Notes under the pieces: generated by a model
The model's database searches: none
What the model saw: the letters and a program-made list of their open reading frames with translations, nothing else
What the model was told of the DNA's origin: nothing
Shown here: positions 1-64,000 of the stretch, one piece after another
Layout: each line of letters starts with the position of its first letter
Position numbering within the stretch: the stretch's first letter is position 1
Source of the DNA: Haliclona indistincta
Taxonomy: Eukaryota > Porifera > Demospongiae > Haplosclerida > Chalinidae
DNA length: 64,000 nt
Direction: 5' to 3'
NCBI GenBank assembly: GCA_964017065.1
Contig: OZ024785.1
Span: 7,935,672-7,999,671, forward strand
Program-made: the position numbers and the translations under genes

Positions 1-445
1 TCTGCAGTGATGATCAGTACTTCAATGTTGTGCGATATTTGGCGGAGAAGCTGTATTAAAAGTTAATGTTATTATTTACTCGACATGTGCATGGTATAAA
101 AACATACTCGTTGATTTGGGTAGTAGTTTACCCTTCCTCCAGTAATCATTGTACATTCTCGCAAGGGTTTGATACCCATTGCTTTATCATCGAGTCCTAG
201 CATGCACGTAGATAGAGATGATATTTCACAAGTGAGGCACCATGACTGCTTACCCTTATCATCCATATTCTCTACAATATCCAGTATTTGTTCTACATTT
301 AAATCATAGGTACGAACAGTCAGCTCTGTTATAAACTGAGGACTGCCCGGCTTCGGACCTTTATAGTAGCAAAGTAATGCAAGTATTAAAAATCAAGGAA
401 CACTGCGCACTTACCAAAGTATGCAACACGAAATCGCCTTTCCAT
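1..445 (-). CDS. Unrecognised ~226-aa gene, copy 1 (partial)
   Basis: I do not recognise this family. Four minus-strand exons match the intact copy at 3556-4448: 415-445 (start, reading MERRFRVAYF-like), 254-358, 108-196, and the beginning of the large third coding block from 50 down to the window edge. Phases agree with the other copies (1, 1, 0). The first exons encode a conserved stretch around RTYDLNVEQILDIVENMDDK. The rest of the gene lies outside the window, so I cannot say whether the copy is intact. Confidence 0.6.
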
Positions 446-989
446 TATTAGCTGAAGAGAGATTCTGAAGAAAACTTTATCCTCGACAGGGCTCCTGATA
501 CGTGTATAAATACGAAGATGTTACTATAGATAGTATGATAGATGACGAATATTGTACTATAAATAGTCGTTGTCAGTATTTATAGCTGCTGTGAATAACA
601 ATGAAAATCATGAATTTCATTTAGTGAGACCAGATCATGATGGGCTAGACTTGAAAAGAAAGCCGAAGATGAAACTAATTGATCTAATTATTTTGAAACA
701 CACAAAATCAATTGAGACTGCTGTTGCAATCGAGGCATAATACAAATAATTATAAAGACATTATTATGTTCCTATAGTGCATCAGATCATACACGTTCAT
801 TTGAGTGTTGAGGTTAAAGTATTTCCACCTAAGACTCTGAGTGCTCATTGCATACAAGAGGTACTATACTGTAGCTGCATTAGTCATGATACATTAGTTT
901 GCTAGAAAAAGATAATCAATTATTTTGTGAGCTGAGTTTGAAACAAAAATAATTTCTAAAAATCCATTTAGTGTAAAAGTCATACTATT

Positions 990-1199
990 TCATTTCAAGG
1001 TACCCCTTATGGTGAAGTAGACATCAGCCATCCATCCAAGCAGAGGATAGAGTAGATAAGTTATACCCTGACTGACCACATAAGCTGATGATCTATCCCT
1101 GTTGGCAACATGATAGATAAAGGAGTCAGATCCAACTGTATTCATGTGCACCAGAGCACAGCAACCAATAATCAGGTAAGCAGCTCTTGGCAACGACAT
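990..1199 (-). pseudogene. First exon of an MFS/POT-like transporter (fragment)
   Basis: A minus-strand reading frame starts with ATG at 1199. It encodes about 69 residues with two hydrophobic stretches and a motif LLYPLLGWMADVYFT. This resembles the first helices and the G-x-x-A-D loop of major-facilitator or proton-oligopeptide transporters. No continuing transporter exon is visible downstream on the minus strand before the unrelated exons at 445. I therefore read it as an orphan exon carried along in the tandem unit. The family assignment rests on one motif only. Confidence 0.4.
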
Positions 1200-1438
1200 T
1201 ATAGCTTTTAGTAACCAGTGGCAAGAAATTGCTTCCTTTGCAATTGCATATGGTTGTTTTATGTCTATTCTGCTGAAATTGAAAGTGTTTTAGTTTAATT
1301 ATATAATCATGCATTATTGTTGTGTATTATAATATTAATCTGTGGTTTATAATAATACACAAGATATCTAGAGATAAGCAATAATAGTAGCAGGTCCTTC
1401 ATTGACAACATTAATTTTCATGAGGGAAACTTATAGTT

Positions 1439-2630
1439 TCAACTACTAGTAAATAAACTCTTCATCCATCCACCAAAACGCTGTCCAATGCCAAGAAGTG
1501 ACTGGCCAGCAGAAACGGTCTCTTTAATCGGCTTTGTAATGGTGTCTGTGAGCTCAAGTTTTGTCAGAATTGATCTTAGTTCAGGAAGACCATATGCTGG
1601 ATCAGTTGCTTCATAATATGGATGACCAATGATCACTAAAATTAAAAAAAAAAATTCAAATCGAGCAACTACAAGTCTGCAATCACATACCTGTTTTTCT
1701 GTCAAATTTCTTGGCATTCTTTCCTTCCCCTTTTCCTTTGCCTAGCCATTCCGCTGTCTTGTAGCAACCATTGGTTATACTAAATTGGTCACGTTCGTTA
1801 TATATGAATGGCTTGCGTAGTACCTGTACAGTACATCAGTGGCGGATCCAGGAAAAGAAGATGGGGCGGGCCATTGTGCGGCGCAGAGCGCCGCCGCAAA
1901 ATTTTAGCTAATTAATATTCATGAAGGTAGTAAAAATTGACTCTGGCACGCATCATCGCAGCGAGCGCGCTAGTCAGTACACAACACAGCGAGCGCGCTA
2001 GTCAGTAGTGAGAACTCTGGTAAGAGTGTTGCACTGTAGGTAAAACTTTAAATTTTAGCTGGGGTAGTTTGGGTGGGCCAGGCCCTACCTGGCCCACCCC
2101 TGGATCCGCCACTGCAGTACATGTGCTGGATAGTTTTAAATTACTGAGGAATAAATTCGATTCAAAGAAGTGGAAAGCATGTACAGTGATGATCAGTACT
2201 TCAATCTCGTGCGATATTCGGCGGAGAAGCTGTATTAAAAAGTTAATGCATAGATGGTATTTACTCGGCATGTGCATCATTGTATAGAAACATACTCGTT
2301 GATTCGGGTAGTAGCCGAATCTTCCTCCAGTAATCATTGTACTTTCTCGCAAGGGTTTGGTACCCATTGCTTGATCATCGAGTCCTAGCATACAAGTAGA
2401 CAAATATTTTCACAAGTGAGGCACCATGACTGCTTACCCTTATCATCCATATTCTCTACAATATCCAGTATTTGTTCTACATTTAAATCATAGGTACGAA
2501 CAGTCAGCTCTGTTATAAACTGATGACTGTCCGGCTTCGGACCTTTTACCCAGGCAAAGTATTCCAATTATTAAAAATCAAGGAACACTGCGCACTTACC
2601 TAGGTATGCAACACGAAATCGCCTTTCCAT
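1439..2630 (-). pseudogene. Unrecognised gene, copy 2, with MITE in a coding exon
   Basis: Exons on the minus strand are 2600-2630 (start MERRFRVAYL), 2438-2542, 2296-2384, 2229-1691 (broken) and 1635-1439 (stop). Compared with copy 3, the fourth exon should be one continuous coding block. Here it is split by a 278-bp hAT-like MITE at 1837-2114. Reading through the insert reaches a stop. An acceptor-like and a donor-like sequence flank the insert, so removal by splicing cannot be excluded. The C-terminal exon is open and conserved (motifs GHPYYEATDPAYGLPEL and GQRFGGWMKSLF). I call it a probable pseudogene. Confidence 0.6.
1837..2114. mobile_element. hAT-like MITE, 278 bp
   Basis: The ends are inverted copies of CAGTGGCGGATCCAGG, and the 8-bp direct repeat CAGTACAT lies at 1829-1836 and 2115-2122. 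The uninterrupted paralogous site near 3936-3955 has CAGTACAT only once, which confirms the insertion. The 8-bp duplication and CAGTGG ends are typical of hAT elements. There is no coding capacity. Confidence 0.9.
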
Positions 2631-3139
2631 TATTAGCTGAAGAGTGATTCTGAAGAAAAGTTTATCCTCGATACTATCAGGGCGTGTATAAATACGAATA
2701 TGTTACTATAGATAGTATGATAGATGACGAATATTCTACTATAAATAGTCGTTGTCAGTATTCATAGCTGCTGTGAATAACAATGCCCATCATGAATTTC
2801 ATTTAGTGAGATGATGGGCTAAGCCCTCATTTGTATAATTATTTTGATGCGCACAAAATCAATTGAGAGTGCTGTTGCCATCGAGGCATAATACAAAATG
2901 TATGTTCCTACAGTAACACGTGTATCAGATCATACACATTCGTTTTAGGTTGAGGTTAAAGTATTTCCACCTAAGACTCTGAGTGCTCATTGCATACAAG
3001 AGGTACTATACTGTAGCTGCATTAGTCATGTTACATTAGTTTGCTAGAAAAAGATAATCAATTGTTTTGTGAGCTGAGTTTGAAACAAAAAAATTTCTAA
3101 AAATCCATTCAGTGTAAAAATCATACTATTTCATTTCAA

Positions 3140-3348
3140 AGTACCCTTATGGTGAAGTAGACATTAGCCATCCATCCAAGCAGAGGATAGAGTAGATAAG
3201 TTAAGAGATACCCTGACTAACCACATATGCTGATGATCCATCCCTGTTGGCAACATGATAGATAAAGGAGTCAGATCCAACTGTATTCATGTGCACCAGA
3301 GCACAGCAAGCAATAATCAGGTAAGCAGCTCTTGCCGACATTATAGCT
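3140..3348 (-). pseudogene. Second copy of the transporter-like exon, frameshifted
   Basis: This is the counterpart of the exon at 990-1199. It carries about 5 extra bases near 3200-3210 and a lost base block near 3337, so the frame into the GWMADVYF motif is broken. It is a relic duplicated along with the tandem unit. Confidence 0.55.
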
Positions 3349-3555
3349 TTTAGTAACCAATAGCAAAAAATGGCAATTACATGGTTGTTTTATGTCTATT
3401 CTGCTGAAATTGAAAGTGTTTTTAGATGAATTATCATGCATTATTGTTGGCATTCAGCTTTGTAGTAATAATCTGTGGTTTATAATAATACACAAGAAAT
3501 CAAGAGATAAGCAATAATAGAAGCTAAAGCAGGGACAACATTTCATGAGGGAAGC

Positions 3556-4448
3556 TTAGTTTCCACTAAATAAACTTTTCATCCATCCACCAAAACGCTG
3601 TCCAATGCCAAGAAGTGACTGGCCAGCAGAAACCGTCTCTTTAATCGGCTTTGTAATGGTGTCTGTGAGCTCAACTTGTGTCAGAATTGATCTTAGTTCA
3701 GGAAGACCATATGCTGGATCAGTTGCTTCATAATATGGATGACCAATGATCACTAAAATTCAAATTTCAAATCAAGCAACTACAAGTATGCAATCACATA
3801 CCTGTTTTTCTGTCAAATTTCTTGTCCTTCTTTCTTCCTTTGCCTACCTCTTCAAGCCAATCCGCTGTCTTGTAGCGACCATGGGTTATATCAAATTGGT
3901 CATGTTCGTTATATATGAATGGCTTGCGTAGTACCTGTACAGTACATGTGCTGGATAGTTTTAAATTTCTGAGGAAAATTTTCGATTCATATCCGTAGGA
4001 AGAATCTGCAGTGATGATCAGTACTTCAATGTCTTGCGGCGATATTCGGCGGAGATGCTGTATTAAAAAGTTACAATGTACTCAGCATGTGCATGGTATA
4101 AAAACATACTCGTTTATTTGGGTAGAAGCCTCTTCCTCCAGTAATCATTGTACTTTCTTGCAAGGGTTTGAACATACCCAATGCTTTATCATCGCCGCCG
4201 AGTCCTAGCATACACGTAGATAGAAATATTTTCACAAGTGAGGCACCATGACTGCTTACCCTTATCATCCATATTCTCTACAATATCCAATATTTGTTCT
4301 ACATTTAAATCATAGGTACGAATAATCAGATCTGTTGGGAAATATCTGCTCGGCTTCGGACCTTTTAGCAAAGTATTCCATTGGCAAGTAAACAAGGAAC
4401 ACTGCGTGCGCACTTACCAAAGAATGCAACACGAAATCGCCTTTCCAT
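3556..4448 (-). CDS. Unrecognised ~226-aa protein, copy 3 (intact)
   Basis: Five minus-strand exons give one open frame of 681 nt: 4418-4448, 4260-4361, 4110-4204, 3802-4057 and 3556-3752. Phases are 1, 1, 0, 1 and all borders are GT/AG. The start is the ATG at 4448 (MERRFRVAFF). The protein has no signal peptide or membrane segment. Recognisable blocks are an N-terminal region around RTYDLNVEQILDIVENMDDK, a middle block with hydrophobic strand-like IEVLIITADSSYGYE, a charged stretch (GKGRKKDKKFDRKT) and a C-terminus with GHPYYEATDPAYGLPEL followed by an amphipathic region ending GGWMKSLF. The alternating hydrophobic strands would suit a small globular cytosolic fold. I cannot assign a function. 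It is the only intact copy of the three in view. Confidence 0.7.
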
Positions 4449-4986
4449 TATTAGCTGAAGAGTGGTTCTGAAGATACTGTATTACTATGTCGATACTATT
4501 TATAAATACAAAGATGTTACTATAGATAGCATGATAGATGACGAATATTGTACTATAAATAGTGGATTCCCCTGTTTACGGATAACAAAATCAGTTTCAT
4601 AGCTACTGTGAATAACAATGCACATCATGAATTTCATTTAGTGAGATGATGCGCTAGATTTGCCGATGATGAAACTATTTATTTTGATGCACACAAAATC
4701 AATTGAGACTGCTGTTGCAATCGAGGCATATAATACAAATGTATATTCCTACAGTGACACGTGCATCAGATCATACACATTCATTAATATTTTGATTAAA
4801 GTGTTTCCACCTAAGACTCTAGTGCTCATTGCATGCATATGCTACTGTATCAGTCTACAGCTGCATTAGTCAGCATGTGTTACATTAGTTTGCTAGAAAA
4901 AGACAATCAATTATTTTGTGAGCTGAGTTTGAATTAAAAAATAATTTCTACAAATCCATTCAGTGTAAAAATCATATTATTTCATT

Positions 4987-7900
4987 TCAAGGTATATACC
5001 CCTTATCCAAAAGGTACTCTATGTAAATGCTCATAAAATGCTGTGGCAGAACGGTCAGATCTAATCCAATGCTGCTTAAAAGTGAACTGGCAAGGTCACT
5101 GGTAAAGAACTGAGAGCGAGGAAGACCTCCTTGCTGAGGAAGAACAAGATTTAGAGATGAGAGGACAGGATCATTGGTGTCTCTAGCCTGCTGGGATAGC
5201 AATGCCTTAAAAGTGGAATAATCTGTAAGATGAAACAGCCTGTGTAAACCATGGACACAACTATGTCTTGACTCACCTGTCTCATCTAGAGGCTTGAACA
5301 TTCGAATGTTCTCTACCAGATCATAGAATGACACTGCATTGTCTCTAGAACTGTTCACAAGATGAAACACACCTTGACAACTTGACTCTGTGAAAGAACT
5401 CACGAATATTCATCCATCATTACAAGCACCCACCAGTTTTGGTATTCATAGCAAGATAGACCACACCCTTTGCTACTGTATCCACTGGAACCATTGGAAT
5501 TTTCTTTTCATCACAGCCTGGTCCAGTTGGGTAGCAGCCCAACCGGTATATACCAGTTACAAGCAGATAAAACCAGTCCCGTGTGTTTGGGTGACCTGTA
5601 ACACTGTGTGGACCAACTAAACCAGGTCTGTGTTGGATAACAAAATACAGATAAATACACTGATACAGGTTTTGGGGAAATTAAGGATTGTATCAAATCT
5701 GACAACATTGTGTGTTTAAACATACCTTGAAATTGAACTTGTTATACCAGCGACTTTGCTTGCTTTCATGACAGTTTGCTCCGCTACCCATTTTGACTGA
5801 GAGTAACCGGACAAATGGTGCAGTCTGCAGCCAACACAATATACATCCATCATGAACTGGGCTGAATCTGTCTACCTGTTAGGATCAGGATGGCTGTGCT
5901 CTCCTAGTGTCTCCCACTGCAGAGAAGCAAACACACCAACAGTAGACACGTAGTGAATAGCTTTGGGTCTGCCCTGGAGGCACAGACTAAGCAGTTGTTG
6001 TGTGGAGCAGACATTAGCCTCTTTCAATGCTGAAGGCAGAGAATGAAAAATTTGCCTTTAATGTCATAAACTAACCATCGTAAGGCAGAACAGAGTTGAC
6101 GATAGCACCACAATGAACTATGAGTGATACTTTTCTCTGAAGCGTGACATAGCTCTCCTCACTGACTCCTAGACAGGGCTTGCTCAAATCTCCAGCTAGC
6201 ACAACAAGCTTGCTATCTACGAACTGAGCTACGCTGTCCTCCATGTGAAGCTCAGAGGCAATCGTGTGCAAAAGATTCATGATCCGGTCAGTAGCAGACA
6301 CTCCTGTACAGAAGAAACAACGTGCGTCACTGTTTGGTGAATGTTAATCTACTAACCATCTCCCTCTCTGCATATACAGTACACTGTTCTACATGACTCA
6401 TTGTGCAGTAGTTCCCACAGGATAAATCGACCCAAGAAACCACTTGCACCTGTCAGCAGCACAATTTCACCTTCTTCGTCACTTTCTCTGTCTTCAATAT
6501 GAGCCACATCCTTGAGAAAGGATACGTCTACCTCGTCTTCCCAGTTTATGTCAATACTCTCAGATGGAAGCTTTAAACTGGAAAAATAGAAGCATTATCA
6601 TAGAGTCTGACATATCAGTTACTATCAAACACAAATGAGAAACACATACACTCGCTGCATACACTTGTCTTTTTCTTGATATTCACAGCTAACTGCTGTC
6701 AATGTTATTGCAGACAATGAGACATGTGCTGTGTGTGCTGTGAAGTCAACTGAACCAGATGTGACTTAGTTTTGATGACAGCTGATTCCACGACTGTGCA
6801 GACTTCAGAGGGTCACTGTCGGTGTTCAATAACCAGTCAAAGCTGACCAGTTTTTATAAAAACACCATTTACACTGCAGAGTCAGTTGAACTGATTTTTG
6901 AGGTGACGCTCATCATGAGGACACAGTGGATTGCAATTTTTGCTCTTGGAATCATTATAATTGAAGGTATGTCTATACTAGATCTATGAGACTGTGAATA
7001 ACTGCTGTAACTAAACATTAGTAGCAGAAGCTACCGGGACTGTACAGGCGAATGCAACGCTGGAGTTACTGAAAGGCCGTGACGGACGCGATGGAAAGGC
7101 CGGGAGAGATGGAGAGCCAGGACCAGCTGGGTCCCCAGGAAGAGATGGATTTGATGGAGCAAATGGACATAAAGGTGCCAAAGGAGCTAGAGGAGACCCT
7201 GGTCTAGTGGGGTTCCAGGGACCTCGTGGGCCTGTCAGTGGAGGAGCTACTTACACTCGATGGGGAAAGACAACTTGTCCAAACATAACAGGAACAAGTC
7301 TGGTCTATAGTGGCCGGGCTGGTAAAACTTATTATAGCCACAAAGGAGGTGGAGGAAACTACCAGTGCCTTCCAACTAGACCAGAGTATTCCAACTACAT
7401 ATCCGGCGTGCAAGGACACTCTTATATGTTTGGGATTGAGTATGAAATACCGAATGGTGGTCCGTTTTCTTCTTTGAATAATGACAATGTCCCATGTGCT
7501 GTATGCTATGTTTCCACTAGGGCAGCTGTATTGATGATACCAGCATGGCGCCACTGCCCCAGTCTCTGGACTCTAGAATACTCTGGATACCTAATGAGTG
7601 AATACTATAACCATTACAGTTCTACTTTCGAGTGTGTTGACAAAAACTCGGATCCACTACCAGGAAGTCATTCCAACACTCATGGTGGCTTGTTTTATCA
7701 TGTTGAAGGCAGCTGCAATGGTCTACCATGCCCACCATATGAAGCCCAAAAAGAACTTACCTGTGCAGTGTGTACCAAGTGATCTTGTTCACAGACTCAG
7801 ACAGACTAGTAGTGTGTCTATAGTTTAGTAAACTCAGTAGTTTTATATTAAATAGTGACCAATTATTGTGTTGATGTAATCAATCTGTTTGACAAACAAT

Positions 7901-10900
7901 GCAACTGCAGGTTAACAGATGTTTGAGTTATTATAGAGTTATTATGCTATAATATACCGTATTTCCTCGAATAGAAGCCCGGGCGTCTATTTCCTTCCAG
8001 CAAGTTTTTACCCCGGCGTCTAAACAGGACCGGCCTCTAAACGAGGCCGGCGTTTATTACTTAATGTTTGTCGAAGCCTTTGTATAAAACCATAGATAAT
8101 ACAGTACTTGGACGCCTAGCATTGGAGAAGAGCCATCTGTCGAAAGAGAAGATGACAATCAGCACGACAATCACGCTGTTTTTCTCTTCGACATGGCTGG
8201 ACGAACGCGCACACGTGGACAAGGCGTGATAATTGACTGTGGGCGGTACCACAATGTTTATGACCCGGCGTTAATTCAAGACCCGGCCTCTAATACTGTA
8301 TGTTACCGTTATACCCCCGGCTTATAAACAGGACCGGCGTCTATTCGGAGGCGGCTTCTATTCGAGGAAATACGGTAACTGGATATCTAAATCCTACATA
8401 ATTATGCAATGCAAAGAATCTAAAGAATAATGGTCATAATATTATAGGCCTATAAATTGCAGCTCAGATTAGTGGTATAGCCAAAAATTATTCAGCATCA
8501 CATTGGTAGTGAGAAAACAAGCTTGTGAGTGCTGGGCTTTATGATTGAAAATTAATGAGTCTGTAAGCTCATAACTATGCATGCAACAGAATATAGGATT
8601 AAGTTAATAAATATGTGATAAAAATGCAAGGTACTTGCTGCATGTAGGCCACTACATGAATTCGGTGGGCCCATGCACAACTTGGCCCTACCATATAGCT
8701 ACGATGTACTGGATCAAAGGTATCTTGGGCTGGAGTGAGCAGTTCAAACTCACGAACCTGTATAGCTGGTAAATATGATATACACTAGCTTGAATTGTCA
8801 ATAGCTCAGTGCATGGTGCTGACAATGTCACAGATGGCTATCATGCTATATAATCAATAACATCAGCATCTGCTGTCAACACCTGCTATTGTTGCTCCAG
8901 ACATTAGCCAAAGGACATTAAAAGACAAAGATCTCTAAACATAAACAGTCAATGCATATGTGGGCAGATGGGGACTGCTTTTCTGTAGCATTACATACTT
9001 ACCTAGGTATATTTAAGGACTGAAATACAGCTGTAGAGCCAGAACAGCGAAGACGAAATAATGAGAACTCTACAATGGATTCAGTTGGGAATACTTGCTA
9101 TTGGAGTCATGCTGATGAAGGGTAGGCTCACAGGTGTGTGTGCTGAATAATGTTACATTATCTACGATACAAAGGGCAAGCTACAGACTCCAATCAAGTG
9201 ATGCAGATTATTCAAGGTCGGGATGGCCGTGATGGCCAGCCTGGAAGAGATGGACGACCTGGACCTGCTGGAACTCCCGGCAGAGATGGAATAGATGGAG
9301 TAGATGGACAGAAAGGAAAACCTGGAGAGAAAGGACTGCCTGGGTTTAGAGGCCGTCAAGGATTACGTGGCCTCATCAGTGGAGGAGCTACCTACACTAG
9401 ATGGGGCAGGACTACATGCCCCAACATGACAGGAACAAGTCTGGTCTACAATGGCCGAGCTGGTAAAAGCTATTACACCCAAACAGGAGGAGGAGACAAC
9501 TACCAGTGCCTTCCAGACATTCCCGACTATGGTGAATACATATCAGGAATTCAAGGACACTCGTATATGTATGGAGTGGAATATGAAAGCACTATGAGTG
9601 GTTACTCTTCTATTACCAATGACAATGTCCCATGTGCTGTATGCTATGTGGCTACTAGGTCAGCTGTGTTGATGATTCCAGCAATCATTAGCTGTCCAAG
9701 AAACTGGACCGTGGAATATACTGGATACATAATGTCCGAGCATTACACTACAAGCAAATCTACTTTTGAATGTGTTGATAAAAATCCTGAACCAATTCCT
9801 GGAAGCTATGCTGATACTGGTGGAGGTTGGTTTCACTTTGTTGAAGGCAACTGCAATGGACTACCGTGCCCACACTATGATCCTCAGAAAGAGCTTACCT
9901 GTGCAGTGTGTACCAAATAGAATTGCTGTATTCAGAACACTAGTTGTGTGATGGCTTCCTCATATAGATTTGTAGTGTTTGTAGTTGTATCTTACTGTAC
10001 CCATTTGACCTTCTAGTACAATAAAAAATTTTCAGCACAATAAAACGCACACGCATGAAGAATAACGTGTAATGTGTAGGTGTCACATTATGGAGAGACA
10101 GCTATGTGCGTGGTGCTGTCTACATACAGAGGCAATAGCATATACCTGGGTTGATGAGAGGGTAGTAGCTGAGAGAGAATGAAATGATAGACATCAATCA
10201 GAGCATGCTTCAGTAGATACTGTGCTGACACATCAGTGCAGAATGCTTCTTGAATGAGTGATGATACCCGCATGGCAGCCAGTGAGTCTCCACCCAGCTG
10301 GGTGAGTGTAAGAGAGAGGGAGAGTGGAGGAGAGACTGTAGGACCACCAGAGACAGCAACTCCTCGAGAGGAGAGAAGATGACGAAGACACTCTATAACT
10401 TGCAGTTCCAGTGGTCTGAGAATGAGAATATGTCACAGGTCAAATAAAGATTCACAATACCTGTTCCCCATGTTGCTACCGAGAGTAAGATACAATTCCT
10501 CAAGCTGTGCTTTGTATCGCTTCTCCAACTGAGGCCTAGATTTTTTCAAAGTGGATGTAAGGAGACCGTTCTCAGCTGAGAAGGGATTTGGTTCTAAGAT
10601 GATCGCTGGAGGTATTTCCCAGCCTTGCAGTTCTTGTTGTTTTCCAATCCTCTGCAGTTCAGTGAGATAAAGATGGTTGGTGGACTGCAATGTGCACAGT
10701 GCATCATAATCAGCCTCAAAGACTAAGAAAGGAGAGAGATTTTAGCAAAAAAAAAAACAGCTGTAAATGTAAGTGTGCATGCAATTTTTAATGCTCATCA
10801 CACATACCTTCTTCGTGGTTCTCCTTTCTTTTCCACCACTCCAGTAGTGCCTCTCGATAAGGCACAACAACTGCCACAACATTAGTCTGATGAACATTTC

Positions 10901-12082
10901 CATACACATACACCTGCTCTATAAGACTGCTGTTCTCAAACAAACCCTCAATTCTCTCTGGAGCTACAAACTCTCCCTGAGCAAGCTTGAATAAATTCTT
11001 TTTCCGATCGATAATACGAATCTTGTCAGAGGCTAGTTGCACTCCAATGTCGCCAGTACGAAAATATCCATCAACAAACTTTGCAGCTGTCTCTTCTGGG
11101 TTCTTGTAGTAGCCACTAATATTGTCAGAGGACTTGACACAGATCTCTCCTCGAGGGGGCTTGTCGGTTGTGAGGTAACCCATCTCGGGCACATCAATCA
11201 GTTTGAGGTCTACTCCTGTACGAACGATGTCCTGAAATGCAATTCCACCAGCCTATAGCAAAATTCAAAGCACAATTTAAGACGGCATAAACAAGGCATA
11301 AATTTCACATGCATACAAATGCATACAAGCTTCTTACCTCAGTGGTGCCATAGCCCTCCTGTGTCAACCCGTTGAAACAAGTCTCTATAAATTTTCTCAT
11401 GACTGGATCGACAGCAGCGCCACCGATAGACACAGCAATCTCTCTTCCTCCAAGCACATTCTTGAACTGCTTCATCACGACCTCTTTCACCTTCCAGGGC
11501 ACATCATCAGGATTAAAGCCAACAGGAGCAACATCATCTTGACCAACAACACCAGTGAACACAGGATCACTTGATTCCAATCCTTCATCAGCCTCGCTAG
11601 CAACAGAAATAGCACGACTCAGTGCTCTCGAAATAGTTTCAGGTACTGCCGCAGTAGGTGTGGTATCTTGATTGTCAGCCATTTCACCATCAACATGAAC
11701 GGTGTGTTCCTTGTCTTCAGTAGCTGATGTCGATTCAATCATCCCTAGAACATTTTCCGAGGCTTGTGGTTGTGATTCCTGGTACTCTCTGTATGCTACA
11801 TGAAGAGCCTGAAGATACTGGTTGTAAATAATGGTGTAGAAACGAGGCGTCCCAGCTACTATTGTTGGTCGTACCATAGCAATATCTGTAAACAGCTGCA
11901 ATAAGGTACAAAATAAAGCACATTAGCATAGTCCTATGTGTCCAATAACTTACATGCTCCATGGAACCGCGATAAATTCCAGATCTACCACCTGCTACAA
12001 GGATAGCGTGAAGGTTTCTCCGCTCCAGCAAATGAGAAGGTGGACTGAACGAGAACCACACTTTGCGAAAATTTGCATGAGT
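4987..12082 (-). CDS. Carboxylic-acid-reductase-like (AMP-binding / carrier / thioester reductase), 5' end not seen
   Basis: Twelve minus-strand exons keep one frame for about 968 codons: 11954-12082, 11338-11895, 10808-11252, 10461-10722, 10146-10415, 6357-6577, 6076-6303, 5876-6029, 5726-5824, 5434-5627, 5277-5387 and 4987-5222. The order is an acyl-adenylating domain (EGYGTTE; RTGD; RIIDRKKNLFKLAQGEF), a carrier domain (LGGDSLAAMR, the phosphopantetheine serine) and an NADPH thioester-reductase domain (TGASGFLG Rossmann loop; YVSTVGVF; catalytic GYSQSKWVAE; RPGLVGP). Such enzymes activate a carboxylic acid with ATP, tether it to the carrier arm and release it by reduction as an aldehyde or alcohol. 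The substrate is unknown; the adenylation half resembles long-chain acyl-CoA synthetases. The ATP-binding P-loop part of the adenylation domain is missing upstream of 12082, where the receptor cluster begins. The gene is therefore either 5'-truncated or has distant exons. Confidence 0.88.
6855..6860 (+). promoter_or_regulatory. TATA box of collagen gene 1
   Basis: TATAAA lies 55 bases upstream of the ATG at 6915, at a spacing that would give a short leader. It sits inside the reductase intron. Confidence 0.45.
6915..7782 (+). CDS. Short-chain collagen C4-type protein 1
   Basis: Two exons (6915-6966 and 7025-7782; phase 1 intron) encode about 269 residues. Exon 1 is a signal peptide (MRTQWIAIFALGIIIIEG). 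Exon 2 starts with a short linker, then 18 uninterrupted Gly-X-Y triplets (GRDGRDGKAGRDGEPGPAG...), then a C-terminal domain opening SGGATYTRWGKTTCP with ten cysteines and ending LTCAVCTK. This is the architecture of sponge/cnidarian short-chain collagen C4 proteins, secreted extracellular-matrix components. The gene is nested in the large reductase intron on the opposite strand, 1.3 kb before a close paralogue. A possible polyadenylation signal (ATTAAA) is at 7845-7850. Confidence 0.93.
7957..8375. mobile_element. TA-flanked MITE, 419 bp
   Basis: Perfect 23-bp terminal inverted repeats begin CCGTATTTCCTCGAATAG at 7957 and end at 8375. A TA dinucleotide flanks each side, as for Tc1/mariner-class insertions. 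The interior repeats GCGTCTA/CCGGCCTC motifs and encodes nothing. It lies between the two collagen genes. The rest of the interval (8376-9008) shows no feature I can support. Confidence 0.85.
9009..9016 (+). promoter_or_regulatory. TATA-like element of collagen gene 2
   Basis: TATATTTA lies about 50 bases before the ATG at 9061, a position comparable to the TATAAA of the first collagen gene. Confidence 0.35.
9061..9920 (+). CDS. Short-chain collagen C4-type protein 2
   Basis: Exons 9061-9121 and 9181-9920 (phase 1 intron of 59 nt) encode about 266 residues. Exon 1 gives a signal peptide (MRTLQWIQLGILAIGVMLM). Exon 2 gives a short linker, 18 Gly-X-Y triplets (GRDGRDGQPGRDGRPG...) and the same C-terminal domain as the upstream gene. 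All ten cysteines are retained (TTCPN, YQCLP, VPCAVC, ISCPR, FECVD, GNCNGLPCP, LTCAVC). The two genes are clearly tandem duplicates: same exon structure, same triplet count, and the intron phase is conserved while intron sequence is not. It is expected to be secreted matrix collagen. Confidence 0.93.
10020..10044 (+). promoter_or_regulatory. Polyadenylation signals of collagen gene 2
   Basis: Two AATAAA hexamers (10020-10025 and 10039-10044) lie 100-125 bases after the stop codon. Confidence 0.55.
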
Positions 12083-12261
12083 CTGCAAAAACAAAGAGTG
12101 ATCAATAACAGAAACTGTAAAAATACAGAGAATTGACTGTGCCTTAATGCACACAACAAGACCTTTGAAATATAGGTGGTTATGAAGCCTATACAGATCA
12201 TAGTTAAACTTTAGCTTCACTACAAAACGATCAGTAGTAGTGAAGCTATAGTGACTAAAGT

Positions 12262-13260
12262 ATGGATAGTACGATTATGTTAGTCTTGGCTATATTGCTG
12301 GTGATGATAGTATCAACTAATGCCAATGCCAATCAGTCGTTGCTATATATCGCTTTAAACCAACATTGAATCTTCTATTATGTATACAGTAAGCGATACA
12401 CTAACCTACCCCACAATGTAACTGGAAGCTTCTACCACCGATATGACCGTTACACTTTTGACATACAAACATATTTTTCTGATGAATTTCATTCGCAGGT
12501 GGTCATAAATCACACAGTACACAGCCTCCTCAAGACTATACAGCAACTGTGGGAAGTAGAGCTGTGATCCGATGCACTGCTCATGTTCCAAACCAACAAA
12601 CAGTTGAATTTGAAATATTCGGCGAGAACATCACAACTGATGATAGTAAATGTATCACTACTGGTTTCTCCATTATTCCTATGAGAATTAACTTGTAACA
12701 GAGTCATTGAGTCTCATCTTGTGAGTCACACTTGCGACTACAGTATTGAATACCAAATCAACTGTACACTAAGTGTGGACAGCGTGTCAAGATCCAGTGA
12801 TGTGTTCTGTAGAGTACTAAACCAGTCTACCGTAGAGGCAATGGAGACAGCTGTTGTGAGGGAATCACCACGAGGTCTACTACAAATTTCATAAGCATGA
12901 CATAAGAGAGTACAGACTCGTTGCCTAGCAATGTAGCAATATGCATGTTCACAGTCTTTATTTACACTATAATGTTACTTAGCAAGAAATTCCCCTCAAA
13001 GGATAATTTTGTCACATTATGAGATTAGAATGATTTTTAAACTTTTAGGTACTTTTTCTACTGAATGAACAGAACTACTCACCCAAAGGGTATCACAAAC
13101 AGCAATTCCAAAAACAAGTCTAAAAATTAGTCTTCCTCTTGCTGCATGGAGGTTAGTCATTCACAGTGATATTGCACAAACTGTGTGTATAACTTGCAGA
13201 AATGGCTGCAGCAGTAGTTGTCCATCTTCATTGCAAAGTTTTATTTTTTCGTCATACTAT
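12262..13260 (+). pseudogene. Degenerate class-1 Ig receptor (IgR0)
   Basis: Three pieces of a class-1 receptor survive. They are a signal-peptide-like start (ATG 12262, hydrophobic run ending VSTNANA), the third Ig exon (from 12499, QPPQDYTATVGSRAV) and the start of a TM exon near 13196-13260. The first two Ig domains are absent. Relative to the functional copies, the third Ig exon has a 4-bp insertion around 12680 and reaches a stop, and its end is eroded. The TM exon has an extra base and is cut at 13261 by a DNA transposon. It marks the left edge of the receptor cluster. Confidence 0.8.
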
Positions 13261-14252
13261 GGTGGACGGCGTGTAGGGTCTAGCAAACATTACTGCAATT
13301 TTAGTGAATCTTGCAAAATTTGCCAAGCATGTCAACGTCCTTGCACATGCGCAATAGCTAGTTTAGTAACTTTTTAGTATTATTTCTAGCTATTGCGCAT
13401 GTGCAAAGGGCGCTTCGTGCACAATACATTTTGCAAGATACATTAACCCTTCACAAGCGGCGGGCGACTATAGTCGCCCGGCAAGTTTGACGTCACCGGA
13501 AGTGGGCGTTAAAATTCGAAGATAGTTTATTTCACCTATAGACCAAATACAGCTATGTGGGGTGTGATGGCAAGCCATTGGCGGGGCCTGCGGCCCCGCC
13601 AAGCAGAGCTATGGCGGGATTACCTAGCACCACCGGGTCTCCAGGGGCTTCTTGACATAAAAAGCAGCCATACGTGCACTAACTTTGTCTCATACGTGCT
13701 GTTTTGACCAAACCAGCGGCGTTTTTTGCTCCGGTGAGCGTGATTCTAGCAACCGACAGTTGGTAGATCGTAAAGTGGGCGTGGTTAACCGCAATTGTCA
13801 TTGACAACAAGCCCGCACGTTGTGCAAGTTGATTTTGCATATTAACAGTGATCACAGCGCTAGTTTGTCTGTCTAATGGTTTCAAAGGTTAGTGAAATTC
13901 ACAAAATAGAGGCTAAAATTACTGTCCGCACTTGAAGGGTTAAAACTGCAGTACCATTCATCGATTTATTAATCGTGTATGGATAATGCAATGATAAGCG
14001 GGGGTTCCTCAATGCCATTGTACCGCGCGAATTGCCTCACACTGCGCTTGGTTAGCGATCTATGCTTGAATCGCGGTAGACTATATTCTATAGCATCCTC
14101 AACAGCACGACTGTTAGCTTTCACCCACCGTAGCTGTTTTGCCACAGCCTGTAATATTATTCACGATCAAACCCAGCCCATGATCCATGAATATTACTGC
14201 TCAAGATCTTGAGCAGTAGAATCTGATCAGTAGACCCTACACGCCGTCCACC
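13261..14252. mobile_element. TIR DNA element, ~1 kb, non-autonomous
   Basis: Perfect 22-bp inverted ends (GGTGGACGGCGTGTAGGGTC..., 13261-13282 and 14231-14252) bound the element. The left end interrupts the relic TM exon of IgR0. Inside is an inverted pair at about 13342-13364 and 13386-13408 (CTAGCTATTGCGCATGTGCA) and a second, nested element at 13447-13939. I see no transposase. Confidence 0.8.
13447..13939. mobile_element. piggyBac-like MITE nested in the TIR element
   Basis: The ends read CCCTTCA...TGAAGGG in inverted orientation and are flanked on both sides by TTAA (13443-13446 and 13940-13943). TTAA duplication with CCC/GGG termini is the hallmark of piggyBac-class insertions. It is about 493 bp and non-coding. 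Confidence 0.75.
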
Positions 14253-14369
14253 ACCCACTCAATAGGCGGGGAGGGGCAGCGGCCAGACTAGGCAAAGCCA
14301 TGCAGGACCCTGGTAGGCCCCAGTCAGGTAGGCCCCAGTGTGGTTACGACACAGCTGTGCATGTAGTTG

Positions 14370-14487
14370 TAACAGGATGCATGGAAACCACAAACAAATG
14401 GCAATGTAAACACTCACTGATCATTGGCGTATAGCAATAGCTAGGCTGATAGCTAGCTAGCTGTGTAGATAGACTATAGTGATTATT
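14370..14487 (+). promoter_or_regulatory. Conserved upstream block of IgR1 (shared with IgR2)
   Basis: The ~120 bases before the IgR1 ATG resemble those before the IgR2 ATG (21080-21194): GGCAATGTAAAC, CACTGATCAT-like, GCTGATAGCTAG and GTAGATAGACTA...GATTATTATG in the same order. IgR3 and IgR5 share a different upstream block ending GTGTAGATAGTGATTTACGT. This may hold promoter and leader, but similarity by recent duplication explains it equally well. Between 14253 and 14369 I see nothing else. Confidence 0.3.
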
Positions 14488-17400
14488 ATGTATTGTAACA
14501 CTGTGCTAGTCAATGTAGTTCAGCTACTGATGATGATGATATCAACTAACACTGCTGAGTTAACAATCAAAGCTACACGTGATGTCCTGGTTAATAATAT
14601 GATTCGCTTGACTTGTCACTTTGATGATAGTCATGATACCACAGCAGCCTTCTATCGCAGAGTTCCACAAGATGGGAGAGAACTACTTATTGACTCAAAT
14701 GTTCGTAATGTGGAATTTGTGATCACGATCCACACAGAAGGTGCCTATTTTTGTAACAGCTCAGTTGGTCAGTCTACTAATTTTGAAGAAATAAACAGTA
14801 AGCTTTTCCCAGGGGGTACCAGAAAGAAAAATTACCGACCCCAGGCCAAAAAGTGGGTGGGTGGGTTGAGAGGGTTCTTACATAAAAAGTCGTTTTGCGT
14901 AAATTTTAGCCACTATATTTCTGGTGCTCTGTATAGCTGTTTTACAGGTTCTTGACATCAGAAGAGGTCTATATCATGCAGACATGATGTAGTGTGTATA
15001 TACATGCACTGTAAAATGCAGGTGACATTATGCTGTGAAGGGTGTGGACTGGAGGCGTGGCTAGCATAATGCAAGCAAAGCAGCTGCTTCTGAGCCAGGC
15101 AGTTTTACTCACCAGCTTCTGCAGTAGATTCAGCTACACTCAGCTCTTGAGTGTTGTTCTTCCGTCGAAAGAAGCTATCTAATCGTGGAGTTTTAGCAGC
15201 ATCGGGTGCGTTTTCGCGACGAGCACTCTCTGAAACGTGATAGTCGCTTAACGATCTTGGCCACGTTCACAGCGGTAGCGCAGTCGCGTTCTGATCTCTG
15301 CTTGCTGCACCAATGTTCTGCATGATCGCGATCGATACTACACTCGCGCTATCGACTCATCCGCGCGATCGACGACGAGCTACGTCTACGGGGACGCGAT
15401 CGTCAGCTGTTCATGAATATTAATTAGTTTGCATTGTGAATCTCATTATGACGTAGTGGATGGGTAAAAAACGGCCTGGGGTCGAAAATTTCCGCCACTG
15501 GCACCTCTGGCTTTTTCTATACATTTTCCTGCAAAACTTTATTGTATTTTCTCAGCATTCCCTTCACGTATACCTGATCTAGTCCCTTCACCTGGTACAG
15601 TGGGAATCCCTTACACAGCAGATTGCCAATACCAGATTGGTCTCCTCAGTCAATACTACTCCATGACATGGACTGTCGAGTTTAGTGACAATAGTCAACT
15701 ACTCATTGATTCTAACACAACTGATTATCAACTGATTGGTTCATCACTGAGAATAGCAACCTTCACTCCTTTGATTCGGTCACTGGTATGCAATCTAACA
15801 GTTACTGGTGTGCCTCGATTCCAAGGACAGAATGTGGTGACACAAACTGGTTTTCTTGGGAATATCGGTGTGCAACAAGGTTAATACAACCATTAGCAAG
15901 ATACTATTACTTTATCATTGATTCCTAGGTGTATTTATATCACAGCCTCCACAAGACTATACAGCATCGGTGGGAAGTAGTGCTGTGTTCCGATGCACTG
16001 CTCATGGTACAAACCAACAAACAATTGGATTTGAAATATTCAGCAAGAACATCACAACTGATGAGAATAATTGTATCACTAATTTCTCCATCAGAACTTG
16101 CAACAGAGTCATTGAGTCTCATCTTGTGAGTCTCACTTGTGACTACAGTATTGAATACCAAATCAACTGTATACTAAGTGTGGACAGCGTGTCAAGATCC
16201 AGTGATGTGTTCTGTAGAGTACTGAACCAGTCTACTGTAGAGGCAACGGAGACAGCTGAGCTGATGGTTGTGAGTGGAATAGAATCATCACAAGGTCATT
16301 GCACATACATGTACAATGTATTAATCTGATGGTGGATAGTGAGTGGGAGGTGAATATATTTAATAGTGGTTCGTTTATGTCAACTTGGAAAGGCATTAGA
16401 TAAAGTGATATTCCTTTTTAACATTTGACCTTTGGCAATCTCTGCATGTTAGTTAAAATTCCTCTTGGCACTCCTCTTTGTTCTGCACCAGTGCCAGAGA
16501 TGCGGCCAGTCAGTTGATTCTTTTGGCAGACATGGTTTAAGCTGCAGAAAGAGTGAGGGTAGACACTCGAGGCATGCCGCCCTTAATAACGTCATCTTCA
16601 GATCGCTTTCCTCTGCAAACATTCCCTCCCGCTTAGAACCCCCTGGTTTGTCCAGAGTGGATGGCAAACGTCCTGATGGGATATCCATCATCCCTTGGTC
16701 TTCTGGAAAGCCTCTAGTTTGGGATGCCACTTGTATCGACACCTATGCACCATCCTATCAGAGTTTGGCTGCCCATGCACCTGGTGTTGTAGCTGCCAGA
16801 GCTGAGTCTCAAAAGCTGGAGAAATATGCAAATTTGTCCCATTCACACTTTTTTACCCCTATTGCTATCGAGACAACTGGTGTGCTTGGTCCCAAAACTT
16901 TTTCTTTCATTAGAGACCTCGCTAGAAGAATTACCCTGCAATCAGGCGACCCTAAATCCACTGCTTACCTCTTTCAGAGACTATCGATGGCGGTACAGTT
17001 GGGGAATGCAGTTTCGATCATGGGGTCCTGGCAGTGTCATTTCCCTGCCGCTCTGTGACTGACTACCTTTTTGGACTTTGCATTATTTGTTTATTATTAA
17101 AATAATAATGTACAAATGTACAAGTTGTTAAAGTTCAGCCAACAAAGAGTCTTGAATCATGTATAGTGAAAGGAAACATGTAAATAGCTTGTTGTATTTG
17201 CAATAAATCAACCATAAGAGTTCGTTACCTAAGAGTATGCAACCGTCAATATACCCGTTGGACAGGACAGCATTGGGCATTTTCTAAGTTTATACAGCAG
17301 AAAGCGGTAGGGCTGCAATGCTAATGATATTCACAACAGTAGTAATGATAATCATCACTGTGTATACATGTAGGTAAGCTTGTGACGTAGAAAATGTCTA

Positions 17401-19033
17401 ACACAGGCCAATGGGCTATATTGATGGTTGCATACTCTTAGGTAATGAACCCTTGACCATAACTTTTGAGCTATAAACATGATTAAAGTTTCAAATTCCT
17501 TATAATCTGAACTTTACATGAGAACAATTTTGAGTTTTGATAAAACTCTGGCTGCAGGAATTTTAATACCTAGACAAGAAGATCTTCAGAAAAGTTTAAA
17601 TTGCCAGCAATGGTAAAACTTTATGATGTCATAAATATTAACTCATGAACACAGCTTTTAAAACCAACAGTAATTTGACAGCTACCTGTGCTACTTGTAT
17701 CCGCATTTAGTTTTAATCAAATGACGCAGAATGCTAGCTGGCAGCAGCCAGACTAACACACACACACACATACACACCTGTATGCACCATACGTCTCGTG
17801 ACTCGGCCCACTGAGGTAATGAGCATCCGTGTGGCAAGTATAAATGTGCATTTCATCATTAAGAAGGTGAAATAAAATTGGAACCAAAATGTATTATTTC
17901 ATGCAGGTTCAGAAATCAAGTCTTCTTTCATGCAAGGTAAACAGTGCAACTGAGTGGTGCCAATATGAGTATGAGACTGAGTTATGAGCCCAAACAATTG
18001 TGCAATGGTGCCTAGGATGTGTTCGGAGAAGAACACTAGTTCTGGCTGGAGATATTATAGTTTTCATTTTTTTCAGGTGTAACATCAACTGAGGTAATCA
18101 TGACAACTCAAACACCTGGTCCAGGTATCAAGTCTTCTTCCATACAAGGTAAACAGGTAAAAAGAGTCACTCTGAGCGCATGAGAAACAGTACATGCATG
18201 TGTCATAAGTTCATTTGGGTACTGCTTGAAAATTGCTGCAAATTAAGTGCTCAAGAGAGTCTTCAAATCAGTCTACAACAAAGCAATGAGCCTGAGCCAG
18301 TTCAAGCAAGACACTGGTAAAATGCTTACCAAAACTCTTAACCTCATCTCTGAAGAATGTGGGGACAAATTTATAAACATTTTATATCTTCAGTTCAGAC
18401 AAATTAATTTCTAATTTAATTTCAGATTTTTGTTGGTCCCAATGGTGTCCGCCTTAGAGAGGTTCCACTGTATAAGCTTTTATTCATCTAAAACTGACCA
18501 AATTGCTTCTTTATATCAAAATAAGCATTCCTTGGTACCAAATGAACTACGATGCACTTTACAAAAAGAGTACATGTACCTCCTCAATTATTTACACCTT
18601 CCTTTCTACAACAGAGGCAACTCAAACAGCAGTTCCAACAAACAATCTCATTCAAGCTATATTATGGTAAGTCAGTATTATGACCACTGTGTATATGATA
18701 TAGACTGTGAGTACAGGAATGGGAACTGTAACTGTCATCTGTGTTGTGATTTCTATATTTCTTGTCATGCTAATGGTGGCTGTGTTATGTCACCATAAGC
18801 AAGGCAGACAGAAAGTTAACAGACAACAAGAATATACTTATGAGTACATAGAGCAACTGTCACCACACCGACCACCCTCTCCTCCTCCACTTCCACCTGC
18901 ACGACTAACCACTTACGACAATCCTGCCTATGAGAGATTTTCACTAAATGACTGTGTAGCATACTCAAGTGGATTGAATCAAGATCAACAAACAGAACTA
19001 CAAACACTATCACATACTGTCACTTCTGTATAA
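14488..19033 (+). CDS. IgR1: three-Ig transmembrane receptor with NPAY tail
   Basis: Exons: 14488-14797 (signal peptide and Ig1), 15556-15879 (Ig2), 15929-16294 (Ig3), stalk exons 17907-17936 and 18077-18148, a questionable stalk exon 18615-18666, and 18717-19033 (TM and tail). All introns are phase 1. Ig1 has LTCHF...YFCNSS, Ig2 ADCQYQIG...MTWTVEF...LVCNLTV, Ig3 VFRCTA...INCILSV. The last exon has a ~22-residue membrane segment, basic HHKQGRQK stop-transfer, TYEY, PPSPPPLPPARL, DNPAYERF and AYSSGLNQDQQTEL. This implies a cell-surface receptor recruiting SH3 and PTB/SH2 adaptors; the ligand is unknown. The 52-nt stalk exon is one base longer than its IgR2 homologue and breaks frame, so it must be skipped for a full tail. 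Introns 1 and 3 carry a DNA transposon and a LINE fragment. I started at the second ATG-like codon because it is conserved in all copies. Confidence 0.75.
14809..15510. mobile_element. TIR element in IgR1 intron 1, ~700 bp
   Basis: The same intron in IgR3/IgR5 is about 56 bases long. The extra 702 bp here start CCAGGGGGTACCAG and end with the inverted, imperfect CTGGCACCTCTGG. A CTTTTC-like short repeat flanks each side. Subterminal inverted GACCCCAGGCC blocks reinforce the pairing. It is non-coding. Confidence 0.7.
16461..17120 (+). mobile_element. 5'-truncated LINE ORF2 C-terminus
   Basis: An open frame from about 16465 to 17058 encodes ~197 residues. It has a C-x2-C...H...C zinc-finger-like start (CQRCGQSVDSFGRHGLSC), a PD-x(12)-D-like stretch (KRPDGISII...VWDATCIDTYAPSY) and a C-terminal block (FFTPIAIETTGVLGPKTFSF...QRLSMAVQLGNAVSIMG). 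This arrangement occurs at the C-terminus of non-LTR retrotransposon polymerases with restriction-like endonucleases (family assignment inferred). No polymerase core is present. IgR2 lacks the insert at the same intron position, which fixes the borders to within a few bases. Confidence 0.7.
17219..17452. mobile_element. Short TIR MITE in IgR1, ~234 bp
   Basis: Inverted ends of about 30 bp (TTCGTTACCTAAGAGTATGC... near 17220 and its complement near 17450) enclose the element. ACCATAA occurs on both sides and only once in IgR2, consistent with a 7-8 bp target duplication. Related partial sequences occur at about 24660-24750 and 57640-57775. Confidence 0.65.
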
Positions 19034-19504
19034 TTCACAAAGTTATTCAGTGAACAATGATGTAAAATGGAGAGAGATGATAGGGCAGGCCTAAGTATTT
19101 GCTGGCTATCCGTTTGCTGTTTATTATTATTATATTAATATTAAATTATATCATTATTAATAATAATATATTATATCATGAACCAAAAGGATTTCTGCTG
19201 GATATTGAAAAAGATTCTTTCTTTACTTCAATTTGGAGTTCTGTGCCATTCAAAGGTTCTTCATGGTTTTCAAAATTGTCCATAAAATCACTTTCAAGCT
19301 CAACAACCTCACAGAGGACAGAGTTAGCAAGCAAACCTGTCACCTGTCCTACCTTCGGTACAGGCAAACCACTCCCTTCCGAAGTTTCTCCTGCTGTTTA
19401 CTGTGTAGAATCTACATGTAGCCAAGTGACTATATCAGTGGCTTTACTGCTAGGGATTTTCCCTCTATACACACCTGGTGAATAGCAGGGAAATATGCTA
19501 CTAT

Positions 19505-19864
19505 GGTACAAAATTGTATACCATGCTGTATACAAACAGCAAATCCACAAACAACTCTAAACATCAGTATTCCTCTTGCAGCATGGAGGTTAGTCATTCA
19601 CAGTGATATTGCACAAACTGTGTGTGTAACTTTGCAGGAATGGCTGCAGCAACAATTGTCATCTTCATTGTAAGTTTTATTTTTTTTGTCATACTACTGG
19701 TAGCTGTGGTACATCACAACCATGGCGGACAGAGAACCAAACAAAACGGACATATTTATGAATACACAATGACATTTCTCCTCCTCAACTCCCACCTCTA
19801 TGACATGAAAATCCTGCATGCTTATGAGAAAATTGAACTAAATGACTGTAGCTTATTCAAATGA
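19505..19864 (+). pseudogene. Extra, degenerate stalk + TM/tail exon downstream of IgR1
   Basis: A second TM/tail exon (19638-19864, acceptor TTTGCAG) lies 0.6 kb after the IgR1 stop. It is open: GMAAATIVIFIVSF then a long hydrophobic run, HHNHGGQRTKQNG, IYEYT, then diverges. The proline-rich part is gone, NPAYERF is reduced to HAYEKIEL and the end is NDCSLF. A stalk relic (about 19540-19587) precedes it but ends in the wrong phase. It could act as an alternative 3' exon for IgR1, because the acceptor phase matches, but more likely it is the remnant of a lost receptor. The IgR0 relic near 13100-13260 is its closest relative in the window. Confidence 0.6.
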
Positions 19865-21079
19865 AATCAACAAATTTCTGCAAGTAATTCACCTATTGTC
19901 TTTACTATAGCTAATAGTTACATGACATGACATCATAAAAGAGCTATGCCATATACAGCAAACGAAAAACAACACATCTAGCCGTTTTAAAGTATATGAT
20001 TGGATCACAAGCATGTTAGTGTATATACAAAGATAGATTGCTAGACTGATTACCAGTCAGGGACTGGGGACGAGGCTAGTCCATTCACTTGATACATCAA
20101 ACAAAATCTTTGATAGTTAATGGTGTAGCCAGAGTTATCAGGCCACAAAACTGGAAAACGAAACGAGCAAAAATTTATTAAATAATAATAAGGAGTGTGT
20201 TTGTAGTGTCCCCCGTATGCGATACGAGGCCCGATCTTGTCAATTAGTGAGTTGGCTTCGTACAGTTTGGTATGAGTAGATAAGAGGCCGACTGGTTGAA
20301 GACGGCTGACACAGTGATAACATGTACGTTACACATGTTACATGATTAGATTATAATCATAAGTATGTCAAACTCCACCTTAACCTCCACCCACTGGCTT
20401 AATTTATAGCAGGGCAAAGCATAAGTTTACAGAACTAGGCCCAAGACCCTAGGCCCCCAGGGGGGTATGACAAGCTAATTTATTCTGACGTAATCCTGAC
20501 GTAGCTGCACGTAGGCAATATGTACTTAAGTAAACCAAAACACATTGCATCATTCCTGGTCTGCTACGTCTTTGGAGGACAATTTGAACACTAAGTATGT
20601 TGTTAAAGATACTACTGCCCAAGAGCTTTCGTTTAAGCTACCTTACCCCACCATTATACCTTTTAGTTTTTGCAGTACAGAGAAATAAAGATAGATAATT
20701 GGTTGGAAAATAATTTACCCAAGAAAGCACCAACGTGATCAAAACAGCATTGCTATCATTCTTGAGAATTAGTCGGTTAATAATGTAAAGCAATTGCGGC
20801 TGTGGCACACAAACTCAGGCTGCAATACGCACACAAGTTGTCCAATCACTGTAACAGCAAATAACTTGTTTCAGCTATTTTCAGTAGATTGTTCTGGAAT
20901 ATTATTTCCCTTAATCTGGAGTGTAAACAATGTAAATACCTGAGCTTGATATCATGTACAGGTATTTGCGTAATGGCAAATACCGCGTAATGGCAAACTG
21001 TTTAAACTATTCTGCATACATTCCAAAGCATTATTGTTCGGTAGTGGGCTGTGCATGAGTAGTTGGAACACCATGTATG
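19865..21079. other. Intergenic, no supported feature
   Basis: I see no coding exon, RNA gene or complete mobile element in this stretch. The 19034-19500 interval likewise holds only short chance frames and an AT-rich tract (19120-19180). Confidence 0.5.
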
Positions 21080-21194
21080 GAAACCATGAGAAAACCTAAA
21101 AATTGGCAATGTAAACTCTCACCGACTGCTGATCATCATCATATAGTTGTGTATAGCAAGGCTGACAGCTAGTGTAGATAGACTAGTGATTATT

Positions 21195-23951
21195 ATGCAT
21201 TTTAACACTGTGCTAGTCGCTGTAGTTCAGCTACTGATGACGATGATATCAACTAACACTGCTCAGTTAACCATCATAGCTACACGTGATGTCATGGATA
21301 ATAATATCATTCGTTTGACTTGTAGCTTTAGCCACCTTGGTACAGCGGATAATGTCCCAGCAGCCTTCTATCGCAGAGTTCCACAAGATGGGAGACAAAT
21401 ACTTATCAACTCAAATGTTGTTAATGTGGAGTTTGTGATCACAATCTATGAAGAGGGTACTTACTTCTGTACAAAATGTTGGATCCAATCAAATTTTCTA
21501 GAAGTAAATGGTAATAATTTTATTATTAATTTTAATATTATTATTCTATTGCTGTTCTATGTTATACAGCATTCCCGCCTTCAAGTAATATACCTGATCT
21601 AGTCCCTTCACCTGGTATAGTGGGAATTCCTTACACAGCAGAGTGCCAATACAAGATTGGTCTCCTCAGTCAATACTACTCCATGACCTGGATTATTCTT
21701 TTTAGTAATGGCACCAATATTAATATTAATTCTAACACAACTGAATATCAACTCATTGGTTCATCACTGAGAATAGCAAAATTCACTCATTTGATTCAGT
21801 CACTAGTGTGTACACTAAGAGTTACTGGTGTGCCTCCATTCCAAGGACAAGCTGGAAATGTGGCTACACGAACTGGTTTTCTTCTGAATATTGATCCGCA
21901 ACAAGGTATATCAGTATCATGTTAATAGCTAGTCATTATTCTATGTTTTCAGGTAGTCTAATCACACAGCCTCCTCAAGACCATACAGCAACTGTGGGAA
22001 GTAGTGCTGTGTTCAAATGCACTATTCGTGTTCCAAACCTACGCACAATTGGTTTCAAAATATTTGGAGAGAACATTACAACTGCTTACAATAATTGTAC
22101 CACTAATTCTTCGATCAGAATTTGTAACAGAATCATTGACTCTCATCTTGTGAGTCTCATTTGTGACTACAGTATTGACTACCAAATCAACTGTACACTA
22201 AGTGTGGACAATGTGTCAAGATCCAGTGATGTGTTCTGTAGAGTACTAAACCAGTCTACTGTAGAGGCAACGGAGAGAGCTGAGCTGATGGTTGTGAGTG
22301 GAATAGAATCATCACAAGGTCATCATTACACATACAATAGTGACTTGTTTATGTCAATAACTTGGAAAGGCATTAGATAAAGTGATATTCGTTTTTAGCA
22401 TTTGACCTTTGGCAATCTCTGCATGTTAATTAAAATTCCTTCTTATCAGAGTTTCGTCAAAAGAACAAGTTGTTAAAGCTCAGCCAACAAAGAGTCTATG
22501 GCTAAAGGAAACTCATTGTATTTGCAACCATAACTTTTGAGCTATAAACACGATTAAAGTTTCAAATTCCTTATAAGCTGAGCTTTAACATGAGAAACAT
22601 TTTGAGTTTTGATGAAACTCTGGCTGCTGAAATTTAACACCTAGCTAAGAAGATCTTCAGAAAGTCTAGAAATTGTAAAAACTTTATGATGCCATAAATA
22701 CAAATTATAAAAACATTTTAACCAAAATGGAAGAGATTTGGGGTTGGTACATTTATCGAAAAAGTATGGAATACAGCAAGTATGGAGGTGAAATAAAATT
22801 AGAATCAAAATGATTGTATTGTTTCATGCAGCTTTAAGATCAATCATGGAAACTCAAACATCTGGTTCAGAAATCAAGTCTTCTTTCATGCAAGGTAAAC
22901 AGTACAACTGAGTAGTGCCTTAACAATATGAGACTGAGTTATGAGCCCAAACAATTGTGCAATGGTGCCTAGGATGTGTTTGGATAAGAACAATATTTCC
23001 GGCTGGAGAAATAACAACTCAAATACCTGGTCCAGGTATCAAGTCTTCCTCCATACAAGGTAAACAGGTAAAAAGAGTCACTCTGAGCGCATGAGAAACA
23101 GTACATGCATGTGTCATAAGTTCACTTTGGGTACTGCTTGAAAATTGCTGCAAATTAACTGCTCAAGAGAGTCTTCAGATCAGTCTACAACAAAGCTTAA
23201 TGAGTCTGAGCAAGACACTGGTAAAATGCTTACTAAAACTCTTATCCTTATCTCTGAAGAACGTGGGGACAAGTTTATAAACATTTTATATCTTCAGTTC
23301 AGACAAATTTAATTTCTAATTTCAAATTTAATTTCAGATTTTTGTTGGTTCCAATGGTGTCCGCCTTAGAGAGGTTCCACTCTATAAGCTTTTATTCATC
23401 TAAAACTGACCAAATTGCTTCTTTATATCAAAATAAGCATTCCTTGGTACCAAATGAACTACGATGCGCTTTACACAGAGTGCCTAGTTTGCCTCCTCAA
23501 TTATTTACACCTTCCTTTCTACAACAGAGGCAACTCAAACAGCAGTTCCACCAAACAATCTCATTGGAGCTATGTATGGTAAGTCAGTATTATGAGATCA
23601 CTGTGTATATGATATAAACTGTGTGTAATAGGAATGGGAGCTGTAATTGGCATCTTTATTTTGATTTTTATATTTCTTGTCATACTAATTGTGGCTATGC
23701 TATGTCACCAGAAGCAAGGCAGACAGAAAGTTAACGGACAACAAGAATGTACTTATGAGTACATAGTGCAACTGTCACCACAACAACCACCACCCTCTCC
23801 TCCTCCACTCCCACCTGCACGACTAACCACTCATGACAATCCTGCCTATGAGAGATTTTCACTAAATGACTGTGTAGCTTACTCAAGTGGATTGAATCAA
23901 GATCAACAACTAGAACTACAAACACTATCACACACTGTCACTTCTGTATAA
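21195..23951 (+). CDS. IgR2: three-Ig transmembrane receptor with NPAY tail
   Basis: Exons: 21195-21510 (signal peptide MHFNTVLVAVVQLL, Ig1), 21570-21905 (Ig2), 21953-22318 (Ig3), stalk 22832-22894 and 23528-23578, TM/tail 23632-23951. All are phase 1 and the full set is in frame. A further stalk exon seen in IgR1 has lost its acceptor here; a shorter one (23036-23059) could be used instead. The end of Ig1 differs from the family: YFCTKCWIQSNF replaces YFCNSSVGQSNF, adding a cysteine. The tail has TYEY, PPPSPPPLPPARL, DNPAYERF and AYSSGLNQDQQLEL, and with IgR1 forms a subtype (KQGRQKVN juxtamembrane). It is a cell-surface receptor by architecture; ligand and signalling output are inferred only from the motifs. 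Confidence 0.85.
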
Positions 23952-24339
23952 TTCACAAAATTATTGAACAGTAATACAAACTTGGCCTGCTCGCAAATTT
24001 TACAAATTCACAAATTTTACATCATACAAGTTTTACATCTCACAAATTTTACATCAATTCACGCATGCACAAGAGAGTTTACTTATACAAATGAAATGTA
24101 TACTCATCATGCTGTTGGGATTTATTTTTCGTGACAGTCTCGAATTTGCAGTTCAAAGAGAACTATCAGGTACTGCAGGCCCGTGTCCAGGGGTGCATGT
24201 GACCCCTCCCTAGCTGTGCTGGCGGCTTCACCGCTGTTAACAATTCATAACACGGCTGAAAACTGGCTTTGCATTAGATTATTGATGTACTGGAGGTTCA
24301 GACAGATGTACACTAAACTTTTCTCAAGAAAAGTTTAAA

Positions 24340-26900
24340 ATGAAAATTGTATTTTTAAAGAATCAAGGATCAAAGTATATGGGTGTGGCTAAATAGTTAC
24401 GACATGCTATGCACTATGTGTTGCACGTCATACAAAAGAGGATTTAATTTATTCAGCTTCAATTTGATATTTTTAGTTTGCTAATAGGACAAAATATAAC
24501 AAAGATATATAGTTAAACAGCAAGCACATGTAGTAAGAAATATTGTCGAAAATGCAAATGAGGGTTAAAAAACCATACAAGGTATCAAGCTGAAACTTGT
24601 TATGGAATCATAATTATGTTTCAAGAAAATCCCAGAGGGTCTAGGTAAACAGACCCCAGAGGGTCTGTGTATAGGTAAACTTGTGACTAGAAAATGTCCA
24701 ATGCAGTCAAACGGAGCATAATATTGACGGTTGCATACTCTTGAACTCTTGCTCTAATACAAAACATACAACAATGCATCAGAAGAGAAAGCCAGTTTAT
24801 AAACCTACACACATTGTTTACAAAAACCAGTGAAACTATAGAGTACAAAGCGTTTCATTATCAGTTTTACTGCAGGTCGTGTAGATAGTGATTTACGTAT
24901 GATGCATTGTAACACTGTGCTAGTCACTGTAGTTCAGCTACTGATGATGATGATATCAACTAGCACTGCTCAGTTAACTATTGCAGCTCTACGTGATGCT
25001 CTCAATAACAACATGATTACCTTGGCTTGTAGAACTGATATGAACAACATAGATACCACAGCAGCTTTCTATCGCAGAGTTCCACAAGATGGGAGAGAAA
25101 TACTTATTAACTCAAATGTTGGTAATGTGGAGTTTGTGATCACAATCAATACAGAAGGTACCTATTTTTGTAACAGCTCACTTGGTCAGTCTAATTTTCA
25201 AGAAATAAACAGTAAGCTTTTCTATACGTTTTTCTGCAAAATTGTATTCTTTATTGTATACTCTCAGCATTCCCTTCAAGTATACCTAATCTAGTCCCTT
25301 CACCTGGTACATGGGGACAACCTTATACAGCAGAATGCCAATACCAGATTGGTCTACTCAGTCAATACTACTCCATGACATGGACTATCGTTTTTAGTGA
25401 CAATAGTCAACTGCTCATTGATTCTAACACAACTGATTACCAACTCATTGGTTCATCACTGAGGATAGCAACCTTCACTCCTTTGATTCAGTCACTGGTG
25501 TGTAGACTAACAGTTACTGGTGTACCACTCTTTCAGGGACAAGCTGGAAATTTGGTTACAAAACTCGGTTTTTTGCTAAATATTGGCTTGCTACAAGGTA
25601 TAACCAGCACTATAATGGTCTTGTGCCTGGTATAGTAATGGTATAGACTCTCAGTGCACACATGATTTTGTTTATTTCCAACTGAAAGTATTCCATTTCT
25701 TCTGTATACTTCCATACTACATATGACAGCAAAGTGATTGAGCCTCTCATATAGATGTAGTTTGAAAATGCTATCGCTTTAGAGCTTGGAAGATTGACAA
25801 GTAGACATAATTATTTTGATTCCTGTTCATCGTGCAAGTTTTGAGTCACAAACGAGACTCACAAGATGAGAGTATATACTACAAGTTCTATGTGTGCAGA
25901 CAATGTATACAGGGGAGGGACAGGGACAATGCTACATACCATTTGATAAAGTATTCTGATTTTTTAGGTGCAGATAAAACGAACATTACACAGCCTCCTC
26001 AAGACTATACAGCAACTGTGGGAACTAGTGCTGTGTTCCAATGCACTGCTCAAGTTCCAAACCAACGAACAATTCAATTTGAAATGTTTGGCGAGAACAT
26101 CACAACTGATGATAGTAACTGTATCACTACTGGTTTCTCCATTATTCCTATGAGGACTTGTAACAGAGTCATTGAGTCTCATGTTGTGAGTCTCACTTGT
26201 GACTACAGTATTGAATACCAAATCAACTGTACACTAAGTGTGAACAATGTGTCAAGATCCAGTGATGTGTTCTGTAGAGTAATAAACCAGTCTACTGTAG
26301 AGGCAACGGAGAGAGCTGAGCTGATGGTTGTGAGTGAAATAGAATCATCACAAGGTCGCTATTTATTCTTTATCCTAGGCAAGCATGTGGTAATGAGTTA
26401 AAGCTGGTTTACATTATGACGCAAGCCGTGTATGTTAATGGGACACAAATTGTAATCCAGTTGTTCATTTTCTTCTAGACTACCCTTGAAGACTTCCCCC
26501 CATCACTTTGATTTTGTAACTATATGCTATAGCATAATTATAGCCTATAACTAAACTACCGATTAAAAATTATAGAGCATCTATACTAAGTGTAGCACAA
26601 CAACGAGCCTTAGCAAGCACATTAACTACTGCAACACCCAAAGAAGACAAGTTGGTTCACTTGTTTACTGATCAGAAAATTATCAAGATAGTCACAAAGG
26701 AGCATCTTCAACTAAAATTTGACATAAAATAATATTGATAAAAATTAGGGACATTTGTGGCTGAATTTTTCATAAGTGCCAAATGAGTCTATTCAGGCCA
26801 ATCAACATAACTTTTTCAATCAGAAAATCCTAAGCATGGTATATCACATGTAATATCACATGTAAATGGACAGATGGCCCATTCTACTACTCCCTTGAGA
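24340..26900 (+). repeat. Segmental duplication (copy at 57290-59900)
   Basis: The upstream region, three Ig exons and following intron of IgR3 match those of IgR5 almost throughout, including non-coding DNA. The copy at 57290-59900 has the same order. Part of the upstream portion is also present inverted at about 54585-55260. Confidence 0.85.
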
Positions 26901-27662
26901 AAAGCTAGTGCTCTTTCTACAGGAAATATAAGTTGTGTCAAAACTGACATAAGTGACATGAGTACAAGTTTCTGTATTGGCCAGCAGCACCATGTGCTGC
27001 ATTATCTATTACTTTTATAAATTTCCGGTATAGGATCAACTGAAGTATCAGGAGCTGGATCTACTTCCAAGGAAGGTAAAATTAAAAATGTGACAAATTA
27101 ACCAAGTTATAGTCTTTAACAAGTTATAGTCTTTAATCAGGCACTGTATCACTCATGTTCAGTCAAACTCAGACAATGATAGAGTCTGCTTCAGTAGACG
27201 GTAAGAGTAGAAAGTAGTGATTTTGCACTTTTTTCATCAATGACTAGGCACTGCTTCTACTGAAGTATTGGAATACAGTAGCAGCATAGGAACAATTCAA
27301 ACAGGAATTCCAACTCAAAGTATACCTATAGTTGGAGTTTTGTCTGGTAAGTTTTAGTATACAGTGGAAGCCCTCTTAGAGGACACCCCTCATCCCTCTA
27401 TAATGGACACTTACTGAATCCCAAATATAACCCACATAATGTATAATAAACCCCTGACCAGAGGACACCCTCTCTATAATGGTCAATTTTTGTTGGTCCC
27501 AATGGTGTCCACCTTAAAGAGGTCCCACTCTACATAAAGACACGTCCCTTGACAAAGAAGACATGAACTATAGCAATCTCATAGCAGCCAAGACTTAGGA
27601 ATAATCAAGGAGTAATCATTTTTGTACATGCAGGAATCCTGCCTATGAGAGATTTTCACTAA
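24899..27662 (+). CDS. IgR3: three-Ig receptor that has lost its TM and tail
   Basis: Exons: 24899-25211 (signal peptide, Ig1), 25268-25597 (Ig2), 25968-26354 (Ig3), stalk 27034-27075, 27141-27200 and 27248-27346, terminal 27634-27662. All phases agree, giving about 419 residues. The terminal exon keeps the family acceptor (TGCAG) but the TM, juxtamembrane and proline-rich coding sequence is deleted. It joins directly to the NPAY-coding DNA in the wrong frame and stops after about nine residues (ILPMRDFH). The predicted product is therefore three Ig domains plus a Ser/Thr stalk with no membrane anchor. The ectodomain is closest to IgR5 and is not otherwise damaged. It could be a secreted decoy or simply a recent pseudogene. 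Confidence 0.75.
27362..27530. mobile_element. pogo/Tigger-like MITE in last intron of IgR3
   Basis: CAGTGGAA... at the left and ...CCACT(G/C) at the right are inverted, flanked by TA, about 169 bp. Further copies sit at the same place in IgFN-A, IgFN-B and IgR5, so this is an ancestral insertion. CAGTGGAACCTCTC-type ends with TA targets are typical of pogo-like elements. Confidence 0.75.
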
Positions 27663-28910
27663 ATGACTGTGTAATGTAAACTTGCCCTCTGCAAACACAG
27701 AGATCACAAATTTCACATCAATTCACATATGCACAAGAGAGTTTACTTAAACAAATTAAATGTATACTCATCATGCTGCTGGGATTTATTTTTCGTGACA
27801 GATTGCAGCCATAATTATGCTTGTTGCATAGATCTAATAAAAATAATTTTATGTAAGGAGTAGTATGAAATTTGAATCTCTAAGTTGCAGTTCAAAGAGA
27901 ACAATCAGGTACTGCAGGCCCGTGTCCAGGGGTGCATGTGCACCTCCCCAGCTTGCTGTGCTGGCGGCTTTACCGCTGTTAACATGGCATGGCTGACATG
28001 GCTGATAACTGGCTTTGCGTTAGATTACTGACGTACTGGAGGATCAGACAGATGTAAACTAAACTTTTCTCAACTCCATGAATATTAGGCTACTGCTTTC
28101 AATTATATTGTGAACTCATAACAAACACTACTGGGATGGGAGTGACATTATTTTATTGTTCTATTTAGGTGTTATAGTCGAATTCTTTACGTTAGATTAT
28201 TCTGAGATTTTTTAATGCAGTTGATGATTGATTTACAGTTTATGGTCTGTTCTATTGAGTTCAACTACCAACCTCTCTATGTATTCACATACGAGCATGT
28301 AATATGTTCAAAGGATTTTTATTGCAGAAGCTTAGTGATTGATTGTGTTCAAGTGAAAGATTAAGATACATTTTATACATTTTAAAATGATGAATACTCC
28401 TCTCTGATTACCCTGAGTGCAATACCAAGCAAACAAAATGTACAAGTAGCAGTCAATATCCAAAGGAGACAACTGTAGTGCGGCAAATACACTACAGTTA
28501 TTGCATTGCTGCAGGACTGGATCACCTGCAATAAATCATATTTGCGAACACGACATTATAAAGAATTGTTCATGTAGTGCATGATTGTATCTACTTCAAA
28601 CTACAATTTTGAAGTAGTTTTAAAATTATAATAGCGAAGTTGTAAAATTGTATTGGTCACCTAAGCCATGCCTTCTCAAGGAGTGCATTTGATAAAGAAC
28701 TTACTTGATGCAGATCATAGTGTCGTGTGAACTGGCTGGCTGTTTGATAACACTGCGCTCGGTCGTACGCGCACTAGTTCAACAGTTGTTGACATCTGCT
28801 TGTTGTGAAACTGCTGAAATATTGAGGTGAGCATTGCGTTCTTTTCCAATTCCCTCCGGAGAAGCTCTGACCGCACTTTACTTCCAAACATTGCAGCCGA
28901 GGACCTCTTG
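27663..28910. other. 3' flank shared with IgR2/IgR4, no gene
   Basis: After the IgR3 stop the sequence follows the 3' flank of IgR2 (23980-24240) and IgR4 (38690-38935, 41026-41690): the CACAAATTTTACATC tract, then the CAGGTACTGCAGGCCCGTGTCC block, then the stretch ending CATAGTGTCGTGTGAACTGG. It leads into the IgFN-A promoter side. I see no exon in it. Confidence 0.6.
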
Positions 28911-29505
28911 TAGTTGGGCGTGGCCCGACCTCTGCGTCACGTCCTGCGGGAGGTCGGATCGCAAACTAGCCTCGTACCCACGAGGCTAATCGCAAACCTG
29001 CGTTGGATTGGCTTTGTTCTATCTAGCCGCCAGAAATCTGGCGGCTCCAATCAGATTGCAGTACCCACGAGTGTAAACAGAAAGTTACGTAAGCAGGAAT
29101 AAAAAGACTACAGCAGCAGCAACGTTTAGTTCGCCATGGATAATCGTTTTGTTTCTTGTTAGCACTCTAGTCTGCAATATCGTGCGCCTCGAGAATTACT
29201 TCGTTCTATATCGCTGTACACGTCGCCAGAAGAAATCTGTTCGCCTCTAGCTCTGTACTAGTCTGGCAGCCCCGCCCCTTCCACAATAATGCGAAGGGGC
29301 GGGGCTGCCAGACTATCGGAGGACAATTTCTACGAGTGAACAAGTAGAGATTCGGTTTTTATTCTAGAGGAATGCTGTACGTCTAAGCGCTGAACATAGC
29401 CTGACTGCCAGAGAAATAGCTAAACATCACCGCCTACTTTACATGGTGTTACAGAACAAGTACTGCATAAGTTTGCGACCCGACCTCCTGCACTGGACCC
29501 AACTA
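28911..29505. mobile_element. 595-bp element with 9-bp duplication upstream of IgFN-A
   Basis: The insert starts TAGTTGGG and ends CCCAACTA, flanked by GACCTCTTG at 28902-28910 and 29506-29514. IgFN-B has one uninterrupted site near 49230. Inside is a 21-bp perfect hairpin stem (29260-29280 with 29294-29314) and a smaller CCGCCAGA/TCTGGCGG hairpin near 29025-29045. A 9-bp duplication suggests a Mutator-type mechanism; the class is uncertain. Confidence 0.7.
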
Positions 29506-29577
29506 GACCTCTTGCATCGATTGTTTACAGCAACATCTTTTCAGCGGAAAACAACTACAGCAAAAAGATCGCCAGTA

Positions 29578-32500
29578 ATGGAATGTCTCGTTTATCTACT
29601 GATGTTAGTCCTGCCGATCATTGAGACTGTAGTCAGCCAAGGTACAGCTATCGTGTAGAATTCACATGTAGACAGTCATCCTCAGACACAATACGTGTAT
29701 AATTGCTACAATGCCTGTAGCTACCTGATACATAACGCGTTGCATTGCATAACAATGCATGTTCGCAGACATCAGTGGATGTTAGACAGTGCACAGTATA
29801 TCAGTGATCAGCATCTGTAAAGTGGGAGAGGTGCTAGAGAGAGTTTTGATAGGAGACTTATTCTATTGGCTGTAGTCACAAAGGGCTGCATTTATTTTTA
29901 TGCAGGAGTCAAAATTCGAGGGCCTGTCCCATTTGTGTTTGCAGTCTTGCCTGGTGAAAAAATAACATGCAGCTTTGATGAAGGCTTTACTGCGGTTCCC
30001 AACATTGAATGGTTTCGTGAAGGAGTTAAACTGATGAATGAACAAGGCAAACTGAAGATAAATCCAACACCCGTGGGCTCAAATTTAGAGTTTATAACTG
30101 ATGAATCAATTGTTCCTGGTAAATACTCTTGCAGAGCAACTCTTGACAGTATTGTAGCAACAGCAAACCAAGACATAGTGCCAGCAGGTAAACCATTAGG
30201 GTTACGGTAAATTAAAAAGATTTTATGCATTTTTTCAACAGTATATTTCCTGAGGGTACAAGGGAACACTGATCTGCTCCCAGAAGAAGACTTATTTCTG
30301 CTGTGCAACTTTACAAGCAGTCGCAAGCCCAGTAACCTCACCTGGGAATACAATGGGGGAACTAAGTGAGTAAACCTCGATTATAATCTCTGTTGCACCT
30401 TTGTACTTTCTCAAAATTATTCTTGTGCTTGCCGATAATAAATTATTAATAACATTCCATGCTTCTTGACTCTCTGTCTAGAGGCTATGCACCTTCTGAT
30501 CTACTAGACTAGTAACTGCTGCTCACAGAGTTGTAAAAATGAAATAAAAGCTAGCATAGAATACAGCTAATAAGTTCAAACTGATAGTGATCAAATAAGT
30601 ATCAGGAACAAGTAAAGTAAAAAGGTTTTAATAAAAAGTGTAGGGATGACGCTTGCAAAAGTAAAGGAACAAGATGGGATGATGCTTGCAAAAAGTAAAG
30701 GAACAAGATGGGATGATGCTTGCAAAAGTAAAGGAACAAGATGGGATGATGCTTGCAAAAGTGAAGGAACAAGATCATGGAATAAATACTTGCAAATGTA
30801 AAAGTCCCAAGTATCCCTACATCAGTGGCTTGAAGGAGGACGCAGTCCGATGAAATAATTGACGGTTGTAAGTAACTATACTGAGGTATCTGTGTTTAGG
30901 AGGACGCAGTCGGATGAAGTAGTTGCATGACAGTTGTAAATAACTAGAGGTATCTGTGTTTGGAGGATGCAGTCCGATGAAGTAGTCGACAGTTGTAAAT
31001 AACAAGAGGTATCTGGTTTTGGAGGATGCAGTCTGCTTAAGTAATTCGACGGTTGTAAAAGGTATAGGAAGAGGATTCTGTATTTGTCAGTTGTACGTCG
31101 TTGCAGCAAGCCGCTGATGTAGGGATACTTGGGACTTTTACATTTGCAAGTATTATTCCATGATCTTGTTCCTTCACTTTTGCAAGAATCATCCCATCTT
31201 GTTCCTTTACTTTTGCAAGCGTCATCCCTACACTTTTTAGTTTTTTTTAATCTCTGTTGCACCTTTGTACTTTCTCAAAATAGGACCCCAAATGAAATCG
31301 TAAATATCACCAATGTGTCTCTCACCAATGGTGGGCAGTATGTGTGTTCTGCAGAATTCTTATTAACAAAATTGACAATTGCTGTCGATGTGAACATACA
31401 CGGTGAGTCATCAGTAGTTGTCTTTATTTGTTTCATGTGAGTGAGCAGGTTACGTAAATAGCAACCTAGCAATTTTTATATTATAAAAGTGTAGTGTGAG
31501 TGTGTCGAGTATATGGCTTCAGTGGGCTTGACTGTGGGCTTGACTGTACTAGCTGATTCAATTTGCATCCGAGATCAGCTCAATACATTGCAGCATGGCT
31601 ATATCCTCTCCAACTTTACATTGTTTGAATGCCTCTTTTAGTTGGTCTAGGCTTTAGAGAGCATCTATTGTGACAGTAACATGACTCCTCAGCTAGCTCA
31701 TAATGACGCCTTGATTTAGTTAGGCAAGTCAAGGTCACATCGAACTAGTCACTTGAAACCAATCATATATGATGCAGGATGAATCTGTCCTTTTAATGAA
31801 TGATATAATCAGTATCAAAGCTTGATCTCTGATCTTGTCTGTTTAGATGATCCCATAGTTCAGCCAAATTCTACTGCACTTGAGCGCAAAGACACTAACA
31901 TTTCCATTGATTGTAACATCACTGGTGTTGGGCTGCAATACAACTGGACCTTTCAGGGGCAAGAGGTCAAGGAGAGCGCCCGCATATCGTTCACTGGTGG
32001 AAAACTGAACATTATAGAAGTCGGCTTCTCTGATGCTGGGATGTACACCTGTTTCGTGGAGAACAGAGCTGGCAATGCAACACAGTTTCACGAATTGATT
32101 GTTTTTGGTGAGTAAGATGATTCTAGATACATGCATTGTGAGCCAGTATGGATTGTAGAACACTTGACAAGTGTAGGAATGTCTGTGTCAGACATACAAT
32201 ATGCTTTACCGTAGACGCAGAAATTTTCAAGGGGATTTTATTTTCGAGGCTGGGATTAACCTCGAAATTTAAGGGTGGATCGCCCTAACATCAGGATTAT
32301 AAATATTTTGGTTTCTACTGTTAGTTGAAGGCATGCTCAGTCACACTGATCACCCAAGAAAGTCGCCATTCGTCTTGCGGACGTAGCAAGCTCCACCCAA
32401 TGACGAAAAAGCACGTATCTCTCCTAGGCATGCCACACCCACACAAAATGTCAGACATAAACTTTGGTACACAAGGAAGAAACATATGTTTGGGATTTTG

Positions 32501-34568
32501 CAAAAAGGTCTCTGTTTGTAAGTTACAGAGAGACGAATATTTAATGAGAAGACACGATTTCGGCAAAAATCCCCTACCAGCAAGAGCGATGGAAGAAGAT
32601 ACATTTCCTTTTGCCAGAGCGTCAAAAAATGCCACCTCTCGCCCTCCCCACAACCCCTATGTGGGTCTCTCGTGATTGCAGAGAACGAAATAATTTTGTT
32701 CCAAATACGGCAAGTGCTATTGGAGTGTGGGTACACCCATTTTTCGTGTAAAACGGGCAAGTAATAGCCAGCATTTCTGTCTCTTGAATTGTTAGGCTCC
32801 AACGCACACACAAGTGTTTCCCCAACTGCAGCTTCCCAGATATCTTTGATATCTGCGGATACACACTTTACACAGATCTTTCTGGTACCGCGAAACTGTT
32901 CCCACCATTTTCGCACATAAAAATTTCGCAAACAAAATTTTTCGCTGCGTTCAAATTTTCGAGGGAGGTGACCACCCTCGAAAATTAAATTCAGTCCTTG
33001 AAAATTTAACACTCGAAATATTTCACCCTTGAAAATTTCTGCGTCTACGGTACACCTGTGTTTGCCCAAGGGCAATGAGTGGGTAAACAAACCTTCATAA
33101 ATAGTTATTGAATGATGCTCAAGTGTCTTGATGCATTGTGTATGTTTAGATGTCAAATTAGGTCATTGTATACATTATCTTTTCTTGTCACAGGACCTCC
33201 TGATATCGTAGCTCCTAACAGTACCAGTGCTACAGTGGATGTTGCTGTCAACAATCAAATGAGCCTGTTCTGTCGATCTGTGAGCTACCCGGACTCCAAC
33301 ACATCATGGATGCACTATCCTGCTGACCAGCCTGGTCGCAGTGTGCCTGGAGACAACAACAGGTTCATGATCAACAGCAGAGAGGAGCTGGTCATCATGA
33401 ATGCAGCCATGGAGGATGCTGGAGCCTTCCAGTGCAACGTCACCAATGAACACGGCAGTGCTATCGTCAACATCACTCTGGTTGTAGTAGGTACGTAAAC
33501 CTCATTGCATGCGATATAGTGCATTATTGCATTGCTATAGATACTCCTGAGCCTCCGACATTGGATCATAACAGCATAGTACCGATGACTACATCAGTGC
33601 GACTATCATGGGATCAATCTGTGCCGTCAGACTTTCGCAGAGTGGAGCAGTATATAGTAGAACTGAGCACCAACGGTGGACCATTTGTTGAGGTAAGCAC
33701 TAACACCACTGCCCATCACATTTTGATCTATTATTCATTTTGCAGTGGAAGGAGGGAGTGATTAATGGTGACCAACGCTCATTTAAAGTGACCAATCTGA
33801 ATCCAGGTGTCACCTACCGGTTGAGAATGCGGTCAAGGAACATTGCCGGAATGAGTGCGGCATCAAATATTGTATCATTCCAGACCTCATTAAGTCGTGA
33901 GTACCAGTGCATGTGTATAACATAAAAATTGTCGCTATGTTTTTCATTGCACAGCTTCTACTGAAGTATTGGAATACAGTAGCAGCATAGGAGCAATTCA
34001 AACAGGAATCCCAACTCTAAGTATACTCATAGTTGGAGTTTTGTCTGGTAAGTTTTAGTATACAGTGGAACATCTCTTAGAGGACACCCCTCATCCCTCT
34101 ATAATGGACACTTACTGAATCCCAAATATAACCCACATATTGTATAATAAACCCCTGACCAGAGGACACCCTCTCTATAATTGACAATTTTAGTTGGTTC
34201 CAATGGTGTCCACCTTAGAGAGGTTCCACTGTACATAAAGACGCATCTCTTGCTAACAAGAAGACATGAACTAGCAGTCTCATAGCAGCAAAGGCTTATA
34301 GGAATAATATAGTAATCATTTAATACATGCAGGAATGTCTGCTGTAATTACCATCTTCATTGCAAGTTCTGTGGTCCTTGCTATACTACTGGTGTATGTG
34401 TTATACCATAAGCATGGCAGACAGATAACCAATAAACAACAGGAGCCAACTTATGAAAATACTATACCATCACAACCATCCTCTCCTCCTCCACTCCCAC
34501 CTCCACAATTAACCACTCATGACAATCCTGCCTATGAGAGATCTCCACTAAAATTAATGACTGTGTAG
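29578..34568 (+). CDS. IgFN-A: four-Ig, one-FN3 receptor with truncated tail
   Basis: Exons: 29578-29641 (signal peptide MECLVYLLMLVLPIIETVVS), 29906-30187 (Ig1), 30242-30365 and 31284-31402 (Ig2, split by a phase-2 intron), 31847-32107 (Ig3), 33194-33490 (Ig4), 33541-33692 and 33746-33896 (FN3), 33955-34047 (stalk), 34333-34568 (TM/tail). The frame holds throughout, about 592 residues. Ig3 and Ig4 are I-set-like (DAGMYTC, DAGAFQC, Trp retained); the FN3 has LSWDQS and YRLRMRSRN. The second FN3 of IgFN-B is deleted. The tail has YENT, PSSPPPLPPPQL (the Arg of the SH3 ligand is Gln) and NPAYERS. A 5-bp insertion after that replaces the conserved C-terminus with LKLMTV. Function is inferred as adhesion or recognition. 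Confidence 0.85.
30384..31281. repeat. Palindromic minisatellite insert with 34-bp target duplication
   Basis: IgFN-B has a 62-nt intron here, against 918 nt in IgFN-A. The extra DNA is bounded by an exact 34-bp direct repeat (30384-30417 and 31248-31281) covering the original acceptor region. Inside, from about 30638 to 31237, is an inverted structure: GTGTAGGGATGACGCTTGCA... reappears inverted at its right end. It encloses four copies of a ~35-40-bp unit (GCTTGCAAAAGTAAAGGAAC) and about four copies of a ~60-bp unit (GGAGGACGCAGTCCGATGAA). Confidence 0.8.
32209..33050. mobile_element. TA-flanked MITE, 842 bp, in IgFN-A intron
   Basis: Perfect inverted ends of ~25 bp (CCGTAGACGCAGAAATTTTC...) with TA on both sides are absent from the matching intron of IgFN-B. 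The CCGTA terminus is shared with the 419-bp MITE at 7957. A 268-codon minus-strand frame crosses it but shows no protein-like features. Confidence 0.85.
34063..34231. mobile_element. pogo-like MITE in last intron of IgFN-A
   Basis: The same ~169-bp element, ends (CAGTGGAAC / GTTCCACTG) and TA flanks as at 27362-27530, in the homologous intron. Confidence 0.8.
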
Positions 34569-34918
34569 CTTACTCAAGTGGATTGAATCAAGATCAACAA
34601 CTAGAACTACCAACACTATCACACACTGCCACTTAAGTGTAATTACAGTTTTAATAATTATTACCAGTAATTTCTGCAAGAGATCAAAATTAGTATTGTT
34701 ATGATATTTTTAGTTGGAGTAATTTGCGAATGACGAGTTCTATTGTGGTTCATACTGTGGACAAACCGTCAGAAGTAGCTGACATCATGCAAAAAAAAAC
34801 AAATACCCAACTCCAAGACTATACTCATGCAATCCTGCTAGTGAGAAAATTGAGATTATCAATTAATTAGGCTATTGTATGTGTGTAGAGGACAGAGATG
34901 CAAGTGAACATGTAGTGA

Positions 34919-36119
34919 CAAGAAAATAAAAAGATTTCTATCGAAATCAAAATGATGTAGGGTTGTGAAATCTACCACTGGTCCACAATGTAAACTAACA
35001 AGGAACAAGCATGGAATGGTAACACGATTGACTTGCTAACAGACCATAGATCCCTACATCAGTGGCTGCTTTGGCTGACTATAGCTAGTTCTGCTAGTTG
35101 CTGTTGATTGACACCTGACGTGCATTCTTATGTACAGCCACTGATGTAGGGATCTATGGTCTGTTAGCAAGTCAATCGTGTTACCATTCCATGCTTGTTC
35201 CTTGTTAGTTTACATTGTGGACCAGTGGTAGATTTCACAACCCTACATCATTTTGATTTCGATAGAAATCTTTTTATTTTCTTGTTTGTGTCCTTTTTTC
35301 TTATTCAGTGATGTGCAGTTCAATATCATGCATGTACTGAGCCGTCTTTGTTTCCACCATGGGTTTAGTTTTCCTGTTATTGATGGCTTTTCTTTATTAA
35401 CAATTTGTAGCTAAAAAATAATTGTTATGCTGTATATCAGGTCGCCTACGCATAGTGCATGCATGCAGGCTAGGCATGCATTCGAGCCCCGCCCACACTT
35501 GTTTGTAGACCATACGGCGGTTATAATGATCTGGTGAGCGCAGAATGTTGATTCTACACGAGCTTACAGTTCTTCGACCACTCCAGACAAATGTGTTCTC
35601 CGTGTTCCATATGGCGCGGCTATACTCAAGCTAGTGCTCGGTCACGTGCGCTAGCCACTGGTTGGTCACGTGCGTATTGCGCAATCACACTAATGGCGTC
35701 TAACACTTAGCTGACAATGGATCACGATCGAGAACTCGCGGAATGTATATCGCCGTTTCGCTAAAAACAAGGTTCAAAAGGCACCTGCCAGGAGAATTTC
35801 ACGACTGTTCGTGGGTGTTTTGGTCTCGGCACTGCTCGTGTAAAGGTGCTAGGCGAGTGGAAAGAAAGAAAGAAGAAAACGAAGATGACGAAACTCGATT
35901 TTCACCGTTTCCAGGTTCATCACTTTAGTAACAATTTCGAGTCATCTCCTTGCTACTGTAAGATGGGGCAACGCCAGAGAGCAGATCTAAGTGTTTATGG
36001 ACGTATAAAATTCATCACCAGGTGAAATATCAGCGTTTGAACGCTAATACATTGTATGTATCCGCCATCTTGTTTTTCCGTTCAACCCTACATAGGGAGG
36101 CACTACCGTGCCTCCCTAA
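34919..36119 (+). mobile_element. Helitron-like non-autonomous element, copy 1 (1201 bp)
   Basis: The paralogous empty site near 61213-61220 reads GTAGTGA/TAGTAATT. Here the same bases are split exactly between A and T with no target duplication. The right end has a GC-rich hairpin (GGGAGGCAC-TACC-GTGCCTCCC) immediately followed by CTAA and then T. A-T insertion, 3' hairpin and CTRR terminus are Helitron hallmarks. The left end is CAAGAAAATA rather than the canonical TC. The first ~365 bp form a long near-perfect palindrome (34919-35285). There is no Rep/helicase coding. Confidence 0.65.
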
Positions 36120-36177
36120 TAGTAATTATTATTGTTGTGCCTCAGATAGTCATAACAAAACTACTAGTGAGTGGATA

Positions 36178-36262
36178 ATTTAATAATATATGTGCAAATA
36201 ATTTAATAATAATTTATATGTGCAAATAATTTAATAATAATTTTTATATGTGCAAATAAGGG
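36178..36262 (+). repeat. AT-rich tandem repeat upstream of IgR4
   Basis: Three copies of a ~27-bp unit containing ATATGTGCAAATAATTTAAT precede IgR4. The equivalent place before IgR6 (61272-61375) has four copies. Confidence 0.75.
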
Positions 36263-36387
36263 CAAGACTATACAACCTTAATATGACAAACAATTTGAAG
36301 ACCTATAGTATACTACTCTACCAGTATAGTAGTCCTCGATCGCTGATCAAGACATCAATTGTGTTGTGGATAGACTGTGTGACTATT

Positions 36388-38504
36388 ATGTATTGTAACA
36401 CTGTGCTAGTCACTGTAGTTCAGCTACTGATGATGATGATATCAACTAACACTGCTCAGTTAACAATCATAGTTTCTCGTGATGTCATGGATAATAATAT
36501 CATTCACTTGACTTGTAGCTTTAGTCATCTTGGTACAGCGGATAATGTCACAGCGGCCTTCTATCGCAGAGTTCCACAAGATGGGAGAGAACTACTTATT
36601 AACTCAAATGTTAGTAATGTCAAATTTTCAATCACGATCCACACAGAAGGTGCTTACTTCTGTAACAGCTCTGTGGGACAATCTAATTTTCAAGATATAA
36701 ACGGTATTTAATACATCTTTTATTTAACATTTGATTGTTATTCTTTGCTATACAGCATTCCCGCCTTCAAGTACACCTGATCTAGTCCCTTCACCTGGTT
36801 CAGTGGGAATCCCTTACACAGCAGAATGCCAATACCAGATTGGTCTCCTCAGTCAATACTACTCCATGACATGGACTGTCATTTTTAGCGACAATGGTCA
36901 AGTGTCCATTGATTCTAACACAATTATGGAATATCAACTGATTGGTTCATCACTGAGAATAGCAACCTTCACTTCTTTGATTCGGTCACTGGTGTGCAAT
37001 CTAACAGTTACTGGTGTGCCTCGATTCCAAGGACAGAACATGGTTACACGAAGTGGTTTTCTTCGGAATATCGGTGTGAAACAAGGTTAAATACAACCAG
37101 TAGCAAGATACTAATACTTTATTATTGGTTCCTAGGTGTATTTATATCAGAGCCTCCTCAAGACCATACAGTAACGGTGGGAAGTAGGGCTTTGTTCCGA
37201 TGCACTGTTCTTGGTACAAACAAACTATCAATTGGATTTGAAATATTCAGCAAGAACATCACAACTGATGATAATATCTGTATCGGTAGTTTCTCTATCG
37301 TAATTTGTAACAGAGTCATTGATCTTGTGAGTCTCACTTGTGACTTCAGTATTGAAAACCAAATCAACTGTACACTAAGTGTGGACAGCGTGTCAAGATC
37401 CAGTGATGTGTTCTGTAGATTACTAAACCAGTCTACTGTAGTGGCAACGGAGAGAGCTGAGCTGATTTTAATTCAACCTACAGCACAAGGTAGGGGGCTA
37501 CGGATACCATAGAACCAGTATTTTTGCAGTGTAAAATTTTACTTAATGGTAACAAGTCTGCGATTGTGTCGACCACAATACAAAAATAATTATCATGAAT
37601 TGTTTTGTTCACGAAAGTGCAAAAGAAACCAGCCTTAGCTTATACTACTCGAGGAACAGTACTTACAGAATGCCCCATTGCGGCTTTAATTGGTAAAGAC
37701 TTTCAAAGTTTGCAGATACCATTTAGACTATGGCATCAGTTTTGTGCCCTACATACATGTAGTCACGTCCAGAACTAAAAATTTACTATGTAATTAATTT
37801 GTCATTCAATTTTCACAAAAATCATAACGTAACAAAACATGATAATTATGTGACAAGTACAATCTTGTGAGAAGGTTAATCATTTGTGCAGATCCAGGCA
37901 ATGTCAAAAACATGCCAGGTACGACAATCACTGAAACTTTTAAGCCTGGAATCAAGTCTGGAGGTATTATCATTGCCGATCGGCAATGATATGTAGGCAG
38001 GATAACATCGAATGAAGATGGCTGCTATTCATGAGTGAAAATGAGTTTTCACACATATCTCTATTGTTACATAGGCAGTGTTTCAATATCTAGCAGTATA
38101 GTAGCAAGTCAAGCAGGGGTTCCAGTCCCAATTGCTGTTGAAATCACGTATGGTAAGTCAGTGTAACACACACCTATAAGCATTATAACTTGGTGTGTCA
38201 TGCAGGAATGGCTGCTGTAATTACCATCTTTATTGCAATTTGTACATTTCTTGTTGTACTACTGGTGGCTGTGTCATATTATAAGCATTGCCAACGGACA
38301 GTCAGTTGGCAACAAGAGCCTACCTACGAATACACATGCTCTGATTTACAACCTTCAACTCCACAACCACCCTCTCCTCCTCCTCCTCCACTCCCACCTC
38401 CACGACTAATCACTCATGACAATCCTGCCTATGAGAGATTTCCACTAAATGACTGTGTAGCTTACTCAAGTGGATTGAATCAAGATCAACAAACAGAACT
38501 CTAA
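36388..38504 (+). CDS. IgR4: three-Ig transmembrane receptor with NPAY tail
   Basis: Exons: 36388-36703 (signal peptide, Ig1), 36756-37085 (Ig2), 37136-37489 (Ig3), stalk 37892-37963 and 38075-38152, TM/tail 38206-38504. All are phase 1, in frame, about 482 residues: signal peptide 1-23, Ig1 to ~105, Ig2 to ~215, Ig3 to ~333, stalk to ~383, TM ~385-408, tail to 482. Ig1 lacks the canonical core Trp (AAFYRR in its place). The tail has YYKHCQR, TYEYTC, PPSPPPPPLPPPRL (class II SH3-ligand form), HDNPAYERF and NDCVAYSSGLNQDQQTEL. It is the cleanest class-1 gene: every exon open, all splice sites consensus, no insert within introns. With IgR6 it forms a subtype. Confidence 0.92.
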
Positions 38505-38935
38505 ACACTATCACACACTGTCACTTCTGTATAATTATTGAACATTAAAGTATATGCATGGGCGGAATCAAAGGCACCACGCTTCCTGTAAATCACGTAT
38601 TTCGTGAACCCAGCCCCGTGCTTTAATTCCCATAGAGCACTCCTTATCTACATTAAGTAATACGTAATGCAAACTTGGCCTGCTCACAAATTTTACAAAT
38701 TCAAAATTTTTACATCATGCAAGTTTTACATCTCACAAATTTTACATCAATTCACGCATGCACAAGAGAGTTTACTTATACAGATGAAATGTATACTCAT
38801 CATGCTGCTGGGATTTATTTTTTGTGACAGTTTCTAATTTGCAGTTAAAAGAGAACTATCAGGTACTGCAGGCCCGTGTCCAGGGGTGCATGTGACCCCT
38901 CTCTAGCTGTGCTGGCGGCTTCACCGCTGTTAACT
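38505..38935. other. 3' flank of IgR4
   Basis: The sequence is homologous to the 3' flanks of IgR2 and IgR3, with a ~110-bp extra segment at about 38555-38665. It is interrupted at about 38934 by the composite insertion that follows. No gene is seen. Confidence 0.5.
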
Positions 38936-39548
38936 AGGCACCAAAGGTGCTGATGCCTCGGTGGAATGCCACCATTTGAATCACATACACAGCTGTTGTA
39001 CCTTTCTGTACAGCAATCACAATGCAGTATAATAGTTATGCAATCAGAAGCCAATCAGTGCTGACCACTAATTCAACTGGGCGTGTCTATAAAGTTCAAT
39101 TCGACGGCACAGCCCAGCACATACAGTACACGAGCGAGATAGCGTCCATACCTTGCTTACACAATTTCTTTAGAAATACGCTGCTATCCTGTGACTTATC
39201 AGTTTCTAGACAGTCAACTGTGTCTACGGAGAACTCTAGATCATCAGCAACTACTGTAGCTCGAGCTGTAGGGCTTCGAGAGAATTTCGCTGGACCTACC
39301 AAGCTGTTTTCTAGTACAAACGAACTCACTAGCTATAAGGCAGTCAGCTGTAAACTGTTTTGTCTTTAGAGGAGTCCAGATAGCCGGGAACAGCCATCGA
39401 GGTAAGCATCTCACGCCATAACTCACGAACGGAGCTTTAGAACCAACAATTTATCAATACAGTTCCGAGCAAATAGCGATTTCTACCTGTGTTGCTGATA
39501 TCAGCGCTTAGTTTTTAGCGTGCGATGCGCTATGCCGGCAACGGACAG

Positions 39549-39550
<2 letters not shown>

Positions 39551-39629
<79 letters not shown>
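39551..39629. repeat. (CA)n microsatellite
   Basis: About 39 uninterrupted AC units. The long His-Thr and Val-Cys frames across it are repeat artefacts. Confidence 0.98.
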
Positions 39630-39630
<1 letters not shown>

Positions 39631-39864
39631 CACGACTACTGTATGCCTCGTGGCTCCGCCCACCGAGGCATAATAAAGCACCAAAGGTGCAGATGCCTCG
39701 GTGCAGTAGCATGTATGCTAGCCTGCAATTAGCAGATGCATATGACAGCACGTATGCATGCAGTAGATCAATGGAAGCATCAAACATTTCCATGGAAGCA
39801 CGCAATGTGCACTGAAGCTGCAGTAGAAGTGACCAGCAGATTCATGGAACATTCAGGCAAGCAG

Positions 39865-40510
39865 CAGATCATAGCAACAGTGCTATGGAAGCACAGGCTA
39901 TAGTGGCAGCTATCCAGCAGCAGCAGATCATAGCAACAGTGCCATGGAAGCACAGGCTAGTGACAGCTATCCAGCAGCAGCAATTCATATAGCAACAGTA
40001 CTATGGAAGCACAGGCTAGTGACAGCTACGTATCCAGCAGCAGCAGATCATAGCAACAGTGCCATGGAAGCACAGGCTAGTGACAGTCCAGCAGCAGCAT
40101 ATCATACCAACAGTGCCATGGAAGCACAGGCTAGTGACAGCTATCCAGCAGCAGCAGCAGCAGATCATAGCAACAGTGCTATGGAAGTACAGGCTAGTGA
40201 CAGCTATCCAGCAGCAGCAGATCATATAGCAACAGTACTATGTAAGCACAGGCTAGTGACAGCTATCCAGCAGCAGCAGATCATATAGCAACAGTACTAT
40301 GGAAGCACAGGCTAGTGACAGCTATCCAGCAGCAGCAGATCATAGCAACAGTGCCATGGAAGCACAGGCTAGTGACAGCTATCCAGCAGCAGCAGATCAT
40401 AGCAACAGTACTATGGAAGCACAGGCTAGTGACAGCTATCCAGCAGCAGCAGATCATATTATAGCAACAGTGCTATGGAAGTGCAGGCTAGTGGCAGCTA
40501 TCCAGCAACT
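39865..40510 (+). repeat. Minisatellite, ~57-bp unit with CAG tract
   Basis: About eleven tandem copies of a unit running GCAACAGTGCCATGGAAGCA, then CAGGCTAGTGACAGCTATC, then (CAG)3-6 and ATCATA. Units differ by small indels in the CAG run and after ATCATA. The frame reading MEAQASDSYPAAADHSNSA is a by-product; it shifts between units and is not a gene. Confidence 0.93.
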
Positions 40511-40919
40511 GTACAAGCTGTTGTACAAAAGTTGTATTGAAGCCAAACAGAACAATGCTCAAGTGTAGCTGGGCGTGACTGTAACTGCTCTGCTCGCTCC
40601 GGCTCACCTGTCGAGCAGCTAAGAGTGAACTCAAACACGCTTTCGCTCGCTAGTTTCACTGCTGCCTATGGAGTCGCGCGAGCTGCACTATCACAGATCA
40701 AGCCTTCAAGTTGCACTGTAGCCATCTGTAGACAGTTTTGTCTATGAAGTAGGCCCGAGCGCTCAAGACGGCTGTTTAGGTTAGCAAATCACGCCATAAC
40801 TTCAAAACAAAGGCTTTCATAGCAAATCTGTCAAATTTGATTTTCATAAACTATCGAGATCTACCTGTATTGCAAGTTTCAGCGCTTAGTAGCAAGCGGT
40901 TGCTGAGATACGCATTGCG

Positions 40920-40920
<1 letters not shown>

Positions 40921-40979
<59 letters not shown>
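40921..40979. repeat. (CA)n microsatellite
   Basis: About 29 AC units directly before the second copy of the terminal hairpin. Confidence 0.98.
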
Positions 40980-40980
<1 letters not shown>

Positions 40981-41025
40981 CGAACAGACTACTGTATGCC
41001 TCGTGGCTCCGCCCACACCTCGGCA

Positions 41026-41690
41026 TAACAATTCATGACATGGTTGAAAACTGGCTTTGTGTTAGATTATGGACGTATACTGGAGGATCAGACAAATGTA
41101 CACTAAACTTTTCTCATCTACATGAATATTAGGCTACTGCTTTCAATTATATTTGTGAACTCATATCAAACAGTACTGGGGTGGGAGTGACATTTATAAT
41201 TGTTCTATTTAGGTGTTTATAGTCGACTTATTTGCGTTAGCTTATTCTGAGATTTTTAAATGCAGTTGATGATTGATGCACAGTTTATTGTAGTCCATGG
41301 TCTGTTCTATTGAGTTCAACTACCAACCTCTCTAAGTATTCACATACAAGCATGTAATATGCACTTCACGACAGCAATCTTGTTGTGTTCAATGGATTTT
41401 TTATTGCAGAAGCTTAGCGTTCAAGTGAAAGAAGATATATTTTATACATTAAGAATACTCCTCTCTGATTACCCTGAGTGCAATACCAAGCAAACAAAAT
41501 GTACAAGTAGCAGTCAATATCCAAAGAGACATGTAGTGCGGCAAATACAGATTTATTGCATTGCTGCAGGACTGGATCGTCTGCAATACATCGTATTTGC
41601 AAACATGATGTATGAATTGACAGTGTTTGTAACTACTTCATAGTGTCGTGTGAACTGGCTGGCTGTTTGGTAACACTGCGCTAGGTCGCA
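41026..41690. repeat. Intergenic duplicate of 28000-28760
   Basis: It continues the IgR4 3' flank and matches the IgR3-IgFN-A interval nearly base for base, ending at GCTAGGTCG. The continuation of that block (TACGCGCACTAGTTCAACAG) is found only at about 49106, so ~7.4 kb of mobile DNA has been inserted between. The bases just outside it (CAGTGGCATATCCAGG at 41690) look like the remnant end of an older TIR element. Confidence 0.75.
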
Positions 41691-41732
41691 GTGGCATATC
41701 CAGGATTTGGAATAGGAGGGTGCTTAATTATA

Positions 41733-43004
41733 CAAGAAAATTAAAAAGATTTCTATCGAAATCAAAAGGATGTAGGGTTGTGAAATCTACCACTGGTCAA
41801 CAATGTAAGCTAACAAGGAACAAGCATGGAATGGTAACACCAGAGATAATATATACTACGTAGTATATATTATCTCTGGTAACACGATTGACTTGCTAAC
41901 AGACCATAGATCCCTACATCAGTGGCTGCTGTAGTTGACTATAGCTAGTTCAGCTTAGCTTGTTGCTGTTGACTAACACCTGACGTGCATTCAGCTTGTG
42001 ACAGCTTATGTACAGCCACTGATGTAGGGATCTATGGTCTGTTAGCAAGTCAATCGTGTTACCATTCCATGCTTGTTCCTTGTTAGCTTACATTGTTGAC
42101 CAGTGGTAGATTTCACAACCCTACATCCTTTTGATTTCGATAGAAATCTTTTTAATTTTCTTGTTTGTGTCCTTTTTTCTTTTTCAGTGAAGTACAGTTC
42201 AATATCATGTAATTACTGTGCCATCTTTGTTTCCACCATTGGTTTGGTTTTCCTGTTGTTGATGGCTTTTCTTTATTATTAACAATTTTAAACTTGTGGC
42301 TAAATAATTTTTATGCTGTAGATATCAGCTCGCCTACGCATGCATGAATCGAATACATATACAGTGCATACGAGCCCCGCCCACACTTGTTTACGGCGGT
42401 TATAATTATCTGGCAAGGCAGAATGGTGATTCTGCGCTTGCTAGCTTACCGTTCTTCGAAGACTCCAGACAAATATGTGTTCTCCGTGATCTATACGGCG
42501 TGGCGATACTCAAGCTTGTGCCTGGTCACGTGCGCTAACCACAGCTTGGTCACGTGCGTATTGCGCAATCACTATAATTATTAATGGCGTCTAACACTTA
42601 GCTGACAATGGATCACGATCGAGAAATCGCGGAATTTATATCGCCGTTTCGCTAAAAACTAAGTTCAAAAGGCACATGCCAGGAGAATTGGTCTCGGCAC
42701 TGCTCACGTAAAGGTGCTAGGCGAGTGGAAGAAAGAAAGAAGAAAGAAAGAAGAAAGAAGAAAACGAAGATGACGAAACTCGATTTTCACCGTTTCCAGG
42801 TTCGTCACTTTAGTAACAATCTCGAGCAATCTCAATGCTACTGTAAGATGGGGCAACGCCAGATAGCAGATTTAAGTGTCTTTGGACGTATAAAATTCAT
42901 CACCAGGCGAAATATCAGCGTTTGAACGCTAATACATTGTATGTAGCCGCCATCTTGTTTTCTCGTTCAACCCTACATAGGGAGACACTACCGTGTCTCC
43001 CTAA
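41733..43004 (+). mobile_element. Helitron-like element, copy 2 (1272 bp)
   Basis: Homologous to 34919-36119 along its length. The left end is A/CAAGAAAATT. The right end is a hairpin GGGAGACAC-TACC-GTGTCTCCC then CTAA then T. Two changes in the hairpin relative to copy 1 (G to A and C to T) preserve base pairing. It carries a 38-bp palindromic insertion at 41841-41878 and a GAAAGAAAGAA expansion near 42730. Confidence 0.65.
41841..41878. mobile_element. 38-bp perfect palindrome insertion
   Basis: CAGAGATAATATATACTAC joins head to head with its complement. GTAACAC occurs directly on both sides (41834-41840 and 41879-41885) and only once in the other copies of the host element. Confidence 0.85.
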
Positions 43005-44327
43005 TATCACCCGGTTCGGAAACTTTTCCCCGATTGATACCTATGAATTTACGGGATCCCTCACGGCACGTGCGGTGTTAGGGTTCTCGGTTTGTAACTA
43101 TCAGTGGGCGGGTTCAGTATTCCAGAGAAAGGTGGGGCTGATGCAGGAATCGACTAGAAAATGAATGGCGTACCGACAGCACTTGAAAAGCACGCAGATC
43201 TTCGTCTGGGACTACTTTAGTAAGGTTGGCTGCTGTTTATAGGAACCTAAAGGCGATTGCAATATCCACTGAAGACGAGTTAGTACTGCTGTCTATAGCA
43301 TTATATTCTACTACCGTACGAGCCAAATGGACCCTGAGCCTTTTAAACTTCTGTGTGACAATGAAAAGGCGTTGTAACGAGGAGAAATCTCAGCTAGAAC
43401 CGGCTAAATGTGATAGCTTGTTTATTAGTTGAACTTAGAGGTCCTGAGCACCTGCACATGATCTCTGAGCAGAACTGGTGAGTCTGTCAATAGGTAGAGA
43501 TGGTCAGATTGTATTAGGAGCATTAAGAGTAGCACTGTTGTTGGTTTTCCTGTAAATGAGAGTCTAGACCGCCCCTAGGCCTGCTAGCTCTATAGCTAGT
43601 ACGCATTCAGCTGCTTCAATTGACAGTGAATTTGTTTCGTGCTTGTCTTGTTAACCCATCCAAGGCTACCTGCATGAACATACCACTTGTAATCACAAAC
43701 TGAAAAGAAGGTTGTCTTGTAAAAAAATTAACGAGCACTTTACCTAAGTACTGTAGTACCAACAGGCACACACGTGCATGGCTAAGCAGCCTCTGTTGCA
43801 CAATAGTTAAAATTAGGCTACTGATACATGATAATTAATTTAGGAGGATTAATGCAACGGAATGGTAGAAATTATTCGAGCAAAAATGTTTTGGTGTCTT
43901 CCTCTTAACGAAACACGTATAGCTCACGAGGGTTCTGAAGAACCGCTCAGTCTCCTGAAAGGTCCACTTTCCTTTGCAAAAGGTCCACTTTTCTTTGCAA
44001 AAGGTCGAATTTCTTAGCCAAAATTGAAGCAGCTTGTTTTCTCGATAGTATTGCGGTGAAAATAGCACATTTAGGTAGTCCTATGCGACTGTTCACGAGA
44101 ATAATCGTCTAAAAAAATCAATTGACATGGCCATCATCAGCGGCGATCTGCACCACACAAAACAGAACCCTCTCTGTAAATTCCTGGCTATGCAGGCCTT
44201 GTATAATGACAGTTTTGCATAATCTGCTAATGATAATTATGGACGTAATAGGCTCTCTGGTTCATTTCACTGTTGCTTTTGTGTGTAGCCCTAGATTTAA
44301 GCATCTTAATGTTATCGAAATTAGTCA

Positions 44328-44330
<3 letters not shown>

Positions 44331-44361
<31 letters not shown>
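44331..44361. repeat. (TC)n microsatellite, mirrored as (GA)n at 47447-47475
   Basis: The same tract lies in both arms of the foldback element with slightly different unit numbers. Confidence 0.95.
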
Positions 44362-44364
<3 letters not shown>

Positions 44365-44879
44365 AGGCTATAATTTTGTGAAATCAGAAAGAAGACACTA
44401 AAACACCTATTTTGTTCTAGGAGAATGAACATCAGGTTTGTCATAATGGTTGACAACGTGCTGCTTGATTTGATGGTGTTATGTCCACAGATGCAACTGA
44501 AAAAGTAATGGTCTGGCAAGTCGTAACAAGAAGATTATTATAACTAACTTACTATACATAAACTAAGTAGTTAGTAGTCTCAGTCGCACAACAAGTATTT
44601 ATTATGTATTTCGTATCACAATAGTTTTATTATAACAATGAACGAAGTGCATAACATACATGGTCTAATTGTAATACATTATGGTTGTTACACTGAATCG
44701 TACCGTCCACTGAAATAGTCCTGAGCTAATCATAATAGACTGTTGCAAAATTCTTCCAGTGACCTTACAATCTGATAGCAAAGTGGTGATCAAGTGTAGC
44801 TTGTCTGTAAGAGTAGTTTAATAGTGCTTTTAAGAGAAATTGGCATTTCATAGTGATCTTGAGACTAAAGTGCAGTTAG

Positions 44880-45885
44880 TAGCATACTAATCTGGTAGAC
44901 TTGATGTGCAAGAATGCTGTGATAGCACTGAAATGAAGAAAATGTCATTTCGTAGTGATCTTGTGACTGAAGTGCAGTTAGTTGCATACTAATCTGGTAG
45001 ACTCGATGTACAAGAATGCTGTGAAGCACTGAAATGAAGAAAATGTCATTTCGTAGTGATCTTGAGACTAAAGTGCAGTAAGTTGCATACTAATCTGGTA
45101 GACTCGATGTACAAGAATGCTGTGAAGCACTGAAATGAAGAAAATGTCATTTCGTAGTGATCTTGAGACTAAAGTGCAGTAAGTTGCATACTAATTCAGT
45201 GGACCTAGTGTGTGAGAATACTGTAAATGAAAAGATGCACTCTCATAGTGATTGTGGTACTAAAATGCAGTAAGTTGTGTAGTACTTCAGTAGATCTGTT
45301 GTGTGAAAATGTTGTAATGTCACTAAAATCCCTTTTCTTCATTTCAGTGCTTTCACAGCATTCTTGCACATCGAGTCTACCAGATTAGTATGCAGCTAAC
45401 TGCACTTCAGTCACAAGATCACTACGAAATGACATTTTCTTCATTTCAGTGCTTTCACAGCATTCTTGCACATCGAGTCTACCAGATTAGTATGCAGCTA
45501 ACTGCACTTCAGTCACAAGATCACTACGAAATGACATTTTCTTCATTTCAGTGCTTTCAGAGCATTCTTGCACCTCGAGTCTACCAGATTAGTATGCAGC
45601 TAACTGCACTTCAGTCACAAGATCACTACGAAATGACATTTTCTTCATTTCAGTGCTTCACAGCATTCTTGTACATCGAGTCTACCAGATTAGTATGCAA
45701 CTAACTGCACTTCAGTCACAAGATCACTACGAAATGACATTTTCTTCATTTCAGTGCTTCACAGCATTCTTGTACATCGAGTCTACCAGATTAGTATGCA
45801 ACTTACTGCATTTTAGTCTCAAGATCACTACGAAATGACATTTTTCTTCATTTCAGTGCTATCACAGCATTCTTGTACATCAAGT
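44880..45885. repeat. ~100-bp tandem repeats, inverted around a spacer
   Basis: Minus-oriented units (44880-45190) and plus-oriented units (45340-45885) share the phrase CATTTTCTTCATTTCAGTGC with TCTACCAGATTAGTATGCA. The spacer (about 45190-45340) is a diverged unit. The MQLTALQSQDHYEMTF frames are repeat translations, not genes. Confidence 0.9.
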
Positions 45886-46085
45886 NNNNNNNNNNNNNNN
45901 NNNNNNNNNNNNNNNNNNNNNNNNNNNNNNNNNNNNNNNNNNNNNNNNNNNNNNNNNNNNNNNNNNNNNNNNNNNNNNNNNNNNNNNNNNNNNNNNNNNN
46001 NNNNNNNNNNNNNNNNNNNNNNNNNNNNNNNNNNNNNNNNNNNNNNNNNNNNNNNNNNNNNNNNNNNNNNNNNNNNNNNNNNNNN
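45886..46085. other. Assembly gap (200 N) between duplicated contig ends
   Basis: Exactly 200 N. The 823 bases before it (45063-45885) recur directly after it (46086-46908) at an offset of 1023, with identical frames on both sides. An arbitrary-size gap between overlapping contig ends is the simplest reading. Confidence 0.9.
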
Positions 46086-47442
46086 TGAGACTAAAGTGCA
46101 GTAAGTTGCATACTAATCTGGTAGACTCGATGTACAAGAATGCTGTGAAGCACTGAAATGAAGAAAATGTCATTTCGTAGTGATCTTGAGACTAAAGTGC
46201 AGTAAGTTGCATACTAATTCAGTGGACCTAGTGTGTGAGAATACTGTAAATGAAAAGATGCACTCTCATAGTGATTGTGGTACTAAAATGCAGTAAGTTG
46301 TGTAGTACTTCAGTAGATCTGTTGTGTGAAAATGTTGTAATGTCACTAAAATCCCTTTTCTTCATTTCAGTGCTTTCACAGCATTCTTGCACATCGAGTC
46401 TACCAGATTAGTATGCAGCTAACTGCACTTCAGTCACAAGATCACTACGAAATGACATTTTCTTCATTTCAGTGCTTTCACAGCATTCTTGCACATCGAG
46501 TCTACCAGATTAGTATGCAGCTAACTGCACTTCAGTCACAAGATCACTACGAAATGACATTTTCTTCATTTCAGTGCTTTCAGAGCATTCTTGCACCTCG
46601 AGTCTACCAGATTAGTATGCAGCTAACTGCACTTCAGTCACAAGATCACTACGAAATGACATTTTCTTCATTTCAGTGCTTCACAGCATTCTTGTACATC
46701 GAGTCTACCAGATTAGTATGCAACTAACTGCACTTCAGTCACAAGATCACTACGAAATGACATTTTCTTCATTTCAGTGCTTCACAGCATTCTTGTACAT
46801 CGAGTCTACCAGATTAGTATGCAACTTACTGCATTTTAGTCTCAAGATCACTACGAAATGACATTTTTCTTCATTTCAGTGCTATCACAGCATTCTTGTA
46901 CATCAAGTCTACCAGATTAGTATGCAACTTACTGCACTTTAGTCTCAAGATCACTATGAAATGCCAATTTCTCTTAAAAGCACTATTAAACTACTCTTAC
47001 AGACAAGCTACACTTGATCACCACTTTGCTATCAGATTGTAAGGTCACTGGAAGAATTTTGCAACAGTCTATTATGATTAGCTCAGGACTATTTCAGTGG
47101 ACGGTACGATTCAGTGTAACAACCATAATGTATTACAATTAGACCATGTATGTTATGCACTTCGTTCATTGTTATAATAAAACTATTGTGATACGAAATA
47201 CATAATAAATACTTGCTGTGCGACTGAGACTACTAACTACTTAGTTTATGTATAGTAAGTTAGTTATAATAATCTTCTTGTTACGACTTGCCAGACCATT
47301 ACTTTTTCAGTTGCATCTGTGGACATAACACCATCAAATCAAGCAGCACGTTGTCAACCATTATGACAAACCTGATGTTCATTCTCCTAGAACAAAATAG
47401 GTGTTTTAGTGTCTTCTTTCTGATTTCACAAAATTATAGCCT

Positions 47443-47477
<35 letters not shown>

Positions 47478-48801
47478 TGACTAATTTCGATAACATTAAG
47501 ATGCTTACTGAAATCTAGGGCTACACACAAAAGCAACAGTGAAATGAACCAGAGAGCCTATTACGTCCATAATTATCATTAGCAGATTATGCAAAACTGT
47601 CATTATACAAGGCCTGCATAGCCAGGAATTTACAGAGAGGGTTCTGTTTTGTGTGGTGCAGATCGCCGCTGATGATGGCCATGTCAATTGATTTTTTTAG
47701 ACGATTATTCTCGTGAACAGTCGCATAGGACTACCTAAATGTGCTATTTTCACCGCAATACTATCGAGAAAACAAGCTGCTTCAATTTTGGCTAAGAAAT
47801 TCGACCTTTTGCAAAGAAAAGTGGACCTTTTGCAAAGGAAAGTGGACCTTTCAGGAGACTGAGCGGTTCTTCAGAACCCTCGTGAGCTATACGTGTTTCG
47901 TTAAGAGGAAGACACCAAAACATTTTTGCTCGAATAATTTCTACCATTCCGTTGCATTAATCCTCCTAAATTAATTATCATGTATCAGTAGCCTAATTTT
48001 AACTATTGTGCAACAGAGGCTGCTTAGCCATGCACGTGTGTGCCTGTTGGTACTACAGTACTTAGGTAAAGTGCTCGTTAATTTTTTTACAAGACAACCT
48101 TCTTTTCAGTTTGTGATTACAAGTGGTATGTTCATGCAGGTAGCCTTGGATGGGTTAACAAGACAAGCACGAAACAAATTCACTGTCAATTGAAGCAGCT
48201 GAATGCGTACTAGCTATAGAGCTAGCAGGCCTAGGGGCGGTCTAGACTCTCATTTACAGGAAAACCAACAACAGTGCTACTCTTAATGCTCCTAATACAA
48301 TCTGACCATCTCTACCTATTGACAGACTCACCAGTTCTGCTCAGAGATCATGTGCAGGTGCTCAGGACCTCTAAGTTCAACTAATAAACAAGCTATCACA
48401 TTTAGCCGGTTCTAGCTGAGATTTCTCCTCGTTACAACGCCTTTTCATTGTCACACAGAAGTTTAAAAGGCTCAGGGTCCATTTGGCTCGTACGGTAGTA
48501 GAATATAATGCTATAGACAGCAGTACTAACTCGTCTTCAGTGGATATTGCAATCGCCTTTAGGTTCCTATAAACAGCAGCCAACCTTACTAAAGTAGTCC
48601 CAGACGAAGATCTGCGTGCTTTTCAAGTGCTGTCGGTACGCCATTCATTTTCTAGTCGATTCCTGCATCAGCCCCACCTTTCTCTGGAATACTGAACCCG
48701 CCCACTGATAGTTACAAACCGAGAACCCTAACACCGCACGTGCCGTGAGGGATCCCGTAAATTCATAGGTATCAATCGGGGAAAAGTTTCCGAACCGGGT
48801 G

Positions 48802-49301
48802 CTAATATTCATATAAACCACACCCATTATTTATTGACCACGCCCGAAATTGTAATTACTATTATTACAGTACAATCGAAATTCAAGCAAGGCTTTGTGT
48901 AATGCAGCTTTTCTCTGAGCTAGTATAGTAAAACGTACATTCCTATGGCTAGCAAGCCACTATTCACTTTACTAAATATGGCAAACATTAATTATTTTTG
49001 CTAAGCATGGTTAACTATATCTTATGCCTCATTAAAAAAGAAATTTCTGGTTCTTAGAGGGTGCTCAAGCACTGAAAGCACCCTTGTAAAAACGCCCCTG
49101 GGTTGTACGCGCACTAGTTCAACAGTTGTTGACATCTGCTTGTTGCGAAACTGCTAAAATATTGAGGTGAGCATTGCAATTCCCTCTGGAGAAGGTCTGA
49201 CCGCATTACTTCCAAAAATTGCAGCCGAGGACCTCTTGCATTGATTGTTTAAAGCAACATATTTTCAGTGGAAAATATCTACAGCAAAAAGATCGCCAGA
49301 A
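48802..49301. other. IgFN-B upstream flank with old element remnant
   Basis: 48802-49105 is not found in the IgFN-A neighbourhood; it probably belongs to the older host insertion that begins at 41690. From 49106 the sequence matches the IgFN-A upstream region (28757 onward) up to the start codon, without the 595-bp insert. Confidence 0.55.
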
Positions 49302-52300
49302 ATGGAACGTCTCGTTTATCTACTGATGTTAGTCCTGCCGATCATCGAGACTGCTGTCAGCCAAGGTACAGCTATCGTGTAGAATTCACATGTAGACAGT
49401 CATCCTCAGACACTATACGTGTATAATCGCTACAATGCCTATAGCTACCTGGTACAGTGCGTTTTCGCAGACATCAGTGGATGTTAGACAGTGCACGGTA
49501 TATCAGTGATGAGCATCTGTAAAGTGGGAGAGGTGCTAGAGGGAGTTTTGATAGGAGACTAATTATATTGGCTGTAGTCACAAAGGGCTGTTCATTTTTT
49601 ATGCAGGAGTCAGAATTCGAGGGCCTGTCCCATTTGTGTTTGCAGTCTTGCCTGGTGAAAAAATAACATGCAGCTTTGATGAAGGCTTTACTGCGGTTCC
49701 CAGCATTGAATGGTTTCGTGAAGGAGTTAAACTGACGAGTGAACAAGGCAAAATGAGGATAAATCCAGTACCCGAAGGCTCAGTTTTAGAGCTTATAACT
49801 CCTGAATCAATTATTCCTGGTAACTACTCTTGCAGAGCAACTCTTAACAGTATTGTAGCAACAGCAAACCAAGAGATAGTGCCAGCAGGTAAACCATTAG
49901 GGTTACGATAAATTAAAAATTTTAATGCCTCTTTTCAACAGTATATTCCCTGAGGGTACAAGGGAACACTGACCTGCTCCCAGAAGAAGACTTATTTCTG
50001 CTGTGCAACTTTACAAGCAGTCGCATCCCCAAAAACCTCACCTGGGAATACAATGAGGGAACTAGGTGAGTAAACCTTGACTATAATCTCATATACTCTG
50101 TTGCACTTTTGTACTTTCTCAAAACAGGACCCCAAATGAAATCGTAAATATCACCAAAGTGTCCCTCGCCAATGGTGGGCAGTATGTGTGTTCTGCAGAA
50201 TTCTTATTAACAACATTGACAATTGCTGTCGATGTGAACATACACGGTCAGTCATCCATAGTTGACTTTATTTCTTTTATGTGAGTGAGCAGGTTATGAA
50301 AATAGCAATTTTTATATTATAAAAGTGTAGAGTGTGAGTGTGTTGAGTATATGGCTTCAGTTTGTATGTATCCTCTCCAACTTTACATTGTTTGAATGCC
50401 TCTTTTAGTTGGTCTAGGCTTTAGAGAGCATCTGTTGTGAATACCATTAGCGGTAACATGACTCCTCAGCTAGCTCATAATGACGCCTTAATTTAGTTAG
50501 GCAAGTCAAGGTCACATCGAACAAGTCACTTGAAACCAATTATATATGATGCAGGATGAATCTGTCCTTTTAAGTATACGTTATAGCATGCCTACCCGTG
50601 GTGTATCACGAATACACGAAGCAATAACTATTAATCCCGAGGGCGTAGCCCGAGGGATTAATGGTTATTGCTGAGTGTATTCATGATACACCACAGGTAG
50701 GCATGGTATAACTGACTTGTACCATGGCAACCACAATGCCCACTGATGTCTGTAGGTTTCTATAGGATAAATAAGGGCGGCTTGCGCACTCTTCATAGTT
50801 TACTGGTGAGGTTGACTCGCAACTCTCACCCCTTCCTATTTTTCTCTCTGGAAGGTAGATCATTTCTATGATCTTTTTTGCCCAGTGGGAGTCATGTGAC
50901 TTCCCGTGGAATATCAAGATATACCACAGGAAATCACATGATAAACCGTGGAATATCTAGTTGTTCCACAGGAAATCATGTGACTTTCCATGGTATATCT
51001 GAAATACACCACTGGCGGTGCCTTTGAAAATAAGGCTTCCTATGGTACAATGAATGATATAATTTATAGGCAGTATCAAAGCTTGATCTCTGATCTTCCT
51101 GATCTTGTTTGTTTAGATGAACCCATACTTCAGCCAAATTCTACTGCACTTGAGCGCAAGGACACTAACATTTCCATTGATTGTAACATCACTGGTGTTG
51201 GGCTGCAATACAACTGGACCTTTCAGGGGCAAGAGGTCAAGGAGAGCGCCCGCATATCGTTCACTGGTGGAAAATTGAACATTGTAGAAGTCGGCTTCTC
51301 TGATGCTGGGATGTACACCTGTTTCGTGAAGAACAGAGCTGGCAATGCAACACAGTTTCACGAATTGATTGTTTTTGGTGAGTAAGATAATTGTAAATAC
51401 ATGCATTGTGAGCCAGTATAGATTGTAGAACACTTGACAAGTGTAGGAACTTAAAGTTGTCTGTGTCAAACATACAACCATGCTTTAGTACATATAGTCA
51501 CTCAGAACTGGTATCAATGAATATAACTGCATGCTCACAGTCTGCCGTAGACAGACAGGATCGCGCAATTTGCTAATTAGGGAAATATTTCCTTGAAGAT
51601 CACAAAAAATATTAACACGCTCTACGTGTTGCTTGTGTACTGATACAGTATGTGTGAAAGCAGTGAACTGAGTTTACACCTGATGTTTGCCCAAGGGCAA
51701 TCAATGGGTAAACAAACCTTCATAAATAGTTATTGAATGCCGCTCAAGTGTCTTGATGTATTGTGCATGTTTAGATGTCAAAATAGGTTATTGTATACAA
51801 TAACATTTCTTGTCACAGGACCTCCTGATATCATAGCTCCTAACAGTACCAGTGCTACAGTGGAAGTCGCTGTCAACAATCGAACGAGCCTGTTCTGTCG
51901 ATCTGTGAGCTACCCGGACTCCAACACATCATGGATGCACTATCCTGCTGACCAGCCTGGTCGCAGTGTGCCTGGAGGCAACAACAGGTTCATGATCAAC
52001 AGCAGAGAGGAGCTGGTGATCATGAATGCAGCCATGGAGGATGCTGGAGCGTTCCAGTGCAACGTCACCAATGAACACGGCAGTGCTATTATCAACATCA
52101 CTCTGGTTGTAGTAGGTACGTAAGCCTCATTGCTTGCGATATAGTGCATTATTGCATTGCTATAGATACTCCTGAGCCTCCAACATTGGATCAAATCAGC
52201 ATAGTTCCGATGACTACATCAGTGCGACTATCATGGGATCAATCTGTGCCGTCTGACTTTCGCAGAGTGGAGCAGTATATAGTAGAACTGAGCACCAACG

Positions 52301-53787
52301 GTGGACCATTTGTTGAGGTAAGCACTAACACCACTGCCCATCACATTTTGATCTATTATTCATTTTGCAGTGGAAGGAGGGAGTGATTAATGGTGACCAA
52401 CGCTCATTTCAAGTGACCAATCTGAATCCAGGTGTCACCTACCGGTTGAGAATGCGGTCAAGGAACATTGCCGGAATGAGTGGAGCATCAAATATTGTAT
52501 CATTCCAGACCTCAACAAGTCGTGAGTACCACCCACACAGCACAGTGCATGCATGATAATTTGGTGGTATGTGAAATAATTATGGACTGTATGAGTGAAC
52601 TCATGCATGCATACATCATGGCCCTGAAGTGATAGTAAAAAATGTGCGCTTTTTCTTATTTTCATCTTCTGTCTCTCGCAGCACCTCAGTTGGAGTTCTT
52701 TAACTACACTGCACTAGAAAATGGTCGTGCGATTCTCTTCCAATGGAGACTGTTGCACAATGGCGGTGCCCCAGTTAGTAGCTTTAGAATCACTCTTCAA
52801 TCTGACAATATGGCTGAGCGGTCTCAAGACCTGAATATCAACGACAACAGAGTACTCATGTCAGGCCTGGAGCCAAATACTACTTACCGAGTCACAGTAA
52901 CATTTAGCAACCAACTGGGAGAAGCTATTCCTATAAATCTGGAAATAACTACACCACAAGGTGAATGGTGAATAAGCACATTGTTTATAGCTACCAGTGC
53001 ATGTGTATAACATAAAAATGTGACAAATTAACCAAGTTATAGTCTTTAATCAGGCACTGCATCACTCATGTTCAGTAAAACTCAGACAATGATAGAATCT
53101 GCTTCAGTAGAAGAGAATGTGGTGATTTTGCAATGTTTTCATCAATGATTAGGTACAGTATTGGAATACAGTAGCAGCATAGGAACAATTCAAACAGGAA
53201 TTCCAACTCAAAGTATACCTATAGTTGGAGTTTTGTCTGGTAAGTTTTAGTATACAGTGGAACCCCTCTTAGAGGACACCCCTCATCCCTCTATAATAGA
53301 CACTTACTGAATCCCAAATATAACCCACATATTGTATAATAAACCCCTGACCAGAGGACACCCTCTCTATAAAGGGAGATTTCGTTGGTCCCAATGGTGT
53401 CCACCTTAGAGAGGTTCCACTGTACATAGAAGCAGTCTCGTAGCAGCCAAGGCTTAGGAATATAGTAATCATTATGTACATGCAGGAATATCTGCTGTAA
53501 TTATTATCTTCATTGCAAGTTCTATGGCGGTCCTACTGGTGTCTGTGTTATACCATAAGCATGGCAGAAAGATAACCAATAGACAACAAGAGCCAACTTA
53601 TGAATATACAATACCATCTAATCCTCCACAACCATCCTCTCCTCCTCCTCCTCCTCCACTCCCACCTCCACGACTAATTACTCATGACAATCCTGCCTAT
53701 GGGAAATTTTCACTAAATGACTGTGTAGCTTACTCAAGTGGATTGAATCAAGATCAACAACTAGAACAACAAACACTATCACTTTAG
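49302..53787 (+). CDS. IgFN-B: four-Ig, two-FN3 transmembrane receptor with NPAY tail
   Basis: Exons: 49302-49365, 49607-49888, 49942-50065, 50128-50246, 51117-51377, 51819-52115, 52166-52317, 52371-52521, 52682-52960, 53153-53239 and 53486-53787. The frame is intact for about 705 residues: signal peptide 1-21, Ig1 22-115, Ig2 116-196, Ig3 197-283, Ig4 284-382, FN3-1 383-483, FN3-2 484-576, stalk 577-605, TM ~606-627, tail 628-705. The tail has TYEYT, PSSPPPPPPLPPPRL, HDNPAYGKF and NDCVAYSSGLNQDQQLEQ. The Ig+FN3 layout is that of adhesion receptors (NCAM/DCC-like in arrangement only). The 3' module is that of the class-1 receptors. A class-1 stalk exon (from 53054) is present but has lost its donor. 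It is the intact member of the pair with IgFN-A. Confidence 0.92.
50585..51000. repeat. Hairpin MITE-like repeats in IgFN-B intron 5
   Basis: A ~125-bp hairpin (50585-50710; CATGCCTACC...GGTAGGCATG arms, with CCCGAGGG...CCCTCGGG-type centre) is followed by several inverted CCGTGGAATATC/GATATACCACAGG motifs up to about 51000. IgFN-A lacks this in the same intron. Confidence 0.65.
53255..53422. mobile_element. pogo-like MITE in last intron of IgFN-B
   Basis: Same element and position as in IgR3, IgFN-A and IgR5, with TA flanks and CAGTGGAACC/GGTTCCACTG ends. Confidence 0.8.
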
Positions 53788-53936
53788 TGTGAATACTAAA
53801 TTTTAAAAAGTTGTTTTGATAATAATTGATAGCAAAAACATACAGTATATAAGTCATGCTAAAACTGCTACGAAAGTACTTCTAATATGCATATACCCTT
53901 CAGCATACAGGAGCCCACAATAACTAGCTATGCCAG

Positions 53937-54185
53937 AAAATAAAAAGATTTCTAACGAAATCAAAAGGATGTAGGATGGAGATTAGCAATGAGGAAATCT
54001 GCCACTGTAAACCAACAAGGAGGTAACACAGAATGGTAACACGATTGACTAGCTAACAGCCATGCATCTCTACATCAGTGGCAGCTCTACTGGCCTTTAG
54101 GCTGTTGACTGTTGGCCTACATGGCTACATGATGGAGCCACTGATGTAGGGATGCACGGTATATTAGCTAGTCAATCGTGTTACC
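53937..54185. repeat. Partial copy of the palindrome from the Helitron-like element
   Basis: Diverged CAGAAAATAAAAAGATTTC...CACTGATGTAGGG...GTCAATCGTGTTAC sequence equivalent to the first ~365 bp of 34919-36119, with no 3' part. Confidence 0.7.
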
Positions 54186-55316
54186 TGCAGCATCTGTAAA
54201 CAGTGCAGCTACTGATGATCAGTTTGGTTCACCATCTATTCAAGACAGGAATTTTACTCATGCAATCTACTTCACAGTGACAAAGCCTGCCAAGTAGCAA
54301 CCTGGGTGATTCTTTCCTAGACCTGAAAAGCAGTGATGGCGATCAACACACGGATGCACAATAGGCGTGTACCATACTTGCTTCAGCCATGACCAGGTGT
54401 CAATTTAAAACCAGCACGTGTTACACTTATGTGATTCTTACGTCCAGTGTCAAATAATTAAGACAGTTATCTATTAAGAGGAGGGCTTCAATTATAAGAT
54501 TTAAGATAACTTTCTCCAAGGCTGGTGTTATAGCAAACAACAGCTTTCATAAAAGTGTTCTACATAATGGGTCATTCCATATCATTTCAACAACTTTTTG
54601 GCATAACCCTCTGGGATTTTCTCGAAACTTGGTAATGTTGAACCCCTCATGTGGTCATATGAGTCCTTATTACATAGTACGTCATCTTTCACCAATCGGA
54701 TTGCTCTATTCGAGGGCATTAATGTAGGTTATTGACCGCTCGTAGCGTCTTCTATAGCAACAGACCGTTGCGTCTTTGCGAGTTTGAAAAATTCGCGATG
54801 TTATTGCGCTCACAGAGATGAACTATGTAATAAATCATTTATTGCCCTACACAACTCGGGCATTAACCGACATTAATGACCTCGGGAAAGTCAGTTGCCC
54901 TCGTACAGTCTCGGGCTGTGCCCTCGACCGTTACTCGGGCGACCGACTTTCCCGCGGTCATTAATGTCGGTTAATGCCCTCGCGTGAGGGCAATAACTAA
55001 TACATAACAAGTTTCAGCTTAATACCTTGTATGGTTTCTTTTAAAACCCTGATTGCATTTTTGACAATATTCCCTACTACTTGCCGTTCAGCTATTTAGT
55101 TATATTTTGACCTATTAGCAGACTAATAACATCAAATTGAAGCTGAATAAATGCTCTTTCGCATGACATGCAACACATAGTGCATCGCATGTCATAACTA
55201 TTTAGCCACACCCACATACCTTGATACTTGATTCTTTAAAAATACGCTGTGTCAATTTCACTTTAAATGGATATCAGAACATGCAAAATGATCACTAGCT
55301 AGTTTATTAGGGAGGC
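54186..55316. other. Intergenic: inverted piece of the IgR3/IgR5 upstream region with an insert
   Basis: About 54585-54640 and 55010-55260 are the reverse complement of the IgR5 upstream segment (57290-57605). They are separated by ~370 bp of a palindrome-rich insert containing CGAGGGCATTAATG and its complement CATTAATGTCGG...GCCCTCG. 54186-54580 shows nothing I can name. No exon is seen. Confidence 0.55.
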
Positions 55317-56447
55317 ACGGTAGTGCCTCCCTATGTAGGGTTGAACGAGAAAAAAAGATGGCGGCTACATACAATGTATTAGCGTTCAAACGCTGATATT
55401 TCGCCTGGTGATGAATTTTATACGTCAAAAGACACTTAGATCTGCTCTCTGGCGTTGCCCCATCTTACAGTAGCAAGGAGATTGCTCGAAATTGTTGCTA
55501 AAGTGACGAACCTGGAAACGGTGAAAATCGAGTTTCGTCATCTTCTTCTTTCTTCCACTCGCCTAGCACCTTTACGCGAGCAGTACCGGGACCAAAATAC
55601 CCACGAACAGTCGTGAAATTCTCCTGGCATGTGCCTTTTGAACTTAGTTTTTAGCGAAACGGCGATATAAATTCCGCGATTTCTCGATTGTGATCCATTG
55701 TCAGCTAAGTGTTAGACGCCATTAATGTGATTGCGCAATACGCACGTGACCAAGCAGTGGTTAGCGTATGGTTCACGGAGAACACATATCTGTATGGAGT
55801 CTTCGAAGAACGGCAAGCTATAGGATCACCATTCTGCGCTTGCCAGATATAAATTATAACCGTAGTACTGCAGTACAGGTAAATAAACTAGTGTGGGCGG
55901 GGCTCGTATGCACTGCATGCATGCATGCGTAGGCGAGCTGATAGCATAGCATAACAATTATTTTTTGCTACAAGTTTAAAGTAAAGAAAAGCCATCAACA
56001 ACAAGAAACTAAACCAATGGTGGAACAAAGACGGCTCAGTACGTCCATGATAATTGAACTGCACTTCACTAAAAAAGTAAAAAGGACACAAACAAGAAAA
56101 TTAAAAAGATTTCTATCGAAATCAAAAGGATGTAGGGTTGTGAAATCTACCACTGGTTCACAATGTAAACTAACAAGGAACAAGCATGGAATGGTAACAC
56201 AATTGACTTGCTAACAGACCATAGATCCCTACATCAGTGGCTGTACACAAGCTGAATGCACATCAGGTGTCAGCAGTCAACAAGTAGGTCAACCACACCA
56301 GCCACTGATGTAGGATCTATGGTCTGTTAGCAAGTCAATTGTGTTACCATTCCATGCTTGTTCCTTGTTAGTTTACATTGTGAACCAGTGGTAGATTTCA
56401 CAACCCTACATCCTTTTGATTTCGATAGAAATGTTTTTAATTTTCTT
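55317..56447 (-). mobile_element. Helitron-like element, copy 3 (minus strand)
   Basis: Reverse-oriented homologue of 34919-36119. On the minus strand it ends with the GGGAGGCAC...GTGCCTCCC hairpin, CTAA, then T. The other end lies near 56447. The long palindrome occupies 56094-56447. Confidence 0.65.
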
Positions 56448-57289
56448 TAATTGTACATTCATCACTGATGATTCAATCACATGTACTAAGGATAGTAAAT
56501 CAAAGGTAATATGCAACAGCCCTCCCTCATTAGCTCTTGCTTTCAGGAATATCAAAAAAATCGTGGGATAATTATTACATGAGTGTTTTACAAGTAATGA
56601 ACAGTGATATTGAGGCTTTTGCAATTTAATCATTGTAGAAAAATAAATTCATATATTTAAAAATTTTGTAGCAAGGCAACAAGCAGTCATTTTAAGTAAT
56701 AAGATTAATTTGAATATAATTTTAATGAACAATACTCAATTATTCCACAATTAATCACGATACAATCACAGTTTGTATACCAGAAGTGCTTTAGCAATTT
56801 TAATTAAGTTCAATTTTCAGCAAAAATGTTTTCAATGTATAAGGCTTTGTATTGCAACAAGTAAAACACCTGTAAAACAACTATGGCATGATTGGTCTAT
56901 TGTCAACTAGCTTTAACAAGAAAGGTTACTTTATATAGAATCTGAATGTCTTCTATCATTGATTCAAGAACAGAATATTATGTCTGTGTGATCAAAGCAA
57001 TTCCGATTAAAAATTGTTCACATAATATTGAATAATTAACATCAGTAGTTTCAACAAGCAGCTATCCTAAGTCATCAAACAGCTAGCCCAAGTCATCTAA
57101 CAGCTATCCTAAGTCATCAAACAGCTAGCCCAAGTCTGTTGATTGGTGTCCAAGTAGTATGCATTTATGCCGATTTCTCTAATAAAGCTTGTAAAACTAA
57201 CCTTCTCATTTGTGTCCCAACATAAAATTTGGCTTAGAAGTAGCTAATAGAAAAGTATTTAATCACATCCATTTAAAATGAAAATTAAA
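56448..57289. other. Intergenic, no gene seen
   Basis: AT-rich sequence without a supportable exon. A small tandem repeat lies at about 57060-57135 (CAAACAGCTAGCCCAAGTCA-type, ~19-20-bp units, four copies). Confidence 0.5.
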
Positions 57290-57920
57290 GAATCAATAAA
57301 GAATCAAAGATCAAAGTATGTGGGTGTGGCTAAATAGTTACGACATGCAATGCACTATGTGCTGCACGTCATACAAAAAAGGATTTATTCAGCTTCAGTT
57401 TGATGTTTTTAGTTTGCTGATAGGACAAAATATAACAAAGATATATTATAGTTAAACAGCAAGAACATGTAGTAATAAATTTTGTCGAAAATGCAGTCAG
57501 GGTTAAGAACCATACAAGGTGAAGGTATCAAGCTGAAACTTGTTAAGGAATCATAATTATTTTTCGAGAAAATCCCAGAGGGTCATGCCAAAAAGTTGTC
57601 TAATCAGGAGTTCATGAGTATGAATATTCTCTGTTAGACAGTGTTGGGCATTTTCTACTTCACAAGTTTATGCTATAATGCTAACCATCGCTGTGTATAG
57701 GTAACTTGTGACTAGAAAATGTCCAATGCAGTCAAAAGGAGCATATTGACGGTTGCATATTCTTGAACTCTTGTCCTAATACAAAACATACAACAATGCA
57801 TCAGAAGAGAAAGCCAGTTTATAAACCTACACACATTGTTTACAAAAACCAGTGAAACTATAGAGTACAAAGCGTTTCATTATCAGTTTTACTGCAGGTC
57901 GTGTAGATAGTGATTTACGT

Positions 57921-60900
57921 ATGATGCATTGTAACACTGTGCTAGTCACTGTAGTTCAGCTACTAATGATGATGATATCAACTAGCACTGCTCAGTTAAC
58001 TATTGCAGCTCTACGTGATGCTCTCAATAACAACATGATTAACTTGGCTTGTAGAACTGATATGAACAACATTGATACCACAGCAGCTTTCTATCGCAGA
58101 GTTCCACAAGATGGGAAAGAACTACTTATTAACTCAAATTCTGGTAATGTGGAGTTTGTGATCACAATCAATACAGAAGGTGCCTATTTTTGTAACAGCT
58201 CAATTGGTCAGTCTAATTTTCAAGAAATAAACAGTAAGCTTTTTCTATACATTTTCTGCAAAATTGTATTCTTTATTGTATACTCTCAGCATTCCCTTCA
58301 AGTATACCTAATTTAATCCCTTCACCTGGTACATGGGGACAACCTTATACAGCAGAGTGCCAATATCAATTTGGTCTACTCAGTCAATACTACTCCATGA
58401 CCTGGACTATTGTTTTCAGTGACAGTAGTCAACTGCTCATTGATTCTAACACAACTGATTACCAACTCATTGGTTCATCACTGAGGATAGCAACCTTCAC
58501 TCCTTTGATTCAGTCACTGGTGTGCAGACTAACAGTTACTGGTGTGCCACTCTTTCAGGGACAAGCTGGAAATTTGGTTACAAAACTCGGTTTTTTGCTA
58601 AATATTGGCTTGTTACAAGGTATAACCAGCACTATGGTCTCGTCCCTGGTATAGTAATAGTATAGACTCTCTGCACACACATAATTTTTTTAATTTCCCA
58701 ACTTAAAGTATTCTATTTCTTCTAATTATGACAGCAAAGTGATTGAGCCTCTCATACATGTAGTTTGAAAATGCTATTGGTTTAGAGCTGTAGTCTTTGG
58801 CATGTAGCTTGGAAGATTGACAAGTAAACAGATTTTGACTCCTGCATGATCATCGTGCAAGTTTGAGCCACAAGTGAGACTTGCAAGATGAGAGTACTAC
58901 AAGTTCTATGTGTGCAGACAATGTATACAGGGGAGGGACAGAGACAATGCTAAGTTGTACACATACCATTTGATAAAAGTATTCTGATTTTTAGGTGCAG
59001 ATAAAACAAACATTACACAGCCTCCTCAAGACTATACAGCATCTGTGGGAACTAGTGCTGTGTTCCAATGCACTGCTCAAGTTCCAAACCAACGAACGAT
59101 TGAATTTGAAATATTCGGCGAAAACATCGCAACTGATGATAGTAACTGTATCACTACTGGTTTCTCCATCATTCCTATGAGGACTTGTAACAGAATCATT
59201 GACACTTATCTTGTGAGTCTCACTTGTGACTACAGTATTGAATACCAAATCAACTGTACACTAAGTGTGGACAATGTGACAAGATCCAGTGATGTGTTCT
59301 GTAGAGTACTAAACCAGTCTACTGTAGAGGCAACGGAGAGAGCTGAGCTGATGGTTGTGAGTGGAATAGAATCATCACAAGGTCGCTATTTATTCTTTAT
59401 CCTAGGCATGCATGTGGTAACCCGTGAGTTAAAGCTGGTTTACATTATGACGCAAGCCGTGTATGTTAATGGGACACAAATTGTAATCCAGTCGTTTATG
59501 TTCTACTAGACTAGCTACCCTTGAAGACTCCCTCCCATCACTTTGATTTTGTAACTATGTGCTATAACCTATAGCATTATAACTAAACTGCTGATTAAAA
59601 ATTACAGAGCATCTATAGCTAAGTGTAGCACAACAACGAGCCTTAGCAAGCACATTAACTACTGCAACACATGAAGAAATCTAGTTGGTTCATCAGAAAA
59701 TTATCAAGATAGTCACAAAGGAGCATCTTCGACTAAACTTAGATGTAAAATAATTGATAAAAATTATAGGGATAATAAAGTGACTGCATTTTTTATAAGT
59801 GCCAAATGAGTCTATTCAGACCAATCAACATAACTTTTTCAATCAGAAAATCATAAGCATGGTTATATCACATGTAAATGGACAGATGGCCCATTCTACT
59901 AAGCTGCATTATCTATTACTTTTAGGTATAGGATCAACTGAAGTACTTGAATTAAGCAAAACTAAGTCTGGAGCTGGATCTACTTCCAAGCAAGGTAGAA
60001 TTAAAAATGTGACAAATTAACCAAGTTATAGTCTTTAATCAGGCACTGTATCACTCATGTTCAGTAAAATTCAGACAATGATAGAGTCTGCTTCAGTAGA
60101 AGGTACATAAACCTCATTGCATGCGATATAGTGCATTATTGCATCGCTATAGATACTCTTGATACTCCTTCTACTTCAGTAGAAGGTAAGAGTAGAATGT
60201 GGTGATTTCGAAATGTTTTTCATCAATGACTAGGCACTGCTTCTACTGAAGTATTGGAATACAGTAGCAGCATAGGAGCAATTCAAACAGGAATACCAAC
60301 TCATAGTATACCTATAGTTGGAGTTTTGTCAGGTAAGTTTTAGTAAACAGTGGAACTTCTCTTAGAGGACACCCCTCATCCCTCTATAATGGAGACTTAC
60401 TGAATCCCAAATAATATTATAACCCGCATATTGTATAATAAACCCCAGACCAGAGGACACCCTCTCTATAATAGACAATTTTAGTTGGTTCCAATGGTGT
60501 CCATCTTGGAGAGGTTCCACTGTACATAAAGACGTGTCCCTTGCTAACAAGAAGACATGAACTAGCAGTCTCATAGCAACCAAGGCTTAGTAATAATATA
60601 GTAATCATTTTTGTACATGCAGGAATGTCTGCTGTAATTACCATCTTCATTGCAAGTTCTATGATCCTTGTCATACTACTGGTGTCTGTGTTATACCATA
60701 AGCATGGCAGACAGATAACCAATAGACAACAGGAGCCTACTTATGAATACACAATACCATCTAATCCTCCACAACCACCCTCTCCTCCTCCTCCTCCTCC
60801 TCCTCCTCCACTCCCACCTCCACGACTAACTACCAGTGACAATCCTGCCTATGAGAGATTTTCACTAAATGACTGTGTAGCTTACTCAAGTGGATTGAAT

Positions 60901-60954
60901 CAAGATCAACAACTAGAACTACCAACACTATCACACACTGTCACTTCTGTATAG
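57921..60954 (+). CDS. IgR5: three-Ig transmembrane receptor with NPAY tail
   Basis: Exons: 57921-58233 (signal peptide, Ig1), 58290-58619 (Ig2), 58995-59381 (Ig3), stalk 59926-59994, 60043-60102, 60153-60185 and 60234-60332, TM/tail 60623-60954. All are phase 1, about 540 residues. The ectodomain is nearly that of IgR3, but the 3' module is complete. The tail has YHKHGRQITN, TYEYT, a long PPSPPPPPPPPPLPPPRL, DNPAYERF and AYSSGLNQDQQLEL. The small stalk exon 60153-60185 and the intron before it (60103-60152) match the IgFN exon-6/7 intron and first bases of the FN3 exon (33491-33546), a chimeric join. The 3' flank matches that of IgFN-A. IgR5 therefore looks assembled by recombination between class-1 and class-2 genes. 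Confidence 0.88.
60348..60522. mobile_element. pogo-like MITE in last intron of IgR5
   Basis: Same element and position as in IgR3 and both IgFN genes; the left flank has changed from TA to AA. Confidence 0.8.
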
Positions 60955-61271
60955 ACTCAGTTTTAATATTACCGCTAATTTCTGCAAGAGATCAAAATTA
61001 GTATTGTTATGATTTGGAGTAATTGCAAATACCGAGTTCTATTGTGGTTCATACTGTGGACAAACCGTCAGAAGTAGCTGACATCATGCAAAAAAAAACA
61101 ACTACCCAACTCCAAGACTACTCATGCAATCCTGCTAGTAAGAAAATTGAGATTATCAATTAATTAGGCTATTGTATGTGTGTAGAGGACAGAGATGCAA
61201 GTGAACATGTAGTGATAGTAATTATTATTGTTGTGACTCAGACAGTCATAACAAAACTACTAGTGAGTGGA

Positions 61272-61375
61272 TAATTTAATAATATATGTGCAAATAATTA
61301 ATTTAATAATATATGTGCAAATAATTTAATAATAATATATGTGCAAATAATTTAATAATATATGTGCAAATAAGG
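61272..61375 (+). repeat. AT-rich tandem repeat upstream of IgR6
   Basis: Four copies of a ~25-bp unit containing ATATGTGCAAATAA; three copies precede IgR4 at the matching place. Confidence 0.75.
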
Positions 61376-61508
61376 GCAAGACTATACAACCTTAATATGA
61401 CAAACAATTTGAAGACCTATAGTATACTACTCTCCCGGTACAGTGTATAGTAGTCCTCGATCGCTGATCAAGACAACAATTGTGTTGTGGATAGACTGTG
61501 TGATTGTT

Positions 61509-63655
61509 ATGTATTGTAACACTGGGCTAGTCACTGTAGTTCAGCTACTGATGATGATGATATCAACTAGCACTGCTGAGTTAACAATCATAGTTTCTCG
61601 TGATGTCATGGATAATAATATCATTCACTTGACTTGTAGCTTTAGTCATCTTGGTACAGCGGATAATGTCACAGCAGCCTTCTATCGCAGAGTTCCACAA
61701 GATGGGATAGAACTACTTATTAACTCAAATGTTAGTAATGTCAAATTTTCAATCACGATCCACACAGAAGGTGCTTACTTCTGTAACAGCTCTGTGGGAC
61801 AATCTAATTTTCAAGATATAAACGGTATTTAATACATCTTTTATTTAACATTTTGATTGTTTTTCTTTGCTATACAGCATTCCCTTCAAGTACACCTGAT
61901 CTAGTCCCTTCACCTGGTACAGTGGGAATCCCTTACACAGCAGAATGCCAATACCAGATTGGTCTCCTCAGTCAATACTACTCCATGACATGGACTGTCA
62001 TTTTTAGCGACAATGGTCAAGTGCCCATTGATTCTAACACAATTATGGAATATCAACTGATTGGTTCATCACTGAGAATAGCAACCTTCACTTCTTTGAT
62101 TCGGTCACTGGTGTGCAATCTAACAGTTACTGGTGTGCCTCGATTCCAAGGACAGAACATGGTTACACGAACTGGTTTTCTTCGGAATATCGGTGTGAAA
62201 CAAGGTTAAATACAACCAGTAGCAAGATACTAATACTTTATTATTGGTTCCTAGATGTATTTATATCAGAGCCTCCTCAAGACTATACAGCAACGGTGGG
62301 AAGTAGGGCTGTGTTCCGATGCACTGTTCGTGGTACAAACAAACTATCAATTGGATTTGAAATATTCAGCAAGAACATCACAACTGATGATAATACCTGT
62401 ATCGCTAGTTTCTCTATTGTAATTTGTAACACAGTCATTGACTCTCATCTTGTGAGTCTCACTTGTGACTTCAGTATTGAAAACCAAATCAACTGTACAC
62501 TAACTGTGGACAGCGTGTCAAGATCCAGTGATGTGTACTTCAGACTACTAAACAAGACTTTGGCATCAGTAGAGGCAACGAGGAGAGCTGAGCTGATTTT
62601 AGAAAGAATTCAACCTACAGCACAAGGTAGGGGACTGTGGATACCATAGAGCCAGTATTTTTGCAGTGCAAAATTTTTACTTAATGGTAACAAGTCTGCG
62701 ATTGTGACGAGCACAATACAAAAATAAATATCATGAATTGTTTTGTTCACGAAATTTAAAAGTGCAAAAGAAACCAGCCCTACAAAATATGCTTATACTA
62801 CTCGAGGAACAGTACTTACAGAATGCCCCATTGCGGCTTCAATTGGTAAAGACTTTCAAAGTTTGCAGATACCATTTAGACTTTGGCATCAGCTTTGTGC
62901 CCTACATACATGTAGTCACGTCCAGAACTAAAATTTACTAAATAATGTAATTAATTTGTCATTCAATTTCCACAAAAATCATAACGTAACAAAACATGAT
63001 AATTATGTGACAAGTACAATCTTGTGAGAAGGTTAATCATTTGTGCAGATCCAGGCAATGTCGACAACATGCCATCACTGAAACTTTTAAGGCTGGAATC
63101 AAGTCTGGAGGTATTATCATTGCCGATCGGCAATGATATGTAGGGATAACATCGAATTAAGAATTAAGATGACTGCTATTCATGAGTGAAAATGAGTTTT
63201 CACACATATCTCTATTGTTACATAGGCAGTGCTTCAATATCTAGCAGTACAGTAGCAAGTCAACCAGGAGTTCCAGTCCCAATTGCTGTTGAAATCACGT
63301 ATGGTAAGTCAGTGTAACACACACCTATAAGCATAATAACTTGGTGTGTTATGCAGGAATGGCTGCTGTAATTACCATCTTTATTGCAATTTGTACATTT
63401 CTTGTTGTACTACTGGTGGCTGTGTCATATTATAAGCATTGCCAACGGACAGTCAGTTGGCAACAAGAGCCTACCTACGAATACACATGCTCTGATTTAC
63501 AACCTTCAACTCCACAACCACCCTCTCCTCCTCCTCCTCCACTCCCACCTCCACGACTAATCACTCACGACAATCCTGCCTATGAGAGATTTTCACTAAA
63601 TGACTATGTAGCTTACTCAAGTAGATTGAATCAAGATCAACAAACAGAACTCTAA
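61509..63655 (+). CDS. IgR6: three-Ig transmembrane receptor with NPAY tail
   Basis: Exons: 61509-61824 (signal peptide, Ig1), 61878-62204 (Ig2), 62255-62626 (Ig3), a damaged stalk exon 63049-63110, stalk 63226-63303, TM/tail 63357-63655. The damaged stalk exon is 62 nt against 72 nt in IgR4 (a 10-bp deletion) and would shift the frame. Leaving it out restores one frame of about 463 residues. In Ig3 the stretch VFCRLLNQSTV of IgR4 reads VYFRLLNKTLASV, losing a cysteine and gaining three residues. The tail matches IgR4 except NDYVAYSSRL for NDCVAYSSGL. IgR4 and IgR6 are the products of a block duplication that includes about 200 bp upstream and both flanks. Confidence 0.85.
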
Positions 63656-63767
63656 ACACTATCATACACTGTCATTTCAGTATAATTTCAAAAACAGTGT
63701 GATGGTTAAGCACGGCATTGCTTAATTCTACCAAACACTAATGAAACATCAAATGTATTATTGAACT

Positions 63768-63773
63768 AATAAA
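63768..63773 (+). promoter_or_regulatory. Polyadenylation signal of IgR6
   Basis: AATAAA, 113 bases after the stop codon. After it, 63780-64000 shows nothing I can support. Confidence 0.5.
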
Positions 63774-64000
63774 GTTTTGAACCAGAACAAAAAAACAGGT
63801 TTTATCTAGGACTTTTATTTTGGGGAGGAGGCACTTGGCTTGGGGTAAGTGTCAAATGGAACCATAGCATAAGCTACAGTCCGCTAGAAGGGTCTGAGGG
63901 CATGCTTCCTCTCACATGATGACATGAAGAATTGTGACAATAATGATTTGTTTCTGTGTTGCGGATAAAGCTCGCGATACTACATACTTTATGTCACTAT

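Follow-up and report, generated by a model that had tools for sequence, protein, structure and literature searches.

Probable chimeric Ig-FN3 receptor genes carrying the stalk, transmembrane, and tail exons of a second receptor class in a sponge gene cluster

The stretch of Haliclona indistincta DNA analyzed here (64,000 nucleotides, referred to as the window) harbors a cluster of receptor genes of two classes, IgR and FN. Its GC content ranges from 35.5 to 43.5% over 4-kb intervals. Its members and their remnants are the following.

12497..13263 (+): remnant of a further IgR gene, with an orphan Ig3 piece (12497-12853) and a second piece (13090-13263)
14488..19032 (+): IgR1, with putative SP and Ig1 from 14488, putative Ig2 at 15553-15881, putative Ig3 at 15935-16294, and the TM/tail exon at 18717-19032
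19616..19863 (+): degenerate second TM/tail copy (IYEYT... HAYEKIELNDC), just 3′ of the IgR1 tail
21195..23951 (+): IgR2, TM/tail exon 23632-23951
24899..27690 (+): IgR3, stalk exon 27248-27346 kept; last exon internally deleted, without TM and with a short end
29578..34640 (+): FN-A, stalk exon 33955-34047; TM/tail from 34333, with a frameshift after NPAY
36388..38504 (+): IgR5 (fourth in order), stalk exon 38075-38152, TM/tail 38206-38504
49302..53788 (+): FN-B, 11 exons and 705 aa, consisting of SP, four Ig, two FN3, stalk, TM, and tail
57921..60954 (+): IgR4 (fifth in order), eight exons and 540 aa, TM/tail 60623-60954
61509..63655 (+): IgR6, TM/tail 63357-63655
60588..64000 (+): part within the window of a tandem duplication unit (60588-64256, found again at 64262-67950 with 94.7% identity) that runs beyond the window end

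The homologous stalk, TM, and tail exons that a preliminary description had ascribed to both classes are indeed a shared 3′ module, with the reservation that the 3′ end is broken in two of the window's eight genes, IgR3 being devoid of a TM and FN-A having a frameshifted tail. Parts of this module also occur on their own. The piece at 13090-13263 matches 19528-19701, the start of the degenerate tail copy; the tandem unit 60588-64256 terminates in the first part of a 3′ module that has no ectodomain of its own, and such ectodomain-less modules lie behind IgR6 and IgR7.

FN-B and IgR4 were modeled in full. The FN-B reading frame is open across all 11 exons, every intron of IgR4 is of phase 1, and the introns around the join are of phase 1 in both genes, as had been proposed for this region. 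Herein, both models show a hydrophobic start and a TM by eye. The whole FN-B model matches the Pfam families Ig_3 (102.3 bits, cut-off 30, three stretches), I-set (88.7 bits, cut-off 23.7, two stretches), and fn3 (69.6 bits, cut-off 25, two stretches); on its Ig domains, the predicted protein would be counted as an immunoglobulin superfamily receptor. Its four Ig domains were counted from exon position and appearance, the Pfam stretch being located for the best one only. The four Ig domains and the FN3 first attributed to the FN class were recovered in FN-B, which has two FN3 domains; FN-A, by homology to FN-B, has four Ig domains and one FN3, the FN3-2 exon being absent. The whole IgR4 protein yielded no homologue at E<=1e-3 among 7999 candidates scored, and a PDB sequence search with the tail and Ig exons gave no match below E 0.01. 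The predicted structure of the second IgR exon is of low confidence (pLDDT 47), and Foldseek returned no match at E<=0.001 for the third.

The origin of the FN-B architecture can be followed by comparison with FN-C, a gene located outside the window at C3:7.81-7.82 Mb on the opposite strand. The features needed for this comparison are listed below.

52961..53012 (+): FN-B fusion joint, with FN-C homology until 52968 and IgR4 intron-4 homology from ~53010
53153..53239 (+): FN-B stalk exon, identical to IgR3 over 83 of 83 aligned bases, with nothing matching in FN-C
53254..53427 (+): MITE-like element in the FN-B stalk-TM intron, with ends CAGTGGAAC / GTTCCACTG and TA flanks
53486..53788 (+): FN-B TM/tail exon, with YEY, PPLPPPRL, NPAY, and SLNDCVAYSSGLNQDQQ
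33885..33954 (+): FN-A deletion joint, leading from the FN3-1 donor into an intron of the FN-B type that follows FN3-2, with TACCA microhomology (by eye)
60096..60168 (+): FN-gene piece in the IgR4 stalk region, comprising the Ig4/FN3-1 intron and the start of FN3-1 (89% over 73 bases, E 6e-21)

The nine ectodomain exons of FN-B and FN-C are 92-98% identical, and the homology ends 8 bases past the last exon that they share. Some 42 bases then resemble neither parent, and from ~53010 onward FN-B consists of intron sequence of the IgR3/IgR4 type. FN-C possesses a different TM and tail of its own: it gives no BLAST match to the FN-B stalk or TM/tail exon, its tail and the exon before it each have a single genome match (themselves) at E<=0.001, and no Pfam family was found at E<=0.01 for its tail or for the exon after FN3-2 (a third FN3 by eye). 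The 3′ part of FN-B is 96% (stalk exon) and 90% (TM/tail exon) identical to IgR4, and at the DNA level none of the FN-B ectodomain exons matches either IgR3 or IgR4. As DNA, the stalk exon has five genome matches, every one inside the cluster; the two FN genes found outside it (C3:7.82 and 7.83 Mb) have no tail-module match within 100 kb. Two-parent homology thus flanks an intronic joint of matching phase, and FN-B would on this basis be classed as an exon-shuffled chimeric gene. FN-A is 96% identical to FN-B over 33051-33906 and 83.6% over the 3′ part, and the filler sequence after the joint is common to both. The FN piece in IgR4 overlaps the mini-exon 60153-60185 of that gene.

The introns flanking the shared exons, a comparison that had been suggested at the outset, separate the IgR genes further. 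The MITE-like element sits at one common intron site in IgR3, IgR4, FN-A, and FN-B, and in IgR1, IgR2, IgR5, and IgR6 the same stalk-TM intron measures 50-53 bases and lacks it. Within an alignment that leaves aside IgR7-8 and module D, IgR3/IgR4 and the FN genes share both intron sequence and the transposon insertion at ~90%, and IgR1, 2, 5, and 6 do not.

The motifs first read from the tail (YEY, a PPxPPPRL-type stretch, and NPAY) recur in FN-B, and NPxY is present in all 13 aligned tails, which were chosen from 48 tail-like exons. A single YxxI/L/V occurs in eight of them; an ITIM (S/I/V/L/T-x-Y-x-x-I/V/L) or an ITAM (two YxxI/L 6-12 apart) was found in none. SCIMP is a short TM protein that combines tyrosines with a proline-rich motif. 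Its Pfam family (PF15050) matches three of the 13 tails at E<=0.01, the best at E 2e-5 with 25.4 bits; as the curated cut-off is 27, the tail does not qualify as a member of the SCIMP family. Different from this transmembrane adaptor, the module here forms the end of a receptor.

Ectodomain and tail trees, which had been proposed as a check, are incongruent. The tail tree, with module D as a 3′ piece only and with IgR3 and the degenerate tail at 19616 left out, groups IgR1 with IgR2 (100/99), IgR4 with FN-A, FN-B, and modules C and D (98/96), and FN-A with FN-B (91/90). By Ig1, IgR1 goes with IgR3/4 and IgR2 with IgR5-8, and the AU test rejects a grouping of IgR1 with IgR2 (p=0.002). IgR1 and IgR2 are mosaics, in which Ig1, Ig2-3, and the tail yield different trees. 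For the tail exon alone, a clade restricted to IgR tails survives the AU test (p=0.158); the argument for shuffling therefore depends on the joint together with FN-C and the shared intron element. The dN/dS values, from a set without IgR7-8 and FN-A, are 0.56-1.21 for tails (eight pairs) and 0.09-1.57 for ectodomain exons (21 comparisons). Since the former do not lie below the latter, dN/dS does not indicate that the tail is under stronger purifying selection than the ectodomain.

Taken together, the joint, FN-C, and the shared element site argue that FN-A and FN-B are very probably chimeras at the DNA level, in which an ectodomain of the FN-C type was combined with IgR3/IgR4-lineage exons for stalk, TM, and tail. 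The module shuffling first proposed for this cluster thereby gains strong support at the DNA level, with FN-C and IgR3/IgR4 as close relatives of the two parents and the joint mapped to ~42 bases. A cassette of the FN-C type, which begins at least ~200 bases before the ATG and extends to the end of the FN3-2 exon, would have entered the IgR cluster as a copy and been linked there, within a phase-1 intron, to the IgR3/IgR4-lineage exons. The fused gene would subsequently have been duplicated to give FN-A and FN-B; FN-A would have lost its FN3-2 exon through a microhomology deletion, and its tail would have decayed. The ectodomain-less 3′ modules beside IgR5-type genes would likewise stem from tandem duplication, with breakpoints close to the same introns. 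The direction of transfer, like expression and every signaling step, is what we infer, and it is uncertain because exchange went both ways, IgR4 carrying an FN piece. The product would likely be a membrane receptor that retains an FN-C-type recognition surface and signals via the IgR tail. Herein, the tyrosines in YxY, NPAY, and AYS are putative SH2/PTB binding sites once phosphorylated, and PPxLPxxR is a putative SH3 binding site.

Gene conversion or concerted evolution offers a possible, if rather doubtful, alternative, by which FN-A/B acquired an NPAY tail in the distant past and the 3′ ends were later homogenized between neighbors. The 73-base FN piece inside IgR4, the mosaic trees of IgR1 and IgR2, and the clade formed by the FN-A and FN-B tails would fit such a history. 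However, an original capture is still required since FN-C ends differently, and the sharp joint at 52968-53010 resembles a single breakpoint; conversion can also coexist with a chimeric origin. It is rather improbable that, as the preliminary description had it, a gene is instead spliced onto its neighbor's tail as an alternative 3′ exon. Phase 1 at all introns around the join would fit this, as would the modules behind IgR6 and IgR7 and the degenerate second tail behind IgR1, yet the fully modeled IgR4 and FN-B each carry a tail exon of their own that has normal splice ends, which makes read-through splicing unnecessary.

Common descent from one ancestor with this tail, with ectodomains diverged past recognition and a tail swap in FN-C, appears very unlikely. 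Both classes have Ig-like exons with phase-1 borders, and the unrejected IgR tail clade is compatible with it; however, the shared intron and transposon link the FN genes to IgR3/IgR4 and not to the other IgR genes, and the two FN genes found elsewhere do not lie near the tail. The FN-B stalk is identical to that of IgR3 over 83 bases, yet the ectodomain exons have no DNA match, and such divergence beside near-identity in one gene is hard to explain through descent alone. Collapsed or misjoined haplotypes that mimic chimeras are scarcely credible. The region 43002-48807, which ends ~4 kb before the FN-B joint, contains a gap of 200 N and a perfect inverted repeat of 1.3 kb and might point to them, but FN-A and FN-B are distinct loci (shared ectodomain exons 2-7% apart) with the same filler sequence after the joint.

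Two genome-wide searches combined place the 48 tail-like exons on seven contigs, some of them adjoining Ig, VWA, FN3, Fz, or SRCR exons. Whether the tail is a genome-wide plug-in output cassette—one TM/tail exon with phase-1 intron entry, rearranged as DNA behind many ectodomains (IgR, Ig-FN3, VWA-Ig-FN3, Fz, Ig-EGF-like, and SRCR, perhaps also DOMON and Ly6-like), its PPxLPxxR-NPAY part repeated up to six times at some loci—is an evenly balanced question. By eye, no tail exon outside the cluster has a neighbor less than 10 kb away among the strongest fn3 matches (best 150 of 2225 candidates) or among the strongest SRCR matches listed (best 150 of 1669 candidates), and these lists lend the cassette no support. 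If it existed, many unrelated surface sensors would feed one signaling route, with strength set by repeat number.

The KIR and LILR clusters contain tandem Ig receptor genes with exchange among paralogues, and their tails are of the ITIM/ITAM type or paired with adaptors; none of the 13 tails here matches the ITIM or ITAM pattern. For dog CEACAM1-related receptors, exchange inside one Ig family has been described, with ITIM and ITAM tails (PMC2110893); in the present cluster, the tail was acquired by an Ig-FN3 gene belonging to a different family, and FN-C persists with its own TM and tail. The Hydractinia Alr family, with 41 IgSF members, is likewise an invertebrate cluster of Ig-domain genes (PMC11999971). 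Similar by description is the Ig-like adhesion molecule of Geodia cydonium, also a sponge Ig-like membrane protein (PMC11999971). In the literature, mostly outside subscription journals, no shared tail of this kind was recognized.

The cluster would thus capture the making of a receptor class in an early-branching animal, in which a single chromosome carries the joint together with close relatives of each parent. Should the tail family prove to be a genuine common output module, one rearrangement could connect a new recognition surface to an existing signaling route, a one-step gain that would be comparable to engineered chimeric receptors.

The receptor cluster holds three-Ig genes (IgR) and two genes with four Ig domains plus FN3 (FN-A and FN-B), as follows (bare coordinates are positions in the window, which spans C3:7935672–7999671; C1, C3, etc., denote contigs).

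From 14488: IgR1
From 21195: IgR2
From 24899: IgR3
From 29578: FN-A
From 36388: IgR5, the fourth IgR gene in order
From 49302: FN-B
From 57921: IgR4, the fifth IgR gene in order
From 61509: IgR6
Just beyond the window end: IgR7 and IgR8

FN-A and FN-B are best explained as chimeras of an FN-C-type ectodomain and a 3′ module (stalk, TM, and tail exons) of the IgR3/IgR4 lineage. The third Ig exon of FN-B has 12 matches in the genome surveyed (144 Mb, 46 contigs), including FN-A and FN-B themselves, FN-C (C3:7820259, minus strand, 97%), FN-D (C3:7833442, minus strand, 44%), and eight weaker ones (31–39%). Compared exon by exon with FN-C (C3:7812300–7824400), FN-B agrees at 92 to 98% from the signal peptide through FN3-2; no counterpart of the FN-B stalk or TM/tail exon occurs in FN-C. 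These two exons are 96% (stalk) and 90% (TM/tail) identical to those of IgR4, and the stalk matches that of IgR3 in 83/83 bases. At the DNA level, homology of FN-B to FN-C ends at 52968, 8 bases past the exon, and homology to intron 4 of IgR4 starts at ~53010; the ~42 bases in between match neither parent. In FN-B, the shared stretch reaches 204 bases upstream beyond the ATG; in FN-C coordinates compared with FN-A, it reaches 349 bases. Beyond FN3-2, FN-C continues with a further exon, its own TM, and a tail unlike that of FN-B. The further exon looks FN3-like by eye and has no Pfam match; genome searches with it and with the FN-C tail each returned only the self-match. The module shuffling proposed for the cluster in the preliminary description is strongly supported, as a rearrangement of DNA, by this mapped joint between an FN-C-like 5′ part and an IgR3/IgR4-like 3′ part in FN-B.

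Rare sequence changes also support the fusion, for which ectopic recombination among introns rich in repeats is the likely route. A MITE-like element occupies the same site of the stalk–TM intron in IgR3, IgR4, FN-A, and FN-B; in IgR1, IgR2, IgR5, and IgR6, this intron has 50 to 53 bases and lacks the element (IgR1–6, FN-A, and FN-B compared). The element is a repeat with at least 43 matches (best 40 of 942 candidates scored), and all five genome matches of the stalk exon as DNA query lie within this cluster. By eye, the 3′ end of the element can also be seen ahead of the stalks of IgR1 (~18440–18475) and IgR2 (~23345–23385), at another position than in IgR3/IgR4/FN. FN-A lacks FN3-2: FN3-1 is joined over a TACCA microhomology to post-joint sequence that is the same as in FN-B (both partly by eye).

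Separate ectodomain and tail trees had been suggested as a check, and they do differ: IgR1 and IgR2 are joined by their tails (100/99) and split by Ig1, where IgR1 groups with IgR3/4 and IgR2 with IgR5–8 (each 100/99; IgR1+IgR2 rejected, p = 0.002). In the Ig2+Ig3 tree, IgR1 groups with IgR5–8 and IgR2 with IgR3/4 (each 97/97; IgR1+IgR2, p = 0.0498). The tails further unite IgR5–8 (99/97) and IgR4 with FN and modules (98/96), the latter including FN-A+FN-B (91/90); the AU test does not reject a clade made up of IgR tails alone (p = 0.158).

Duplication and further exchange have also shaped the cluster. The segment 60588–64256 recurs in tandem at 64262–67950 (94.7% identity), and four units of an FN-type 3′ module plus an IgR5-type gene start at ~33949, 60170, 64059, and 67752. 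Ahead of the first stands the ectodomain of FN-A, and ahead of the second that of IgR4; no ectodomain of their own was seen upstream of the last two. FN-gene pieces occur in IgR4 (73 bases, 89%, E 6e-21) and, shorter or weaker, in the 3′ modules C (65 bases, 89%) and D (74 columns, 82%); therefore, exchange ran in both directions. FN-D shares with FN-A/B/C the Ig4 exon and ~6 bases on each side (309 bases, 96–98%). Among the remaining FN-B exons compared, a match in FN-D is limited to part of FN3-1 (80 bases, 79–81%), and the absent outer-exon matches carry little weight because only 3.2 kb of FN-D (C3:7831942–7835157) was compared.

Several repeats accompany these genes. A ~1.2-kb element has three copies: one at 34918–36121, which lies between FN-A and IgR5 and breaks the duplicated unit there, one at 41732–43006, and an inverted one at 55305–56447. 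A perfect 1.3-kb inverted repeat (43002–44301/47508–48807), to which a second pair of arms (610 bases, 99%) belongs, flanks a 200-N gap (45886–46085) and an array of 102-base tandem repeats; it is either a recent palindrome or an assembly artifact. At 1–5006, a ~1- to 1.8-kb segment is present in three copies (5–1836, 2184–3947, and 3940–5006; 79–86% alike). Two collagen-like plus-strand ORFs follow, 7015–7779 (above the Pfam collagen cut-off) and 9147–9917 (of 2262 candidates, 1369 are related at E ≤ 1e-20, and none of the 120 listed carries a name); minus-strand ORFs around both resemble an adenylating/reductase gene by eye.

As for the tail, the YEY-type, proline-rich, and NPAY motifs described earlier hold up: across 13 chosen tails, the Y-x-Y, PPxLPxxR, T, NPAY, C, and AYS positions are invariant. 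NPxY is found in 13/13 and PxxPxR in 7/13 of them, an ITIM or ITAM pattern in 0/13. Invariance over such divergent tails counts in favor of strong constraint, and a tail dN/dS of 0.56 to 1.21 (eight pairs), no lower than in the ectodomains, counts against it. The PPxLPxxR–NPAY part is repeated in tandem in some tails, with six matches in one open 306-aa frame (C7:962231–963100), which sits behind VWA, Ig, and FN3 exons.

Two tail queries gave 66 and 63 genome matches, merged into 48 tail exons, partial and stop-containing ones included, on C1, C3, C4, C5, C7, C9, and C10 (11 in this cluster, 37 outside). A phase-1-register AG acceptor closely precedes the TM in 22/22 other loci checked (lenient test). 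Upstream on the same strand lie VWA (143 bits), I-set (54.9), and fn3 (34.4) at C7:963–968 kb; Fz (88.8) at C5:7.0 Mb; SRCR (42.8) at C4:2.98 Mb, where the tail is diverged (CPAY); Ig_3 (47.2) and an EGF match under its cut-off at C9:8.34 Mb; and DOMON (28.5, under its cut-off of 32.7) at C5:7.59 Mb. An FN3-like-looking ORF at C3:2.5 Mb has no Pfam match. At C7:2580089–2583328 (minus strand), ~0.5 kb before a tail exon, a cysteine-rich ORF looks Ly6/uPAR-like by eye, with no Pfam family above its cut-off.

An IgR-type Ig3 match lies within 5 kb upstream of 11/37 outside tails (0.013 expected) and an ig-family match within 5 kb of 2/37 (0.096 expected); an Fz exon from among the ten strongest lies within 5 kb of 1/37 (0.006 expected) or 7.5 kb of 2/37 (0.01 expected). 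These distances were picked after the data were seen, and the cases are not independent because the tails are related. None of the strongest fn3 and SRCR matches listed lies near an outside tail (by eye), which counts against genome-wide co-location. Tail and adjoining domain exons are candidate single genes, which adjacency does not prove; the donor phases of the neighboring exons are often ambiguous. A tail profile found 22 proteins from other assemblies (8000 candidates scored), some seemingly from the same species.

SH2 and PTB domains bind at tyrosines and SH3 domains at proline motifs; the tail may accordingly act as a docking platform, for SH2/PTB at its tyrosines and SH3 at PPxLPxxR. 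Our literature search found no description of a tail of this kind. For the joint transfer of TM and tail, a likeness exists in dog CEACAM1-related genes, among which the exons for the TM and the cytoplasmic part are swapped as a set (PMC2110893). In the sponge, the joining of two genes inside same-phase introns made a new receptor gene.
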